Below the pieces are notes generated by a model, which ran no database searches, was not told the origin of the DNA, and saw only the letters and a list, made by a program, of their open reading frames with translations. Made by a program: the position numbers and the translations under genes. A stretch of DNA of 64,000 nucleotides from Candidozyma auris (Eukaryota; Ascomycota; Pichiomycetes; Serinales; Metschnikowiaceae), in contig NC_072815.1 in the NCBI RefSeq assembly GCF_003013715.1, positions 248,001 through 312,000 of the forward strand, in the 5' to 3' direction. Position 1 is the stretch's first letter. Every line of letters begins with the position of its first letter. Positions 1 to 64,000 of this stretch are shown piece after piece.

Positions 1-391
1 CAACTTCTTCTATACTCATGCATCTGCACTGTCTTCGACATTTTTACCACACATCAACACACATGCGTGGGTGGTCTGAAGCCAGTGATTACTTCTAGAT
101 AATCGCTTCAGTATTCACTTGCCAGTTTCCGCCTGACAATTGCTTCGCGATGTCATGAACAGCGTCAAAATCAACACCAAAAGCTCAACGAGGATACAAC
201 ATCCACGCCATATCCCTAGAGATACCTCTTTCCACGTGAACGTGTTGCCTTGCCTGTACAACTCGCAAGGGCTGGTATGTTTAGGCTCCGCTGTAATGAT
301 GTACAACAAACGTCACATAAAACCTAGCTGTACCTCGTGCCTAAAAAACTCCTTAACTTCCTTTGGAATCGTGTGTTACCTCAGGTCTCGA
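1..391. other. Intergenic left edge
   Basis: This stretch lies downstream of CKA2 and runs to the window edge. It holds only short open frames. The longest ones lack an ATG start or overlap CKA2 antisense. An E-box CACGTG lies near position 235. I see no gene or RNA here. Confidence 0.5.
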
Positions 392-1387
392 TCATGTTTG
401 GAGGGAGAAAAATGGGTGTGCCATTGTCTCCTTGGCAGTTGGCCTCAACTGGTGATCATACGTCAACAATTTGTCAATTAAGTCCACAACCTCGTTCAGC
501 ACCAAATGCTGGTTCTCCCTATTCACAAATGCAGACCACGGCTTGCGTGGGTAGTTTCCTAAGATACCATCGTACTCGGCACTCAATTTGATGCCATACT
601 TGTCCACATATGCCATGAGCTGTTTCGTACCCAACACTTTGGCGATCTGGACCAATTGGTCATTGTTGGAATCACCACGGAAGAAGGGCTCTTTCTTAAA
701 AATAATGGCAGCAAGCATACAGCCCACAGACCACAAATCCAACGAGTAGTCGTACTGCTGCAAGTTTATGAGCAACTCAGGGCCCTTATGGTACCTGGAG
801 GCGACTCTAACATTATAGTCGACACCGGCGTGGTAGAACTCTGCAAGCCCCCAGTCAATGAGCCTCAATGTTTTAGTTTGTGGATCGATCATGATATTTT
901 GAGGTTTCACATCTCTGTGGATGATCCCCATAGAATGAGAGTAGTCCAAGGCAATGAGGAGCTGCGTGAAGTAGTATTGGATATCGGCCACGGTGAACTT
1001 GTTGTACAAGATTCTGAAGTCAACGTTGTTGATGCTTTCGAATACCAATGCTGGGATCTTCAGGTGTTGGTCCCTGACAATGTCCAAGAGACCAACCACG
1101 TTGGGGCCACCTGTGAGATTCTTCAAGATCTTCACCTCTCTGTAGATTTTCTTCATCTTCACCGGTTTCAAGACCTTGATTACACACGGCTCGTCGTTGA
1201 TCACATTCACGCCTTCAAACACCTCGGAGTATTTGCCCCTTCCGATCTTGGAGACAATCTCATAGTTCTTGGTGTTGCCCCACTCAATCGTGTGGGACTC
1301 GTAGTCCCAGTAGTCTTTTGATTTGTGTTTGTTGACATCTGCGTATACTCGAGCCACCGAGTACACTTTAGGAGATACGTTCATCAT
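392..1387 (-). CDS. CKA2: Casein kinase II catalytic (alpha') subunit
   Basis: A 331-residue serine/threonine kinase, the catalytic subunit of the constitutive acidophilic kinase CK2, which acts in nucleus and cytoplasm. The kinase core is complete. The glycine loop GRGKYS spans about residues 49-54 and the ATP lysine is near 71. The basic cluster [13 protein letters not shown], typical of CK2, is at 74-86. The catalytic loop HRDVKPQN is at 157-164, the DWG that replaces DFG in CK2 at 178-180, and GPELL at 202-206. It resembles yeast Cka2 more than Cka1: it lacks Cka1's long insertion and shares [10 protein letters not shown] and [11 protein letters not shown]. Two consecutive ATG codons begin the frame and the first is used here. 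It is transcribed divergently from SLD7. Confidence 0.93.
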
Positions 1388-2685
1388 GATGAATAGGAGC
1401 GGGAAGGGTTAACTAGAAAGGATGGATGAGCTAAAAAGGTTTCATCGCACATCTGATATGTCCTGCAGAGAGTAAGGTGATACCACCAGACCCAGACCTT
1501 TGGATTTGATCAGGTTTAGGCAGTTTTTGATGATTGAAGAAAGTAGTATTCACGTTTTGCATGGGAGGAGGTGTTTGATACAAAAATCTACTTCAAATGT
1601 TGACCAGGAAGCTCATTATAGGAGGATCTGGTGATGCATGTGGCTGGTGAGTGATGGATGCGACAATATGGTGACTTTGGAGGAGAATGAAAGCGGACAA
1701 AGTTCTTCTGTATGATTTACGTCTTGAAGACATATGAAGCATTTGCACTACGCCCATTTTTCCACGTTTATGTCCTGACAGTCCTAGACAAGCTGCTGAC
1801 AGCTTGGGGATGCTAGCCCCAGGAGCAAGTTGCATTATGGGCCGGTGTTGCCCGAAAACATTCATAGTCATACCTTTTGAAGGCTCAATATCCCAGGTTC
1901 ATCTTTAATGTGAGTGAAAGAAAGATGAGGTTTGTTACTTTTTGTCGTATAGAATTTGTTTGTGACTTTGTTCGGAATGGCTGCGAAAAAGAGTACGGAG
2001 GATACCAAACAAAAGAAGCAGCCTTGAAGAATGAAGAAAAAGACCACATAATTAGAGCCTCTTCACAAAGTATAAGAGTAGTCTCAGTAGTGATTTCCTA
2101 AGAAGTGCCTTAGGTTTCCAACGGTTCCATGTAAGTAGTATAGTTTGAATGAAAGGTGAGGATTCGCTCAGACCTAGTAGATTTCTGAGCTCGAAGTTTG
2201 ATGTTCACTAAAATGGGCAAATAATGGTATTTTAATAGTCATAAAGCTGAAAATAGGTAATTGCTTGCTTCAAGTGAACGTAATCGGTTGGATACTTACT
2301 TACCTTCCCAGATACTATGCAGTGATGGGTCTTCCTACTGTCAGCTCTGGCGGTGGTCATCTTCAATCTTCTTTTCGATGAAAGCTGCAAATACTGGCTA
2401 GTTCAAGTAACTTTCAGGGAATTCTTGACTTTTTTTTTTTCTTTCTTTTTCTTTTTCTTTTTCCTTGTATTAGCTGTAAAGGCCTTCATTCGTGGAAACT
2501 CCAGGTATGGCTGCGACATCTATCGCACAGACTCACTAACAACATCCAACTTCTTCCCATCATCACAGCCATCTCCAAACTAGCATTCCCTTCGAAGGGC
2601 TGCAAAATATCAAAGCCTGGAATACTTTTTGGTGCCTGTCACCTTTAGCATCTACCAATTTCCTCCACCTATCCAGCATCAACAA
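1388..2685. other. Divergent CKA2/SLD7 intergenic region
   Basis: A 1.3-kb region between two divergently transcribed genes. It contains one exact copy of the recurrent GGCTGCGAAA motif at 1979-1988, a partial copy near 2508 (ATGGCTGCGAC), and a long T-rich tract around 2430-2465. The short open frames here are not convincing genes. Confidence 0.6.
1979..1988 (+). promoter_or_regulatory. Recurrent intergenic motif GGCTGCGAAA, copy 1
   Basis: An exact match in the context AATGGCTGCGAAAAA, inside the divergent CKA2/SLD7 region. Its function is unknown; see the finding on this motif. Confidence 0.6.
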
Positions 2686-3492
2686 ATGGCATTTACTACG
2701 GTCACCCTTCGACATGAGCAGAAGACCGTGTCAAACATAGATATCGAGCACGAATCAAAACTACCGCCTAAGATAGGTAACCTCGAGCACGTGTCGCTCG
2801 TGGATTTTGAAAAGATTCCTTGGTTCCTCGTGTCCCATGGACCATTTAAGGTATTTTCTTCAGATGACGATACATCAGAATTCTTCAAGACGAACCTCGC
2901 AGCCGTAGCTGTCACAGAGCCTCATATAGGAATCCTTTCCAAGAGTCAAGATCCGCAAACGTATGTGGTGTTTTTTTTCCAGGACATGTCCATTCGATGT
3001 TTTTGTATCGACTTTTCTACACTAGAGCGACTTTCCACTGCATCGAGCTCGTTTGAGACGGGCACGGTCGATAATGTATTCTATTCAGCACTACGGCCAC
3101 GCTCTGACACATCTGTCTTTGATCGTGTTTTGGAGAGCAAGTCGTCCAGAAGAAACCAGTACGTTGCCCCAAAGACAACACCAAGTGACACAACAACGCA
3201 GTTATCGGTTACTCCTTTGAACGGAGATCAAATAGTGCAGGCAGTCAACAGAATGACACTTTCTGGGCTTAGACTCCGTGGACTCAATCCTTCCTCGGGC
3301 CTGACTCTCTCCAAAGATAGAGTTGTCATTAAGGAATTGTACCATATGACGCGCAAGCTGGCGCTTTTTGCATTAAGAAAGTTTAACTATGGCTTCAACG
3401 GGGCCACTGGGCAAGAAGTCCGTTTGAGTGACGTCCAAGACGTTGTAGAGCGGCTTCTACAGGCATATACCGATGTGGAGCCTCCAGCATGA
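2686..3492 (+). CDS. SLD7: Sld7-like DNA replication initiation protein
   Basis: A 268-residue protein matching yeast Sld7, the partner of Sld3 that helps load Cdc45 at origins before S phase. The N-terminal part carries VDFEKIPWFLV and a segment around TYVVFFFQDMSIRCFCIDF that align with the Sld7 N-terminal domain. The C-terminal part has SGLRLRGL, then ELYHMTRKLALFALRKF and a terminal helix DVQDVVERLL, the Sld7 C-terminal domain that binds Sld3. Length is close to the 257 residues of S. cerevisiae. The start is the first ATG; upstream in-frame codons are not ATG. It converges on MRPL10, with 47 bp between the stops. Sld7 is poorly conserved in sequence, so this call rests on the two matching end domains. 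Confidence 0.82.
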   Translation: MAFTTVTLRHEQKTVSNIDIEHESKLPPKIGNLEHVSLVDFEKIPWFLVSHGPFKVFSSDDDTSEFFKTNLAAVAVTEPHIGILSKSQDPQTYVVFFFQDMSIRCFCIDFSTLERLSTASSSFETGTVDNVFYSALRPRSDTSVFDRVLESKSSRRNQYVAPKTTPSDTTTQLSVTPLNGDQIVQAVNRMTLSGLRLRGLNPSSGLTLSKDRVVIKELYHMTRKLALFALRKFNYGFNGATGQEVRLSDVQDVVERLLQAYTDVEPPA

Positions 3493-3539
3493 CAAAATCT
3501 TCACGTTAGCATGTCTTCATTCTATGTACAGTAAATCTT

Positions 3540-4394
3540 TTAAAGACTCGAAACGTCCACAACACGGTTTTTTGAATAATCGGTGTACGTCTTCTTGGAG
3601 GCGTTCTCCAATTGCGCCGCCAACCCACTTCTCACGGCGACTTTCTTCACTCTGCTTTGTTTTTCTGCTTGTTGTGCTTTCACCTGATCCAAAAAGATCT
3701 CTGGGTGCTTCAACAAGTAACCTCTCCTTTCGGGGTCTGAGTAATACTTGATGTCTCTTTTGTGCATGGGTCTGGCCTGCAAAGGAACGTTCCCTTTTCT
3801 TAAGAGAAATCTGTCTGGGTTTAAGAACGCACGTAAGCCCAATTTCGTTCTATAAACGGATGTGTAGCTGTGACCTGTGTTTTCAACAGCATTAATTGCG
3901 CCGATTGAAGCCCTTGTCGCTTCAACGTTCAATGGCACATTGTATGTCTCCTTCCCGTTACCCAAGAGCTTCACACCATCTTTGATGCTTCCGGTAACGA
4001 GCCCGCAGTCTCTCATCACCTTATAGTCTAGTGTCTCACCCTCTTTTAGAGGGATTCTGCCTGAATTCCAGAACTCCTGGATTCTGTCCAAGTTCAAGTC
4101 GTTGTATTCTCTCTTGTGGGGTCGCTTAAAACCAATTATAGGAAATCTCTTGAAGTAGGGGGTTTGTCCACCTTCGAACCATCTGGGAACCTTACCACGG
4201 GCCTTCTGGCCCTTCTGACCTCTTCCAGACGTCTTTCCCAAGCCGGACCCTTGACCTCTACCGACTCTCTTGTAGCCCTTCACAGCACCTTCAAAAGGAG
4301 CCAAGTTTCCTAGTTGAGCAACTCCACGCAGCTGACTTAGAAGTATTCCAACTGGCCTCGCAATAGCTGCTCTAGCTGCGGTGAAAAACCCCAT
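3540..4394 (-). CDS. MRPL10: Mitochondrial large-subunit ribosomal protein uL15m
   Basis: A 284-residue homologue of bacterial L15 and yeast MrpL10, part of the mitochondrial large ribosomal subunit. Residues 1 to about 30 form an Arg- and Ala-rich presequence with no acidic residues (MGFFTAARAAIARPVG), as expected for matrix import. The L15 core follows, with the glycine/lysine-rich rRNA-binding stretch GRGQGSGLGKTSGRGQKGQK and the WFEGGQTP motif. The C-terminal extension is specific to mitochondrial homologues. The chosen start is the first true ATG of the frame; 29 further open codons lie upstream without an ATG. It converges with SLD7 at its 3' end. Confidence 0.93.
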   Translation of the reverse strand: MGFFTAARAAIARPVGILLSQLRGVAQLGNLAPFEGAVKGYKRVGRGQGSGLGKTSGRGQKGQKARGKVPRWFEGGQTPYFKRFPIIGFKRPHKREYNDLNLDRIQEFWNSGRIPLKEGETLDYKVMRDCGLVTGSIKDGVKLLGNGKETYNVPLNVEATRASIGAINAVENTGHSYTSVYRTKLGLRAFLNPDRFLLRKGNVPLQARPMHKRDIKYYSDPERRGYLLKHPEIFLDQVKAQQAEKQSRVKKVAVRSGLAAQLENASKKTYTDYSKNRVVDVSSL

Positions 4395-5442
4395 TCTTTG
4401 GTTAGGTGAAGTATGGTAGTTCTGATCTTGATGAGAAAAAAATCCAGTGAGTCGTGTGATGCACAAAAGGAACCTGGCCAAGACATATATGGTGTTAATC
4501 CCAACAGCATTGGAAATCCTTACTGTGGTGAAAATTTTCTAGACAGAGTATGATTGGGAATATTTAGAAGCCAAAAATTTACTGAAGGGCTTCTGAAGGT
4601 TTATTTACTCTAGCAAAACTAGTGTTTGGTAGTAATAGACAATATGCGCATATTTTGCTGCGAAATCAGTGGAGGACATTTCAACGATGAGTATTTCGAA
4701 CCATCCCATTATTAAGAGTCTGCTTTTCTAATATCCCCAGCTTTCTCACTTAACTTTGCTAACTTCACATCATGTGGTTAATGCTTAGAGGCTTGATAAG
4801 GAATCTAAGACTGAGAGAACACTTACGCAGCATTGGACTCGGTTCTCATTCGGTAGAGGATATATGTCGTGGAAGGTGCAACGCAAAATGACAGTTAATA
4901 CTAATTCTTTTTGATGGATAGTCACTGTGATTTTTCATTCATCAGATCAAAAACGCTACTATGTGGCGATCTCAGTTTTTGAAAAAAATGCCTTTTTTTA
5001 TTGACTTTCAGGTAGTATCTGAGTCCTGTTGCCGTTATTAGAGACTAATGATGTAAACCGTCTTTATTAGTATTCAATTAAAGTCGTGAATGGTTCTTAC
5101 GGCTAGCAAAAGACCCTTGAAAGATCATAAAAGATAATGCAAAAATTTCCCCTTTTACCTCTTATTTACCGATGAGCAGTATGTCAAGAGCTTTATTTGA
5201 ATCCCATGGATATCATTTCATAATATATTGCAAATGTCCCCAGTATATTCAACCATGCGTCATGAGAAAAGAGCGACTAGAAGCATTCGAGCTTCCTATA
5301 ATTACATCCCACCTCTCCGCCATTATTGATCATCTACTGCACCGATATATGCTTACGACGACTAAAATAAGCTCACATACTAATATTGACTTAGATTCGA
5401 CTTAGGGCTATAAAAAAGGAAAAGATGAAAAATATCAATTGT
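4395..5442. other. Intergenic region between MRPL10 and the repeat-protein gene
   Basis: About 1 kb of AT-rich sequence upstream of MRPL10 and downstream of the next gene. It contains a 9/10 copy of the recurrent motif at 4656-4665. The only ATG-initiated open frame of note (5172-5405) has no recognisable features. Confidence 0.5.
4656..4665 (+). promoter_or_regulatory. Recurrent intergenic motif, degenerate copy (TGCTGCGAAA)
   Basis: Nine of ten bases match GGCTGCGAAA. It shares the 15-mer GCTGCGAAATCAGTG with the copy upstream of RPC40 at 14640. It lies about 260 bp upstream of the MRPL10 start. Confidence 0.4.
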
Positions 5443-6288
5443 CTAGATCAACTGCTTGCCGGTAGCCTCAGGATCGGACCCGTCGTGGGACTTGGCCTCC
5501 TCTGGGTGCTTGGCCAACCATTCTTTGTGCTTTCTCTCGGCCTCCTCGGGCGACTCACCTTTGTGGAAATTCATCCACCACTTGTCGTCCTTGTTTTCGC
5601 CATTGTCGGCCTTGTCGCTGGCGCCATTTGGGTGCTTCGCTAACCATTCATTGTGTTTCTTCAAAGCCTCCTCTTTAGACTCCCCCTTGTGGTAAACCAT
5701 CCAGTAGTCATCATCTTTGCCCTTTTGTGGATTGTCATTATCATCAAGGGTGAAACCGTGTTCCTTGGCTTTCTCAGGGTGGTTTTTGATCCACTCCTTG
5801 TGCTTTCTCTCAGCCTCTTCTGGTGTTTCTCCCTTGTGGAACTTCATCCACCATTTGTCGTCCTTCTTGCCGCCTTTTCTGCTGCTTTTGTGATTGGCTA
5901 CCCATTCCTTGTGCTTTCTTTCGGTTTCTTCAGGAGATTCACCCTCGTGGAATTTCATCCACCACTTATCGTCGTGATGATGCATACCTTGGGGTGGTGG
6001 GCCGTGGTGAGCACCGTGAAACTGCTGGTTCTCCTGAACAACGAGCATGGCGTTGTGGAATGAGTAATTCTCGTACATTCTGCCCATGGAAAATACACCA
6101 AACAAAGCCAAAGCCGCAACAGTACTGGCACCAACAACCTTAGCCAAACGATGTTTGGAGGCCTGCCTGGTGGAGTGCTCGTAAAATGGGTGAGACTGTT
6201 CCTCGAAGGAAGCGCTTGAAGAGTATGGAGGGGTAGCTTCAGACGAAGAAGAGGCTTGCTCTTTGTTGTCCAAACGTTGGTAGCTCAT
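5443..6288 (-). CDS. Type II membrane protein with four W/H-rich repeats, function unknown
   Basis: A 281-residue protein that I do not recognise. Residues 1-50 are Ser-rich, polar and end in basic residues. Residues 51-68 form one hydrophobic segment (VVGASTVAALALFGVF). This predicts a signal anchor with the C-terminus in the lumen or outside the cell. A His-rich linker follows (AHHGPPPQGMHHH). Then come four imperfect repeats at about 106-136, 143-174, 192-222 and 234-265. The unit is roughly DDKWWMKFHKGESPEEAERK followed by HKEWLAKHPE, and the spacers are charged and variable. No cysteines, CAAX box or GPI signal are evident. The invariant W, H and acidic positions suggest a small folded unit or ligand site rather than disorder; this is inference. 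A TATA-like element lies about 50 bp upstream. Confidence 0.8.
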   Translation of the reverse strand: MSYQRLDNKEQASSSSEATPPYSSSASFEEQSHPFYEHSTRQASKHRLAKVVGASTVAALALFGVFSMGRMYENYSFHNAMLVVQENQQFHGAHHGPPPQGMHHHDDKWWMKFHEGESPEETERKHKEWVANHKSSRKGGKKDDKWWMKFHKGETPEEAERKHKEWIKNHPEKAKEHGFTLDDNDNPQKGKDDDYWMVYHKGESKEEALKKHNEWLAKHPNGASDKADNGENKDDKWWMNFHKGESPEEAERKHKEWLAKHPEEAKSHDGSDPEATGKQLI

Positions 6289-6786
6289 TGTTGCTAGTTA
6301 GCGAAAAGAAAGTGGTTGCAAATATGTGGGCCACGCCGTATCTTTATACTTTGCCAAGGCTTTGCGGGCTGCAAAGTGAGACTGCTACTCATCCGAAAAG
6401 AATAGTGCATCGATCCGAAGGTGTGCGTCTGTACTCAAGCTCAGACTAGAGGAGCCCTGAGGAAGCTTACATCGAGCGATACATGGACAGACAATGGATT
6501 CTAGTCCAGGGTATTTGTTATTGCCCTCTAAATTCATAGCTTAGTCCATCTTAAGGCGGTTGCCGAACTCTAGGCAGTTTGAAGGCAGTGTCAAATGCCG
6601 TGCTTTCTGCAGTCCGCATGAACATTCGTGCAAATCTCAACCACACTATCCAATTGCTGCAGCTTTCAAATCCCGAATGTATGTCACAATTTCACTTCAC
6701 TCACGCGAAGACGGCACATATTTTCTCTCGCTGCTGAATGGCTATCTTTATCTCTCCCATCAGTAGGTCGGCCCGGAGGCGGATCG
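6289..6786. other. Promoter region of the repeat-protein gene
   Basis: About 500 bp between the repeat-protein start and the ERG7 stop. On the minus strand a TATA-like GTATAAAG lies at about 6338-6347, some 50 bp from the ATG. No copy of the recurrent GGCTGC motif and no further gene are seen. Confidence 0.5.
6338..6347 (-). promoter_or_regulatory. TATA-like element of the repeat-protein gene
   Basis: The reverse strand reads AAAGTATAAAGA about 50 bp before the ATG at 6288. The distance is plausible for a yeast TATA box with a short leader. Confidence 0.4.
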
Positions 6787-9000
6787 TCAGACGACTGGCT
6801 CAGTCTCTTTGCCATATTTGTTAGCATATAAGCCCAACGCCTTGATGGGGAACAAGAATTTGTAGGTTGGGTACTCAATTGCACAACTGTGGTTGAAGAC
6901 ACCCTCAACGTCCTCAAACTTCCATTCTCCAGCTAAAGATTGTCTCTCCATAATCAATTTTATAGCCTTGTCGATAGGTTTTCTGTCCGGGTACCCACCA
7001 AGGATCAACGCAATCACGGCCCATGATGTTTGCACAACTAAGGATTGGCCTGTGGGAATGTATGTATGAGTTTCACTGGCTTTCATCGACTCACTCCATC
7101 CACCGTCTTCTTCTTGCTTCCGAATAAGGTAGTCCAACCCTTTTTTCACTGTTTTAGAGGTCGCATATGAGTGACCGACAGTTTCCAATGCTTCTACCGC
7201 AAACATAGTCGCATAGGTGAAACAGACTCCCCACAGGCCGTACCAAGAACCGTCGTATTTATCCTGGGCGCCAATGATATACTGGATAGCATTATCGATA
7301 GCAAAGTTGATCTCCACTGGTTTGTAGTCTGGATAGTATTTGTTGAAGTAAACGAGTCCTAGTACAGAAGAATCGGTGCATTCAACATAGGGATATTCAA
7401 CCATGATGTTGTTGAATACTTCGGCGGGACTGATTTTTTCAAGCTGTGGAGTAGCTCTGATGTGTTCGTATGAAGAGAACGACCCGAACTCAAAATTGCC
7501 GGTGTTTTGAATAAATAAAATTCTATCAACGGCATCTTCAAGATTTTTCCGGTTGATCCTTATTTCTTCAGGAATTTTATTGCCCACGAAGTCATCATTC
7601 TCAACCATGATGAGTGCCTTAACTGCCTCAGCGGTGCAATCACTCACGGTATAGCCCTGTGTTTTCGTGCTAAAGGGCCATGCACCCTTTCTTTTGTCCC
7701 TGAAACTCCCTTCTTCACATTCCTCAGTGAATTGCGAGCGACGCAAAAACCAATATCCTTTGAGAATCATGTCGTGATATTTTTCGTATCTTGACATGCC
7801 AGCCATAATAAGGTACTGACACATAAAAGCCACGTCCCATGTTTGCACACCATTGGTACCCATAACGGTCATACCTTGAGGCCCATGGAAAAGAACATCA
7901 TCTTTTCTGTACAAAAAGCGCTGGAAAGCGTAGGAGTCGGGTCCCTCTTCAAGATAGGTAATTATCATATTGAAACAGAAGCTGACTGGTGCAATACATA
8001 AGTAGTCGGTATTCTTGCACTCTTTTTTTATCAATTCATATACCCTGTCGCAACTTTTGCGAAGAACCCATTTCGGTCTAATGTATTTTTCGTACTTTAC
8101 AACTACCCAGTTCAAAGTGTCCAAGACCTTTGTGTGTGGGTAGTACAAATCGACACCGCACACAGTATTTCTGTGCTTCGAAAAATCAATCTTAGAGTAT
8201 GGTAATTGTTTTGGTAAGTAGATTTCCTCTCTAATCTCCTCTAGCAAAGGATCCAATTCAACTTTTGTGCGGCATGCACTCAAGTACGCCAAAGGCAAGT
8301 AGATAGAACGAGTGTGTACCCACCAACGAGCCGGGTGGATAGGGACCCAGTATGGTAAAGACCATAATTCTGGAGGGGCAGGGTTCACACCTTCCCATTC
8401 ATATAAGGAGAGAATCGAGAGCCACGCCTTGCCCCAGTGGGGGTTACCCAAAGCCCCACCTAGTTGATGAAGAGTTTTACGAGCTTTGACGCACACAGGA
8501 TGGTCTTTGGAGAGGCCCAAGAGTCTCAATGCCACGTAGTTTATGCTGGTTCCAAAACAGGTGGATTTGTCCACACTGTGCAAACCCCAACCACCGTCAA
8601 CGGGGTGAGCAGTATTGACGATGTAACGAATCATCTCGATTCTTTGTGGCTCTGGAATGGGCGTCTTGGTAAAGTACGAGGCTGCAATGTACCCAATTGT
8701 CATGAACATAGGGCCCTTGTACTGACACGCAAAAATCCCACAATCCTCCTGGATCAACGAAAGAAACTCTGAGCCCTTCTTTGCTGCGTCATGAGGATAC
8801 CGGATTTCGGTTTCTGGCTCTGGTGCTGGGAAATCATCCATGCCCAACAAATACTTTGTTGTAATCAGCTGAGGTTCCTTCTTTGCTTCTTCTGGCGAAA
8901 GGTAATGCCATGTTTCTCTGCCTAGTTCGTCTGTTCTTAGGCGCCAAAGGGCGGGATCCGTCTTTTCAAGCCCCAATTTCTCGGAATAGTATTGTTTCAT
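6787..9000 (-). CDS. ERG7: Lanosterol synthase (oxidosqualene cyclase)
   Basis: A 737-residue enzyme that cyclises 2,3-oxidosqualene to lanosterol, the first cyclic intermediate of ergosterol synthesis; in yeast it sits on the ER and lipid droplets. The catalytic DCTAE motif is at residues 454-458, with Asp454 the expected proton donor. QW-type repeats such as GGWGLH, GSWYGLWG and EDGGWSES are present. Conserved aromatic segments such as HPARWWVHTR also match. Length fits the family (about 730). The C-terminus is complete. It is divergent from UTP22, and the shared 0.8-kb region contains one copy of the recurrent motif. I see no obvious sterol-response element. Confidence 0.97.
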   Translation of the reverse strand: MKQYYSEKLGLEKTDPALWRLRTDELGRETWHYLSPEEAKKEPQLITTKYLLGMDDFPAPEPETEIRYPHDAAKKGSEFLSLIQEDCGIFACQYKGPMFMTIGYIAASYFTKTPIPEPQRIEMIRYIVNTAHPVDGGWGLHSVDKSTCFGTSINYVALRLLGLSKDHPVCVKARKTLHQLGGALGNPHWGKAWLSILSLYEWEGVNPAPPELWSLPYWVPIHPARWWVHTRSIYLPLAYLSACRTKVELDPLLEEIREEIYLPKQLPYSKIDFSKHRNTVCGVDLYYPHTKVLDTLNWVVVKYEKYIRPKWVLRKSCDRVYELIKKECKNTDYLCIAPVSFCFNMIITYLEEGPDSYAFQRFLYRKDDVLFHGPQGMTVMGTNGVQTWDVAFMCQYLIMAGMSRYEKYHDMILKGYWFLRRSQFTEECEEGSFRDKRKGAWPFSTKTQGYTVSDCTAEAVKALIMVENDDFVGNKIPEEIRINRKNLEDAVDRILFIQNTGNFEFGSFSSYEHIRATPQLEKISPAEVFNNIMVEYPYVECTDSSVLGLVYFNKYYPDYKPVEINFAIDNAIQYIIGAQDKYDGSWYGLWGVCFTYATMFAVEALETVGHSYATSKTVKKGLDYLIRKQEEDGGWSESMKASETHTYIPTGQSLVVQTSWAVIALILGGYPDRKPIDKAIKLIMERQSLAGEWKFEDVEGVFNHSCAIEYPTYKFLFPIKALGLYANKYGKETEPVV

Positions 9001-9385
9001 GGTTGATGAATTGTTGGTGGGGTAGACGAAAAGTGGATATACGAGGTGCCCATATGTAGGTACGAAGGTTGGGAATGAGAGTGGTGAGTCTTGGACTGTA
9101 AGCCTTTGAATAATAAATTAAAAGGAGGATTAGCGCAACCGAGTTTTACATTTTAGGATTTACACTGGTTGACCATGTTCCAGGAATTTGACTTTTCTAC
9201 GTTGGCGCCGTCTATTCTTAATTATGTGGCAGGAGCTCACATTGTGCATATCAATCAACATATTAGCCCAAATGCCATTCAAGAAGAATTCCCACGTAAA
9301 TTACAGAAAGGCAATTAAACATCAAGAGAACTTCTACGTTTGTGTTTAGTGAAGCTTATTGCTGACTGGTGAACTGAGTATATTT

Positions 9386-9395
9386 TTTCGCAGCC
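9386..9395 (-). promoter_or_regulatory. Recurrent intergenic motif GGCTGCGAAA, copy 2
   Basis: An exact match on the minus strand (plus-strand context TTTTTTCGCAGCCATAT) in the divergent ERG7/UTP22 region. Confidence 0.6.
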
Positions 9396-9748
9396 ATATG
9401 TGTATGAGGCTATGAGCTAGAAGACGAGGAAGGGAGACTTCAAGGCGAAAATGGGAAACTCAATGACCTTGAATTAAAGAGTATACTGTGAATGTTCAAG
9501 AATCAAGGTGACGATGTGTTGAGTAAATCATGGTTTAAAAAAATCTGTCTCGACGGCACTAACCACCCAGCACTTTTTTTGCACCCATTCTCAATTTCTC
9601 GTATATAACATTTTCATCAACACAACGCCATCATTACCAAGAGCTCGGGGACGTAAAAAGAAGTTTCTAGTACATCAGAAAGTGACACCACCGTAACTTC
9701 CTACAAAATTCCCGATTTCTTCACCCAAACCATCTACTTGTACAATTG

Positions 9749-9756
9749 TCACGTGA
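9749..9756. promoter_or_regulatory. E-box palindrome TCACGTGA
   Basis: A perfect CACGTG core with TCA/TGA flanks, the form bound by Cbf1-type bHLH proteins, 72-79 bp before the UTP22 ATG. In this yeast clade Cbf1 is linked to ribosome-related promoters. Occupancy is inferred. Confidence 0.45.
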
Positions 9757-9827
9757 CTTTGACTACCTCCATCACCTACAATTTTTCCATCCTCATCACG
9801 TATATCCGATACCCACACAGTTGCATT

Positions 9828-12800
9828 ATGGCCAAAAGGAAGCTCGAAAAGTCTGCTGCCAACGTGGCGACGGAAGCTGAGCCCTTAACCAATCACGAGG
9901 CTTCGAACGGCTCCAGTTTGGATCATCCTGTCAGTGAGGATGAGCGTGATGAGGAATCTGGGGCTGACTCTGAAGAGGAAGAGGACGAGGAAGAGCAGGA
10001 ACACAAATCTAGTGAGCCACCATCGAAAAAGCATAAGTCTCAGTTGACTGCTCAAGACGTCCAGACGGCTCGTGAAACAGCAGAGCTTTTCAAATCGAAC
10101 ATCTTCAAGCTACAAATCGACGAGCTTGTCAGCGAAGTCAAGATCAAGGACTCTCACGTGGCCCGGATCGAAAAGGCCCTCCATAGACTTCACCACTGTA
10201 TATCTCAGGTCCCAGCTACAGAACAGCTCACACTCGAAGAAGCAGAGAAAAAGATCAACAGTAAGAAGTTGGTAATTCCGTTCCCTGACCCGAAACCCAC
10301 AAAGGTCAACTATAAATTTGGGTACTTGCCCCCAGAGCACGTTGCATTGGTGGGCTCGTTTGGGTTAAAAACGGGAATCGCTTCGCAGCACGGTCAGGGT
10401 ATAGATATCTCGCTTGTTATGCCCAAACTGTTGCTCTCACCCAAGGACTACTTAAATTACAGAGCATTGTATAAGAGAAGTTTCTACATGGCATACTTGG
10501 CTGAGCATTTACTTCTGCTTACGAAAAAAGAAAACTTGCCTGTGAAGATGTCTTATTATTTCCTCAATGATGACGTCCTTTGTCCTGTTATCAAGCTTGA
10601 GTCGATCAAGACGGACAACGAGGAAGACTTGTGCTTCCACAAAACTAAATTCACAATTAATTTGATTGTCTCACTTCCGTTTGGTGTGTTTGACACAAAA
10701 AAGCTTTTACCAGATAAGAATTGTATCAGAGTGCAAAGCGACATCGAAGAGCTTCCTCCCACGCCATACTATAACTCGTCTGTCGTCTCAATGACTACTC
10801 ACGACTACTACCTCAAGTACTTGTACAGAAACAAGAAGTCCGCTGAGGCATTTAAGGATGCTTGTACATTGGGAAGGTTGTGGTTACAGCAAAGAGGGTT
10901 TGGCTCTTCTCTCAATACGGGAGGTTTTGGCCACTTTGAATTCGCTATACTACTTTCTGCACTTCTCAACGGTGGTGGCAACAGCGGTAATAAGATCCTT
11001 CTTTACGGATTTTCCTCATACCAGTTGTTCAAGGGTGCCATCAAATACTTAGCTACTATGGACTTGTTGACTGGGTATTTGAGCTTCTCGAGCGACTTGG
11101 ACCAGTCCAGCGCATCGAAGTATGTTCCTGAGGCTGGTTTTAACACTCCAACCATATTTGACAAGAACATCAAGCTCAATATATTATGGAAAATGACCAA
11201 ATCCTCTTATCAAGCATTGCGTCTGCATGCCATTCACTCGTTTGATTTGCTTAATGACGTCGTTTACGACAGATTTGATGCCATGTTCTTGCGCAGAACT
11301 GGTCCAGATGTGTTGAAGTACGACTTAACATTTAGACTCACCATACCTGAGGAGCTCCACGACAGTTTTGGTGCCTTAGAGAAAATCACTTTTGTGACCT
11401 TCGATAATTACATCAAGCACAAGATCTACATTATTTTAAAGAACGCTTTAGGCGAGAGGGCAACCAGCATTGAGATAATCAATGACAAAGTCAACAATTT
11501 GTTTTCCCTTCTAAAAAGAAAGCCATCTACTCAGCATAGCGACACATACTTAATTGGCATAGAATTGAACCCCGACGAATGCGATAAGATCGTCACTAAG
11601 GGTCCCAATGATACAGATGAGGAGGCTGCCGCGAAATTCCGCTCATTTTGGGGCTCTAAGGCATCTCTTCGAAGATTCAAAGACGGAACGATTCAACATT
11701 GTGTGGTCTGGAGCATAGAGAACAACGAACCTGTGGCATCCACTATAATCCATTACGCTTTAGGCTTGCACCTTCATCCTACTATTACCCAGCATCTTAC
11801 TTCCTCAGTAAGCAAATTCAACGCTAAGCTTCCGGTTCCACTGGCAGCCTCATCATCTGGCCAAGGAGTGACAGGGGCAGCGAACTTCACGCTCTTAAAA
11901 GAATCATTTGAGGAATTGTGCAAGGTCATGTACAACTTGGAGCTTCCATTGAGCGTGAAATCTATATTGCCGGCATCACCATCGTTGAGAAATACCTCAA
12001 TGTTGCAGCCTGTTCCCTTCGCTGTTTCAAATCCCGACTTCTGGAATGATCTTGTCTTACAATTTGAGAGCTCTTCTAGGTGGCCCGATGAGATAAAAGC
12101 TTTGGAAAAGACTAAAACAGCTTTTTTGCTCAAGGTAAGTGAGACGTTGAATAAAGAATCCACATACAAGTGCTTCCTCACGAAAGACGATTCCATCCCA
12201 TACATGGAAGACATCACTTTGATGAATGTGCTTACTCCCGGTGGGTATGGGTTCAGGTTTAGGGTTTTAAGTGAAAGAGATGAGATCCTTTATCTACGTG
12301 CTGTTTCAAATGCTGGTGCCCAGAAAGCTATGGTGCAAAAAGTTTATCTCAAATTTAATCAGAAATACTTGGGCTCTGTGAAGCATTCCCGCACTATCAG
12401 CATTTTGGCAACACATCACACGTATTATTCTCCAGTTGTTCGATTATTCAAGCAATGGCTTGATTCACAAGTCTTGCTTAATCATTTTAATGATGAGCTC
12501 GTGGAGCTTTTGGCCATGAAGCCATTCGTGGATCCCGCCCCACATACAGTTCCCAACTCGGTAGAGAAAGGTTTCTTGCAAGTACTTGATTTCATTGCCA
12601 CCTGGAATTGGAAAGACGATGGACTCATTCTAGACCTTGCTAAACGTGCGGACTCTGCTGCGGATGAGCTCGAGAACAAACTAAGCGATAAGCTTACCGT
12701 CAGAGCGTACCAAGTGATCCAATCCAACTTTGAAACGATCCGCAAAAATGACCCCTCTGCTATGAAAACACAATTCTTCGTCGGCACAAGAGATGACCCT

Positions 12801-13346
12801 TCAGGTATCTTGTGGTCAAGCGATGTGACATTGCCTATCGCCAGTAGGCTCACTGCTCTTGCAAGAGCTGCCATGCGCATGGTGAAGGAGCAAAATATCG
12901 ACGACCAAACACTCAAGCTCATTTTCACACCGGCGTTGAACGACTTTGATTTCCACATCCAGTTGCGTAAGTCGGACATTGCTAAATCGTCTGGCGTGGT
13001 GAAGACTGGCGGTTACAAGAACTTATCTGGTAATTACACCTCGTTCCCTGACGACATCACGTCGCGGTATGACTTGACTGCGATGCTCGTAGAGGAGCTC
13101 AATAAAGCTTTTGGAAACATGATCATCTTCTCAGCAAGAAGGTGTGCTGCTCTTTACGACGGAGAGAATATTGTGTGTGGTGTGTATCTACCCAACACTG
13201 GCAACAAGAAATTCAGGGTCAGCTTGGCCATGGACGTGAAGCCGCTGAACGAAAAGGACGAAGTGTCGCTAAATAAGGAGAGTATCACAGACCAAATCAA
13301 ACTTCTAGGCGGCGATCTTATTAAGGCCATCAGGTTCAGAAAGTAA
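9828..13346 (+). CDS. UTP22: U3 snoRNP / UtpC subunit Utp22 (Nrap family)
   Basis: A 1172-residue nucleolar protein of the Nrap family. It is a UtpC component of the small-subunit processome, required for 18S pre-rRNA maturation and linked to Rrp7 and CK2. The first ~70 residues are basic then very acidic (DSEEEEDEEEQE), ending in a KKHK-like nuclear signal. The remainder shows Nrap hallmarks: KYLYRNKKSAEAFKDACTLG, LWLQQRGFGSS, FWGSKASLRRFKDGTIQHCVVW and a C-terminal nucleotidyltransferase-like half with SARRCAALYDGENIVCGVYLP. Length agrees with S. cerevisiae (1237). The ATG at 9828 is the first one; an upstream in-frame extension lacks an ATG. The encoded CTG codons are probably serine. Confidence 0.94.
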   Translation: MAKRKLEKSAANVATEAEPLTNHEASNGSSLDHPVSEDERDEESGADSEEEEDEEEQEHKSSEPPSKKHKSQLTAQDVQTARETAELFKSNIFKLQIDELVSEVKIKDSHVARIEKALHRLHHCISQVPATEQLTLEEAEKKINSKKLVIPFPDPKPTKVNYKFGYLPPEHVALVGSFGLKTGIASQHGQGIDISLVMPKLLLSPKDYLNYRALYKRSFYMAYLAEHLLLLTKKENLPVKMSYYFLNDDVLCPVIKLESIKTDNEEDLCFHKTKFTINLIVSLPFGVFDTKKLLPDKNCIRVQSDIEELPPTPYYNSSVVSMTTHDYYLKYLYRNKKSAEAFKDACTLGRLWLQQRGFGSSLNTGGFGHFEFAILLSALLNGGGNSGNKILLYGFSSYQLFKGAIKYLATMDLLTGYLSFSSDLDQSSASKYVPEAGFNTPTIFDKNIKLNILWKMTKSSYQALRLHAIHSFDLLNDVVYDRFDAMFLRRTGPDVLKYDLTFRLTIPEELHDSFGALEKITFVTFDNYIKHKIYIILKNALGERATSIEIINDKVNNLFSLLKRKPSTQHSDTYLIGIELNPDECDKIVTKGPNDTDEEAAAKFRSFWGSKASLRRFKDGTIQHCVVWSIENNEPVASTIIHYALGLHLHPTITQHLTSSVSKFNAKLPVPLAASSSGQGVTGAANFTLLKESFEELCKVMYNLELPLSVKSILPASPSLRNTSMLQPVPFAVSNPDFWNDLVLQFESSSRWPDEIKALEKTKTAFLLKVSETLNKESTYKCFLTKDDSIPYMEDITLMNVLTPGGYGFRFRVLSERDEILYLRAVSNAGAQKAMVQKVYLKFNQKYLGSVKHSRTISILATHHTYYSPVVRLFKQWLDSQVLLNHFNDELVELLAMKPFVDPAPHTVPNSVEKGFLQVLDFIATWNWKDDGLILDLAKRADSAADELENKLSDKLTVRAYQVIQSNFETIRKNDPSAMKTQFFVGTRDDPSGILWSSDVTLPIASRLTALARAAMRMVKEQNIDDQTLKLIFTPALNDFDFHIQLRKSDIAKSSGVVKTGGYKNLSGNYTSFPDDITSRYDLTAMLVEELNKAFGNMIIFSARRCAALYDGENIVCGVYLPNTGNKKFRVSLAMDVKPLNEKDEVSLNKESITDQIKLLGGDLIKAIRFRK

Positions 13347-13504
13347 CGAGGACCCTGCCACCAGAAGTGCACATAACGTTTGCAGCCATCTTCATCCGCG
13401 AAGATGGATTAGGCCCAATGCTCGCTATCAACACTTTCCAAGGCTTACCTGGATCTAGTGAACTCACATATAATCCTCCATACTCCTCCACACTCCTTCT
13501 TCCC

Positions 13505-14278
13505 ATGGACTTCTCCGTGCAGCAGTACCCCACTGTGGAGGAAACCATCATAAATAATGCCTCTTTACTATATAGACGAAAGAAGCATTTCCTCACCAAC
13601 CTCAGGCAACTTGTGGATGGGATAGGCTACGTTGTCATTGGCCTCATCTACCTCAGAGACATCCTGATGTTGTTTGCCGCCTTACGAGCATTTATCCACT
13701 ATTGCATCTCAAACCCCTATCCCACCCCATCTCCAACGGTTACTGTCAGCGACGTTGCCAAAAAACGCATGAAAAAGTTCATTCTTACCAGCATTCTCAC
13801 CGTTAACGTCATCTGCTTGCTAAAGCACCTTCTATTTGGTGTCTACACTGAACTGATCACGGAAGACGGATACTTGTACGGAGGCATGACCCTTCAGTTC
13901 ATTGGCGAGCGCCTTCCCCAGCTGCGGTTAGCGCTTCTATTTCTTGACATGCTAATCACGCTCATCCAGATCGTGTACCACCATCTCATGTGCTGCACTG
14001 ACGACTCGGCGGTGCTCAAAACGAGGCCGTTGGAGATCAGCGAAGAGGACACGTCGTGTCGTCTGGAGATCGAGGGTGACGGCTACAATGGGAACGTGTC
14101 GCTTATTGCGCTAGACATCTTCCAGGGAATAGTAGAAACGCTACTGTTTTACGAGACAGGACTGGGCAGTCTCTGGGAGATGAATACATGGAATGAAGAT
14201 CTGACGAACGAGCAGCCGATTACACCGAGAAGAGACGGACAAGCCCCTCAAATGCTGCTTTCGCAGTTATTAGCATAA
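13505..14278 (+). CDS. DUF1746 multi-pass membrane protein, Dsc4-like
   Basis: A 257-residue protein matching the fungal DUF1746 family. Its S. pombe member Dsc4 is a subunit of the Golgi Dsc ubiquitin ligase. The first family block is LRQLVDGIGYVVIGLIYLRD followed by a hydrophobic LMLFAALRAFIHY segment. The second is GGMTLQFIGERLPQLRLALL followed by a hydrophobic LDMLITLIQIVYHHL segment. A further hydrophobic stretch (ILTSILTVNVICLLKHLLFGVY) lies between them, giving three or four membrane spans. An earlier in-frame ATG at 13418 would add 29 residues; 13505 fits the usual short N-terminus better. It follows UTP22 in tandem. Function in this yeast is inferred from the family only. Confidence 0.72.
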   Translation: MDFSVQQYPTVEETIINNASLLYRRKKHFLTNLRQLVDGIGYVVIGLIYLRDILMLFAALRAFIHYCISNPYPTPSPTVTVSDVAKKRMKKFILTSILTVNVICLLKHLLFGVYTELITEDGYLYGGMTLQFIGERLPQLRLALLFLDMLITLIQIVYHHLMCCTDDSAVLKTRPLEISEEDTSCRLEIEGDGYNGNVSLIALDIFQGIVETLLFYETGLGSLWEMNTWNEDLTNEQPITPRRDGQAPQMLLSQLLA

Positions 14279-14638
14279 TTAAACTACTCGTGTCAGAAAC
14301 AGGATTGGTGGCAACTGATTTTTTTTTTTCTAACTTGATGTTTACTGGAAGGCAGCTCGTGTTTGGTTCAGTATGAAGGAGGCGGTTTCTTCAACGAATG
14401 TAAACTAGAGTCTCTTTGGGCATGTCGATCCTAACCTAGACGAGGATAGAATTTTGAACCACTCGAAGTTTCTGTGGTACTTAGAGGAGAGTTGTTGAGA
14501 AACTGCATAACTCATCCAATTGATAATGTCCGATTCCCTGCGGGTTCTCTGAAAGTCTGAGGAATGTGGACAGAATCTTATCAGAAAGCATAGTATAGCC
14601 ACACCAATTTCGTCAAACTGAGCTCCTTAGGCTGGGTT

Positions 14639-14648
14639 GGCTGCGAAA
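14639..14648 (+). promoter_or_regulatory. Recurrent intergenic motif GGCTGCGAAA, copy 3
   Basis: An exact match in the context GTTGGCTGCGAAATCAGTG, about 270 bp upstream of the RPC40 ATG. Confidence 0.6.
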
Positions 14649-14843
14649 TCAGTGCACAATGATATGACCTCAACGTATCCAGAGATTCATTACAACAGCG
14701 CACCATGAACTTAGAACTCTCAAGCTTTCAACATTCGACACTTTTGCAGCTTTTCAAATCATTTCTTTGCCAGCTTAGATGTCGGTAAAGAACTTCCTCT
14801 TTGCCTAACTTCCAGCATTCCTGCATCCGGATGCCTCGTTGGA

Positions 14844-14849
14844 GATGAG
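14844..14849 (+). promoter_or_regulatory. PAC-like element of RPC40
   Basis: The core GATGAG in GGAGATGAGGATGG, about 70 bp before the RPC40 start. PAC (polymerase A and C) elements mark RNA polymerase I/III subunit and ribosome-biogenesis promoters in budding yeasts. The assignment rests on the core and the position. Confidence 0.45.
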
Positions 14850-14915
14850 GATGGATAACAAAAAAATTACCCATCGCATCTTCAATACCTAGGATCCATT
14901 CGAGCCGCCAGCATC

Positions 14916-15920
14916 ATGTCAAACATCGTGGGTATTGAGTACAATCGTGTCACCAACACCACATCTACGGATTTTCCTGGTCATCTGACCAACGAAGATA
15001 ATGCATGGGATATGGAAAAATTCAAGTCTAAGTTCGACATTAACGTCCAATACATTGCAGGCAGAAACGCCAACTTCGATTTGATCAACATTGACACATC
15101 GATAGCCAATGCCTTCAGAAGAATCATGATCGCAGAAGTTCCTTCCGTAGCAGCGGAAACAGTTTATGTGTTCAATAATACTTCTGTCATTCAAGATGAG
15201 GTCCTCGCACACAGGATAGGTCTCATTCCTTTGGATGTGGATCCAGATGTGTTGGTGTGGCTCGACCCTTCAGTTGACGAGAAAGAAAGATTCAACGACA
15301 CAAACACCATCGTCATGTCGTTGGACGTCAGCTGTACCCGCAACCCACATGCTCCTGCTGATGCGACGGACCCTAATGTGCTTTATAGAAATCTGAACGT
15401 CTACGCCAAAGACCTTAAATTCGAGCCTCAAGGCCGTCAGGTGGAGCTCTTCAAGGACAGACCGGTCCAGCCATGTGACCCTGACATTTTGCTTGCGAAA
15501 TTGAGACCGGGCCAGGAGATCTCTTTGAGGGTACATTGTGTGTTGGGTATTGGTAGCGACCACGCCAAGTTCTCCCCAGTCTCCACTGCTTCGTACCGTT
15601 TGATGCCTACTATTGATATCAAAGAACCCATTGAGGGAGAGTTGGCCAAAAAATTTCAAAAATGTTTCCCATCTGGCGTGATTGGCATTGATGAACTGGG
15701 CAAAGCATACGTGAAAGACGCCAGAAAGGATACCGTGTCAAGAGAAGTATTGAGACACGATGATTTAGCATCGAAGGTGAAACTAGGCAGAAGAAGAGAC
15801 CATTTCATCTTCAACGTAGAGTCTACGGGCGCAATGCTGCCCACAGAGATCTTTCTCAAGTCGGTAAGAGTGCTGAAGAACAAGGTCGACTACTTAAGAA
15901 ACTGTCCAATTGGTCAGTGA
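14916..15920 (+). CDS. RPC40: RNA polymerase I and III common subunit AC40
   Basis: A 334-residue alpha-like subunit shared by RNA polymerases I and III. It pairs with AC19 (Rpc19) to nucleate polymerase assembly. The alpha-motif region NAFRRIMIAEVPSVAAETVY and the following EVLAHRIGLIPL are typical. The C-terminal block AYVKDARKDTVSREVL, HFIFNVESTGAM and the LKNKVDYLRNCPI end match the yeast protein. Length matches S. cerevisiae (335). A CTG codon at about 15837 falls where the yeast protein has Thr, consistent with Ser decoding. It is followed after 70 bp by the convergent ERP3, across a T-rich spacer. Confidence 0.96.
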   Translation: MSNIVGIEYNRVTNTTSTDFPGHLTNEDNAWDMEKFKSKFDINVQYIAGRNANFDLINIDTSIANAFRRIMIAEVPSVAAETVYVFNNTSVIQDEVLAHRIGLIPLDVDPDVLVWLDPSVDEKERFNDTNTIVMSLDVSCTRNPHAPADATDPNVLYRNLNVYAKDLKFEPQGRQVELFKDRPVQPCDPDILLAKLRPGQEISLRVHCVLGIGSDHAKFSPVSTASYRLMPTIDIKEPIEGELAKKFQKCFPSGVIGIDELGKAYVKDARKDTVSREVLRHDDLASKVKLGRRRDHFIFNVESTGAMLPTEIFLKSVRVLKNKVDYLRNCPIGQ

Positions 15921-15990
15921 AGGGAATGGGTAATTACATGTATAATAGAAACGAAAAGTATTAGTTTTTTTTTTTCTTTTTACTAAGTAC

Positions 15991-16629
15991 TTAGACAAGC
16001 TGTTTTCTGGAGCCCTTGAAGAAGTATTGCACCACGGCAATTTGCAAAGCAGCCATGCCAACCATCAAAAGCACCTCTAGAATGGAGAAATAGTATATTC
16101 TGGACTCTGTGGAGCGCACGGTGGCTTGGTTTCTGTTGTTTCTCGTCTTGTAATACTGCAACGTCCACTTGAGCTCGTCCAACTGTCTGTCGATCTCGTC
16201 AGCGGTTCTCTTCATGCGCTCCACGTGCTGTTGTGGTTTCTGGTTGCTGGGAGCAGGCATGGATGCTCTGAATTGGCTCTGAGCATCGCCCTCGTGCTTG
16301 ATTTCGAAGTCCACCACCTTCTCTGCGAACGTTGACATCTGGTTGGAGAAACAGAACTCGTACTCGCCGACAACATCAGCATTGAACACAAAAGTCCCCT
16401 GTCTCTGTTTCGTGTCTGACAATATGACGTGGCCGTTGGGGCCCTTGACCTCATAGTCCACGTCAAAGTCACCACCTGACTGAACAGCGAAGTAGAAGTT
16501 GACCGAGGTACGCGGTTTCTGGGTGAAAATGTAGTAACACACTTTCTCCTTGGCGGGCAAGTTGAACGTCAACGCAGACGCAGCAATCACTTGCACGAGC
16601 GCCACAAGCGCAATGACACGGGCCAACAT
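15991..16629 (-). CDS. ERP3: p24-family ER-Golgi cargo receptor, Erp3-like
   Basis: A 212-residue type I membrane protein of the p24 (emp24/gp25L) family, which cycles in COPII/COPI vesicles. A signal peptide spans about residues 1-20 (MLARVIALVALVQVIAASA). The GOLD domain follows, with two cysteines (VCYY and EFCFSN) in family positions. Then comes a coiled segment (VERMKRTADEIDRQLDELKW) and a C-terminal membrane span (ILEVLLMVGMAALQIAVVQYFF) with a short cytosolic tail SRKQLV. The run LQYYKTRNNRNQATVRSTESR closely parallels yeast Erp3, including its ESRK tail. Other p24 members are possible but fit less well. Confidence 0.85.
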   Translation of the reverse strand: MLARVIALVALVQVIAASALTFNLPAKEKVCYYIFTQKPRTSVNFYFAVQSGGDFDVDYEVKGPNGHVILSDTKQRQGTFVFNADVVGEYEFCFSNQMSTFAEKVVDFEIKHEGDAQSQFRASMPAPSNQKPQQHVERMKRTADEIDRQLDELKWTLQYYKTRNNRNQATVRSTESRIYYFSILEVLLMVGMAALQIAVVQYFFKGSRKQLV

Positions 16630-17289
16630 GGTGGAAGCAGTATACGGTTTTGGTGATTTGATCAGGACGTGTCAGAAAAACGAGCTTTGGTCGTGCGAGG
16701 AACAGGACAGGACAAGTAAGAGACTATGGAGATTTAATAAGAGAAAACAATAAATTGGAATTGATAAGTTACTTTGCTTGATTTCCTTTACTGGGGGCCT
16801 CTCATGTTGCTTTTATTATGTATTTGTGTTCTGATATGTTGGGACCTTCACTTGTATGAAGCGAGGCTACGAGTAGAAGTGGTGGGTCCACCTGAAATCC
16901 GGCATCGATTTCTTGTAAAGTGGTTGATGGTCATAAACTTGATAATCTAAGCAGCTCTATCAAATTCAATCTTTATTCTACGCTGATGCTAGAAGTATTA
17001 TCAGGTCTGTTTGTATTATGTTTAGACATCACTAAGGTGCGCCTGATTTGGAGGACTTTTCGCAGCCATTAGGCCAGAACAACAAAAAAGTATGGAATGC
17101 TTCCAATAGGTAGCAAAATTAACGTGAAATCAACATACCTTAAAAATAGCCTTTTAGACAAACCGCTGTCAACCTCTTTGCAGCGAATGTGCCTTTTGGT
17201 TGTTTCAACCTCGTAGTTATCCTACGTCATAGCGTTCAGGTGCTACGCTCCTACCTCAGTTCATCAATGCATTATATTTACAAGCTAAT
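16630..17289. other. Intergenic region ERP3-MRPS35
   Basis: About 660 bp upstream of ERP3 and downstream of MRPS35. It holds one exact recurrent motif at 17058-17067, in the plus-strand context ACTTTTCGCAGCCATTAG. No other feature is seen. Confidence 0.5.
17058..17067 (-). promoter_or_regulatory. Recurrent intergenic motif GGCTGCGAAA, copy 4
   Basis: An exact minus-strand match about 430 bp upstream of the ERP3 start. Confidence 0.6.
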
Positions 17290-18388
17290 TTATACAGTGT
17301 AGACCATGCGACCAAGTTTATCGAAGCCCACGGCCCTGTCTCTTTTCTTGTCTCTTCTAGAAGCACCGTACCTGTAACCAACTTCGCCCGCGGTGGCCTT
17401 GGTGAATCTGAACTCGGTATCGTCGCCTTGTTTCTGAACACCGACAACAACCTCGTTTTGTTTCACTTTGGGCATGTCACTCACCTCCTTGAATTCAGAC
17501 AAGCTGTTAAGCGTTTCTTGAGCAGGCTCAAGCCCGAAGATCTTACCAGCGTCCACGGGACCAAATGGTTCCGACTCAGAGATGGTCAAGAACCTCTGGT
17601 GCAATGTCTTGGCTGGGGTGGGAATTTCCGTCAAGTTATCCTTGTCTCTGGGTGGGTAGAATAAGGGGAACATTCTGTTCATAACCTTCGAAAATTTGTC
17701 AAGGTCCTCATTGATTTTGTTCTGGATGTTAGTATAAATGTTGCAAATTAGTATTTGTTTGTCAGGAGCAAATGTGTAACCATATGGAGGTCTTAAAGAC
17801 TAATCGAATATAACAAAGCTAATCTCATCATCAAACAAAAAATAAGGATTTAAAAAATCATTGTGTACATACCTCGCTTCTCCATTGTCTCTCAATGTGT
17901 TGTAGCTTGACAAGCGCCTCTACACGAGGAAGACGAATGCCATATTTATGTGCTACTTCCTGGACATGAACGCCCTTCTCCACCACTTCGGAGAAAATTT
18001 TCTGCTTCATGTCCTCCAGAATTACCTGGGCCGTCTGGGTATGCCTGTTGTGTGGGAAAGGAAACTTGGAGAGGTCTCTCGAAGGATTCCTCTGGAACAC
18101 TTCAACGCCTGGCGTGACTCTAGGGAAGTTGTTTTCATCGATGTACAGGGGCTGGTGGTTCTGAGGAGGATAGCAGTACTTGTTTGTATAGTATTCACCT
18201 CTGATGTTCTTGGGACCAAGAAACACTTTAAGTTGCCTCTTCAAGGGTCCATCGTGGGATTTCGGGTCTGGTTTAGGGAGAAACCCTTCGGGCACACGGA
18301 AGTAGTCTGCCTTTCTCTTACGTCTGAATCCACGGGCCGCTTGGACGGAGCGAGCGCCGCTAGGACGAATTGTCAGGGCAGAGAACAT
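17290..18388 (-). CDS. MRPS35: Mitochondrial small-subunit ribosomal protein mS45 (Mrps35/Bot1), spliced
   Basis: A 315-residue protein after splicing, homologous to yeast Mrps35 and S. pombe Bot1, in the mitochondrial small ribosomal subunit. Exon 1 (18388-17873) encodes 172 residues. It has a basic presequence-like start and the Bot1 signature: RRKRKADYFRVPEGFLP, GPLKRQLKVFLGPKNI, EYYTNKYCYPPQ and EVVEKGVHVQEVAHKYGIR. Exon 2 (17721-17290) encodes 143 residues starting NKINEDLDKFSKV, with MFPLFYPP and a C-terminal YRYGASRRDKK. Read without splicing, both halves would be truncated. The joined frame is continuous and close to the yeast length (345). It is divergent from CDC7. Confidence 0.88.
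17722..17872 (-). other. Intron of MRPS35 (151 nt, phase 0)
   Basis: The 5' splice site is GTATGT (17872-17867). The branch site TACTAAC is at 17734-17728 and the 3' splice site ATCCAG ends at 17722, only 6 nt after the branch heptamer. The intron separates codons exactly (QWRSE then NKINE). Confidence 0.88.
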
Positions 18389-18665
18389 TGGAGGAGAGAG
18401 GGAACTTTTTCACTAGAGATTTTTTTTTTTTTCCAAGTGAGTAGCAGAAGATTGCGACATCGCGACATTGTCGCATTCTCTTGGAGTGCCAGCGCTGAAA
18501 TCATATACCTTTAATATTCATATTTTTAAAAGGTAGGTGATTTTTCGTTATCTAGCGTGTTAGCTTATAAGAAGAATTTGAGAGGCAATTGGAGGTTTGC
18601 TTTTTTTTTTTTTAATTTTTTCTTTTGAATTTGATGACACCATACAAGATGCCTGTCATTGAGGA

Positions 18666-18675
18666 TTTCGCAGCC
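18666..18675 (-). promoter_or_regulatory. Recurrent intergenic motif GGCTGCGAAA, copy 5
   Basis: An exact minus-strand match (plus context GATTTCGCAGCCATTTT) in the divergent MRPS35/CDC7 region. Confidence 0.6.
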
Positions 18676-18978
18676 ATTTTCGTAGGTGAGGCCCAGTGAG
18701 ACATCAAGGACGGATATAGAACGGATATGAAAGATTTATTAAGATGCTTCGTTTATTCTCTTCTCTCTGCCACAATACTCTTTGGCAGAAATATGGCTCT
18801 CTTGTCAGGTACCCTTTGTGAGATTGCCCGTGACATCCAATGTAGAAGTGTTTCGAAGCACACACAAAAACGACTGTCCAATACACTTACTTGATCTGAA
18901 GGTATACGCAGAAAACTTTAAGCGTTCTATATATAAATGTAGAGACAACTGGTGAAGCCGATAACTGCCAAACACTCA

Positions 18979-18998
18979 CACGTGATAAACGGCACGTG
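18979..18998. promoter_or_regulatory. Tandem E-boxes upstream of CDC7
   Basis: Two CACGTG palindromes, 14 bp apart start to start, lie 103-122 bp before the CDC7 ATG. They are candidate Cbf1/bHLH sites. Confidence 0.4.
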
Positions 18999-19100
18999 CA
19001 AATCTACCGCTAACCTATACACGCTTCACCAAAACACTCTTCGTTCTCATACCCAAATTTGTGAATTGTTGATCCACATCTTCCACGCCACCGCTGTCAT

Positions 19101-20774
19101 ATGGAGGGCCTCACTACCTTTAAGAAGCTTCGTGAGCGCGTATCTCCTCTAAAAGAGGTGGACGAGAACGCGTCGAACTTGGCTTTGCTAAGTACTGAGC
19201 TGTACAGCGATCACCGTATCAAGAAACGCCAGAGCTCGGATCCCTTTGACGATAGGGTGTCTAAAAGGAAATCAAAGCCAAATTCCAACAAGTCACTGTC
19301 TTTAAGAGACTCACGATTTATTCGTGACGAAAACCTCAAATCGTTGTCCCGCGAGAAGACGCCCTCGGAGACGAAGCCTGATGAGAAGAAACCTGAGGAA
19401 CATGTTGAAACAAATGTATCTGAACCCGCAGAGGATGACGAAAACATACCCTTAGAAGTGCTTGAGGAAATGCATAAACTCGAGGAATCTTTCCCCGTTT
19501 TGGCAGAGAAATATCGCCTTATAGACAAGATCGGCGAGGGCACGTTCTCTACCGTGTACAAGGCTGAGGCTGTCAATGGAGCCGTTTTACTTGGTTCTCA
19601 GATGTGGAAGTCGCCTCCACTTCAAAAAGTTCCATCTAAACGAAGCAAAAAGCCAAAGAGAAAGAACCCGTTGGTGGCTCTCAAGCAAATCTATGTGACT
19701 TCGTCGCCTAACAGAATCTACAACGAGCTTAACCTTCTCTACATGCTCAGTGGGAACTCGCATGTTGCTCCTTTGCTTGACATTTTACGTCTTCAAGACC
19801 AGGTCCTAGCCATTCTTCCTTATTACCAGCATGCTGACTTCCGGGATTTTTACAGAGACATCCCCATCAAGGGCATAAAGAAATACATGTGGGAGCTTTT
19901 TCAAGGGCTCGAATTCGTCCACAGCAAAGGAATCATGCATCGTGATTTGAAACCAACAAATTTTTTGTACGATCCATTCAAGGGTAAGGGAGTACTCGTG
20001 GATTTCGGTTTGGCCGAGAAAATGCCCCTGGCGTACTCTCTGAGTAATTCAAGATCAGCCAACACGTGTCCATGTCTATCCGAAGAAAAGTCTTTGCGTC
20101 GAGTTCTGACAAAGCGCCTCAATATAAAGGCTGCTTATCCTAAGGTAGATCAACGTCCTCCTCGACGGGCAAATAGAGCTGGCACAAGAGGCTTCAGAGC
20201 GCCAGAAGTTCTTCTTAAGTGTACAAACCAGTCCACAAAAATAGATGTGTGGTCCGCCGGTGTCATCGGTCTCTCGTTGATTTCCAGGAAATTTCCTCTT
20301 TTCAACTCTCCAGACGACATTGACGCGCTAATAGAAATTCTCTTGATCTTCGGCCAGGATAAACTTCAAAAAGCTGCCGAATTGCATGGGTGTGGGTTGG
20401 AAGTCAACTTGCAAGGCGCAGTGGCAACGAGCTTCAACGGAAACCTTGTCAAGTTCTTGTCATCAGTTCTCCACCACGAGAAAGAAAATGAGAGTATCCC
20501 TACTGATAGTGTTATTCATGACACGCTTGCATATCTCGATCCAAGGCAGCATGTCTTGATCAAACCCACAATTGAAACATCAGACGTCACTGACAATCAG
20601 TATGAAGATTACAGGAAAAAACTAGAAGGTTATACTGATCTCAAGCATTTGTTACAATTGCTATATGGATGCTTTAGTATGGATCCGCTGAAGCGACTTA
20701 GTGCATCTCAGTTGCTAAAATTACCCTTCTTCAGTGAATTAAAGGCACATGAAGATGACGAGGTCGTCCTCTAG
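19101..20774 (+). CDS. CDC7: DDK catalytic subunit, Cdc7 kinase
   Basis: A 557-residue kinase which, with Dbf4, phosphorylates Mcm2-7 to fire replication origins. The first ~130 residues are a charged Ser/Lys-rich extension. The kinase core starts near IGEGTFSTVYKAE. Catalytic elements are HRDLKPTNF, VDFGLAE and GTRGFRAPEVLL. Large family-typical inserts are visible: between the glycine loop and the VALKQI lysine (RSKKPKRKN), between DFG and APE, and in the C-lobe. The terminal DPLKRLSASQLLKLPFF matches subdomain XI. Length is near yeast Cdc7 (507). The ATG at 19101 is the first in frame. It converges on the next gene, 92 bp apart. Confidence 0.94.
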   Translation: MEGLTTFKKLRERVSPLKEVDENASNLALLSTELYSDHRIKKRQSSDPFDDRVSKRKSKPNSNKSLSLRDSRFIRDENLKSLSREKTPSETKPDEKKPEEHVETNVSEPAEDDENIPLEVLEEMHKLEESFPVLAEKYRLIDKIGEGTFSTVYKAEAVNGAVLLGSQMWKSPPLQKVPSKRSKKPKRKNPLVALKQIYVTSSPNRIYNELNLLYMLSGNSHVAPLLDILRLQDQVLAILPYYQHADFRDFYRDIPIKGIKKYMWELFQGLEFVHSKGIMHRDLKPTNFLYDPFKGKGVLVDFGLAEKMPLAYSLSNSRSANTCPCLSEEKSLRRVLTKRLNIKAAYPKVDQRPPRRANRAGTRGFRAPEVLLKCTNQSTKIDVWSAGVIGLSLISRKFPLFNSPDDIDALIEILLIFGQDKLQKAAELHGCGLEVNLQGAVATSFNGNLVKFLSSVLHHEKENESIPTDSVIHDTLAYLDPRQHVLIKPTIETSDVTDNQYEDYRKKLEGYTDLKHLLQLLYGCFSMDPLKRLSASQLLKLPFFSELKAHEDDEVVL

Positions 20775-20866
20775 ATTTGAATCACCTGGTTTTCGATGCA
20801 ATTGGCACGGGTATATATTATATTAAATACGGGGCATCAACATGGGAAATGCATGCACACAATAAA

Positions 20867-22012
20867 TTAGTGAATGGCGTAACTATCCGTGCTAGACACC
20901 AGTTCTGAGCGGTCTCTCTTTTTCGACGGGGTTGCAGTGGTTGGGTCTTTTAAATCAAGGCGTTTCTCAGTCATCTCCATGGTGGCTTTGTTCCATTTTC
21001 TGTTGAGTTCAGTTATAAGCTTGTTTTGCAGACGTATGCTGGAAACCTCCAGAGAAGGAAAACCATGAGGAGGCGGAGACGGCGACCGTAGCGCTCGAAG
21101 AGGATTTAGGGACAGTTGGGGAGAAATGGGTTCATCTCCAATGATATGATTGGGTTTGCGAGAATATTGCAGGGACGGAGATGGGAACTTGGTGTCCGAA
21201 TTCAAAGTATTTGAAACAGAGTTGGGAGAAAGACTCGATTCCAACAATTCCAATTGAAGGTCTTTAGAAAGAAGCATGCGTCGCTTTAGAAACATAGTTT
21301 GCGTAATTGAGGAGCTACGAGCTTTTTTGCGCGAGGCTGAAACGTCTGACTCTTCAGGGCTCAGGCTCCCAGGAGACTGGGAATGTTTATGAGCATTATG
21401 CTGGGTCCATAAGGTGCTTGGCAGATGTGGTTGTAAAGGGGGTGACTGGTTTATATGCTGAGGGGAGGGATGCAGGGGTATAGCATGCTGGGGAAGTGGA
21501 GGGGGAGCTGGGAGGTGATGATTATGATTATGATGATGCAGATGTGGAAGCAGAAAGCCATCGTGGGAGAAGGAAGAGTGTGGAGAGGGCATTGAATCCT
21601 CCAATTGGCTAGCAATTGACGTCAGCGTAGGCGTCGACGAGGCCAGCTGGCCTGCGGCCTTTTTCTTCTCAAACCTGAACTTGAAGTCCTTCTTGACACT
21701 CGACAACAGCAGCACCCTCTGGGCCTTCTCGTTGGAGTTACGACGCCACTTCATCTTCCCATGGACCATGTACAACTCCAGCTCGGAGTCTTCGTCCGAG
21801 ACAATGGCGCTTGAGGTGGTGTTCTTGGATCGCATCTTGTGTCTATTGGAAATGACATAGTTTTCCTTAGGAGTTTCCGAGGGAGACGCTGCTGCTGTTG
21901 CTGGGCCCATCGAGCTCAAGCTAGCCGTGCTGTTGTTGCGAGTGGGGCGAATGTAGTTATCGTCAATGGAAACTATGGAGTTTCGAGGCAGCTCGAGGCT
22001 GATGATGGACAT
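20867..22012 (-). CDS. Low-complexity basic protein, function unknown
   Basis: A 381-residue protein that I do not recognise. Residues ~1-75 are Ser/Thr-rich. A short more ordered, basic block follows (LYMVHGKMKWRRNSNEKAQR, VKKDFKFRFEKKKAAG). The middle is a His/Pro-rich tract (LPHLHHHNHNHHLPAPPPLP). Several SP/TP and SPxxS sites suggest a CDK or MAPK substrate. A C-terminal helix SIRLQNKLITELNRKWNKA precedes a basic KKRDR tail. The composition fits a nuclear regulatory protein, but that is inference. The start is the first ATG of this frame. An overlapping Ser-rich open frame just upstream (21963-22181) raises the possibility that the true N-terminus is longer through a frameshift or an unseen intron. 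Confidence 0.65.
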   Translation of the reverse strand: MSIISLELPRNSIVSIDDNYIRPTRNNSTASLSSMGPATAAASPSETPKENYVISNRHKMRSKNTTSSAIVSDEDSELELYMVHGKMKWRRNSNEKAQRVLLLSSVKKDFKFRFEKKKAAGQLASSTPTLTSIASQLEDSMPSPHSSFSHDGFLLPHLHHHNHNHHLPAPPPLPQHAIPLHPSPQHINQSPPLQPHLPSTLWTQHNAHKHSQSPGSLSPEESDVSASRKKARSSSITQTMFLKRRMLLSKDLQLELLESSLSPNSVSNTLNSDTKFPSPSLQYSRKPNHIIGDEPISPQLSLNPLRALRSPSPPPHGFPSLEVSSIRLQNKLITELNRKWNKATMEMTEKRLDLKDPTTATPSKKRDRSELVSSTDSYAIH

Positions 22013-22181
22013 GCTTCTTTGGTGGGCGGAGGGTTGAGCCGATCGAGTTCATCGAAGAAGACCGCTGTTTCTTGCCCACCACGAGTCCAGGAGGCCTTAT
22101 GAGACGAGGACTCGAGGAGCCACTGAGACACTCGGACGAGCTGATAGGGCTGATTCTGTCTTTGTCCTTCTGAGTGCTCAT
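21963..22181 (-). CDS. Ser-rich small ORF overlapping the start of the 20867-22012 gene in another frame
   Basis: A 72-residue ATG-initiated frame (MSTQKDKDRISPISSSECLS, later PRLIRPPGLVVGKKQRSSS and GSTLRPPKKH). Its Ser/Pro and basic composition resembles the downstream protein, which it overlaps by 50 bp in a different frame. It may be the true N-terminus joined by a frameshift or intron, an upstream ORF, or chance. I cannot place a convincing splice pair: no TACTAAC lies in the overlap. Confidence 0.3.
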   Translation of the reverse strand: MSTQKDKDRISPISSSECLSGSSSPRLIRPPGLVVGKKQRSSSMNSIGSTLRPPKKHVHHQPRAASKLHSFH

Positions 22182-22607
22182 GGACAACCAAAAAAAAATA
22201 AATATGACAGGCTGCTTACAGCCCAGATGAAGAAGTGGCAAGTGCACGTGCAGTGGACGAGCCTTCAGAGTAAGACAGTCTAGGTAGACAAGTAGTATGT
22301 GACCAGGATAAAGGGTAGACTTGTCCTGTTATTGTAAAAGCGTCTTTACGCAATCTCCTGTGTATAAGCCCAGAAAGAAACCAAGCCCTTCCCTGCGATG
22401 AGAGCTGTACATACCATGGGAAAGTCAAAGATAAGATCGGTCTGAAGAAAAGATAAAACAAATAGAGGACCAGGAACAGGCTCTATATTTAGCTTGCTCG
22501 AGAAATATGTTGGAAAAGTCAGTGAGTTGCAGTCATGTGGGGCGGATTCGGTGCTCTATTTAAAGTTGGCGGGTGCCCCAGACCCTGCACGACTGGTACA
22601 TAGTTTT

Positions 22608-22617
22608 GGCTGCGAAA
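22608..22617 (+). promoter_or_regulatory. Recurrent intergenic motif GGCTGCGAAA, copy 6
   Basis: An exact match in the context GTTTTGGCTGCGAAAAGAGG, within the long region between the unknown minus-strand gene and RPF2. Confidence 0.6.
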
Positions 22618-23463
22618 AGAGGTAGGTAAATGGAGGCTTCAGATAGGGAAGTTGAGAAACTATAGCAATGCAACATATGAGTTGAATTTTGGAAGAGTTA
22701 CTCGGAGAAGTGCAAATTGTCCAATAGAAAAGGGTGAAAGTTGGATTGATGAAAAGTATATGTGTAGAACAAAGGAGAATAAGCCAGTACTAAATTAACG
22801 CAGAGAGACGTTTGTAATTATAGCTTAGATACACTGTAGAGTACAGTTGAATGCTTGTTGTTCAGAGTTGAGCGGCCATTGGATGAGCGGTATTAGAGTA
22901 TTCTTCCGGAAGTCAGTGGTTTAGCCTTACGGAAACAGATGTCTGAAATAGAAGGATCAAAATGTAATCGTAATCGTAATCTCAGGTGATTGTGCCATAG
23001 AATTCCTTGAAATGAGCTCCTGGACACCAGAAATCAGAGTCAATTTGCCGTGCACTGTCTTGAAGAAGGTAGTTTTAGAACCAAAAACTGCATTGGTCTA
23101 GTCGTACTAATTAGCCATTTGGTTAATAATCAGAAGCAAGAATTCCATTGATTTCCTCCGTCAAGGAGATGTATCATCTCAATACTTCATCATTGCCTTC
23201 ATGCCTTGATCAAGATTTTAGCCGCTACTGCTTCTTCACCAAATCCAACCAAAAGAATCGATTTAAGGATGCTGGTCAAGTTGCGTTAAGTTTATATTTA
23301 CGTTGAAGAGTCTGATTAGACAAATCGCCTCTCTCTGACCTTTTGCACGGCTTAACTTGTAGTCCCATGAAAGTGAGATTCGCTGCCTATTGCATTATGA
23401 AGCCAAAAGTTTGAGACACTATCAAAATCCAACAACGATTGAGTCATGTTGATTTCTGTTCCA

Positions 23464-23567
23464 CTCATCTTTTTTCTCATCATGATGCTCATCAATGCGG
23501 AAGGGTCCTTTCCAGTCCCCAAACCTGTGTGTGCGACCTACATCTACATGGTAATTTTCTCGATGAG
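23464..23567. promoter_or_regulatory. PAC-like core cluster upstream of RPF2
   Basis: Four GATGAG/CTCATC cores lie at 23464-23469, 23476-23481, 23488-23493 and 23562-23567, all within 125 bp of the RPF2 ATG. PAC elements drive coordinated ribosome-biogenesis transcription in yeasts. Clustering at this gene type supports the reading. Confidence 0.5.
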
Positions 23568-23588
23568 CATCTTTACTACTCTATCGTC

Positions 23589-24598
23589 ATGATCAGAACA
23601 ATGTATGTAAAAGAAATACTCACGATAAAAGACATTTACTAACTGATAGCAAACCAAAGAACGCCCGTTCCAAGAGAGCGTTGGCTAACAAGGAGGCGAA
23701 ACTTGTGGAAAACACAAAAAGTGCCCTTTTTGTTCCTGGATCCACAGGCAACAAATTCTTACACGATGCCATGGTGGACTTGATGGCCTTGAAGAAACCC
23801 GATGCCAAAATGTTCACCAAGAAGAATGAAGTAAGACCTTTCGAGGATGCCTCCACCCTCGAATTCTTTTCCGAGAAGAACGATACCTCCTTGATGGTGT
23901 TCTCCACATCCAACAAGAAAAGACCCAACACCCTTGTTTTCACTAGGTTCTTCAATCACGCAGTCTATGATATGATCGAATTATCGATTCAAAATAACCA
24001 CAAGCTCATCACCGAATTCAAGAAGCTCACGTTTAATATTGGTCTCAAACCAATGTTCACATTCAACGGCCCTGCTTTCGACTCCCATCCAGTATATCAG
24101 CAAGTGAAGTCATTGTTCATGGACTTTTACCGTGGTGACCAGACTGACCTTCAGGACGTGGCGGGTTTGCAATACATCATCTCTCTCTCCGTTGCCGAAA
24201 TCGAGGACCCAAATTCCAAGGAGTTACCACTAGTGCATTTCAGAGTATACAAGTTGAAGTCATACAGGAGTGGGCAGAAGTTGCCCCGTGTTGAGGTGGA
24301 CGAAATAGGCCCCAGATTTGACTTCAAGATCGGCAGGAGATTGACTCCTGCGCCAGAGGTCGAAAAGGAGGCGCTTGCCAAACCCAAGCAGCTCCAGCCA
24401 AAGGAGAAGAAGAATGTTACGATGGACTCTATGGGTGATAAGGTGGCCAAGATCCACGTGGGCAACCAGGACTTGAGCAAGTTGCAGACAAGGAAGATGA
24501 AGGGTCTCAAGCTGAAGTATGACCAGGTCGACGAAACAGAGTTCGACGAGGAGGATTACATCGAAGAGCCAGCAGAGAAGAAGCAAAGAACTGAGTAA
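23589..24598 (+). CDS. RPF2: Brix-domain 60S assembly factor Rpf2, spliced
   Basis: A 320-residue nucleolar protein after splicing. With Rrs1 it delivers the 5S RNP (5S rRNA, uL5, uL18) to pre-60S particles. Exon 1 is only 14 nt (23589-23602: M-I-R-T plus two bases of an Ile codon). Exon 2 (23650-24598) gives IKPKNARSKRALANKEAKLV, restoring the N-terminus seen in yeast Rpf2. The Brix domain follows: FEDASTLEFFSEKNDTSLMV, KPMFTFNGPAFDSHPVYQQV, LQDVAGLQYIISL, VEVDEIGPRFDFKIGR. The C-terminal tail is acidic and includes LQTRKMKGLK. Taking the first ATG inside exon 2 would lose about 15 conserved residues. A PAC-like cluster lies just upstream. Confidence 0.93.
23603..23649 (+). other. Intron of RPF2 (47 nt, phase 2)
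   Basis: The 5' splice site is GTATGT (23603-23608), the branch site TACTAAC is at 23637-23643, and TGATAG ends the intron at 23649, 6 nt after the heptamer. The exon 1 fragment AT joins C to make ATC (Ile), giving MIRTIKPKNAR, which matches the yeast protein. Confidence 0.9.
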
Positions 24599-24644
24599 TC
24601 ATCAGCTATTCTTTGGTAGGCTCTGTTTTGGTAGAGTGTCTGGT

Positions 24645-24654
24645 GGCTGCAAAA
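24645..24654 (+). promoter_or_regulatory. Recurrent intergenic motif, variant GGCTGCAAAA, copy 7
   Basis: The A-variant of the motif, about 450 bp upstream of NUP133 and 50 bp after the RPF2 stop. Confidence 0.45.
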
Positions 24655-25032
24655 TGCGACGCTGTACATAAATGTAACATACTTAGCAGGAGGAAGAAAG
24701 GTTGCAAATATGAAGTGAGCAAGGTTGCTTTAAGTAGGCTTTTGACTTGGGATTTTCATTTGCTACCCGCTCTTACTCATATAAAATACATCGACTTAGA
24801 ATTGTAACTTTCGTATGAAATAGTAGTAGACGTCCTTGTGCTGTTGTGTGCTATATGCACCGCACACCGTCCTTCGTGGTTTTGTCAGTGCTATCACTGG
24901 AATAAAGACGCATCTCTTATTTTAGCACAAAAATTAGGAACCTCAATAGGCTCACACCCTTCTAACCCCCAATTACTTGTATTCTACTTTGTAAAACTTT
25001 GCACTGGACGTGGTGATAGATGCTACCCAGAT

Positions 25033-25038
25033 CACGTG
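25033..25038. promoter_or_regulatory. E-box CACGTG upstream of NUP133
   Basis: A CACGTG core in GATCACGTGCG, 58-63 bp before the NUP133 ATG. It is a candidate Cbf1-type site. Confidence 0.35.
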
Positions 25039-25095
25039 CGAAAAGTGCTAAAACACTCATCACCACAACATATTCAAATACTGCAACACAGAAGG

Positions 25096-28000
25096 ATGTT
25101 CAAGCCCCGAAAATTCGACAGGGACCCGTCGCTGGCGTCTGTGAAATATTCAAATGTCGATCTTACTACAGACTCAGCTCAATCGACGTCCTTCTTCAAC
25201 ACCACAGCTTTTGCCGGTTGGGAACTCACCAAGAATGATAAATACTGTGTTTCTCGGCTTCCGGCGTTGCCTGTGCTTCTAGAGTCGACTATGGACGCGG
25301 ACGGGGCTGACGAAATCATCTTCAACGGCTACGCCGATCATGCCACAAAATTCGCCTTGGTTGTGGGACCCAAAGCTATCAATGTCTGGCCATATAGATC
25401 TACAGATACTTCACCGCTCACATTTGAGTTTCCACTTGGCGATGCCCAGAGCCAAGAATTGACACTTGCTATTTTGACCAGACCCTCTGGACCTGTGACT
25501 ATGGATCCTGGTTTGGTGATAATTGAGACGATACAAGGTAGAGTACGTTTCTACGAAAGTGTGCAACACGCCCCAGCGCTTGGCATCATCAACAGTGCAA
25601 ACATCGAGACGAGAGTTGATCTTAAAAATGGCGAATACATTACCTTAGCCGAGAATGTGGAGCCTGCGGGCATAGTTGTTGCTACGAACTTCAAGAGGGT
25701 GGTGCTTGTGAGTCTTCGAGATGTCCAGGGAAGCCCAAGTTTGTCGACAGTAGAGCTCACAGGTCCACTGAGGGCACTGAGACTCTTCTCGTTTTTCAGT
25801 TCGAAAACAGGTTCCGAGGCTGGAGATGAGATTGTCAATATTAGACTGGGTGGCAGTAACGGCAACGAGCAGGAGATCATTGTTCAGGACTCCAAAGGAA
25901 CCTATAAGAAGTTTTACTGCAATCTCGCCAATGGAAGAGCATTTGTTGACCATAAGAAAACTCTCCATTATAACTTAACCCCCTATTTGGAGAATAATAT
26001 TGACGGAATCATTCCTGGAGCCCTCATCAACACCAAGTTTGTGGGGATTTGGAATCTCAATGTTGCTGGCGCAAAAAACTTGCACACTGCTTTGGTCAGT
26101 GTCGAGAGCTTTATCAACGGCACAGCAGAGATCATCTTGCTCTTGGTCACCTTGAAGATCGATCAAAGTGGCGTCCTTTTGTATGGCTCTCATCAATTAC
26201 CCAAAACTCCTTCCTTAAAAGAAGACACAAAGCCTCAGCTTTTTATTCCCAGTCCAGGTGCCACTGCGTTTGTCGTTGTGGGTAATTCCGTTATTATGAC
26301 CGACTTGAACACTCCCTTTCTTCAACAAAACGACCTGGGTGAGCCTTCTTTCACGTACTTCAAACCCCAATGGGAGGACGTTGTTAAGCTCAAGCCCACT
26401 GTTGAAATTGTCGGTCTTGGCTATGAAAATTTAGAAGGTAAATCAACAAACCCGTCGCTTGTTCTTATCACTAAGAATTATGGTGTCTTGAGGGTTGAGA
26501 GGTTCCCAGAGACCACTCAATCAAAGCTGCAGCAAGTAAGGGACCCTACTGATCCAGTATACTTGCTCAAGTCTCACATGCAACAAGCTGTCTTTTACAG
26601 GCTGTCTGAGGCTATGGACTTTGATGTTGACCCTATTTACCTGTTGGAGGATGTGAATGCTGGGGTAAAGAGTATTGTAGATGAAGTGATGAACTCACTG
26701 AGCTCGTCGCTTCCCCCAATATTTTCGTCTACAAGGGATTCCCTCTTGACGAGAGCTAATGCTCTACGGGAACTAGTTGTGTTCGTGCAAGGCAACTTTG
26801 TGGAGTTTTGGCCCCTAGTGATCCCGCAGATTGTTGACGCTCTCGAAAAGTTGGATGCTGCTCAACACTTGTGGGCTCTAATTGACTCTGGATCTGCCGA
26901 GGCTGCTCTTTTGAAGGAGAGAATCACTACTATCATCCAAGAATCACGTTATGTTGCTAGCTCTACAGATATTGTGAGATCGTTCTTCACCTATGAAGTG
27001 GAAAAAATCGACATCTTGACGACTGAGCTCCTCAAATCATTGCAGTCATCCAACTATTCTGACCGTACTGTGATAAAGATTCTTATTGGCGTTTTATATG
27101 AAGGTGTGTTGAAGAACGAAGCTAGATACGTGTCAGACGTCCCTGAGATCAAGCCTACTAAGCACTGGCTTTACAAAACTGATTTACTTGATGTCGCCTG
27201 TACAGCTTTCCAGAAAGCTTATGGTTCTTCTAGTCGGGCGTTTGACACCTTCTCATCACAAGATAGATTGGATCTAGTTAGTTTGTGTGAGGCGCTTTAC
27301 TACACCATCACAAGAGCAATTCAAGCAATGCAAGACAAGGATGATCATAACCTTGCATCCTACGTCAATTGGTACAGAACGAATCGCAAAGTCTGGATTG
27401 CGGCTTTGTTGAAGCATGGACTCGTCGAAGAGGCGAAGGCCATTGCTGAGAAGTTCCAAGACTTCTTTTCGCTTGCATACATTTTAGAAACCGAACGCGA
27501 TAGTATTCCAAATGATGTGGTTGACAATCAGATCAATCAATACATTGAGGTACATGGCTACGAGTTTGCATCCAAATTATTTGAACATTACATGAAGGCG
27601 GATCAAGTCCAGCGTATTCTACTCAACTATAAAGACAACAAGTATCTTGATCAATTTTTGCGAGCTAACTCTAAAAGACATGCCCAGGTCGCATGGATTC
27701 ACCATTTGCAATGCAAAGACTTTGAAAACGCATCAAAAGTTCTCAACTCACTCGCCTCCAGGAAGGAAACGGATAATCAAGAGAATCGTGAATTATGTCT
27801 CTCTTTGGCGAAGTTAACTGCAATTGCCGCAAAGTTTGATCAGCACGGAACACCAAACGCGATGAATCTCGAGTACTCTATAATTGAGACAGAAAACAAT
27901 CTTGTGGCTGTTCGGATACAAAATCACCTACATGAGATTTTGTCAGGGTTTGTTCAAAACAAAAAAGAATTAATAACTATGGAGTACTTTCAGCAAAACT

Positions 28001-28506
28001 TTGTCAATCCAAATTTGGGGGAGGGTGCCATAGAAGAAGTCAGCTCTTTCTTCGATAGATTTGCTAATCAAAAGGTCTTGACAAAGGAACAGCTCATAGC
28101 CATTCTCACAAGTGTCAAACCAATTGGTCAATTGAAGCTGGTATTCAGCGATGCATTGAAAGTTTCACTGACCATTGAAAATGATCTAGTTTTCCAGGAA
28201 CAAGCAACAAAAGTATGGTTGCGATTATTGACCACGACTGATGATTGGGACAAAATTACAGACACGAGCGAAAACACTGACGATGTCAATAAGGCCAAAG
28301 TCCGCGACTCGATCTTCTTCCACACGTTATCACAACTTGAAGGAAATAGCGAGCATTTCAAGTATCTCGATGTGCTTTTGAGCAATGCTGAAAAGAACCC
28401 CGGCGGTGATGCCATTGAGAAAAAGCTCCACAGACTTGTCACAGAGAAGTCGTTGAAACTCTGGGTTGAAAGCATTAAAGCTGATGTAATTGCGCTGACG
28501 CGTTAA
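25096..28506 (+). CDS. NUP133: Nucleoporin Nup133
   Basis: A 1136-residue scaffold nucleoporin of the Y (Nup84) complex in the nuclear pore. The N-terminal half (to about residue 480) is beta-rich with propeller-like repeats and starts MFKPRKFDRDPSLASVKYS. The C-terminal half is an alpha-solenoid with typical segments such as YFQQNF and the KLFEHYMK-like helices. Overall length is close to yeast Nup133 (1157). The first ATG at 25096 follows 86 open but ATG-less codons. Its TAA stop overlaps the TAA stop of convergent DAD2 within the palindrome TTAA. No transmembrane or FG-repeat region is seen, as expected for a Y-complex member. Confidence 0.85.
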   Translation: MFKPRKFDRDPSLASVKYSNVDLTTDSAQSTSFFNTTAFAGWELTKNDKYCVSRLPALPVLLESTMDADGADEIIFNGYADHATKFALVVGPKAINVWPYRSTDTSPLTFEFPLGDAQSQELTLAILTRPSGPVTMDPGLVIIETIQGRVRFYESVQHAPALGIINSANIETRVDLKNGEYITLAENVEPAGIVVATNFKRVVLVSLRDVQGSPSLSTVELTGPLRALRLFSFFSSKTGSEAGDEIVNIRLGGSNGNEQEIIVQDSKGTYKKFYCNLANGRAFVDHKKTLHYNLTPYLENNIDGIIPGALINTKFVGIWNLNVAGAKNLHTALVSVESFINGTAEIILLLVTLKIDQSGVLLYGSHQLPKTPSLKEDTKPQLFIPSPGATAFVVVGNSVIMTDLNTPFLQQNDLGEPSFTYFKPQWEDVVKLKPTVEIVGLGYENLEGKSTNPSLVLITKNYGVLRVERFPETTQSKLQQVRDPTDPVYLLKSHMQQAVFYRLSEAMDFDVDPIYLLEDVNAGVKSIVDEVMNSLSSSLPPIFSSTRDSLLTRANALRELVVFVQGNFVEFWPLVIPQIVDALEKLDAAQHLWALIDSGSAEAALLKERITTIIQESRYVASSTDIVRSFFTYEVEKIDILTTELLKSLQSSNYSDRTVIKILIGVLYEGVLKNEARYVSDVPEIKPTKHWLYKTDLLDVACTAFQKAYGSSSRAFDTFSSQDRLDLVSLCEALYYTITRAIQAMQDKDDHNLASYVNWYRTNRKVWIAALLKHGLVEEAKAIAEKFQDFFSLAYILETERDSIPNDVVDNQINQYIEVHGYEFASKLFEHYMKADQVQRILLNYKDNKYLDQFLRANSKRHAQVAWIHHLQCKDFENASKVLNSLASRKETDNQENRELCLSLAKLTAIAAKFDQHGTPNAMNLEYSIIETENNLVAVRIQNHLHEILSGFVQNKKELITMEYFQQNFVNPNLGEGAIEEVSSFFDRFANQKVLTKEQLIAILTSVKPIGQLKLVFSDALKVSLTIENDLVFQEQATKVWLRLLTTTDDWDKITDTSENTDDVNKAKVRDSIFFHTLSQLEGNSEHFKYLDVLLSNAEKNPGGDAIEKKLHRLVTEKSLKLWVESIKADVIALTR

Positions 28507-28814
28507 CTTTCTGCTTCTCCAGATTCTTTATCTAGCTTTATCCTGACCAAAGTTTCTGGCAAGGGATGCTGCTCCTCATAGTCTTTGGCACTATACTTCA
28601 TGACGCCCATCGACGCTAGGCTTATGGAGTTAATAACGTTCTGCCAATTGGACAAGATTAGTGCGACGCTCTCGACGCCTTCCCCCATGGTTTGAAGTTT
28701 TTCCTGAATTTCTTCGAGCTGCAATACGAGATCATAGGTGTACTTGTTGAGCACTTTGAGCTGCAGAAGTTCCTCTTTTTTCTTCTCTATTGCAGTTTGG
28801 ACGGAACTTTTCAT
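28503..28814 (-). CDS. DAD2: DASH/Dam1 complex subunit Dad2
   Basis: A 103-residue coiled-coil protein of the DASH complex, which couples kinetochores to spindle microtubule ends. It aligns with yeast Dad2 from the N-terminal helix (IEKKKEELLQLKVLNKYTYD) through EKLQTMGEGVESVALILSNW and SLASMGVMKYSAKDYE to the diagnostic C-terminal LPETLVRIKLD. Length is similar to other Dad2 proteins once yeast's acidic insertion is discounted. The 3' end overlaps the NUP133 stop by 4 bp. The 5' end is 152 bp from the divergent shugoshin-like gene. Confidence 0.9.
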   Translation of the reverse strand: MKSSVQTAIEKKKEELLQLKVLNKYTYDLVLQLEEIQEKLQTMGEGVESVALILSNWQNVINSISLASMGVMKYSAKDYEEQHPLPETLVRIKLDKESGEAES

Positions 28815-28966
28815 AGAGGATTGAAATCGGGAGGTTAGTGTTTTGATAGAACTGTATGATCGTCTCTGGAAAGAGGTAACCTCGCCTGATTATATGCAGT
28901 CCCGATGTTTACCTTGCGAGGAATACACTTGAGATTCACAGCAATAAATTACAATTTATATATAAT

Positions 28967-29866
28967 ATGGCAAGAGTGTCTGTAAGCAACGAATTTTTCC
29001 GACAAAAAGCCAGGCGGCAGCTGATGCACGAAGAATACCACAGCCAAACCCGGCTGTCGGAGTTGGATTCTCTCAAGGCCAAAGTCGATAAAATGGCTGT
29101 CACGATCCAAGAGTCACAGAAACGTAACGAGTTGCTTGTTCAAGAGATTGGCACCTTAAAGGATCAATTACATAATCCTTCGGAATCTCTATTGCTAAGA
29201 AGGATAGAGGAAATAGAGAAAAACTTCTTCCATAAGGTCAGCGACACGGCTAAGGCCATTAACGATCTCAGGAAAGAAGCATGCCTTCCAACCAATGATA
29301 AATTAGCAAATATCACTGCCAGCTCGACAATGATGTCTCAACCACCACAACCACAAGCATCTTTGGGAATTCCATGGGGAGCTCCAAACTCGAGGCCCTG
29401 GAGCTCGGAACTGGAGTCGACGGCGATTTCCGTGAAAGATACGCTGCTTCGAAAACGCCTAGCTCCTGAATTGGGAACCAAAATCACGATTTTTGAAGAT
29501 GCTTCGAGAGACCCGTCTATTGCTGATGCGAGTCAAAATCATGAACACCTTTTCGAAGTTCTTGATGCGAACTTGACACCGCCCATCGCCAAAAATAGTT
29601 CACCTTCAAGACCAGGTAACTTTGAAAACATCCCGACGTTAGATGCTCCTCATACTCGTACAAGAAGCAAGTCGCCGCCAAAGCAAATCAAAATAGAGCC
29701 TGCGAGGAGGACTAGGCGTCAGACGAGAAGAAAGCCATTGTCGAACATCACGAGCAAAGCAAATGCCGAGGAAGAGTCAGAGGATGACGCGGTTTTTGAC
29801 TTCGTCGAGCCAGACGACTTGGTAAGGGAAACAGGTCGGCGCAAGAGGCGCAAGACGGCAGTCTAA
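28967..29866 (+). CDS. Shugoshin-like coiled-coil protein with basic C-terminal motif
   Basis: A 299-residue protein. Residues ~15-75 form a coiled coil (SELDSLKAKVDKMAVTIQES, KRNELLVQEIGTLKDQL). The middle is low-complexity and polar. A basic Arg-rich block ARRTRRQTRRKPLSNI near residues 240-260 is followed by an acidic patch and a KRRK-type tail. This layout (N-terminal coil for PP2A or self-association, C-terminal basic SGO motif for phosphorylated H2A) is that of shugoshins, which protect centromeric cohesion. The similarity is architectural rather than strong residue identity, so other chromatin-bound coiled-coil proteins remain possible. It shares a 152-bp divergent promoter with DAD2, another chromosome-segregation gene. 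Confidence 0.5.
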   Translation: MARVSVSNEFFRQKARRQLMHEEYHSQTRLSELDSLKAKVDKMAVTIQESQKRNELLVQEIGTLKDQLHNPSESLLLRRIEEIEKNFFHKVSDTAKAINDLRKEACLPTNDKLANITASSTMMSQPPQPQASLGIPWGAPNSRPWSSELESTAISVKDTLLRKRLAPELGTKITIFEDASRDPSIADASQNHEHLFEVLDANLTPPIAKNSSPSRPGNFENIPTLDAPHTRTRSKSPPKQIKIEPARRTRRQTRRKPLSNITSKANAEEESEDDAVFDFVEPDDLVRETGRRKRRKTAV

Positions 29867-29886
29867 TTTGGTGTAAAAAGTAAAGA

Positions 29887-30834
29887 TTACACGCTCATGT
29901 TCATTTTGATGGCAGGATAAGGCTCGTAGCCAATGATTTCAAAATCCTCAAACCTAAACTGATCAATCTCTGTTATTTCGGCTTTGCGGGAATCCTTGAT
30001 CACTAGCTTGGGGAACTTCTTGGGCTCTCTCTGTAACTGTGTTTGCAATGCCTCGACATGGTCCAAGTAAACGTGAGCATCGCCCAAAGTGTGAATGAAT
30101 TCCCCACAGTCCATATCCACTACATGTGCAATCATTTTCGTCAACAAAGCGTACGAGGCAATGTTGAAAGGAACGCCTAGACCCATATCACAAGATCTTT
30201 GGTAAAGGAGGCAGGATAGCTTCGGCCTGGCAGTCTTGGTCAGCTTGTTAGAATTCGCATCAGGGTGGCCACTAGGGAAGTTCACATAAAACTGGCAAAA
30301 CACATGGCACGGAGGCAATGCCATCTTGGCGAAATCAGGTGGGTTCCACGCAGACATGATGATTCTTCTGTCGTATGGGTTTGTCCTCAACTTGTGAATC
30401 ACATCCTGAAGCTGGTCAAAGCCCTGGCCCGTGTAGTCGTCGTCACAAGTCTTATACTCAGCGCCAAAATGACGCCATTGGAAGCCATACACCGGGCCCA
30501 AGTCACCCTCGCGGCGGTCGGTGAGACCTAACTTATCTAAAAAATCTCTGGACCCGTTTCCCTCCCAGATTTTCACGCCCTTCTCCGAAAGCTTCTTCGC
30601 ATCCGTGCATCCGTCTATGAACCAGAGCAACTCATGAATAATTCCTTTTGAAAATACACGTTTCGTCGTTAACAAGGGGAATGTGTCATCGGAGAGATCG
30701 AATCTCAATTGAGGCGGCGCAAAGAGCGATTTTGTGCCTGTTCCCGTTCTGTCGGGTCTATTCTCGCCATTTTCAATGATCCGTTTACACAAGTCGAGGT
30801 ACGCTTGTTCTTGTGGGTTTGTTGAAGTTGTCAT
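29887..30834 (-). CDS. CDC21: Thymidylate synthase
   Basis: A 315-residue enzyme that methylates dUMP to dTMP with 5,10-methylene-tetrahydrofolate, the source of dTTP for DNA synthesis. The sequence is strongly conserved: [13 protein letters not shown], the Arg pair in [11 protein letters not shown], the catalytic cysteine in [29 protein letters not shown] and the C-terminal KMNMSV. Length fits the yeast enzyme (304). The chosen start is the first ATG; 18 upstream codons are open without one. An MluI-box lies 40 bp upstream, matching the known S-phase control of this gene in yeast. It converges with the shugoshin-like gene, 20 bp apart. Confidence 0.97.
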
Positions 30835-30873
30835 CTTTGTTGATGATAGTTCACGTAAAGTGAAAATAAAAGG

Positions 30874-30879
30874 ACGCGT
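30874..30879. promoter_or_regulatory. MCB element (ACGCGT) of CDC21
   Basis: A perfect ACGCGT palindrome 40 bp before the CDC21 ATG. MBF (Mbp1/Swi6) binds this element, and CDC21 is a classical MBF target in S. cerevisiae, so G1/S induction is expected. Confidence 0.65.
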
Positions 30880-31074
30880 AGTATACACTTTTAGGACATA
30901 TGTGTGCAGGAAATCGGAGAAGAACCTTCAAAGGATGGAGTTGGGTGTTCCCAGCCTACACAAATTTCACAAATTTTCCTTGTGCTACGAATCTTACAAT
31001 TGCATCATGATTCTCTGTTTATTGATTTTACAAGAATTCCAGCTATTCGAAAAGTTTAGTGCAGCAATGAAGCT

Positions 31075-31272
31075 TTACTTCTTCTCTCCGAAGACAGCGT
31101 CGGAAGCCTGCTGAGTGAAAGACTTGTCACCGGATCTGGAGTTGTCGCCAACAAAGTTGTCGATGGTGTCAGTCACCTTGTCCTTAGCCAACTCCAAAGT
31201 AGACTTCTGGGAGTCGGGCTTGACAGCGGAGGAGACTTTGTCGGAGATATCTTTGCGGCCGGCGTCAGACAT
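31075..31272 (-). CDS. HSP12: Hsp12-family small stress protein
   Basis: A 65-residue protein of the Hsp12/Hsp9 family: intrinsically disordered, membrane-associating and induced by heat, osmotic and stationary-phase stress. The N-terminus MSDAGRKDISDKVSSAVKPD and the following SQKS are diagnostic. KSFTQQASDAVFG near the C-terminus matches Candida homologues. It is much shorter than the 109 residues of S. cerevisiae, lacking the repeated middle. The promoter has a TATAAATA box and an AGGGG stress element. Upstream lies an 18-bp minisatellite. Confidence 0.9.
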   Translation of the reverse strand: MSDAGRKDISDKVSSAVKPDSQKSTLELAKDKVTDTIDNFVGDNSRSGDKSFTQQASDAVFGEKK

Positions 31273-31328
31273 AATTAGTTAATTGAGTGTGTGGTAAAGA
31301 ATGAATTAACACGAAGAAAATAGCTTCC

Positions 31329-31336
31329 TATTTATA
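31329..31336 (-). promoter_or_regulatory. TATA box of HSP12
   Basis: The minus strand reads TATAAATA 57-64 bp upstream of the HSP12 ATG, as expected for a strongly inducible gene. Confidence 0.5.
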
Positions 31337-31426
31337 ATCGCCCAGGTGGTGCTTGAGTTAGCCACTATAGCAATCCATTTAGCCTGCCTTGCGCAATACA
31401 GGAGGCGAATTCCTACCTCAGCCGGG

Positions 31427-31431
31427 AGGGG
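31427..31431 (+). promoter_or_regulatory. Stress response element (AGGGG) of HSP12
   Basis: AGGGG within GGGAGGGGTGACCCCC, about 155 bp upstream of HSP12. STREs bound by Msn2/4-type factors drive HSP12 in yeast; function here is inferred. Confidence 0.4.
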
Positions 31432-31702
31432 TGACCCCCATGCACCGAGCAATTAGTAGCAAGAACTTGATTGCTACGGTAGAACTCGCGTCATAGACGG
31501 TCGCCTGGACCAATTGGATGTGGACTAGCATGGAATTGTTCTTCCCCAGCCCATGCTTAGCTAATTTGGAACAGTGGGTTGCGGGTGCGCATGATTTTGC
31601 AACCTGCGTTTACTGGTAGCAACACAGTAATTCACGGAAATCGGTAAGCCAGGAAAAGAAAACTTTTTCCACAAATAAGAAATCTGTTTGTAGCAGTCAA
31701 TA

Positions 31703-31774
31703 GTAGAAGCAGTGTAAACTGTAGAGGCAGTGCCAATTGTAGAAGCAGTGTCAATTGTAGAGGCAGTGTCAATT
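31703..31774. repeat. 18-bp tandem repeat, four copies
   Basis: Four direct units at 31703-31720, 31721-31738, 31739-31756 and 31757-31774. The unit is GTAGARGCAGTGYCAATT, alternating A/G at the sixth position. The first unit ends TGTAAACT instead. The length is a multiple of three, so open frames persist on the minus strand (TASTID-type hexapeptides). Confidence 0.9.
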
Positions 31775-31901
31775 GATAGACGCCTTTGCAGCGAAAATAG
31801 CAGGGCACATGAAAGCCAGCCGTTTGTAGTAAGACCAATGCCCAGATACATGCACAAAAGAACATCAACACCAGGTGTTGACTAACAAATAAAGAAGTTG
31901 C

Positions 31902-32591
31902 CTATATTTGTAGCCAACGAAAGTACTTGAACCACTTGGGCTCCACAAGCACACACTTGGCAGAAGCAATCTCCATGGGCTTCTCGCCCAAATGTGTGGG
32001 GAATGTCAGAAGTGTGCCGTCTATAACCACCTTTCTGCCCTTTGCCTCTGCAACTTTCGCCCTGAGAACCACTGTGCTTTGCGGTTGCGCCTGGTTCTTG
32101 AAGTCTATGGTGAGATTTGCAGTCACACCTCTCTTTGAAGGAAGCAGCGAGAAGCCACACGCACAGAGCCCTTCGTCAAGAATTGTAGCGGTGATGCCGT
32201 TATGAAGCATTCCATCGCCACTAACAAGGTCTTTCCCCAAATGATAGAAGGCTGTCAACTCTCCCTCTGACTCGTTCAAAAACACCACGGGATCCACTTC
32301 AAAAAGGTCGGGCCCAAAGAGCATGCCCCTGCTTACGTAATTGCTGTGATGTTGACGGGGGAAACTCTCACTGCTGTAATACATTTTGTAGCTCGGGTTG
32401 CTCTCCAACTGCTTGAAGAGATCCAGTTTCAGGATCTTCTCTAGAGCTTCCTCGTTGAAGTGGGTGAGTTTGCGAGGCTCCCACCGAGACTTGCGCCATT
32501 CTGCGGGAAAGAGGACAACACCTGCTCCAAATGCGATTATGGGTGTAGTGAACCGAGAAAACGCTCTTAAAAACGATATGGGTGAGGGCAT
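31902..32591 (-). CDS. Fmp10-like hotdog-fold thioesterase family protein
   Basis: A 229-residue protein. An N-terminal Arg-rich and hydrophobic segment (residues ~1-30, FLRAFSRFTTPIIAFGAGVV) suggests a mitochondrial presequence or anchor. The hotdog domain follows, with GDGMLHNGITATILDEGLCA as the family's active-site helix, then VTANLTIDFKNQAQP and VVLRAKVAEAKGRKVVIDG. This resembles fungal acyl-CoA thioesterases of the PaaI/THEM4 type such as yeast Fmp10 (YER182W). The substrate is unknown. The start is the first ATG of the domain frame; a further open stretch upstream has no ATG. Confidence 0.7.
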   Translation of the reverse strand: MPSPISFLRAFSRFTTPIIAFGAGVVLFPAEWRKSRWEPRKLTHFNEEALEKILKLDLFKQLESNPSYKMYYSSESFPRQHHSNYVSRGMLFGPDLFEVDPVVFLNESEGELTAFYHLGKDLVSGDGMLHNGITATILDEGLCACGFSLLPSKRGVTANLTIDFKNQAQPQSTVVLRAKVAEAKGRKVVIDGTLLTFPTHLGEKPMEIASAKCVLVEPKWFKYFRWLQI

Positions 32592-32975
32592 TGCTTTGGG
32601 GGAGAAAATGGGTCGGGTACGGGGACGAAATCTATGGCGGTGGGATGTATGCAGGTCACGTCCATCGACATGGGCGACAAGGTCCTCAAAAACTTAGTGA
32701 GCGGGACTTGTTCATAATGATTCAGGTCATTGTAGACACTGTTCTTGATTTTTGTCTTTAGATTAAAGTAAAAGGTGTAGTGGAGGCCGTAAACCTTGAC
32801 TATGGGCTGAATAATCGATTTCAGAGTACGAATGAGAAGGAACAAAACTAAGTATTCAAGGGAGCAGCAAGGAGCATTAGACGTTCGTAAAAAGCCTTGA
32901 TCCGAAATAATTCAAATTATGTAGGCAAATTGTCGTAATCGATAGTACACCGCTCATACAATCCAGTGCGAGGCC

Positions 32976-32985
32976 TTTTGCAGCC
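32976..32985 (-). promoter_or_regulatory. Recurrent intergenic motif, variant GGCTGCAAAA, copy 8
   Basis: Minus-strand match (plus context CCTTTTGCAGCCATCAC), the first of two copies in this divergent region. Confidence 0.5.
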
Positions 32986-33278
32986 ATCACGAAGGTCACA
33001 GTTGAAGGCTACTTATGTAATTCCTGTAACAATAGTTCACAGCTTCGAATGAATAAAAATTTGAGTGGATTGCCCCTCTTATTCTCGAATCTATGTTTAC
33101 CTCTTCTTATGGAATTATCAGTAGATAAAGCATCGGTGCACGCACTGGTGATTTCAAGAACTCATGATCAGAAGTATTAGCCAGATTCACTTGCTCATCT
33201 TACCAGTACTTCTCAGTACCAAGATTCAAGGTTATGTCCATAGGAGGCAATCTCATACCACTACTTGCCCGCGGAAGT

Positions 33279-33288
33279 GTTTGCAGCC
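33279..33288 (-). promoter_or_regulatory. Recurrent intergenic motif, variant GGCTGCAAAC, copy 9
   Basis: Minus-strand match (plus context GTGTTTGCAGCCATTTC), the second copy in the same region, same orientation. Confidence 0.45.
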
Positions 33289-33899
33289 ATTTCATATAGT
33301 CACCGCAAACAAGATGGAAAACCCACCTTTAAAGAGCCGAGAAAGCTTAGGTAATCAGAAAATCAGCTTCACTAATTTGGATTCTTATGATTTAAATGTC
33401 CTGAAAACAGTAGTACTTTAACTTCCATACTGTTCTTACGAGAGAGCGATCCACAGTTTTATTCTCCACACATAAATTTTTCTCCTCTCATTCAATGGCA
33501 AAACCAATGCAAAGAACTTTATAAATACATCAAGTCCCTGTCAACTCAAAAACGCCTGTCTCAATTGCTGATCAGATTACTACCTGATCGAAATCTGTCG
33601 TACTTTCACCTGTCTCACACCTACTGTCACGATACCTCAATCATCAGTCAGCCACCAGACTCCCCACACAGCTCCATAGCTACAAAACATCACAAAAAAA
33701 TAGCCACATTTTTCAACAGCTCCATCTAAATCCACTGTTATCCATTCTTCAGTCTTGCGTTCTGAGACAGGTATCCTCCACTATCGCTTGTCCTGCAGAG
33801 GCTCCATGTACTGCTATTGTGTTTCCTGAATCAGGTCTGCTATCTTTAAAGCTCTCCTACTAAAGCCCACAACTCATAGTGGCAGCCACACTTGAAAGA

Positions 33900-36713
33900 A
33901 TGCTGCTACGGAAGGACTTTTCCTCGCTTCGGAAACGGGTACTGTCGGGTGTGCAGCCCAAAAACCACTTGCTGCCCACAGTGAAGAGGATCGGCATCCC
34001 AGACGAAACCACCATCAATAGGGGCGCTATTTGTGTGGTGAGCCCGTTAAATAAACACGAGAAGGAGAAGCTGCTGGAGATGAAAACGTGCTACTACTTG
34101 CCCTTGTCAATTGTGGAAAATGGGCTTCACGAGAAACCTTTATATACTCTCCAGATCAAGTCGGTCCAATATAACGAGATAAGCGTCCACACTTCGGCAA
34201 AAGACCTTGAGTTCCGTGTATCTCTGACCCAAAGCCATTTGTTTTTTTGCCTTGACAATATGTTTGTCGACAAGATGGCCGTGCCAAAGGGCACAATTGA
34301 TAGCATTTGGTTCAGTGTGCTGAGAGACAGCATCCTTATTGTTTTGCATAAGCGCTTCGGCTTCCTCATGATTTGCTACGAGCCCAGAGACGATGAAAAC
34401 CTTCTACGATTTTTCAAAAAAACCCTGGCAAATTGGGGACCCAATTGCACTGTTGAAAGAAGAGATGACCTACATCGCGTCTACAGAAAATTCGTCAAAC
34501 TGCGAGAGCTGTTGAATAAAGATCCTCAAATGTTGATACGTATAGACAACGAAAACAGTTCAGGCACAGACTCAGACGTTTCTTCCAGCTTCTCTTCTCA
34601 AACAGATCTGGTTCTCAAGAGCGGTCTACCGAGTCTACCGACTCCAACAAGAAAACCTACCCTCGATGGGAGAACCACCCGATCTGCTACCAGATTGGCC
34701 CAACAAAATCCTAATTCTGCGCCATATAAAGAGTATTCCATAGGCGAAAAAGGTGAAGTGGTGGTGGAAGAATCCGCGCAAGAACCTGAAGAGCCAAAGG
34801 AACAGGAGATTCCTGCGCCATTTGATCCTCCTTTGAAATACTCTTTGGCCAATGGCAAGAAGTTTGCTATTACTTTCAATGATTTCAAGACACTTTATAA
34901 TAATGACTGGATAAATGACACCCTTATAGATTTTTTTATTGCTTATGAGATAGACAAGGCCGTCACCGAGCTTGAACTGGTTAAGGAAAATGAGGTTTAT
35001 GCGTTCAACTCCTTTTTCTTCACAAAACTTATGTCAAAGCCAGAAGGACAAGAGGAACCTCCGGACTACTACGAGAACATACAACGTTGGTTGAGCAAGG
35101 TCGACCTCATGTCTTACGAATCTGTCATTATACCTATTAATGAGCATTTGCATTGGTATTGCTGCATTATAAGGCATCTTCCTGAGCTTTTAAAGGCAGC
35201 TAAAAAACGAGCTAAGAAGGAAGAGGACGCGACAAACGAAGATGCCGCTTCAAATGGGCCCTCTCCTGACGAATCCCCCAAGAAATCTTCTGCTGTAGCC
35301 GAAGTTTTTGTGTTTGATTCACTAAGACATCGCCATCCGAACATTGAGGAGCCTTTGAGGACGATAATTGATAGGTATTGTCAGGACACTCATCAAGTGT
35401 CTATTCCGAAGGATTTGATCAGATTTGTCAATGCCAGGGTCCCTCAGCAGCGAAATTTCAATGACTGTGGTATTCATGTCATTTGTAACGTGGGTAAATG
35501 GCTAGGTGAACCGGAGGTATGCGAGACAATGTGGAAAAAGATTGGGAAGAAAATCAGGGGTTATTTCAACGTAGCTGAGAGGGCCGAAATGCGGAAAAAG
35601 CTTATAGATTTGCTACTAGATCTTCATCTGAAGCAACCACCTTATGAAAGCTCTAGTGGCTCAGGTAGAGAGGAGGACGAATCTGACGACGGGATAGAGC
35701 TTATTTCATATTTTTCGTCGAAACCCGAACCTGCTGTGGATGCAGGTGGTGCCAGTACTTCAGAAATACTGGTGGCAGACCTGACAGCTGTCGATAAAAA
35801 TACCGAAACAGGTAAGGTCTCTTCAAAAGCTGAAGGAAGCATATTCGATACACTTCTAACGGCAAAAGAGGTCACCCCTACGAAAAGAAAGAAAGACGTG
35901 AAGAAGCATGATTCTAGCGATATGACAGCGGAAAATAAAGTCAAGAACCCAAGCCCGAATCTGCCTGACGTCACACCAGTAAGAACGCTCGACCCAAGAG
36001 CGATAGCTTCATCTCTGGAAAAACCGCGTGTATTTGCATCGAGCCGTGAGGCTTCCTCTGGTTTGTTTATGCAAATTGAACACCCACAAATTCGACGTTC
36101 GTGTATGCGGCGCAAGCTAAAGCCACATACAGTGGAGTTTCTAAACAGTTTCTTCACTGATCATAACAAGCATTTCAGTGATGAGAAACTCCTTGCGATT
36201 GATGAATTTGTCGACAAGTACAACTTCTTCGACACAAATTTGGAACGTTTGCAAACTGATATTCTCGTGAATAAGCTAAAAGATGTTTTCAAAGAGCCTA
36301 CGGCGCCGATGGATGAGCCATTCGTGATTCATGATGCTGACGACAGTAATGGGGAGTTGAATCAGAGTGTTGGTGACTTGCGCATAGAGAGTGACAATCC
36401 CTCAGGGTCTGATCAGGAAGTGAATGAGATCAAGCCTTTCTCTATAAAGCTGCTGCGATCCGATAGTGATTTGGAAATCATAGAAGACAAGAAAGACGTG
36501 CCAGAAGTTTCCTTCAAGACAACCCATAAAGGATCACCAAATTCTGAAAAAACATTCAAGCACGAGAGGCATTTTAGAAATGGAGTCACGAAAAACGAAG
36601 ATAAAGAAGAGGGATTTTTGCTGTACTTCACCTCAAAAAAAGGCATAGGACCGAAGCGTAGACGGTTGGCAGCAGATTCAGAAAGACCCCGTCGTGCAGA
36701 TAAGTACCTCTAG
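33900..36713 (+). CDS. ULP2: SUMO-specific protease Ulp2 (C48 family)
   Basis: A 937-residue nuclear SUMO protease which trims poly-SUMO chains. The C48 catalytic domain lies at about residues 300-575. It starts with DWINDTLIDFFIAYE, has the catalytic His in NEHLHWYCCIIRH, the Asp in VFVFDSLRHRHP, and the Gln and Cys in VPQQRNFNDCGIHVICNVG. A basic/acidic insertion (KAAKKRAKKEEDATNEDAAS) splits the His and Asp segments, as in the Ulp2/SENP6-7 branch. Long disordered N- and C-terminal arms carry acidic hydrophobic runs that could be SUMO-interacting motifs (DGIELISYFSS, DLEIIEDKKD). The first ATG is at 33900. The next gene starts 100 bp downstream in tandem. Confidence 0.9.
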   Translation: MLLRKDFSSLRKRVLSGVQPKNHLLPTVKRIGIPDETTINRGAICVVSPLNKHEKEKLLEMKTCYYLPLSIVENGLHEKPLYTLQIKSVQYNEISVHTSAKDLEFRVSLTQSHLFFCLDNMFVDKMAVPKGTIDSIWFSVLRDSILIVLHKRFGFLMICYEPRDDENLLRFFKKTLANWGPNCTVERRDDLHRVYRKFVKLRELLNKDPQMLIRIDNENSSGTDSDVSSSFSSQTDLVLKSGLPSLPTPTRKPTLDGRTTRSATRLAQQNPNSAPYKEYSIGEKGEVVVEESAQEPEEPKEQEIPAPFDPPLKYSLANGKKFAITFNDFKTLYNNDWINDTLIDFFIAYEIDKAVTELELVKENEVYAFNSFFFTKLMSKPEGQEEPPDYYENIQRWLSKVDLMSYESVIIPINEHLHWYCCIIRHLPELLKAAKKRAKKEEDATNEDAASNGPSPDESPKKSSAVAEVFVFDSLRHRHPNIEEPLRTIIDRYCQDTHQVSIPKDLIRFVNARVPQQRNFNDCGIHVICNVGKWLGEPEVCETMWKKIGKKIRGYFNVAERAEMRKKLIDLLLDLHLKQPPYESSSGSGREEDESDDGIELISYFSSKPEPAVDAGGASTSEILVADLTAVDKNTETGKVSSKAEGSIFDTLLTAKEVTPTKRKKDVKKHDSSDMTAENKVKNPSPNLPDVTPVRTLDPRAIASSLEKPRVFASSREASSGLFMQIEHPQIRRSCMRRKLKPHTVEFLNSFFTDHNKHFSDEKLLAIDEFVDKYNFFDTNLERLQTDILVNKLKDVFKEPTAPMDEPFVIHDADDSNGELNQSVGDLRIESDNPSGSDQEVNEIKPFSIKLLRSDSDLEIIEDKKDVPEVSFKTTHKGSPNSEKTFKHERHFRNGVTKNEDKEEGFLLYFTSKKGIGPKRRRLAADSERPRRADKYL

Positions 36714-36813
36714 TATTGGTGTTTCAAGATCATACGGCATATAACCCCTTTTATTGGGTTTGGGTACACCCAGACACATACCTCGACTCCTGTGCATTCA
36801 GTACTACTACGAT

Positions 36814-38304
36814 ATGGGTGAAGAAAATAAGGCAATTCCCAATAATTCGAGCGAGAAAGTCCATCAAGAGATCTCCTCGGAAGATCTTAGGGAGGTTGCT
36901 CCCTCTCCTGTTCCTCCGCCGCCGCCTCCTAGACCTGAAGATAAACCCGTTATGAATCCCATCTACAACTCTACTTCCCCAACAGCCACGATTTTATTTA
37001 TAAGACAAGCTGAACTCTGGAGGTCACCTGGAATGAACATGCACACAGATGTGTTTTCAAGCACGCCGGTTCAATTCAAATCAAGAATTGACACCTCAGA
37101 CTCCACCATCTGGCCTGGGATAATTGAGGACTCGAACAATGACTATATCCGGAGTGGTAAGGTGAAGCACGTTGAGACCGCAATATTGGAGGGGATTCCC
37201 AAGGCGCATCGTGGGTTGGTATACTTGAAGACAGCTCAAGTGAAGACCCATATCGATAACACTAGTTACACGAGTCTTTTGAAGCGCGCCAGAACGTCGC
37301 TTCTGAACGAGGACAGAGCTCTTTTGGACAGTCAAGGTTTGAGTGAGGAGGTGAAAGAACTTCTCCTGGTGTTCACGTTTTGTACACGAGAAGTTATGCC
37401 GGAAAGCTCGACGGAACTGATTCCAAGTAGCTTCATTCTCAAGATCAGCCCCATTTTGGCCTTGATTCCTGAGTTGAGTAACCAAGAAATCCTAGCTTTA
37501 TTGTTTAAGTTCAACTTATTGAACAGTCGCCTTCACAAAGATGAATTTTACTACAAGTTGAGTCGTACTTTAGAGGAATTGGTTCCAGATTTGTTTGTTC
37601 ACATTTCAAAGCAAGGCATAAATCTTTCGGATTTCTACAAGTTGCTTCTTCACAGTATCTTTGATGTGGTGAGCGATCCAGATTTGATTGCCAAATTCTT
37701 TGACTTTTTCCTCTTCGAAGGGTTTGATTTCTACCATCGTGTGTTTGGTGCACTCTTTAAAGAGCAGGAGCTGCGAATCAGGGCTCTTTCCGGGGATGAG
37801 ATGAACGAGCTTTTCTTTTCAAATGACTTTCTAAAAGGTTTGAACGAGGATACCATTGCGCACGCATTGGAAGTCGAGCCCCTGTTGATCAAGTTTGAGA
37901 ACGAGTTCCATCTAATGAGCGCCAACGCCATGAGTGGAAACTACAATGAGCTTTCGAACCTCAAGGAAGCCAATGAGGATCTTATCTTCAAGATGAAACA
38001 AATGAAACAGAAGATGGACAGTCTTAAGAATACCCAAGATGAGATATTGGAGCAGCACAAGGACTATACGCAACAGCTTCGCGAAGCGAAACACAAGCGG
38101 GAGCAGCTTGAAGAGAAGAAGAGGCAGTTGCAAGAGAAGTATGCGCATTTGACGATGAAGGAGAATCTTCACAACACGATCAAGGCCAACGAGGTAATCT
38201 CCCGACAAAACCTCGAGATGGTGGACCAGATCACCGCTCTTGAGAGGCAGGTGGCTGCCAAGCGGATCAAGCTAGGTGACACGGCAGAAGCTGCAGCAAA
38301 GTGA
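36814..38304 (+). CDS. GYP5/GYL1-like protein with degenerate TBC domain
   Basis: A 496-residue protein with a proline-rich N-terminus (PSPVPPPPPPRPEDK), a central TBC-like fold and a C-terminal coiled coil (about residues 390-485, rich in KMKQMKQKMDSL, LEEKKRQLQEKY). The layout equals yeast Gyp5 and Gyl1, which act in polarised exocytosis. The TBC entry motif ILEGIPKAHRGLVYLK is recognisable. However, I do not see the IxxDxxR arginine finger or the YxQG glutamine finger at the expected places; these parts read LLNEDRALLD and FTFCTREVMPES. It therefore looks more like catalytically inert Gyl1 than active Gyp5. SH3 binding through the proline tract is inferred. Confidence 0.68.
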   Translation: MGEENKAIPNNSSEKVHQEISSEDLREVAPSPVPPPPPPRPEDKPVMNPIYNSTSPTATILFIRQAELWRSPGMNMHTDVFSSTPVQFKSRIDTSDSTIWPGIIEDSNNDYIRSGKVKHVETAILEGIPKAHRGLVYLKTAQVKTHIDNTSYTSLLKRARTSLLNEDRALLDSQGLSEEVKELLLVFTFCTREVMPESSTELIPSSFILKISPILALIPELSNQEILALLFKFNLLNSRLHKDEFYYKLSRTLEELVPDLFVHISKQGINLSDFYKLLLHSIFDVVSDPDLIAKFFDFFLFEGFDFYHRVFGALFKEQELRIRALSGDEMNELFFSNDFLKGLNEDTIAHALEVEPLLIKFENEFHLMSANAMSGNYNELSNLKEANEDLIFKMKQMKQKMDSLKNTQDEILEQHKDYTQQLREAKHKREQLEEKKRQLQEKYAHLTMKENLHNTIKANEVISRQNLEMVDQITALERQVAAKRIKLGDTAEAAAK

Positions 38305-38604
38305 GCCGGACAGTATTATTTGGGAATATAGCAATGAAAGTTATGAAGTACATGCTACATGCCTGTGGGTGCAAAATCGTCGTGGTGACCGCGTAATTCA
38401 AAGCTCTGCTGAGTCATAATTTTGGTAAACTGATATCTCGTCTTCGCTTATAACACTTGATCTGTCTACAACACCTTAATCACTAGTCGCACCTAGTCCT
38501 ACCTTCAGCATATATATACCTTATATATAAGGCATTCGCAGCCTTCTATTGTTAGCATCTCACATCAGACAACCCACATCAAAACAACTTGTATCACCTT
38601 CCTC
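38305..38604. other. Upstream region of BNA4
   Basis: 300 bp with a weak GGTGCAAAATCG similarity near 38365, a TA-rich run (ATATATATACCTTATATATAA, about 38510-38530) and the GGCTGCGAAT variant of the recurrent motif at 38534-38543. Confidence 0.45.
38534..38543 (-). promoter_or_regulatory. Recurrent intergenic motif, variant GGCTGCGAAT, copy 10
   Basis: Minus-strand 9/10 match, only about 60-70 bp before the long-form BNA4 ATG. This is unusually close compared with other copies. Confidence 0.4.
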
Positions 38605-40221
38605 ATGCTCTCGTATATAAATCTTGTACCTCCCATAATCAACATTATCGTGCCTCTGCTCCCGCTCGTATGGCTCTACAAGTCCAAACAGGCTCCAAAG
38701 CAGCCGACGTGCATAGAATCATCTGACCTCCCACCAGTTTTCCCCAGAGCAAGCAACAAAGCTAAACCAACACAAACTACAGCCCAGAAAAACCCAGAAG
38801 ACATGCCCCAAACGGTTGGAATTGTCGGCGCCGGTTTGGTCGGGTGTCTTGCTGGGCTTGCGCTCCACGCCAAAGGGTACGATGTGACGATTTTCGAATT
38901 GAGACCAGACCCCAGGGCCAACGGTGGAAGGGCCTCGTTGAGGTCAATCAATTTGGCCGTCAGCGACCGGGGCATTCGGGCAATGAAGTATGTCGACGAG
39001 GATATCGCCAAACGAGTGATGCAGCATGTGATCCCCATGAAGGGACGAATGATCCATGATATCACCGGGAAGAAGCAGGAGTCACAGAAGTACGGGCTTT
39101 TCGGGGAAAGCATCAACTCAATTGACCGGTTGTTTTTAAACAAGTGCCTCTTACAGGAGCTCTCGAGGGTCAGGGTGAAGGTGTTTTTTGAGCACAAGCT
39201 CGTGAACTTGGTCAACGGGGAGCAGCCCGAGTTGAAGCTTGCGTCCAAAGATGGGTTCGAAAAGAAAGTCAAGTTTGACTTTGTCATTGGCGCCGATGGA
39301 GCTCATTCCCAGATCAGATACCACATGCAAAAGGGCATGAGAATGGACGTTTCGCAGAAGTACATTGACATGCAATATTTGGAGTTGCTGATTCCCAGAG
39401 TGGAAGGCGTCAGTGCTACTCACCCTTCGAGGTTTGCCATTGACCCAAACCATCTACACATTTGGCCCCGGAAGGACTTCATGTTGATTGCGTTGCCCAA
39501 CGAAGACGGCCTGTTCACGCTGACCTTCTTTAGCCCTTGGTCCACCATCGAGCAGTTCAAGGATGATTCTGACAAGTTCTTGCAGTTTTTCAAGAAAAAT
39601 TTCCCGGACGCCTATGACTTGATTGGCGTTGACCGTCTCAAACATGCCTTCTTGCACCAGCCTAGGGGCCTGTTGATGCAGGTTTCTGTTAAACCGTACA
39701 GCACTCCCAACAACAGAGTTCTTCTTATAGGTGACGCCGCTCACTCTATGGTGCCTTTCTACGGCCAGGGCATGAATTGTGGGTTCGAGGATGTCCATGT
39801 TTTGATGAAACTTCTTGAAAAGAACAGAAACAACCTTGTGAAGAGTATCGGCCAGTATACTGCTGAGAGGAAAGAGGACCTCGACGCCATCTGCAAGCTT
39901 GCTCTCGACAACTACTACGAAATGTCTACCAAGGTGATTGACCCCCTATACCTCTTGCGCAAAAAGATCGATTACGTGTTGGGCAAGTTGGGCACTGGAT
40001 GGCTCTTCACGTGGATCCCCATGTACACAATGATTTCCTTCAGAGGCGACATACGGTACACTGACGCTGTGAGAAGAGAGAAGAGACAAGCCACCATATT
40101 GAAATGGCTTCAGTACGGTTCTGTGGTTGTGCTAGCTGCTTTGATTGTTTCACAAGGCAGAAGACTTCGAAATATTATGGATTTGCTTGGACACCGGAGG
40201 GCTCTGCCTGTGGTGAGGTAA
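38605..40221 (+). CDS. BNA4: Kynurenine 3-monooxygenase
   Basis: An FAD monooxygenase hydroxylating L-kynurenine in the de novo NAD pathway, at the outer mitochondrial membrane in yeast. From the first ATG it is 538 residues; a second in-frame ATG at 38803 (residue 67) would give 472, close to the yeast length of 460. The GxGxxG dinucleotide fold GAGLVG is at residues 75-80, the second FAD motif [19 protein letters not shown] follows, and the C-terminus has a membrane span ([10 protein letters not shown]) and a basic tail. The extra N-terminal 66 residues begin with a hydrophobic helix (8-25). CTG codons 303 and 306 fall in the segment FMLIALPN...FTxTFF, where animal KMO has Ser and Cys, supporting Ser decoding. 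Confidence 0.94.
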
Positions 40222-40475
40222 CCTGGCTGTCTCACCTAGCGGACTCCGTACTGTCCAGACACTCATCTTCAAAGCACCGCTAACGTTGTAAACAACATTA
40301 GAAATGCCTAGATAAATAATTTATTGACAATGACTTTTTTTTTCCTGGTCTTCGACTTTCTACCCTGCTTCTCCCATGTAGTGGTGTGTCCGACACAAAA
40401 GCCCCATACTGAAAAATTTATCTAGTACCCATACTGTTGGAGATTCATCGCCACAACTTGTAAATACATAAAAGA

Positions 40476-41768
40476 ATGTTACGTCTGTCGCTTCCAAGAC
40501 AGATGGTGGCGCCTGGTCACATGGCCACATATAGACCCCCCTTCGTTGCTGGAATCAGATGTTTTGCCGTCTCTGGCGCTGCTCACAATCAAAACCAGGG
40601 GAAGTCGCCTCTCGAAGTGTTCTTCAACACGTTCAAGGCAGAAATTAAAAAGTCCAACGAGCTCAAGGAGAACATTAAGGCCCTTCAGGATGAAACGGGC
40701 CGTGTAGCCGAGTCTGAGGCTTTCAAGAAGGCAAAAGAGGCATACGACAGAGCACAGAAGGGTTCATCGGCAGCAGGTAAAATGGCTAAGAAAACTGCCG
40801 AAGCTGTCGGTGGGGCTGCTTACAAAGCGTGGGAGTCCCCGGTTGGTAAAGGTGTGAGACTTACGGTGAAGACTGGTGCAGATGTTGCTGACAAAGCCTT
40901 TGAGCCTGTGAGAAACACTCAGGTGTACAAGGACATGAGCAATGTGATTGACGACGGGTCTCTGAACATGTACGGAGGTTTTCTTACCAAGGAACAGAGA
41001 GAAAGGTTGAGAAAGAAGGAACTACAAGAGAGAATGCTTAAGGGCAAGGTGTGGAAACCGGTGAAGGAGAACGAGAACACCAACGGTGCGCTTGTTGCTA
41101 CAGAGCATAAAGCTAGAGGTCCCAGTGCGTCTGAGAGATGGGAACAATTCAAGCTCAAAAACCCCATTGGTAGAGGAATTGTGTACTTAAAGGAGAAATG
41201 GGAAGACAGTGAAAACGGGTTGATTGCCCTTATTCGTACCGTCATCGAGAAGGTCACTGGGTTTTTCTCAGAGACAGAGCAGGCTAAAGTGGTGAAACAG
41301 TTCAGAATGATGGACCCAAACTTCAGAGTCACGGACTTCACCAAGACATTGACCAACTACATCGTTCCTGAGTTGTTGGATGCGTACATCAAGAACGACG
41401 CCGATGTGTTGAAGCGTTGGCTCAGCGAGGCTCCCTTCAACGTGTGGCAGGCGAACAACAAGCAGTTCATTCAGCAAGGGTTATTTTCAGATGGTAAAAT
41501 CTTGGATATTCGTGGCGTCGACATTGTTACTTGCAAGAATCTCCAGCCCAACGATACACCCGTGATTGTGTTGAGCTGTCGTGCCCAGGAAGTACACTTG
41601 TACAGAAAGGCTAAAACCGGTGAGGTGGCTGCTGGTACGCCTGACCACATTCAGATGAGCACGTACGCCATGGTTTTTACTAGAGTTCCTGAGGAGATGG
41701 ACAACGAGGAAACTGAAGGATGGAAGGTGATTGAATTTGCCCGTGGCGGATCCCGCCCATTCCACTGA
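40476..41768 (+). CDS. TIM44: Mitochondrial import motor subunit Tim44
   Basis: A 430-residue matrix-side peripheral protein that anchors Hsp70 (Ssc1) to the TIM23 channel. The N-terminal ~35 residues form a basic presequence. The central helical region includes SPLEVFFNTFKAEIKKSNEL and AAYKAWESPVGKGVRLT. The Tim44-like C-terminal domain runs from about residue 260: FSETEQAKVVKQFRMMDPNF, YIVPELLDAYIKNDADVLKR, ILDIRGVDIV and a final GWKVIEFARGGSRPFH. Length matches yeast (431). Only 254 bp separate it from BNA4, and no recurrent motif is found there. Confidence 0.95.
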   Translation: MLRLSLPRQMVAPGHMATYRPPFVAGIRCFAVSGAAHNQNQGKSPLEVFFNTFKAEIKKSNELKENIKALQDETGRVAESEAFKKAKEAYDRAQKGSSAAGKMAKKTAEAVGGAAYKAWESPVGKGVRLTVKTGADVADKAFEPVRNTQVYKDMSNVIDDGSLNMYGGFLTKEQRERLRKKELQERMLKGKVWKPVKENENTNGALVATEHKARGPSASERWEQFKLKNPIGRGIVYLKEKWEDSENGLIALIRTVIEKVTGFFSETEQAKVVKQFRMMDPNFRVTDFTKTLTNYIVPELLDAYIKNDADVLKRWLSEAPFNVWQANNKQFIQQGLFSDGKILDIRGVDIVTCKNLQPNDTPVIVLSCRAQEVHLYRKAKTGEVAAGTPDHIQMSTYAMVFTRVPEEMDNEETEGWKVIEFARGGSRPFH

Positions 41769-42191
41769 TTGCGGTCCGAAAAGACTGTTTTCGGTGCTGT
41801 ATAATTTGACGACGATTTGTATATAATGCATGCCCTAGGCGATCAAGGAATGGAAGTTGTATATCCTCTTATCTTTCTTCCTTCTGTAGGGCCTCAGATT
41901 TCGCAGCCATTGATCTGGAGAGGTGAGAATGACCAACAATCCTGAGCCACACTCACCCCGTGGAGATAACTTTCGTGTGAATATTGATCACTTTTTCCAT
42001 AAGCAAGAAAGACCCTCTATTTTTTCTTGCACTTCCTTGTTTAGTTTCTTCTCTTTCTCCTATCAGATACTTTGACTGATATTCTCCTGTCCTGCACACG
42101 CCATCGAGTGAATCGCAGTTTTGTAGCCAAACAAAATCAATGTGTCAACTACTTAACACATTTAATCTAAAAGACCATTCAATCCCTGGAG
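41769..42191. other. Upstream region of GLO3
   Basis: About 420 bp with an exact recurrent motif at 41899-41908. No other feature is seen. Confidence 0.5.
41899..41908 (-). promoter_or_regulatory. Recurrent intergenic motif GGCTGCGAAA, copy 11
   Basis: An exact minus-strand match (plus context AGATTTCGCAGCCATTGA), about 290 bp before GLO3. Confidence 0.6.
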
Positions 42192-43616
42192 ATGTCGGAC
42201 GGGTACGCCACGAAAGAAGAGGCAGAGAAAATCTTTGCGAAGTTGAGACAGCACCCAGCCAATCAGGTGTGTTTTGACTGCCCCAACAAGAACCCAACCT
42301 GGACGTCGATCCCCTTTGGCATTATGCTCTGCTTGGAGTGCTCAGCTGTTCACAGAAACTTGGGTGTCCACATATCTTTTGTCAAATCGCTGAACTTGGA
42401 TTCGTGGCAGAGAATCCAGTTGAGACACTTCAAGTTTGGCGGGAACCAGGTAGCAAAAGAGTTTTTTACCAAAAACGGCGGGTCGCAGTATGTGAATGGT
42501 AAAGTCGATGCGAGCACCAAGTATCTGAGCCCCGTGGCCAGAAAGTATCGGGAAAAGTTGAAGAAGACCGCACAGCAGGACGCCATAAAACATCCTAATG
42601 AGGTCACGCTAGACGACACGCTGGACTCGTTGCTGTTGGTTGATGGGTCGCTGTCGAGTGCCACAGCGTCAACAGACGATTTCTTCTCAAACTGGAGCAA
42701 ACCCATCAATACATCTTCTCCTTCACCTTTAGGGCTGAGGCCTTCCACTCCTTCTGGTCTTACGTCCAACGGGGCTGGATCAAACCCAGTGTCTGGTGAC
42801 GAAAGTAGTGCTAGTGTGGGTGCCAGGCAGCCTGTGAGAACTGCTGCAGCTAGAGCAAAGAATAATGCCAATGTGCTTGCTGCGAAGAAGTCTATTCTTT
42901 CGAGTAAGGGCAACGGGCCCAGGACCTCCCGGGCGACTGCAAGAAGAGTGAAGCAGCAAGAAGAAGAGATTGACTTTGATGAGCTCGAAAGAAAAGCTAA
43001 AGAAGAGGCTGAGGAAGCCAAGAGATTGGGTTATAAACCAGAGCCAGAGACCACGACCATTTCGTCGCCTAAGGCAGTTTCTACTGCGAAACCTGCCTCG
43101 TCGTTATCCTTGGGCAGCGCTGGTGGATTCGGTTCCACTGCGCGTGAAGAAGAGACACCAAAGCCCGTAGAAGAGACTACTGTTCAGTTCCAGAAGTTGG
43201 GATTTGGCATGACCCAGGGAGACAACAACTTGGAGGCAACGAAGAAGAAGTACAAGGACGTTGCTTACACAGGGGAGGTTGCCAGCAAGTACGGCCAGCA
43301 AAAGGGAATTTCGTCGGACGAATACTTTGGCAGGGGACCCAGATTTGATGAGGCTGTGAGACAAGAAGCGCAGCAGAAGCTCCAGGCGTTCAATGGTAGC
43401 CAGTCGATCTCGTCGAGCTCATATTTTGGTGAAGACGAGCAGGCGCGTCAGGGACCCAGAAGAAGTCTGGGTGGTCTTGGAGAGATTGAGAGCGCCGCGC
43501 GAGAATTTGCACTGAAGTTCTCTGGCAACGCCAACCAGGATCTCGAGGTGTTGAAGGATGCATTGGAGGAAGGAGCCACCAAGCTAGGAGGGTACTTGAG
43601 GGACTTTTTGCGTTAA
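42192..43616 (+). CDS. GLO3: ADP-ribosylation factor GTPase-activating protein Glo3
   Basis: A 474-residue ArfGAP2/3-type protein working with coatomer on Golgi-to-ER COPI vesicles. The zinc finger of the GAP domain is C-x2-C ... C-x2-[21 protein letters not shown] then [12 protein letters not shown], with the arginine finger in HRNLGVH. NLDSW follows as [19 protein letters not shown]. The middle is low-complexity with a charged helix rich in KEEAEEAKR. The C-terminal regulatory (GRM) repeats [15 protein letters not shown] and [12 protein letters not shown] are present, which separate Glo3 from Gcs1. Length is close to yeast Glo3 (493). Confidence 0.94.
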
Positions 43617-43979
43617 AATGTAGATATAATACAATTAGTTACAAGAGGGCAGGCGACAAGAGGCGTCGGAGAGTATTGATATATTTGAGGCATTGGCCTG
43701 TGTGGAAAGGCGTCACCTGAGCAGGAATTCTAGGTTTGAAGCACCACCAGCAGCAGCAATGCAGGCACCCTCCAAGGTGTGGCGAGTGAGATTGTGCATT
43801 GAGTCTGGTTATGAACAAAGAAGCCACCAAAATGGAAAAGCATCGTCACAACGATTTGCGTAATTATTTTTTTGGTTTCAAGGCGAATTTAAGTGAAGTT
43901 CCGAAGGTGCCGTGCCGTCCCAAGACGGGAGACTGTAGAACTCAAACCTTAAAGGAAGAAGGTGAAGCGATTGGCGTGT

Positions 43980-43989
43980 GTTCGCAGCC
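43980..43989 (-). promoter_or_regulatory. Recurrent intergenic motif, variant GGCTGCGAAC, copy 12
   Basis: Minus-strand 9/10 match (plus context GTGTTCGCAGCCATTAA), about 360 bp after the GLO3 stop. Confidence 0.5.
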
Positions 43990-44590
43990 ATTAACGTAGA
44001 CCGAGTGCAAGTTCACTAAAAACTACAAATCAAGAAAGCTTAAGCCAATCGACAAATCAGCATATCCAAGCCAACCTCTGGCCGACAAGTAACAATGCTC
44101 GTATCCTCTGGCGACTCGTATTTGCCACTTTGTATTGCGGCAGCGATTGCAATATTACTGGTGAGCAAACCGAAATTGAAATTGACGCAGAGAGGAGAAC
44201 AATGAAAAGAAAAAGGAAGCAAAGGAGAGGATGTAAAGGAAAAACAACGAAAGAAAGGAACAAAAGAAAAGAGAGAGATAAGGTACAAGGTCGAAGGGAG
44301 GGCTTAGGGTTACAGGGGTGGACAAAGTGGAGACGCCTGGCGACAGTATGGAGGGAACACACAAGCGGACGCAGGGCAGACTGTGGATTCACAAATGGTG
44401 TTTTGCAGAAGGTGCTTCGCAGATTGAGGAACTTTGCCGTCGGCGGGCGTAGAAATCTCTCGAATTTTTTTAATTTTGTTTTTTTGGCGCGAGCGTCGTT
44501 TTTGTGAAACCTACCGGTGGACTCAAACAACAACTGGAATTACCCAGCCAACCACGCGACGCGAGATCCAAGGAGCCCACCAGCGAGAGC

Positions 44591-44625
44591 AATGAGCTTT
44601 TCACAGCAGCTTGGCCAAGCTCATT
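44591..44625. repeat. Inverted repeat with internal palindrome
   Basis: Arms AATGAGCTT (44591-44599) and AAGCTCATT (44617-44625) are perfect inverted copies with a 17-bp spacer. A perfect 14-bp palindrome AGCTTGGCCAAGCT (44608-44621) overlaps the right arm. Confidence 0.85.
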
Positions 44626-44699
44626 GTGGCTGGTAGATTGTCCTTTGTGTTCGTCCCCGCCAGCGCCAGTGGAGGAACGATGACGTCTGGCAGAGGTTG

Positions 44700-44709
44700 C
44701 TTTGCAGCC
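44700..44709 (-). promoter_or_regulatory. Recurrent intergenic motif, variant GGCTGCAAAG, copy 13
   Basis: A weaker variant in the GC-rich part of the sugar-porter upstream region. A related TTTCGGAGCCATTTT (one base off) follows at 44839-44853. Confidence 0.35.
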
Positions 44710-44737
44710 AGGAGGAGGATCCGGAATTCCTCTGTGG

Positions 44738-44764
44738 GACGCTGCGGACGCTGCGGACGCTGCG
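44738..44764. repeat. Tandem repeat GACGCTGCG x3
   Basis: Three perfect consecutive 9-bp units. They place CGG triplets at a constant 9-bp spacing, which could serve a zinc-cluster regulator; that use is inference. Confidence 0.85.
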
Positions 44765-45463
44765 ATGGGAGGGTTCTGGCACTATTTTCGCAGGAAGCGC
44801 ACCCCAAATGGTGCCGGCGGGGGACACGATGGGCAGGATTTCGGAGCCATTTTTGTGCGAGCAGCGATTCTTTTCCCTTGCGGCCCGCGCGCGCGAGCTA
44901 CCCTCGTAAAGCAGGGCTGCCCCGGCCGTAAAAAAAATCGTGGGGCGCGCTCGGCGCCAGATAACTGGGTCCGCTGAGGCTGCGCTCGGGAAGGCAATAA
45001 TGGGACGACGGGGACAATGGCGGCAACAAAGGGGCCCACAAGGGAGAGAGGCGGATAATTGCAAAGCATATACAAAAAAGCTTGAAAATGCACAGGCAGG
45101 CAGTTGGGTGGCAGGAAGGAAGCACGAACCTCCAAGCGACACAATTGGCCCACCACAAGGCCCCGATTACGTCATTTTGTCCTCCCCCCTCCCCCAAAAC
45201 CTAGATGGCCTTCTCACCTTGTGCATAGCGGCAGCCGGTTGCGAAACAACACAAAATATCGTGTGTCCATTGGGTGCTTGTTTCCAAAAATTGTGTCCGA
45301 GAACCTTTCCCGCCCCGCCGTCACGCCTTGTCCCAGAGGTAGCCCGGCTAAACCTCCCACCCTGCGTAGCGGGAAATTCAGTCTGGGGTTTGTCCCAAAG
45401 TCCCTTAGGCTTGAGAGAGCCCTAATCTGGTGTATGGGAGAAATTCTTTGGACATAGTCATTG

Positions 45464-45510
45464 TTGAGCGCTGAAGCTCAACCTTTTTGCTAGCCTCTGG
45501 CTAGCCAGAG
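45464..45510. repeat. Adjacent palindromes in the sugar-porter promoter
   Basis: First, TTGAGC and GCTCAA arms at 45464-45469 and 45476-45481 with a 6-bp loop. Second, GCTAGCC-TCT-GGCTAGC at 45489-45505. Third, a perfect 16-bp palindrome CTCTGGCTAGCCAGAG at 45495-45510 overlapping the second. They lie about 170-215 bp upstream of a TATA box. Confidence 0.85.
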
Positions 45511-45680
45511 AGTATCTGAATTCCATATCTCGACGAGTTCGTAGCTTCTTTGTCGAAGTCCCAGTCCTGCAGAAACCATGTGGGGCAGGTGCCTCCAAAG
45601 TCTACTTCGGCTGGCGCTCGGATTAGTGCCGTGCGTAAACCTGGAGGGCTTCCTTGTTTGGTGGTTGCTCTCTGGAATGG

Positions 45681-45688
45681 TATAAATA
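45681..45688 (+). promoter_or_regulatory. TATA box of the sugar-porter gene
   Basis: TATAAATA 200 bp before the ATG, implying a leader of roughly 100-150 nt. It places the palindromes at 45464-45510 in the promoter rather than the mRNA. Confidence 0.5.
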
Positions 45689-45879
45689 CACTGGCGGGTC
45701 CGCCTCTGTCGGGTCCTGCTAGTCTCACTTTTTGTCTGGTATTTTCGTGTCTAGCTCCTTTTAACCGCTAGACGTTCCTCCCGCCTCGCCGTCACCTATA
45801 TTCTTGGCCCTTTCTTGGCTACTTTGACAGGTTTACTCGTTAGCTAATTCTCATCCTCGAACTCACTTCCTGTACCTGT

Positions 45880-45889
45880 GGCTGCAAAT
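45880..45889 (+). promoter_or_regulatory. Recurrent motif variant GGCTGCAAAT at the sugar-porter start codon
   Basis: The variant overlaps the ATG (GGCTGCAAATG). It may be a chance match or a translation-start context effect rather than a functional copy. Confidence 0.25.
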
Positions 45890-47780
45890 GTCTGACGAGA
45901 AAGTCAACCACGAGGCCCTCTTGGAGCTGTCCTCGTCGACAGACTCCAAGCACAAGTCTGTCAATGACGAGTTGCTACCTGCCGGCGCCAACGACAGCCG
46001 TGCCGGTGAAAAGGGCAACATCTTGTCCCAGTACTCGGAAAAACAGGCCATGCTCATGGGCAGAAACTACGCCTTGAAGCACAATTTGGACCCAGACCTT
46101 TTCGCCAGAGCCGCTGCGTTGGCTAGAAACCCGCTCGAGTTCAACTCAATGGAGTTTTTGAGTGAAGAAGAGAAGATCTCCTTGAACAAGGAGGTCACCA
46201 GAAGATGGCACATTCCTCGCAAGTTGGTCGAGGTGATTGCCCTTGGCTCGATGGCCGCTGCCGTGCAAGGTATGGATGAATCCGTCGTGAACGGTGCCCA
46301 GCTTTTCTACGTTAAGGAAATGGGCATCGACAAGATGAAAAACGCCGACTTGCTCGAGGGGCTCGTCAATGGTGCTCCTTACTTGTGCTGCGCTATTGCC
46401 TGCTGGACTTCTGACTTCTGGAACAGATTGTTGGGCAGAAAATACACCATTTTCTGGACATGTTTCATTTCGGCCATCACTTGTATCTGGCAAGGTCTTG
46501 TCAACTTGAAATGGTATCACTTGTTCATTGCTCGTTTCTGTATGGGTATTGGTGTTGGTGTCAAGTCGGCCACTGTACCAGCTTACGCTGCTGAAACTAC
46601 CCCGGCGACCATTAGAGGCTCCTTGGTGATGCTCTGGCAGTTCTTCACCGCAGTTGGTATCATGTTTGGCTACGTTTCGTCCCTTGCCTTCTATTACGTT
46701 GGTAGACACGGCATCTCTGGTGGTCTCAACTGGAGATTGATGTTGGGCTCGGCCAGTATTCCAGCTATCATTGTGTTGTTCCAGATTCCTTTTGTTCCCG
46801 AATCCCCTCGTTGGCTTATGGGTAAAGGCAGACATGAGGAGGCTTATGGTTCTTTGAGGGTGTTGCGACACACTGAAATCGAGGCTGCTCGTGATTGTTT
46901 CTACCAGTACGTTTTGCTTTCTGAGGAAACATCCTACCAGGGTGTGCCTTTCTACAAGAGACTCTGGGAGATGTTCAGCGTCAGAAGAAACAGAAACGGT
47001 GCTTTGGGTGCTTGGGTTGTCATGTTCATGCAACAGTTCTGCGGTATCAATGTGATTGCCTACTACTCGTCCTCGATCTTTATTGAGTCCAACTTGTCTG
47101 AAGTGAAGGCCATGTTGGCCTCATGGGGGTTTGGTATGATCAATTTCCTTTTCGCCATTCCTGCTCTCTACACCATTGATACGTTTGGCCGGAGAAACTT
47201 GTTGCTCACCACTTTCCCATTGATGGCCATATTCTTGCTTGTTGCAGGTTTCAGTTTCTTGACCCCAGAGGAAAACAAACATGGCAGATTGGCTGGTGTT
47301 GCCGTTGGTATCTACTTATTCTCGGCCGTTTACTCGTCTGGTGAAGGCCCTGTGCCATTCACCTACTCTGCTGAAGCGTTCCCCTTGTACATTCGTGACT
47401 TGGGAATGGGTTTCGCTACGGCCACCTGTTGGTTCTTCAATTTTATTTTGGCCTTCACGTGGCCTAGATTGAGAAACGCCTTCACTGTCACTGGTGCTTT
47501 TGGCTGGTACGCTGCTTGGAACGTGATTGGCTTCTTCTTGGTGTTGTGGTTCCTTCCAGAGACCAAAGGTTTGACTTTGGAAGAATTAGACGATGTGTTT
47601 GGAGTTTCTCTTAGAAAGCACGCTATCTACAGAACCAGAGAATTTATCAACAACATCAGAAAGTACGTGCTTAGACAGAAGGTGGAGCCTTTGCCCCCAA
47701 TCTATCACCACCAGAGAATGGCCGTGACCAACAAGCAGTGGCACGAGAAGGTCGAAGTATCCCACGAGGAGGATATTTAA
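45888..47780 (+). CDS. MFS sugar porter (HGT19-like, glucose or polyol transporter)
   Basis: A 630-residue plasma-membrane transporter of the sugar-porter family. A long cytosolic N-terminus (~115 residues) contains MEFLSEEEKISLNKEVTRRW, typical of a fungal subgroup that includes Candida HGT19-type putative glucose/myo-inositol carriers. The first helix region is VQGMDESVVNGAQLFY. Sugar-porter signatures are present: LLGRKYTIF, PESPRWLMGKGR, QQFCGINVIAYYSSSIF, DTFGRRNLL and LPETKGLTLEELD. Twelve hydrophobic spans are evident. Substrate cannot be read from the sequence. Leucine codons are mostly TTG/CTC, suggesting high expression. It lies alone behind a 2.3-kb upstream region. Confidence 0.88.
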   Translation: MSDEKVNHEALLELSSSTDSKHKSVNDELLPAGANDSRAGEKGNILSQYSEKQAMLMGRNYALKHNLDPDLFARAAALARNPLEFNSMEFLSEEEKISLNKEVTRRWHIPRKLVEVIALGSMAAAVQGMDESVVNGAQLFYVKEMGIDKMKNADLLEGLVNGAPYLCCAIACWTSDFWNRLLGRKYTIFWTCFISAITCIWQGLVNLKWYHLFIARFCMGIGVGVKSATVPAYAAETTPATIRGSLVMLWQFFTAVGIMFGYVSSLAFYYVGRHGISGGLNWRLMLGSASIPAIIVLFQIPFVPESPRWLMGKGRHEEAYGSLRVLRHTEIEAARDCFYQYVLLSEETSYQGVPFYKRLWEMFSVRRNRNGALGAWVVMFMQQFCGINVIAYYSSSIFIESNLSEVKAMLASWGFGMINFLFAIPALYTIDTFGRRNLLLTTFPLMAIFLLVAGFSFLTPEENKHGRLAGVAVGIYLFSAVYSSGEGPVPFTYSAEAFPLYIRDLGMGFATATCWFFNFILAFTWPRLRNAFTVTGAFGWYAAWNVIGFFLVLWFLPETKGLTLEELDDVFGVSLRKHAIYRTREFINNIRKYVLRQKVEPLPPIYHHQRMAVTNKQWHEKVEVSHEEDI

Positions 47781-48499
47781 GTAATGATTTAATTTTATAC
47801 GAGAGTACGATCTAGAGTGTAGGCTCAACCACGATGATAGTATCTGAAAAGCCACGTTCAAGCTATCTCGGTAGCAGAGGTCCAATCACACCGTCCACAT
47901 ATTAAAGCTTTTCAGAAAGTAACCTGAAGTTACGACTCCACTATCATCGCTTGTAGTCATGACCAGATCCGATTTCCTTCGACTGCTGTTCACTGATCGA
48001 TTACCTGAGCTGACTGCACCACATATAATTGACTCAGAATGGCTGCAAAATCTCGTTCCTCAGCCAATTCCCAGATATCATTGCCCGCATCCAAGAATCC
48101 CGTTGAAAGAGTCCAACCTATTAAAGGGCCGTATGCCTCAGCATGATCAAATGAAGCATAGTTCTTTATTAAAAAGAATCATACATCATTTCACATAACA
48201 ATCTTCTCCATCAACTACATAGTCCTGTCGGTACACCTATCACCATTGCCGAGTTAAATGGTGTCTCCAGTCCTTCAAATACAATAGTTACTTAAACAAT
48301 TGCCCAATTGACGACTTCTCCAGCGGTTAACTCCGGATCCATTGACTCTGGCGGAGAAAGGTACCAAAGTACTGTACTCTTTCCAGAGGGGAACTCTCGG
48401 CGCGGAAAATGGACCCGGTTTTGTCTCTTATCAACAGTAGCAGTTATATAATGACCTCCAGCCTCACAGCCTTAGACCTTCCAACTGCAATATTTTAAC
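47781..48499. other. Intergenic sugar porter-PMP22-like
   Basis: About 720 bp with the GGCTGCAAAA variant of the recurrent motif at 48041-48050. A 79-codon open frame (47959-48198) spans the motif and is not convincing. Confidence 0.5.
48041..48050 (+). promoter_or_regulatory. Recurrent intergenic motif, variant GGCTGCAAAA, copy 14
   Basis: Context CAGAATGGCTGCAAAATCT, about 460 bp upstream of the PMP22-like gene. Confidence 0.5.
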
Positions 48500-49138
48500 A
48501 TGTCCCTCAACCAGCAGTACCTTGTATACCTTGCCAAGTACCCGCTTCTTACCAAGCTGGCGACGACAGGGGTTCTAGCGGCATTAAATGAGATGATCGC
48601 CTCGGCGATTTCCGGAGACGTCAAGAAAACTGAGGTCAACCTCTTGGGCACTAAAATCAAGATCAATCACGTCTTGTCACCTCGGATTTTGCAGATGGTG
48701 TTCTACGGTGCATGTATAGCGACGCCAATCTCCCATAAATTGTATGGCGTGCTCAACAAGTTCTTCAAGGGGAAGCTCTCGCCCAAGATGAAGCTAGTGC
48801 AATTGGTGGCTTCTCTATGCACAGTGACGCCGTGTCTCAGTGCTGTTTACGTGTCGTGGCTTCTGTTTCTCAATGGTTACAAGGCAAGCGGCGGGAGCTT
48901 TGGTCAGGAGCTCAAGCGGTTTTTTACGGTGATTGGCAGAGGGTTGAAACTGAACTTTTTTACCATCTATAGAACATCGCTTGGCACCACGCTCGTGGCG
49001 ATGTCGATTGCGCAGAACTTCTTGCCGCCAGAGCTTTGGGTGGTTTTCTTTTCGTGTGTGTACTTTGTGGTGGGCACCATTCAGAACACACGGTTCAAGT
49101 TGAGGGCCAAGCGGGAGTTGCTAAAAAAGGAGGAGTAG
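48500..49138 (+). CDS. Mpv17/PMP22-family membrane protein
   Basis: A 212-residue multi-pass protein of the Mpv17/PMP22 family, whose members sit in peroxisomal or mitochondrial inner membranes and may form small channels. The N-terminal part YLAKYPLLTKLATTGVLAAL followed by NEMIASAISGD and the central LQMVFYGACIATPISHKLYG, FKGKLSPKMKLVQLVASLC match the fungal PMP22-like branch. The usual C-terminal signature is degenerate (AQNFLPPELWVVFFSCVYFV). The tail is very basic (KLRAKRELLKKEE), compatible with peroxisomal targeting, though this is inference. Four hydrophobic segments are visible. Confidence 0.75.
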   Translation: MSLNQQYLVYLAKYPLLTKLATTGVLAALNEMIASAISGDVKKTEVNLLGTKIKINHVLSPRILQMVFYGACIATPISHKLYGVLNKFFKGKLSPKMKLVQLVASLCTVTPCLSAVYVSWLLFLNGYKASGGSFGQELKRFFTVIGRGLKLNFFTIYRTSLGTTLVAMSIAQNFLPPELWVVFFSCVYFVVGTIQNTRFKLRAKRELLKKEE

Positions 49139-49408
49139 ACAGCTGATAGAGCACGAAACGGGTGGTCAACCTCACGTAGAAAAGAGCTTCTTCGGATGGC
49201 TCACATTAAGCTATGCACTTCACGACTTATGAGTAGATCATGTCCACGATATAGGTTCCTGAAGGAAAGGACATAAAATAGAAGAAAAGAACCACTATGA
49301 GAGAGGATATGTTGTACAAGTGTATTGCTTACTTTTGATTGAAAGGTCTTAAAAAGCTTCAAGATTTTTCAGCTTTCATTTTACTACCGTATTGCAACAA
49401 CTTGTATT

Positions 49409-49418
49409 TTTCGCAGCC
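49409..49418 (-). promoter_or_regulatory. Recurrent intergenic motif GGCTGCGAAA, copy 15
   Basis: An exact minus-strand match (plus context ATTTTTCGCAGCCATTTT), about 280 bp before ETR1. Confidence 0.6.
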
Positions 49419-49624
49419 ATTTTGCAATTGGTGGGAAGCATCCTTGACACCCAAATCTTTGGAAAGTCCGAAATCTTTTGATTTTCAAAAGAAAGAAACA
49501 CAAATGAAGTTGGATTTAGATCACAATAAAATCAGAAACATCGTCAACCTAAATTCTAGTACTCTATAATTAGTATCCCCAGCTTCTCATTACTAAGCTT
49601 CACCCACTCTTGCTCGGTCCTACA

Positions 49625-49638
49625 TGCAACCGGTTGCA
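49625..49638. promoter_or_regulatory. Palindrome TGCAACCGGTTGCA upstream of ETR1
   Basis: A perfect 14-bp palindrome 57-70 bp before the ETR1 ATG, flanked by further outer arms CTTGCT and AGCAAG. It is a likely dimeric transcription-factor site. The factor is unknown. Confidence 0.5.
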
Positions 49639-49694
49639 CCCCAGCAAGAGGTCTGCCCCCACTTTCCTCCCATCCTTTCGAATTCCACCGTAGC

Positions 49695-50861
49695 ATGTTT
49701 GTGCCAACGGTTGCAGGTAAAAGATTCTTGACTAATCAATTGCGTAAATCACCTCAATTCACAAGAATGCTCACTTCCCACGCAGTGATCTTCTCTTCTC
49801 ACGGAGAGCCCAAGGACGTCTTGAAGACCCACACCTACGAGATCGACGAGAACAATATCAAGCCCAACGAGATTGTGCTCAAGACATTGGGTGCTCCTGT
49901 CAATCCCTCGGACATCAACCAGGTGCAAGGCGTTTACCCTAGTCAGCCCGAGAAAACCACTCAATTGGGTACCTCAGAGCCTCTGGCAGTTGGAGGTAAC
50001 GAGGGGCTTTTTGAGATTATCAAAATTGGCTCTGACGTTAAGGGTTTCCAAGTCGGCGATTGGGCAATTCCTACTAGTGTCAATTTCGGCACCTGGAGAT
50101 CGCATGCCTTGTGTGAAGAGGGTAAGATGATGAAGGTGCCCAATCCAGAGCAGCTGAAGCAGGCAGGCAAGAAACAGGGGCTTACAATCAACCAAGGCGC
50201 TACTCTCTCAGTAAACCCCTTGACTGCTTACTTGATGTTGACCCACTACGTGAAATTGACCCCGGGCAAGGACTGGTTCATTCAGAACGGCGGTAATTCG
50301 GCTGTGGGCAAGTTTGCGTCGCAAATCGGCAAGCTTTTGGGTATTCACTCTATTTCGGTGGTGAGAGACAGACCCGAGATCGAAGAGCTCAAGAAGGAGT
50401 TGAAGGAAGTGTGTGGAGCTACTCAGGTGATTACCGAGGAACAGAACAACTCTAAGGATTTCGGGCCCCAGGTGAAGCAGTGGGTCAAGGAGACTGGCGG
50501 GGAGATCAAGCTTGCTTTGAACTGCGTGGGCGGCAAATCCAGTGCTGGAGTGGCTCGCAAGTTAGCGCCTAACGGGTTGATGCTCACCTACGGCGGAATG
50601 TCGTTCCAGCCCGTGACGTTGCCCACGTCGTTGCACATTTTCAAGAATGTTACCAGTGCTGGTTTTTGGGTTACTGAGTTGTTGAAGAGCGATCCAAACT
50701 TGAAAAGGGAAACCGTTGACAAGATTGTAGAGTGGTACACCAGCGGAGAGCTTTTGGACGCTCCTCTGAAGGAAAACCAGTGGGGCGACCAGGACTTGGC
50801 TCAGGTGTTCATTGACGCCGTGGCCAACTCCAAGAGCGGCAAGCAACTCGTGAAATTCTAG
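49695..50861 (+). CDS. ETR1: Mitochondrial trans-2-enoyl-ACP/CoA reductase
   Basis: A 388-residue NADPH-dependent MDR-superfamily reductase for the last step of mitochondrial fatty acid synthesis (type II), needed for lipoic acid and respiration. Residues ~1-25 are basic and presequence-like (FLTNQLRKSPQFTRML). Family motifs are LGAPVNPSDINQVQGVYP, GGNEGLFEI, WAIPTSVNFGTWR and NPLTAYLML. The nucleotide-binding stretch is FIQNGGNSAVGKFASQIGKL, with the Arg-rich SVVRDR that prefers NADPH. Length fits Etr1 (380). A second ATG at residue 25 (MLTSHAVIF) would remove the presequence. Confidence 0.94.
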   Translation: MFVPTVAGKRFLTNQLRKSPQFTRMLTSHAVIFSSHGEPKDVLKTHTYEIDENNIKPNEIVLKTLGAPVNPSDINQVQGVYPSQPEKTTQLGTSEPLAVGGNEGLFEIIKIGSDVKGFQVGDWAIPTSVNFGTWRSHALCEEGKMMKVPNPEQLKQAGKKQGLTINQGATLSVNPLTAYLMLTHYVKLTPGKDWFIQNGGNSAVGKFASQIGKLLGIHSISVVRDRPEIEELKKELKEVCGATQVITEEQNNSKDFGPQVKQWVKETGGEIKLALNCVGGKSSAGVARKLAPNGLMLTYGGMSFQPVTLPTSLHIFKNVTSAGFWVTELLKSDPNLKRETVDKIVEWYTSGELLDAPLKENQWGDQDLAQVFIDAVANSKSGKQLVKF

Positions 50862-51574
50862 AGACATGAAAATTTGAAATCATCCAATCCTAATGCGTGT
50901 AGAGTGCAATATCATTATATAATGAAATGGTAGCATCTCCAGTGTTATGAGGAGAAACGCACGAATTCTTTCCCAGACTAAAGTCGTTCAGATTGAACAT
51001 CCCTGAGAATTCTCCACTCAATGTCGAACGTCAAGCAGAAGCATAATCTTAGTCATTGACCAATAGTTTCGCTTCATGGAAGTGAAATCCCGAATGAGCC
51101 TCCCCACCTTGTACATGTGAACAGAAGGTGCCCAACACCTGCGTCGAAAGTTAATTCTTTTTGCACATTTCCGTTTAGCCTTTATCGAGAATCAGCATCA
51201 TCTAGATCATCTTCCCAATGACTTCCCCATACTCGACTCCACGAATTTCGCCGAACAATGTGCCTAAAGTTTGCATCCAAATGTCTCACCTGCGAGGCTT
51301 TTTTTTCCTCGGCGTTCTCCGAAAGTATACTGACAGCATCCACCCCGCCGAGAACCAACCAAAAGAGAACCTACTGAGAACGAGCCTCCTTGCAATTCCG
51401 CTTCCTGGTATTTCAACGCGAGAACGTCCGCAAATCCTGCCAAATCCTTCGAGTATCTAGTTCCCCAGTTCATATCGGTCGGTGCGTATTGTTTTTAGCC
51501 GAGGGTGCATCAACGGTTTCTACTAGCCAGTTTTTCCGTTATCAGTGCGCTCAAACATTGGGTCATTTTTCGTT

Positions 51575-51580
51575 GATAAG
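51575..51580 (+). promoter_or_regulatory. GATAAG element of DAL1
   Basis: GATAAG 54-59 bp before the DAL1 ATG. GATA factors (Gln3/Gat1) control allantoin-pathway genes in yeasts under nitrogen limitation. A single site gives only moderate support. Confidence 0.4.
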
Positions 51581-51604
51581 CTCGTGTTCTTTTTTGCAGA
51601 ATCA

Positions 51605-51612
51605 TATAAATA
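51605..51612 (+). promoter_or_regulatory. TATA-like element of DAL1
   Basis: TATAAATA 22-29 bp before the ATG. This is very close, so it may instead be an AT-rich leader. Confidence 0.3.
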
Positions 51613-51633
51613 ACCAAACACTCTCAGCCTGTG

Positions 51634-53679
51634 ATGTCTAGAGCGTTGGCTTCCTCCAAAGTTCTTCTTGACGATGCTGTTTGTCCAGCTACCGTGATTT
51701 TCTCCATAGAGTCAGGCAAGATCTTATCAATCGTGAAAGAGGTGCTTCAAGATGACCACCCCATATTAAAAGACTATGACGTCTCGCCTGAGGATTTTAA
51801 AGATGTGTCCCCTTTGGTGATCATGCCCGGATTGGTGGATGCCCATGTTCATTTGAACGAGCCGGGAAGAACCGAATGGGAAGGATTCGCTACAGGTACC
51901 AGAGCAGCAGCGGCTGGTGGAGTCACCACGGTCATTGACATGCCGCTAAACGCCATTCCTCCTACAACGACGGTAGCTAACTTCAACCTCAAGATCAACG
52001 CTGCCCGGGGCCAAACATGGGTCGATGTAGGTTTCTGGGGTGGTATGGTGCCCACAAATTTAGACGACTTGGTGCCGTTGATCCGTATGGGTGTGCGTGG
52101 TTTCAAAGGCTTTTTGATAGAGTCTGGTGTGGATGAGTTTCCTGCCATCACCCCGAACTACATAGTGAAGGCGATGAAGAGGGTACGAGGAGAAGCGACC
52201 ATGTTGATGTTCCACGCGGAAATGCAACCCCACACAAAACACCAGCCTCCTGTGTTGGCTGTGGCCGACGGGGAGAGAACGCCAAAGCTTGTGGCAAACG
52301 AGAGTCACGAGTGTTTCGTCAGAGACACTGGGTCAGTAGAGATTGAGGAAGACGGGCCCAACGGGTACGTTCAGAATGGTCATGCCAATGGTCAGGCAAA
52401 TGGACACATCCACCAGAATGGTGGTGCTAAGTACGATGATTGTGAAAATGGCGAGGTGGAGGAGCTTTCCGATGATGATGATGACGATGACGATGATGAA
52501 TTGGTGGTTGAAACGCCAGTAGCCTTGACGGAGGCAGTGGAGGAGTTGGATCTTGGTCGCTCTGCGTCGTTCGTGCCCAAGCCAGTGGCTAACCTTCTTC
52601 ACAAACACTCCAACCAGGCCGAATTTGATGAGTACAAGTTAGAAGATGAAAATGGTGCTGATATCAGCAATGAGGAGAGAATAGCATTGGCGAAGTCGCC
52701 CTACTTGCAAGGGTCTGAGCCCCAGTTTGGTCCTTATGCCAGAATGGCTAATCCCAATCACGAGGAGACTGTCGCTCATAAACCTTCAACACCTTTGGCG
52801 AAGCCGAACGAAATCACCGATGAAAAACTCAAGGACAATTTCGAAGATCCATTTGTTTTGGCTCAAAAGGAGGATGAAGCCTTGGCCAACGTTGATCCGT
52901 CGCTCTATTCCTCCTTCCTTGCTTCCAGACCAGACAACTTCGAGACCACCGCAATCGCAGAGATCATCAACTGCTCATTGAAGTACCCCGATGTTCCTCT
53001 CCACATTGTTCATTTGGCCACCCACGAGGCCATTCCCTTGATGCGTGCAGCCAAAGCCAGAGGGTTACCCATTACTGCAGAGACTTGTTTCCACTACCTT
53101 TCGCTCACAGCAGAGAAGATATCTGCATGCTCCACCCACTTCAAGTGCTGCCCTCCAATCCGTTCTGACGCCAACAGGCAGCTTTTATGGCGTGCATTGC
53201 GTAACGACATCATCACCACTGTCGTTTCTGATCATTCGCCATGTACACCTGAGCTCAAAGGCTTGGAGAAAGGTGATTTCTTCTCCGCTTGGGGAGGCAT
53301 TTCTTCGGTAGGGTTGGGCTTGCCTATTTTGTATACGGAGGGACAAAGGTTGAACCCACCCATACTGCTCCAGGAGATCACTAAGTGGTGCTCTTGGAAT
53401 ACTGCTAAGCAAGTAGGGTTGTCGCATGTAAAGGGCAAGCTCGCAGTGGGCTTCGACGCAGACATCATTTTGTTTGACCCTGAGACATCCTACATTGTAC
53501 AAAACGACCAGTTGTTCTTCAAAAACAAGCTTACCGCCTATGACGGCATGGAGTTCCAAGGAAGAGTGGTCGAGACCTTGGTAAGGGGCGTTTCAGTGTT
53601 CCTGATAAAGAGAGGACACTCAAAGGAAGCATTGGGCAAGCTTCTCCTTGAGCCACGCGTCCGTGAGATCAGCGTCTAA
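51634..53679 (+). CDS. DAL1: Allantoinase with a large internal insertion
   Basis: A 681-residue amidohydrolase that opens allantoin to allantoate, the first step of allantoin use as a nitrogen source. Metal and active-site residues are present: H71 and H73 in DAHVHLNEPGRTEWEGF, K158 (carbamylated) in RGFKGFLIESG, H194 in LMFHAEMQ, H459 in LHIVHLATHE and D532 in VVSDHSPCTP. Residues about 201-423 form an insertion between the third and fourth metal blocks. It is Asn/Gly/His-rich (NGHANGQANGHIHQNGG), then Asp-rich (DDDDDDDELV), then polar. This makes the protein about 220 residues longer than yeast Dal1 (460). The frame is intact with no splice signals noticed in the insertion. The first ATG is at 51634. 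Confidence 0.9.
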   Translation: MSRALASSKVLLDDAVCPATVIFSIESGKILSIVKEVLQDDHPILKDYDVSPEDFKDVSPLVIMPGLVDAHVHLNEPGRTEWEGFATGTRAAAAGGVTTVIDMPLNAIPPTTTVANFNLKINAARGQTWVDVGFWGGMVPTNLDDLVPLIRMGVRGFKGFLIESGVDEFPAITPNYIVKAMKRVRGEATMLMFHAEMQPHTKHQPPVLAVADGERTPKLVANESHECFVRDTGSVEIEEDGPNGYVQNGHANGQANGHIHQNGGAKYDDCENGEVEELSDDDDDDDDDELVVETPVALTEAVEELDLGRSASFVPKPVANLLHKHSNQAEFDEYKLEDENGADISNEERIALAKSPYLQGSEPQFGPYARMANPNHEETVAHKPSTPLAKPNEITDEKLKDNFEDPFVLAQKEDEALANVDPSLYSSFLASRPDNFETTAIAEIINCSLKYPDVPLHIVHLATHEAIPLMRAAKARGLPITAETCFHYLSLTAEKISACSTHFKCCPPIRSDANRQLLWRALRNDIITTVVSDHSPCTPELKGLEKGDFFSAWGGISSVGLGLPILYTEGQRLNPPILLQEITKWCSWNTAKQVGLSHVKGKLAVGFDADIILFDPETSYIVQNDQLFFKNKLTAYDGMEFQGRVVETLVRGVSVFLIKRGHSKEALGKLLLEPRVREISV

Positions 53680-53805
53680 AAGCATATAGCATCACTCGCA
53701 TACATAAAAAGAATACCATATAGCCATGTTAACAGCCAGACCTGTACAGTAGAGTAAGTAGTTAGCGCTGAAATTATCAACACTTACTAGCATACTTCTC
53801 CTTCA

Positions 53806-54291
53806 ATGTCAGATAAAATAATAAATGACAAGGACCTAGAAGATATCCAGGGCCTTTTTCAGGACCCAGATCCAGAGATAAATGCAAGAAGGGTCGAGGT
53901 TTACAAGACTGCTCGTGAGAACGACATTTCCTCGTTCCCCAGTGATCTCTCCATAATGTCTGCTTTCGATGATGTCTTGCTGTGTTTTTCTTTAGGCGGT
54001 CAGATAAAGAACATATACAGATACGGAACATACACCACGTGTCAAGCCCAGAGAGAGAAGTTTTGGTTTGCCATGTGGAATGGTTCATTCAGTGAAAAAG
54101 ACATTGATATAGAGAAAGTGGCGGCCAACCAAAGAGAGCTAGAGCGCAGACAAAAAGTGCAGGAGTTTTACAAGCAAAGACTTCTAGAGAAGAAAGCTCT
54201 TGGGCTGTCGGAGGATGTTTGGGATGAGAGGAAGACTCTTTTGAATCGGCCATTTATGGAGAACGTCCTGCCGCAGTCGTTCCAGGAATAA
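53806..54291 (+). CDS. EMI1/DUF3128-family protein
   Basis: A 161-residue protein of the DUF3128 family, which includes yeast Emi1, linked genetically to early meiotic induction and mitochondrial function. The family core is SIMSAFDDVLLCFSLGGQIK followed by NIYRYGTYTTCQAQREKFWF. Many members end this core with a third cysteine (KFC), here replaced by WFAMW. The C-terminal half is a charged helix (RQKVQEFYKQRLLEKKALGL). The N-terminus is acidic. It lies 126 bp downstream of DAL1 in tandem and converges on RHO3. Confidence 0.7.
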   Translation: MSDKIINDKDLEDIQGLFQDPDPEINARRVEVYKTARENDISSFPSDLSIMSAFDDVLLCFSLGGQIKNIYRYGTYTTCQAQREKFWFAMWNGSFSEKDIDIEKVAANQRELERRQKVQEFYKQRLLEKKALGLSEDVWDERKTLLNRPFMENVLPQSFQE

Positions 54292-54483
54292 AGCGTTCTT
54301 GCTCACAAAGAGCAGACTTTTTTGTTATCATAACACTAAGCTCTAATGTACATAGAACCGAATCTGTGATTCGAGGAATTGCTTGACAGCAGTATATTCG
54401 TCGAGTGGTCCGTAAATCAATGCAGTAAATGCCTTTGCTAATAGGCAAAGGAGATGCTGAAAAAAGTGCAAGGCAACATGACC

Positions 54484-55184
54484 CTACATTATAACGCAGC
54501 CCTTTTTCTCGGGCTCGTTGTCATTGGCTCCCTTCGGTCTAGCATTGAGAGCACATCTGGCGGCTTCGGAAAAGGCTTCGTTGACACCTCTGTTCTTCTT
54601 TGCTGAGCATTCCAAATACCGCAAAGCGCCCACCTTCTTTGCCACTGCAAGCCCTTCCTCATAAGAGATCAAGCGCTTGTTCTGGGTGTACGGACTTTGC
54701 GATTGGTAGGGGTTGAACGCATCGTCCTCGGCATTTTCCTCCTCGTGATTTCTCAAGTCACACTTCAACGCCACTAGCACAAGCTTGACGCCCTCACAAT
54801 GGTCTGCAATCTCGCCCACCCACTTCAGCTGAACATTTTCCAACGAATCATGCGAATCTATCGAGAAACATAACATGATGCAGTGGGTGTCAGCATAAGA
54901 GAGGGCTCTCAAACGGTCAAACTCCTCCTGGCCTGCGGTATCCCAAAGAGAAAGTTGAACCTGCTGCCCATCAATAAAAATATCGTGGACGTAATTTTCG
55001 AACACCGTAGGCTCATAGACCTGAGGGAAGTAGCCTCTGGTGAAAACATTCAATAAAGATGTTTTTCCGCAAGCACCATCGCCAAGAATGACGATCTTAC
55101 GCTGGACTGGGGTTAGTAAAGTTCTTTCAGGTAAGCAAAATCGGAAAGCATACTCGTTTTGGTGGAACCGCCGCAAAGAGGCAT
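54484..55184 (-). CDS. RHO3: Rho-type GTPase Rho3, spliced
   Basis: A 217-residue small GTPase after splicing, orthologous to yeast Rho3 (Crl1 in Candida), acting in polarised exocytosis and actin organisation. Exon 1 (55184-55154) encodes MPLCGGSTKT. Exon 2 (55106-54484) continues IQRKIVILGDGACGKTSLLN. G-box motifs are GDGACGKT, the effector region YFPQVYEPTVFENYVHDIF, DTAGQEEFDRLR, LKCDLR and ECSAKKN. An acidic insert lies between LKCDLR and ISYEEGLAVAKK, as in Rho3. The C-terminal CVIM is a prenylation box. The Cys at position 4 could be palmitoylated as in yeast Rho3. Without splicing the N-terminus would be unrelated. Confidence 0.94.
55107..55153 (-). other. Intron of RHO3 (47 nt, phase 1)
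   Basis: The 5' splice site is GTATGC (55153-55148), the branch site TACTAAC is at 55118-55112, and CCCAG ends the intron at 55107, 5 nt after the heptamer. Joining A to TC makes Ile and restores the Rho3 N-terminus. Confidence 0.9.
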
Positions 55185-55741
55185 GATGGTGTTGTTAGGT
55201 GGAGGCTTCTTACATTGATCGCATATATCATCATGGAGGCGTGTGCAAACCAGGATTACCACAAAGTGGGCCCGGGAAGCGGCGAAGTCAAAGAGAAAAT
55301 ACGACTTTGCGAGAAAAATCAGGCGTTTGACAGGAGAAATGAGGACGATCACATAATCTCGACCTTTGGTCTACTTAATTGGCTTTTTTATGATGTTTGA
55401 GTGCTGATGTCGATAATAGAGAATCACCAGATCAAGAAGCATGCACAAGGAAGTTAAAAATTTTTGCATTTTTGAAAACTTCTCAATATTTTAGGGTGAA
55501 TAAATCTCGATATTAATGTTTCATTTAAGTCTGAACCAGCAATCTCCTTATTCACGCCTCGAATTTATTCTTTTAGTTATCAAGGGATGTTGATCAACTC
55601 GGATATTCAGAGTAATTACAGAGATAGGGGCTTTGGCTGCTGAATAATGGGAGACAAAGTGTTGAGATATTTACACATTGGTATTTTATGAAGGCATATA
55701 TCAACAATAATTGGTATTGTATGTTCTAGTGGTGGCCGAAT

Positions 55742-55751
55742 GGCTGCGAAA
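55742..55751 (+). promoter_or_regulatory. Recurrent intergenic motif GGCTGCGAAA, copy 16
   Basis: An exact match in the context CGAATGGCTGCGAAAACGAG, in the RHO3/UTP5 divergent region, about 290 bp from UTP5. Confidence 0.6.
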
Positions 55752-55927
55752 ACGAGGTTTAGTGACGTATTCTCGTTCGTTGCGATGTCTCTTTTCCGTA
55801 AAAAAATGAATCCCTCTAAGTTCATATTTTGATCAAAAACTCAACAGCTATAGCTCGGACAGCACACTAACGAAAATTCCAATTCAATCGAAGTGCAAGT
55901 ATGAAGCACAACCAGACTGACACTATA

Positions 55928-55933
55928 CACGTG
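55928..55933. promoter_or_regulatory. E-box CACGTG upstream of UTP5
   Basis: CACGTG in ATACACGTGACTC, 108-113 bp before the UTP5 ATG. It is a candidate Cbf1-type site, paralleling UTP22. Confidence 0.4.
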
Positions 55934-56040
55934 ACTCTTATCACGCGATCAACTTTCGTCTGCTCTTCTCCATCTCGCGTAACTGAAAAACCAGAAACCT
56001 TCATCATCAGTCATCAAATACCTTAAGATTGCATAAAGGG

Positions 56041-57930
56041 ATGTCATCCTCGCTCCTCATTGCCCGCTTCGACCCAACGCTAACGTACCTTGCGCTGGCT
56101 GTCCAGGCATTGGATGTCCACCAAGTGAAAGTGCAATCGCTCATCTCATCGCAGGATCTGATCAATGCTCTGATAAATCTTGGGAAGAATCAGAAGATCT
56201 CAAACTTGCAATGGGTCAGTGCCAACAAATTGTCTCTCATAGCTTTATGCCTAACCAACGGTACCATTGCACTTTACCTGCCGGTGTCGAACTCCATTGT
56301 GGCCGAATTGGAGTGTCCTTCTAGCTTGCAGGTGACGGACTTTCACTTTTCCGAGGCCACCCAAACCGGATGGTCTGCTGATATTGGAGGTAACATTTAT
56401 GAATGGGACATGCAAACAAATCAGTTGTTGCTGAAAACAGCGCTTTTTGACCTCCTCGAGTTGGCTGAATCCGTGTCAAGATTATCCTCTGTATCCTACA
56501 ACCGTGAGCCCCATCTTCTCGTGGCGACTCAGAATGTATACTTGATTCATCCTAGAACACACACTGTGGTGAAATCTTTCCATGCACACGTACTGCCGAT
56601 ACACTCGCTTTTCCCAGTCCGTGGGCTTCCAGATGTCTTCGTCACTGCTGCAGAAAACGATCGTTTTGTTAACATCTACTCCATATCGCAAGGCTCGACA
56701 AAAGCTGTTCTTGTAGCAGAAGCCTCCACTGAACATGTTGCTTTGGCTAGACACGATGCCAAGGGCTCTATATTGGCTGCGGTGACTGAGTCTGGCGTAG
56801 TGGAAGTGTTTAAAGATCCTCTCACTTTCGAGAGCAATGGCCCCACATCTACCCCAGATAAGTCCAAAAAGAAACGGAGGCAGCAGTCGAAGAACGCTCA
56901 AAGCAGACACTCGGACGCAACGCTCAAGTTCAGTCGTCCCGATGGTGAGGTCAGCAACCCAGACGACGAAACCCTACACATCAACGCTGTCGCAGCGTCG
57001 AATAGCGTTTTACACGTTACATGGCTCGAGAATGCATCTGTCTCATATTTCGATGCTTTACCCTGGCACAATGACGCCGGCTTTGCATTTGAAGGCTTTC
57101 AGAAACTTGCTAAATCGAAACAAAAGATCCGTGCTACTGCTCACAGCACTGATGGCCATGATGTGGCGGCTCCTAAGCTTTACCAGGAGCACCACACCGT
57201 TATCACAGAGGGCAATGCTTTTCAAGAGGATGTAGACGAAGACGAAGATGAGGAAACGTTAGCAGAAAAGATGAACAAACTTTCAGAACAACTGAGGCAA
57301 ATGGAGAGCAGGAACAAGAAGAAACTCAAGCGTCACACCCCTGGTTCTCTAGCAGTTGTTTTGTCACAAGTGTTGAAGAACAACGATAATTCTATGCTCG
57401 ATGAGGCAGTCCTTGTAAATAGGGACCCAACGATTGTTCGCAACACGATTGCCAGATTGGATCCATCCTTGGCGGTGGTCTTTTTGGACAGGCTTGCCGA
57501 GAGACTCACGCGAAACCAGGCTCGTCTGGAGCAATTGTATTTTTGGATCAAGTGGGTAATTGTTATTCATGGAAGTGTGTTGGCGTCAATACCGAACATC
57601 AGCAACAAGTTGACAAGCTTACACTCGATCTTGACCAAAAAAGCCGACACTTTACCCCGTTTGCTCGAGTTGCAAGGAAGACTCAGCTTGCTACAGTCGC
57701 AAAACACTTTGAAGAAAGAGATCCTCAACGGTTCTGTGGCCGGTGAAAATGAAGAAGGAGAAGAAGAGGTGGAGTATATCGAGGAGCTAGACGACGCTGA
57801 ACACGCTGGTTTGATCAGCGACGAAGACGATGAGATGATGGAGATGGACGGTGAGGACGACTATGAAAACAGCGACGAGGAACTCATGGAAGACGAACAG
57901 GAGAACGATATGACGGACGGTGAAGCTTAA
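56041..57930 (+). CDS. UTP5: tUTP/UtpA subunit Utp5
   Basis: A 629-residue nucleolar WD-repeat protein of the UtpA (t-UTP) complex, which binds early pre-rRNA and supports rDNA transcription. The N-terminal ~270 residues form the propeller (for example TAAENDRFVNIYSISQGSTK, ESGVVEVFKDPL). The Utp12 domain at about 430-545 is diagnostic: AVVLSQVLKNNDNSMLDEAV, LDPSLAVVFLDRLAERLTRN and WIKWVIVIHGSVLASIPNI. The tail is extremely acidic (EEGEEEVEYIEELDDAEHAG). CTG codon 80 falls where the yeast protein reads LYS, supporting Ser decoding. The start at 56041 is the first ATG. Confidence 0.93.
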   Translation: MSSSLLIARFDPTLTYLALAVQALDVHQVKVQSLISSQDLINALINLGKNQKISNLQWVSANKLSLIALCLTNGTIALYLPVSNSIVAELECPSSLQVTDFHFSEATQTGWSADIGGNIYEWDMQTNQLLLKTALFDLLELAESVSRLSSVSYNREPHLLVATQNVYLIHPRTHTVVKSFHAHVLPIHSLFPVRGLPDVFVTAAENDRFVNIYSISQGSTKAVLVAEASTEHVALARHDAKGSILAAVTESGVVEVFKDPLTFESNGPTSTPDKSKKKRRQQSKNAQSRHSDATLKFSRPDGEVSNPDDETLHINAVAASNSVLHVTWLENASVSYFDALPWHNDAGFAFEGFQKLAKSKQKIRATAHSTDGHDVAAPKLYQEHHTVITEGNAFQEDVDEDEDEETLAEKMNKLSEQLRQMESRNKKKLKRHTPGSLAVVLSQVLKNNDNSMLDEAVLVNRDPTIVRNTIARLDPSLAVVFLDRLAERLTRNQARLEQLYFWIKWVIVIHGSVLASIPNISNKLTSLHSILTKKADTLPRLLELQGRLSLLQSQNTLKKEILNGSVAGENEEGEEEVEYIEELDDAEHAGLISDEDDEMMEMDGEDDYENSDEELMEDEQENDMTDGEA

Positions 57931-58055
57931 ACATAATTCTGTGCATATATATACATATATAGAGGTTTTAAAGACCACTGTACACTAGGAACCTTCTATT
58001 CATCACATTGCACTCTACGCGCACTGTTCACGCCTCATACAAATACTCAGCTTAA

Positions 58056-59630
58056 ATGGGTATGTCTCAATTGAACTGGAGATTCGTCTATTTGCTTACA
58101 ATCGGTCTTCGATTTGTTCTAGCTTTGGCGAACTCCTATATACATCCAGATGAACATTTCCAAAGCTTAGAGGTGGCCTCTCTGCTATGGCTAGGGTACC
58201 ACACCAACATACCTTGGGAGTTCACCTCTTCTTCACCAGCGAGAAGCTATGTGCCATTGGCAGTCCTATACTACCCCATTTTGAAGCTTTCGCAATATAT
58301 GGGTCTCGAATTGCCCCTACAGATATGGTACCTATCCAGACTAGTTCTAATGGTGATGTCATGGATGATCACGGATTGGTGTTTGTTTAGGATGCTTCCT
58401 ACTAAACAGGAGAGAATCAAGGCCATATACTTCACGCTGACATCATACGTTACGCTAGTGTACCAATCACACTGCTTTTCGAACTCTATTGAGACAATGT
58501 TGGTGATGGGCGCTGTTTATATCATCAACGAGCTTCGCTTCCTTTTTTCGCAGAATGATTCACAGTATGATAAGAGGGACTTGAGGAGGTTGGCTACGAT
58601 TTTTGGCGCGTTGGTTGCATTTGGTATATTCAACAGAATCACCTTCGCTGCGTTCTTGATCTTTCCATCTGTGTTTCTCCTTCAAAGTTTTTGGAAGTGG
58701 AAGTCACTTTTGTTCTTTGCAGTATTGAGCTTCGCTGTGGTATCTGGTGGGTGCGTGCTTCTCGACTCCGTGCTATTTGGGTCGTTGTCGTTGGCAGATA
58801 TTGTAAGAGATCCATGGAAAGCTTCTCATTACGTCATCACTCCATTGAACAGTTTACTCTACAATAGCAGCATTGAGAATTTGGGTAAGCATGGGCTCCA
58901 CCCCAGATATAACCACGTCTTGATCAATTTGCCTCAACTTTTTGGTCCTGGTCTCTTCCTTTTATTCTGCCGTTTTCGAAACAGATACTGGAGGACAACA
59001 CCTTTCATAAGTGCACTCAGTGGTATTGTGTTTTTGTCAGCCGTGCCCCATCAAGAGCTACGATTCCTCCTTCCCGTGGTACCTCTTTTGTGCTCCTGTT
59101 TTGACTTAAGCCTCGGATATAAGGATGAGGCGCCTAAAAAGTCTTGGTTATTGTCGCCTTTGATGGCTCTTTGGTTTGTATTCAATATTATAATGGGTGT
59201 GCTTATGGGCATCTTCCATCAAGGCGGCGTTGTTCCTGCTCTTGACCAATTGCACGGGCTACAACTTCAAGATACCGCACAAGTCTGGTGGAGAACGTAT
59301 TCCCCGCCAACATGGATGTTGGCAGACAGAGAGAATAATTGTCAGTTCATCACTTTAAATGCCGACAACCATAAGTTTTCATTTGACGAGAGCAAGAAGA
59401 GCTACGTGGTTGACGCCATGGGATCTGATTTTGGAATCGTTGACGAGCTAATCAAGGAATTACGTAAGAAGGTCGTCTTGGTGACGCCGATTGCGTCTTT
59501 CAAATCGCATTTTGATGACAGCCGGTTCCGCAAAATATGGAGTACTCCGTTCCACTTGGATTTGGATCACCTTGACTGGTCTGATCCTAAAACTTTGCAA
59601 CCTGGATTAGCAATCTATGAGCTAGTCTAG
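58056..59630 (+). CDS. SMP3: GPI mannosyltransferase Smp3 (fourth mannose)
   Basis: A 524-residue multi-pass ER mannosyltransferase (GT22 family) that adds the fourth, side-branch mannose to GPI precursors, essential in yeasts. The GT22 HPDEHFQ motif is at residues 30-36, right after the first membrane helix. Further matches are NIPWEFTSSSPARSYVPL, SYVTLVYQSHCFSNSIETML, HGLHPRYNHVLINLPQLFGP, PHQELRFLLPVVPLL, VWWRTYSPPTWML and the C-terminal FHLDLDHLDWSD ... LQPGLAIYEL. These extend along the whole yeast protein (516). It follows UTP5 by 125 bp and converges on RPT3, 31 bp apart. Confidence 0.95.
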   Translation: MGMSQLNWRFVYLLTIGLRFVLALANSYIHPDEHFQSLEVASLLWLGYHTNIPWEFTSSSPARSYVPLAVLYYPILKLSQYMGLELPLQIWYLSRLVLMVMSWMITDWCLFRMLPTKQERIKAIYFTLTSYVTLVYQSHCFSNSIETMLVMGAVYIINELRFLFSQNDSQYDKRDLRRLATIFGALVAFGIFNRITFAAFLIFPSVFLLQSFWKWKSLLFFAVLSFAVVSGGCVLLDSVLFGSLSLADIVRDPWKASHYVITPLNSLLYNSSIENLGKHGLHPRYNHVLINLPQLFGPGLFLLFCRFRNRYWRTTPFISALSGIVFLSAVPHQELRFLLPVVPLLCSCFDLSLGYKDEAPKKSWLLSPLMALWFVFNIIMGVLMGIFHQGGVVPALDQLHGLQLQDTAQVWWRTYSPPTWMLADRENNCQFITLNADNHKFSFDESKKSYVVDAMGSDFGIVDELIKELRKKVVLVTPIASFKSHFDDSRFRKIWSTPFHLDLDHLDWSDPKTLQPGLAIYELV

Positions 59631-59661
59631 TGTTTGATGTAACATTATCAAGATAACTCAA

Positions 59662-60906
59662 TCACTTGTAGAAGTCAAACTTGTCATGCTCAGTTCCGCT
59701 CTTCACCTGAGCAGTGTAGGCCTCCTCCAAGTCATTTTGCAAAATCATGTATCTGTTCTTTCTTACCGCACGTAAACCAGCTTCTTGCATGATAGCGGCA
59801 ATCACGGCACCAGATAATGGATCATTCCGTACAATCAAAGAGTCCAAATCAACTTCTGGAGCCAAGGCCATCTTTGATGCAATAGTGGAGAAAATCAAAC
59901 GCCTCTCTCTTCTATCTTTCAATGAAGGGAATTCAATTTTTCTGTCCAATCTTCCCGGTCTCAACAATGCAGGATCTAAGGTGTCTGCTCTATTGGTTGC
60001 CATGATGACTTTGACGTTGGAAGTTTGATCGAACCCATCCATCTGATTTAACAATTCCAACAAAATTCTTTGCACCTCACGATCAGCACCAGTTTGGGCG
60101 TCGAATCTTTTTGTGGCAATGGCGTCAATTTCATCAATGAAAATGATTGCAGGTGAGTTTTCCCTAGCTAGACGAAAAACGTCTCTCACCATTCTTGGAC
60201 CTTCACCTAAGTACTTTTGAACAAACTCTGAACCGTTGATACGGATGAATGATGCAGTAGTGGAGTTGGCAACGGCTTTGACCAACATGGTCTTACCTGT
60301 ACCTGGAGGGCCGTAAAGCAACACACCTCTGGGCGGATCGATACCAATCTGCGAGTACAAGTCACCTTGCGTCAATGGCAACTCAACAGCTTCCCTAATT
60401 TCCTGCTTCTGCATGTCCAAACCACCAACATCAGCATACGTCACGTCTGGTTTCTGGTTGTCACCGACAATCGCAATAGAGGAGTCGGCTTCAGGAGGCA
60501 AAATGTCCACAAGAGCATTGGAGTGACGGTGTAATGCAACAGAAGAAGAGGGCTTTAATAGTTCCCTGTCCAAAGTGGAAAGAATCCTTACCACGTAATT
60601 TGATCCGGTGGTACTAGAAACTATACCGGTGTTCTCGTCAATAGGTTCCAAAAACTGGCCAATGACCAAAGGAACCGATCTGATTCTCTTCACTTCTTCT
60701 TGAGCACGTACTAGTTCTCTCTTCAAGTGGCGCTGCTCGTCTTTGATGTAGTCCTCCTGTAACAACAATAAGTCCAACTCTTTCTCCAACTTCTTTAGTT
60801 TCAAGTACACGTCCAGGTTATCATCTGTGAAATGAGACCAGTCAAGCTTTGATTTGGGAAGACTGGTTGTGGGAACAACGGGTTGTTCTATGCCTAATTC
60901 CTCCAT
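59662..60906 (-). CDS. RPT3: 26S proteasome regulatory ATPase Rpt3
   Basis: A 414-residue AAA ATPase of the 19S base. An N-terminal coiled coil ([20 protein letters not shown]) leads to an OB domain and the AAA module. This has Walker A GPPGTGKT, Walker [11 protein letters not shown], the second region of homology ([20 protein letters not shown]) and the Rpt3-specific C-terminus FDFYK, an HbYX-like tail that docks into the 20S ring. All conserved leucines checked use non-CTG codons. No perfect PACE (GGTGGCAAA) site is seen upstream; TTGTGGCAAG near 60978 is a weak relative. Confidence 0.96.
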
Positions 60907-62363
60907 GGCGTTGAAAGTGGTATGTAATCAATTGTTGAACGAGGTAATGTACTGTGGTAACCAGGCGAGATTAGTTACTTGTGGCAAGATAGTGGTATGT
61001 ACACGACCTATTTAAATTATGGGCAATTGAAATCGTCAAACCAACGTCGAAAACCGTAAAATAGAGGGGTATTAAATTTATCGACTAAAAGCTATTTTGA
61101 TAATTGCGGCAGCCGTTGATGTGGATTGCCTCATAGTGAGTATAGCGAGCAATGCCTATAATACGCTGTATTGGCTGCGAAAAGGGCTCAAATACAAGTG
61201 GGACCCTTATGATGAGACGACCCTAAAGACAAAAAATTTCCATTATTGGGCCATGAAAGCATGTATATGTCAAGATGAAATGCTTGGGAAATATAGCGGA
61301 TTGCCATATTGTGTACCTGTGACAAGCAGCCATCGAACCAAGCACTAAAAGCGTTGAATAATTCGGTTTTGTGATTCTCGGTAGAGCAATTATTAAGAAC
61401 TAGTCTCTATTTGCCACTGTGTTACGCATTAGAAACTCATTATAATGCCTGCTTGCACCCCACTGGAAGGTTTAAGCTTCCTGACAATTGTCTTGGATGA
61501 GGTCACTTACATGGGGATTTGAAGTCTTCATATTTGTTACAGAGACATAATCCATAACTCAACAATTCTGATTTGACACCGGGATGAGCTCATATCATTC
61601 GTCAATTTCACTCAATCTCAATTCTCTCTCGCAAAAGTTTGTTAGCTTCTTCATTGAGGAAATGAAGCGAAGTGAAGTCCTTCACTGTTGTACTTCCAAG
61701 TTATCGCTTCCCATCATCCGCCTCTGTTAAGAATGCATATCTTTGCATAAGGAAATTTTCTCCTCTGCGAAGCGTTGATAACCTCAGAAAACGGAAAATC
61801 CCCTCTTCTCAATGATTTGCACCAACTGTCGCTTATGCATGGCATCTAGTTAAGACAGCGTTGCGAGTGCGTTGACAGCTGTGTTCAGTGCAGCCAGAAG
61901 CTACACAGAACAAGGTTTGAGGACAAGAAGTTGTCAAATCCATACAAAGTATATAAAATGACATGACGCAATTGTTGTGGAATTCTCTAATTATCTTAAT
62001 TCATAATAACCCTCAATCCTTATCAAACCCTTCAATTACCCCATGCAACTTCATGCACAGTGGCCAGAGCTTATATGATGGCACAACTGAACTCTAGATA
62101 AAAGTTCAATTGTTTGTTCGAGAAACCACTAATCAAGGAAAACATCGGAAACCGCTGCACGTTCTATCGACTGGTCCCTTGTGCGTCCTGTCCCACTCTC
62201 GGTTCCCCTTTAGGCATTTTCTCCGACTCATCCTATCTGTATCTGCCCTCGCGCTTCGGCTCAGGCGGCTCAATCCAGCTGCAACCCTCCACATTTTTCT
62301 TGACCAACTGCTACCAGTACTATTTATTTCGAACTCTTCTGGCTCAGTCATTTCTCGTTGGAC
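60907..62363. other. Divergent RPT3/FMP27 intergenic region
   Basis: About 1.46 kb with an exact recurrent motif at 61173-61182. Open frames at 61097-61348 and 62110-62571 lack an ATG or overlap FMP27 in another frame. No other feature is recognised. Confidence 0.5.
61173..61182 (+). promoter_or_regulatory. Recurrent intergenic motif GGCTGCGAAA, copy 17
   Basis: An exact match in the context TATTGGCTGCGAAAAGGG, about 270 bp upstream of the RPT3 start. Confidence 0.6.
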
Positions 62364-64000
62364 ATGCTCATTCAGTTGGCCCTTGCGGCCTTTGCCCTGG
62401 TGGCAGTGTTCCTCTTCTTGCTCAACAGAATTCCCCATGTCACTGTCAGGTCGCTTGGATGGCTATCGCTACGAAACATCACCATTGACCTCAAAGATAC
62501 GACCGTCCACCTCGATAGAGCATCATTTTGGGTCAATTTCAGACGATCGTCCCAGGAGCCCTTCCGCATGATCCACATAGGCTTGTTCGGGGTATCCGTG
62601 CACCAGCGAAGAAGCTCCAACGAGAGCGCTAGGAAGGAGAAACCCAAGGCGCCGTCGATTCCCGAACATTTGGAGTTTACTGTGCCTGAGTGGGCTTACC
62701 GCTGGACGCTCAAGAGATCCTGGATCAATCAGATTGACATTCATGTGTTGCGGTGCTCATACCACAATGAAGCTGTCTCGGAAGACATATCGGCCCATTT
62801 CGACTATGTTCGTCTTCACAACCGCTACAACCCATCTACCAGCGTCTACAGGTTATCTTTGTCGGTCATTGACGGCTACTTGATGAACCTGCACTCCGAT
62901 TTGTCGGGAACCGGAAAGCTGATCAAAATATTTCGCAGCGTTGCTGTTGCCCTTGAGTCCTCGTTGGTATTTTCATGTTGTGCACTCAACAGGAAGATAA
63001 TGGTGGTCAATTGGAAGGACATATCTGTCCAGCTCTCCGTGGCTAACCCGTACATTAAGCCCATTTCAGGGTTGAAGGCTCAGGTGTGCCAGAATAATGA
63101 GAAAACAACATATGACGCCTCTGACAAAATCCCTATGTTGGACCAGATAATCAAGGCTTTCGCCATAATGTCGTCTGTGGAACTTCGTGTGGAAAGTTTC
63201 AAGGCTGAATTCTCTGATATAGCGCTTGAGGTGTCCAGTACTTTGCTATCCTTGAAAAGAGAGAAATCTTTTAAGCTCCACACCATCGCTGCTGCGTCCG
63301 CCTACGTCAACTCACTCAGAGTCTTCAACTCTGAGACAAAGTGCGTTGACATTCCATCCCTTACATATTTATTTGAGTGTGATTTGGCGGACTTATTCAG
63401 GGCCTATGAGTCCAATAATAAGGACAATTTCTTTGTCGATGTGAGCACAAGTCTTGATATCACTCATCCATCTCTTGATATTTATTTTGATCAACTCGGT
63501 CCCATCATGGCCATGTTAAAACTGTCTCACCAGAAGTCGAAGAATACCGCTGTGCAAGAACAAAAATCATTCATGCCAGTGCCTTTGAGTAAGTACCTTC
63601 GGAAGCTAAGGGTGACGTCCGTGAAGCTTGGAGTATCTGACATAAGATTGACACTACATTTGCCTGCCATGGGTCTGAATGAATTCAATCGTTCTTCGGT
63701 CAATAATGTCACCGCAACGATGAACGTGGCCTATATATTGACAAAGTATTCATCAAAAGAATTGGGCAAAATTCTTCTGCTTCGTCATACTCCGGATGAC
63801 CCACCAGCAACTCTTAAAGCTTTAGTGAAGGTCAAAAACTTGTTAGTTGATATCGAAGAGAACCTGGCATCAACGACAACGATGACCTTGATGGTTGCAT
63901 ATTGCCTCAATACTCATAGAGTGAAGTTAAAATTCTTGACCAAACGACTTATGACTAAATCTGTCAACAACATGATCTTCTATGTGGTTCGTCGTTTACG
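62364..64000 (+). CDS. FMP27: Fmp27/Hob-type bridge-like lipid transfer protein, 5' part
   Basis: An open frame of 545 complete codons running off the window with no stop. It starts with a membrane anchor (MLIQLALAAFALVAVFLFLL) followed by a repeating-beta-groove N-terminus with RSLGWLSLRNITIDLKDTTV, WVNFRRSSQEPFRMIHIGLF and LEFTVPEWAYRWTLKRSWIN. This resembles the start of the very large yeast Fmp27/Ypr117w (Hob1/2, BLTP2) proteins, tubes that move lipids at ER-plasma membrane contacts. The alternative within the family is the paralogue Hob2/Ypr117w. The ATG at 62364 is supported by the immediate hydrophobic anchor. The protein would normally exceed 2,000 residues. Confidence 0.75.
   Translation, partial: MLIQLALAAFALVAVFLFLLNRIPHVTVRSLGWLSLRNITIDLKDTTVHLDRASFWVNFRRSSQEPFRMIHIGLFGVSVHQRRSSNESARKEKPKAPSIPEHLEFTVPEWAYRWTLKRSWINQIDIHVLRCSYHNEAVSEDISAHFDYVRLHNRYNPSTSVYRLSLSVIDGYLMNLHSDLSGTGKLIKIFRSVAVALESSLVFSCCALNRKIMVVNWKDISVQLSVANPYIKPISGLKAQVCQNNEKTTYDASDKIPMLDQIIKAFAIMSSVELRVESFKAEFSDIALEVSSTLLSLKREKSFKLHTIAAASAYVNSLRVFNSETKCVDIPSLTYLFECDLADLFRAYESNNKDNFFVDVSTSLDITHPSLDIYFDQLGPIMAMLKLSHQKSKNTAVQEQKSFMPVPLSKYLRKLRVTSVKLGVSDIRLTLHLPAMGLNEFNRSSVNNVTATMNVAYILTKYSSKELGKILLLRHTPDDPPATLKALVKVKNLLVDIEENLASTTTMTLMVAYCLNTHRVKLKFLTKRLMTKSVNNMIFYVVRRL

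Follow-up and report, generated by a model that had tools for sequence, protein, structure and literature searches.

A sharply defined motif with the consensus AATGGCTGCRAAAW recurs throughout a 12.25-Mb yeast genome of 7 contigs, including the 64-kb stretch of DNA that we analyzed (the window). It is abundant, confined to promoter-bearing gaps, and found next to genes of unrelated function. We put the probability at roughly 0.7 that the motif is bound by a single abundant, sequence-specific protein that acts on promoters across the genome, as Reb1, Abf1, and Rap1 do. Three steps in this reading are ones that we infer: that a protein binds the motif, that a single protein is responsible, and that chromatin is opened as a result. 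The protein would bind one asymmetric site a few hundred base pairs upstream of a start codon, in either orientation, and the bound stretch would be kept free of nucleosomes, by the protein alone or through a recruited remodeler. Neighboring genes of unrelated function would thereby be open to assembly of the pre-initiation complex, and the protein would be the dominant general regulatory factor in the lineage. The initial annotation of this DNA had suggested a site for an abundant factor, either a general regulatory factor or an origin (ORC/ARS) element. Our results support that suggestion and favor its first half.

The motif was greatly over-represented in the window. The initial annotation had reported ten exact copies of GGCTGCGAAA, and we recovered all ten at the same coordinates, compared to 0.10 expected from 100 dinucleotide shuffles. 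All are intergenic, as had been claimed, lying outside ATG-initiated ORFs of at least 120 aa. The list of variants lacked two matches to GGCTGCRAAM, at 2598 (+) and 13378 (-); there are 17 such matches in the window, versus 0.58 expected (Table 1). Pfam classes were assigned to 20 window proteins, most of them adjoining sites, and the functions are unrelated: neighbors of sites include RNA polymerase, nucleoporin, proteasome, p24, cyclase, ribosome-biogenesis, and kinase genes. Separately, the UTP22 ORF has 5 CTG codons among its 1,173; close relatives match UTP22 at 81-85% identity, and Metschnikowia yeasts scored best among the named relatives.

Table 1. Copies of the motif in the 64-kb window and the genes that adjoin them.
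Copy	Position	Strand	Context
Exact TGGCTGCRAAA, full AATGGCTGCGAAA	1978..1988	+	Divergent gap, protein kinase (presumably CK2-like) / Sld7
One mismatch, GGGCTGCAAAA	2597..2607	+	88 bp ahead of Sld7 ORF
Exact	9386..9396	-	Divergent gap, squalene cyclase-type gene (presumably ERG7) / UTP22
Variant GGCTGCAAAC	13378..13387	-	71-bp gap between UTP22 and DUF1746 gene
Exact	14638..14648	+	277 bp ahead of RNA polymerase Rpb3/RpoA-type gene
Exact	17058..17068	-	428 bp ahead of EMP24/p24-family gene
Exact	18666..18676	-	Divergent gap, Bot1p-family gene / protein kinase (presumably CDC7-like)
Exact	22607..22617	+	Divergent gap, ORF without Pfam match / Brix-domain gene
Exact	24644..24654	+	451 bp ahead of Nup133-like gene
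Exact	32976..32986	-	Divergent gap, thioesterase / Ulp1-family protease
One mismatch, TGGCTGCAAAC	33279..33289	-	Thioesterase / Ulp1-family protease divergent gap
Two mismatches, AGGCTGCGAAT, core GGCTGCGAA intact	38534..38544	-	71 bp ahead of next ORF
Exact	41899..41909	-	293 bp ahead of ArfGAP gene
One mismatch, TGGCTGCGAAC	43980..43990	-	
One mismatch, TGGCTGCAAAG	44700..44710	-	
Exact	48040..48050	+	459 bp ahead of Mpv17/PMP22-family gene
Exact	49409..49419	-	286 bp ahead of ADH-type gene (presumably ETR1-like)
Exact	55741..55751	+	299 bp ahead of Utp12-family gene; Ras-family gene divergent
Exact	61172..61182	+	266 bp ahead of proteasomal ATPase gene (- strand)

The motif is abundant across the genome and equally frequent on the two strands. 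Using the reversed pattern of the same word as a control, we counted 1,454 copies of TGGCTGCRAAA (742 on the plus strand and 712 on the minus strand) versus 6 reversed, 2,468 of the core GGCTGCRAA versus 85, 1,038 of GGCTGCGAAA versus 19, 398 of AATGGCTGCGAAA versus 1, and 117 of the 15-mer AAATGGCTGCGAAAA versus none. The median spacing between sites in the C4 stretch was 3.3 kb.

The information in the motif ends abruptly. In aligned sites from a 314-kb sample (94 kb intergenic and 220 kb coding), the core GGCTGCRAA was almost invariant, information spanned about 14 bp, and the flanks were flat to about 25 bp on either side. High copy number would also fit functionless remnants of dispersed repeats or mobile elements. 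The flat flanks indicate that the sites are not such remnants, as nothing is shared beyond about 14 bp, and there was no excess of decayed copies: TGGCTGCGAAA was found 35 times in intergenic DNA and its G-to-A form 8 times, making 43 for the two accepted forms, versus a total of 19 for the remaining 32 single-letter variants. The motif is also rare in coding DNA and absent from convergent gaps (below), and the 100 copies of AAATGGCTGCGAAAA that were listed, among 117, fall on six contigs. We consider the chance of a repeat origin practically negligible. Structural RNAs and tRNAs were rejected as a source, none having been found in the window.

The motif is concentrated in intergenic DNA. Genes in the sample were modeled as intron-less ATG-to-stop ORFs of at least 100 aa, picked longest first, with a minimum length of about 100, 120, or 200 aa depending on the analysis. 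A spurious window ORF at 17948-18514 (+) was replaced with the Pfam-matched ORF at 17858-18388 (-) for the analyses of window sites and of gaps of at least 200 bp, and was left in place for the k-mer, consensus, co-occurrence, codon-usage, and permutation counts and for the counts over gaps of all lengths, the 37 convergent gaps among them. Intergenic DNA had about 17 times the density of GGCTGCRAA seen in coding DNA (64 copies in 94 kb versus 9 in 220 kb), and GGCTGCGAAA was found 38 times in intergenic and twice in coding sequence. The initial annotation had named equal densities as grounds for refuting its reading, and the outcome was the opposite. Composition does not account for this: of all 3,780 permutations of its letters, GGCTGCGAA had 42 intergenic copies, the runner-up had 5, and the mean was 0.36. 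Words derived from the motif were at the top of a z-score ranking of 9- and 10-mers, alongside poly(A) words. A precise word of 11 to 14 letters that is seldom within genes looks like the predicted site of an abundant promoter-organizing protein.

The motif is common at promoters, although not universal. The core was present in 45 of the 80 non-convergent gaps of at least 200 bp in the sample, leaving 35 without it, and exact TGGCTGCRAAA was present in 13 of the 22 window gaps of at least 250 bp. The earlier description of about one copy per long promoter region was therefore too strong, and the DAL1 promoter is not the sole long exception that it was taken to be: the gap at 30835-31901 (1,067 bp) has at best a match with two mismatches, and that at 4395-5442 (1,048 bp) a one-mismatch copy at best. 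Short gaps had likewise been described as free of the motif, which did not hold, as two of 12 tandem gaps shorter than 200 bp in the sample had a copy and the site at 13378 is in a gap of 71 bp.

The corresponding claim for convergent gaps did hold, and it bears on whether the motif marks promoters or replication origins. None of the 37 convergent gaps in the sample contained the motif. Most of these are short, and the fair comparison is with those of at least 200 bp, in which the motif was found in none of eight (4.0 expected, P = 0.019). An ORC-binding or ARS consensus element could well be asymmetric, long, rich in information, intergenic, and on both strands, as the motif is, and some yeasts use ACS elements that contain G+C. 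Such an element is expected to be no commoner at promoters than in convergent gaps. In addition, the numbers of strict and core copies and the spacing given above are far denser than yeast origins, which are tens of kilobases apart, even though ACS-like words can exceed active origins in number. Within tandem gaps of at least 200 bp, 17 of 25 sites were 200-500 bp before the ATG, an interval chosen post hoc from the histogram, compared to 36% expected; none of 2,000 random placements matched this. An origin element would not need this lean. As a fraction of gap length, positions in tandem gaps did not depart from uniform (KS p = 0.42). Based on the many sites, the empty convergent gaps, and the lean toward 200-500 bp upstream of ATGs, we favor a general regulatory factor; an ORC element fits less well, and we regard it as distinctly improbable.

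The orientation of the motif in tandem gaps was biased at most slightly. The motif was opposed to the direction of the gene in 20 cases and with the gene in 8 (p = 0.036), as might be seen if it acted in RNA, in 5' UTRs, or as a roadblock that terminates transcription. The bias weakened to 17 versus 8 (p = 0.11) when one gene model was corrected and gaps shorter than 200 bp were dropped. An element of this kind would not be expected to be balanced between strands genome-wide, to have equal densities in divergent (0.73 per kb) and tandem (0.69 per kb) gaps, or to be missing from convergent gaps, where terminators meet. Together these make an RNA-level or termination role very improbable, less so only than a repeat origin.

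The genes with sites form a broad set for a regulon. A site was upstream of 62 of the 121 sampled ORFs with a length of at least about 200 aa, with a site in a divergent gap credited to both flanking genes, and these include genes for a Ulp-type protease, an ArfGAP, and an Mpv17-type protein. We considered a broad but condition-dependent activator of growth or housekeeping genes, as opposed to a general factor that organizes chromatin. Growth genes are numerous among the window neighbors, and, relative to genes with promoters of at least 250 bp and no site, site-bearing genes had slightly stronger codon-usage bias (median 0.116 versus 0.083, p = 0.052) and a GC3 that was likewise slightly raised (p = 0.046). 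These differences are borderline and are two of three comparisons made (for gene length, p = 0.12), and the upstream regions of site-bearing genes are longer as well (median 1,024 versus 718 bp). The core also matches the Rpn4 site known as PACE, GGTGGCAAA, at seven of nine letters in the consensus as we know it, differing at the third and fourth, and one copy adjoins a proteasomal ATPase gene. However, PACE was not enriched here (1 intergenic and 1 coding copy), and the motif is neither that word nor restricted to proteasome genes, as about half of the genes in the sample have it upstream. The Candida proteasome motif, GAAGGCAAAA, was found 69 times genome-wide versus 32 reversed, which we do not take as decisive. 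We consider an activator of this type unlikely, though it is the likeliest of the alternatives to a general regulatory factor.

The motif resembles the sites of known general regulatory factors in its behavior and differs from them in sequence. Reb1, with the site TTACCCG, Abf1, and Rap1 are general regulatory factors of yeast. Like their sites, the motif is long and asymmetric, occurs in either orientation with one or two copies per occupied promoter gap, and is confined to promoter-bearing gaps at unrelated genes. Its sequence is different from theirs, and it lacks the TTACCCG core of Reb1/Nsi1 sites. The initial annotation had recognized none of Reb1, Abf1, Rap1, Tbf1, Cbf1, PAC, or PACE in it, in agreement with the consensus words known to us. 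The Reb1-type word GTTACCCGR was present 78 times genome-wide versus 212 reversed, although the reversed word may have an excess of its own. In the sample, TTACCCG had 6 intergenic and 10 coding copies and the longer GTTACCCG had 2 and 0; intergenic DNA was not enriched in words of the Abf1 or Rap1 type.

We surveyed C2H2 and Myb proteins for a candidate that might bind the motif. There were 78 C2H2 finger matches genome-wide, of which 22 loci were read (most single-finger genes and a long array at C2:597361-598245 are among the rest), and 21 Myb matches, of which 8 loci were followed; the survey covered these two families. No candidate was found among these 22 and 8 loci. The longest C2H2 arrays among them appear to be Azf1 and Zap1, and we take the Myb proteins to be Reb1-, Tbf1-, Bas1-, and Dot6-like, each with different known sites. 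The YY1/REX1-type site of animals is GCAGCCATT, and its reverse complement, TTTYGCAGCCATT, contains the nine letters of the motif. No YY1-like array was recognized among the 22 C2H2 loci, and we judge the likeness to be coincidence unless a YY1-like protein is found.

The motif is a candidate for a factor that has been postulated in related yeasts. In Tsankov et al. (2010; PMC2897762), other general regulatory factors with different binding specificity are hypothesized for D. hansenii, C. albicans, and Y. lipolytica. Cbf1- and Rsc3/30-like sites are pointed to in D. hansenii; these are not the motif described here. CACGAC is named there as specific to C. albicans and is, like the motif, a candidate site from the Candida lineage, but it was not enriched in our sample (33 intergenic and 65 coding copies, density ratio 1.18). 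We rate it an even bet that a Candida-related lineage swapped the classical factors for another protein, with a predicted 14-bp site at about half of promoters, and that Reb1-type sites dropped to background or lower. Such a protein would be a factor of the kind postulated after nucleosome organization in yeasts of the Candida clade could not be accounted for by Abf1 and Reb1 sites. Among the papers listed in literature searches, those for the motif words being judged by title and the start of the abstract, none describes the motif, and the words GGCTGC and GCAGCC are absent from the main text of PMC12607694. A free-MNase control strain of C. auris is described in PMC7565893. Found ahead of about half of the genes sampled in a Metschnikowia-related yeast, the motif offers a concrete and readily testable candidate for the hypothesized factor. 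If the species is Candida auris, the promoters of an important pathogen would also have a basic architectural element that has gone unrecognized and that would confound any motif search made on them.

Other factors appear to act at these promoters too. General regulatory factor sites are often described as partners of A-tracts. Within the same gaps of the sample, sites were not associated with poly(dA:dT) or TATA-like words; neither these nor CACGTG was in excess, and we rejected a partnership with any of them. Mutual exclusion with Cbf1-type sites was also rejected, as these were present in 8 of the 45 promoter gaps that contain the motif and in 3 of the 33 that lack it. CACGTG, the Cbf1 site, is proposed as a general regulatory factor site in pre-WGD yeasts by Tsankov et al. 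(2010; PMC2897762), and its sequence is unrelated to the motif. Like the motif, the Cbf1-type word TCACGTGA was intergenic, with 14 strand-hits (7 places, the word being a palindrome) and none in coding DNA. Genome-wide, RTCACGTGAC had 148 strand-hits versus 23 reversed, with full palindromes counted twice, or about one-tenth of the number for TGGCTGCRAAA. The ratio of intergenic to coding density in the sample was 1.8 for CACGTG and 2.0 for the Tbf1 word ARCCCTAA, and this mild enrichment indicates that factors other than the one predicted here act as well.

The promoter word under study (core GGCTGCRAA, strict form TGGCTGCRAAA) was overrepresented in the window and in the whole genome (12,249,773 bases, seven contigs). 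Ten exact copies of GGCTGCGAAA had been placed in the initial annotation; all ten places were correct, against 0.10 expected from shuffles, and GGCTGCRAAM occurred 17 times in the window (0.58 expected). Genome-wide, with the reversed pattern as control, we counted 2,468 versus 85 copies of GGCTGCRAA, 1,454 versus 6 of TGGCTGCRAAA, 1,038 versus 19 of GGCTGCGAAA, 398 versus 1 of AATGGCTGCGAAA, and 117 versus 0 of AAATGGCTGCGAAAA, evenly balanced between the two strands. Two copies of AATGGCTGCGAAA formed a direct repeat, the sole pair so close among the 100 places listed of 398 (Table).

The motif was concentrated between genes, in keeping with its earlier description as non-coding. ORF models divided a 314-kb sample into 94 kb of intergenic and 220 kb of coding DNA, in which GGCTGCGAAA had 38 intergenic versus 2 coding copies and GGCTGCRAA had 64 versus 9. 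The most enriched 9- and 10-mers were words of this motif and poly(A) words. Among 3,780 letter permutations of GGCTGCGAA, the motif had 42 intergenic copies, the runner-up 5, and the mean was 0.36; in coding DNA the motif had 3 copies and the mean was 1.1. This control for composition was decisive for the intergenic enrichment.

Alignment of the 64 intergenic GGCTGCRAA copies gave the consensus A A T G G C T G C R A A A W (42 copies with G and 22 with A at the R position), with little or no information for about 25 bp on either side. TGGCTGCGAAA had 35 intergenic copies and its G-to-A form 8, and the remaining 32 single-letter changes together had 19. The motif thus looks like one long protein site that is asymmetric and read with high stringency. 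A decaying repeat was rejected, given the flat flanks and few single-letter variants.

As had been proposed, convergent gaps lacked the motif (0 of 37 in the sample). Convergent gaps are short, and a fair test is therefore limited to those of at least 200 bp, in which there were no sites in 8 gaps (4.0 expected, P = 0.019); among non-convergent gaps at least as long, 45 of 80 had a site. Densities were 0.73 per kb in divergent and 0.69 per kb in tandem gaps. Among 121 ORFs with at least about 200 aa, 62 had the motif upstream, and the upstream regions of these were longer (median 1,024 versus 718 bp). In tandem gaps of at least 200 bp, 17 of 25 sites were 200-500 bp before the ATG (36% expected), an interval picked after seeing the distribution; as a fraction of gap length, site position did not depart from uniform (KS p = 0.42). 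Orientation against the gene in tandem gaps (20 versus 8) fell to 17 versus 8 (p = 0.11) with one gene model corrected and gaps <200 bp left out.

The proposed rule of one copy per long promoter region held in part: exact TGGCTGCRAAA was in 13 of 22 window gaps of at least 250 bp. The DAL1 gap indeed lacked the motif, but it was not the sole long exception (Table), and two tandem gaps <200 bp carried a copy, contrary to the claim for short gaps.

Features discussed in the text
Feature	Coordinates	Observation
Window	C4:248001-312000	
Sample, first part	C4:248001-512000	
Sample, second part	C1:1000001-1050000	
AATGGCTGCGAAA pair	C1:2811783-2811806	starts 11 bp apart
Long gap	window 30835-31901	1,067 bp, without motif
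Long gap	window 4395-5442	only a one-mismatch copy
GGCTGCAAA	window 45880-45888	overlaps first ATG base (45888) of sugar-transporter ORF
AAGTCGAAT/ATTCGACTT example	window 5395	
C2H2 gene	C6:242419-242577	
C2H2 gene	C6:388210-388368	

The best reading is that the motif is the predicted site of a general regulatory factor, in that a single abundant protein would bind at promoters of functionally unrelated genes and hold them open. We infer the binding by a protein, its being one protein only, and nucleosome eviction. The initial annotation had also offered an origin (ORC/ARS) element, which is disfavored by the high number of sites, their median spacing (3.3 kb in C4), their position at promoters, and their absence from convergent gaps. 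Window neighbors of sites, some of whose names are our presumptive assignments, included a CK2-like kinase with Sld7, a cyclase with UTP22, an RNA polymerase subunit, a p24 protein, a Brix protein, Nup133, a Ulp-type protease, an ArfGAP, a Utp12-family protein, and a proteasomal ATPase. Such breadth argues against a factor controlling a regulon, although a weak association of the motif with codon bias (p = 0.052) still leaves that reading some room. Among the best 120 of 568 matches, the UTP22 protein matched four relatives at 81-85%; the top-scoring named relatives were Metschnikowia (66%), then Debaryomyces (62%).

No candidate for the binding protein emerged from the 22 loci at which C2H2 regions were read or from the Myb proteins. 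The longest C2H2 arrays presumably resemble Azf1 and Zap1, and others Crz1 and Swi5/Ace2. Two C2H2 genes on contig C6 (Table) had identical domain scores and open-frame lengths (296 aa), which suggests a recent duplication. We take the Myb proteins to be Reb1/Nsi1-like (locus L056), Tbf1-like, Bas1-like, and Dot6-like; the DNA sites of these types differ from the motif. Two possible leads are the presumed similarities of the motif to the PACE site (7 of 9 letters) and to the REX1/YY1 site of animals. Although L056, by our assignment, is present, Reb1-type GTTACCCGR was rarer genome-wide than its reversed control (78 versus 212), which may have its own excess.

Tsankov et al. 2010 (PMC2897762) propose other general regulatory factors for D. 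hansenii, C. albicans, and Y. lipolytica, naming CACGTG and, in C. albicans, CACGAC, and stress Cbf1- and Rsc3/30-like sites for D. hansenii. No report of our motif was among the literature matches listed; the 7-mer table of Tsankov et al. could already contain a trace of the word for a related species. In our sample, CACGAC was not enriched between genes (density ratio 1.18); CACGTG (1.84) and CGCGC (3.82) were.

The Cbf1-type word is a second, rarer promoter element: TCACGTGA had 14 intergenic strand-hits (7 places) and no coding hits in the sample, and RTCACGTGAC occurred 148 times genome-wide versus 23 reversed, palindromic copies being counted on both strands. GCGCGCC (11 intergenic versus 1 coding in the sample) and CGCGC (66 versus 40) are possibly an RSC-type site. 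AAGTCGAAT/ATTCGACTT, with 9 intergenic and no coding copies in the sample and no obvious shared flanks, is possibly another regulatory site.
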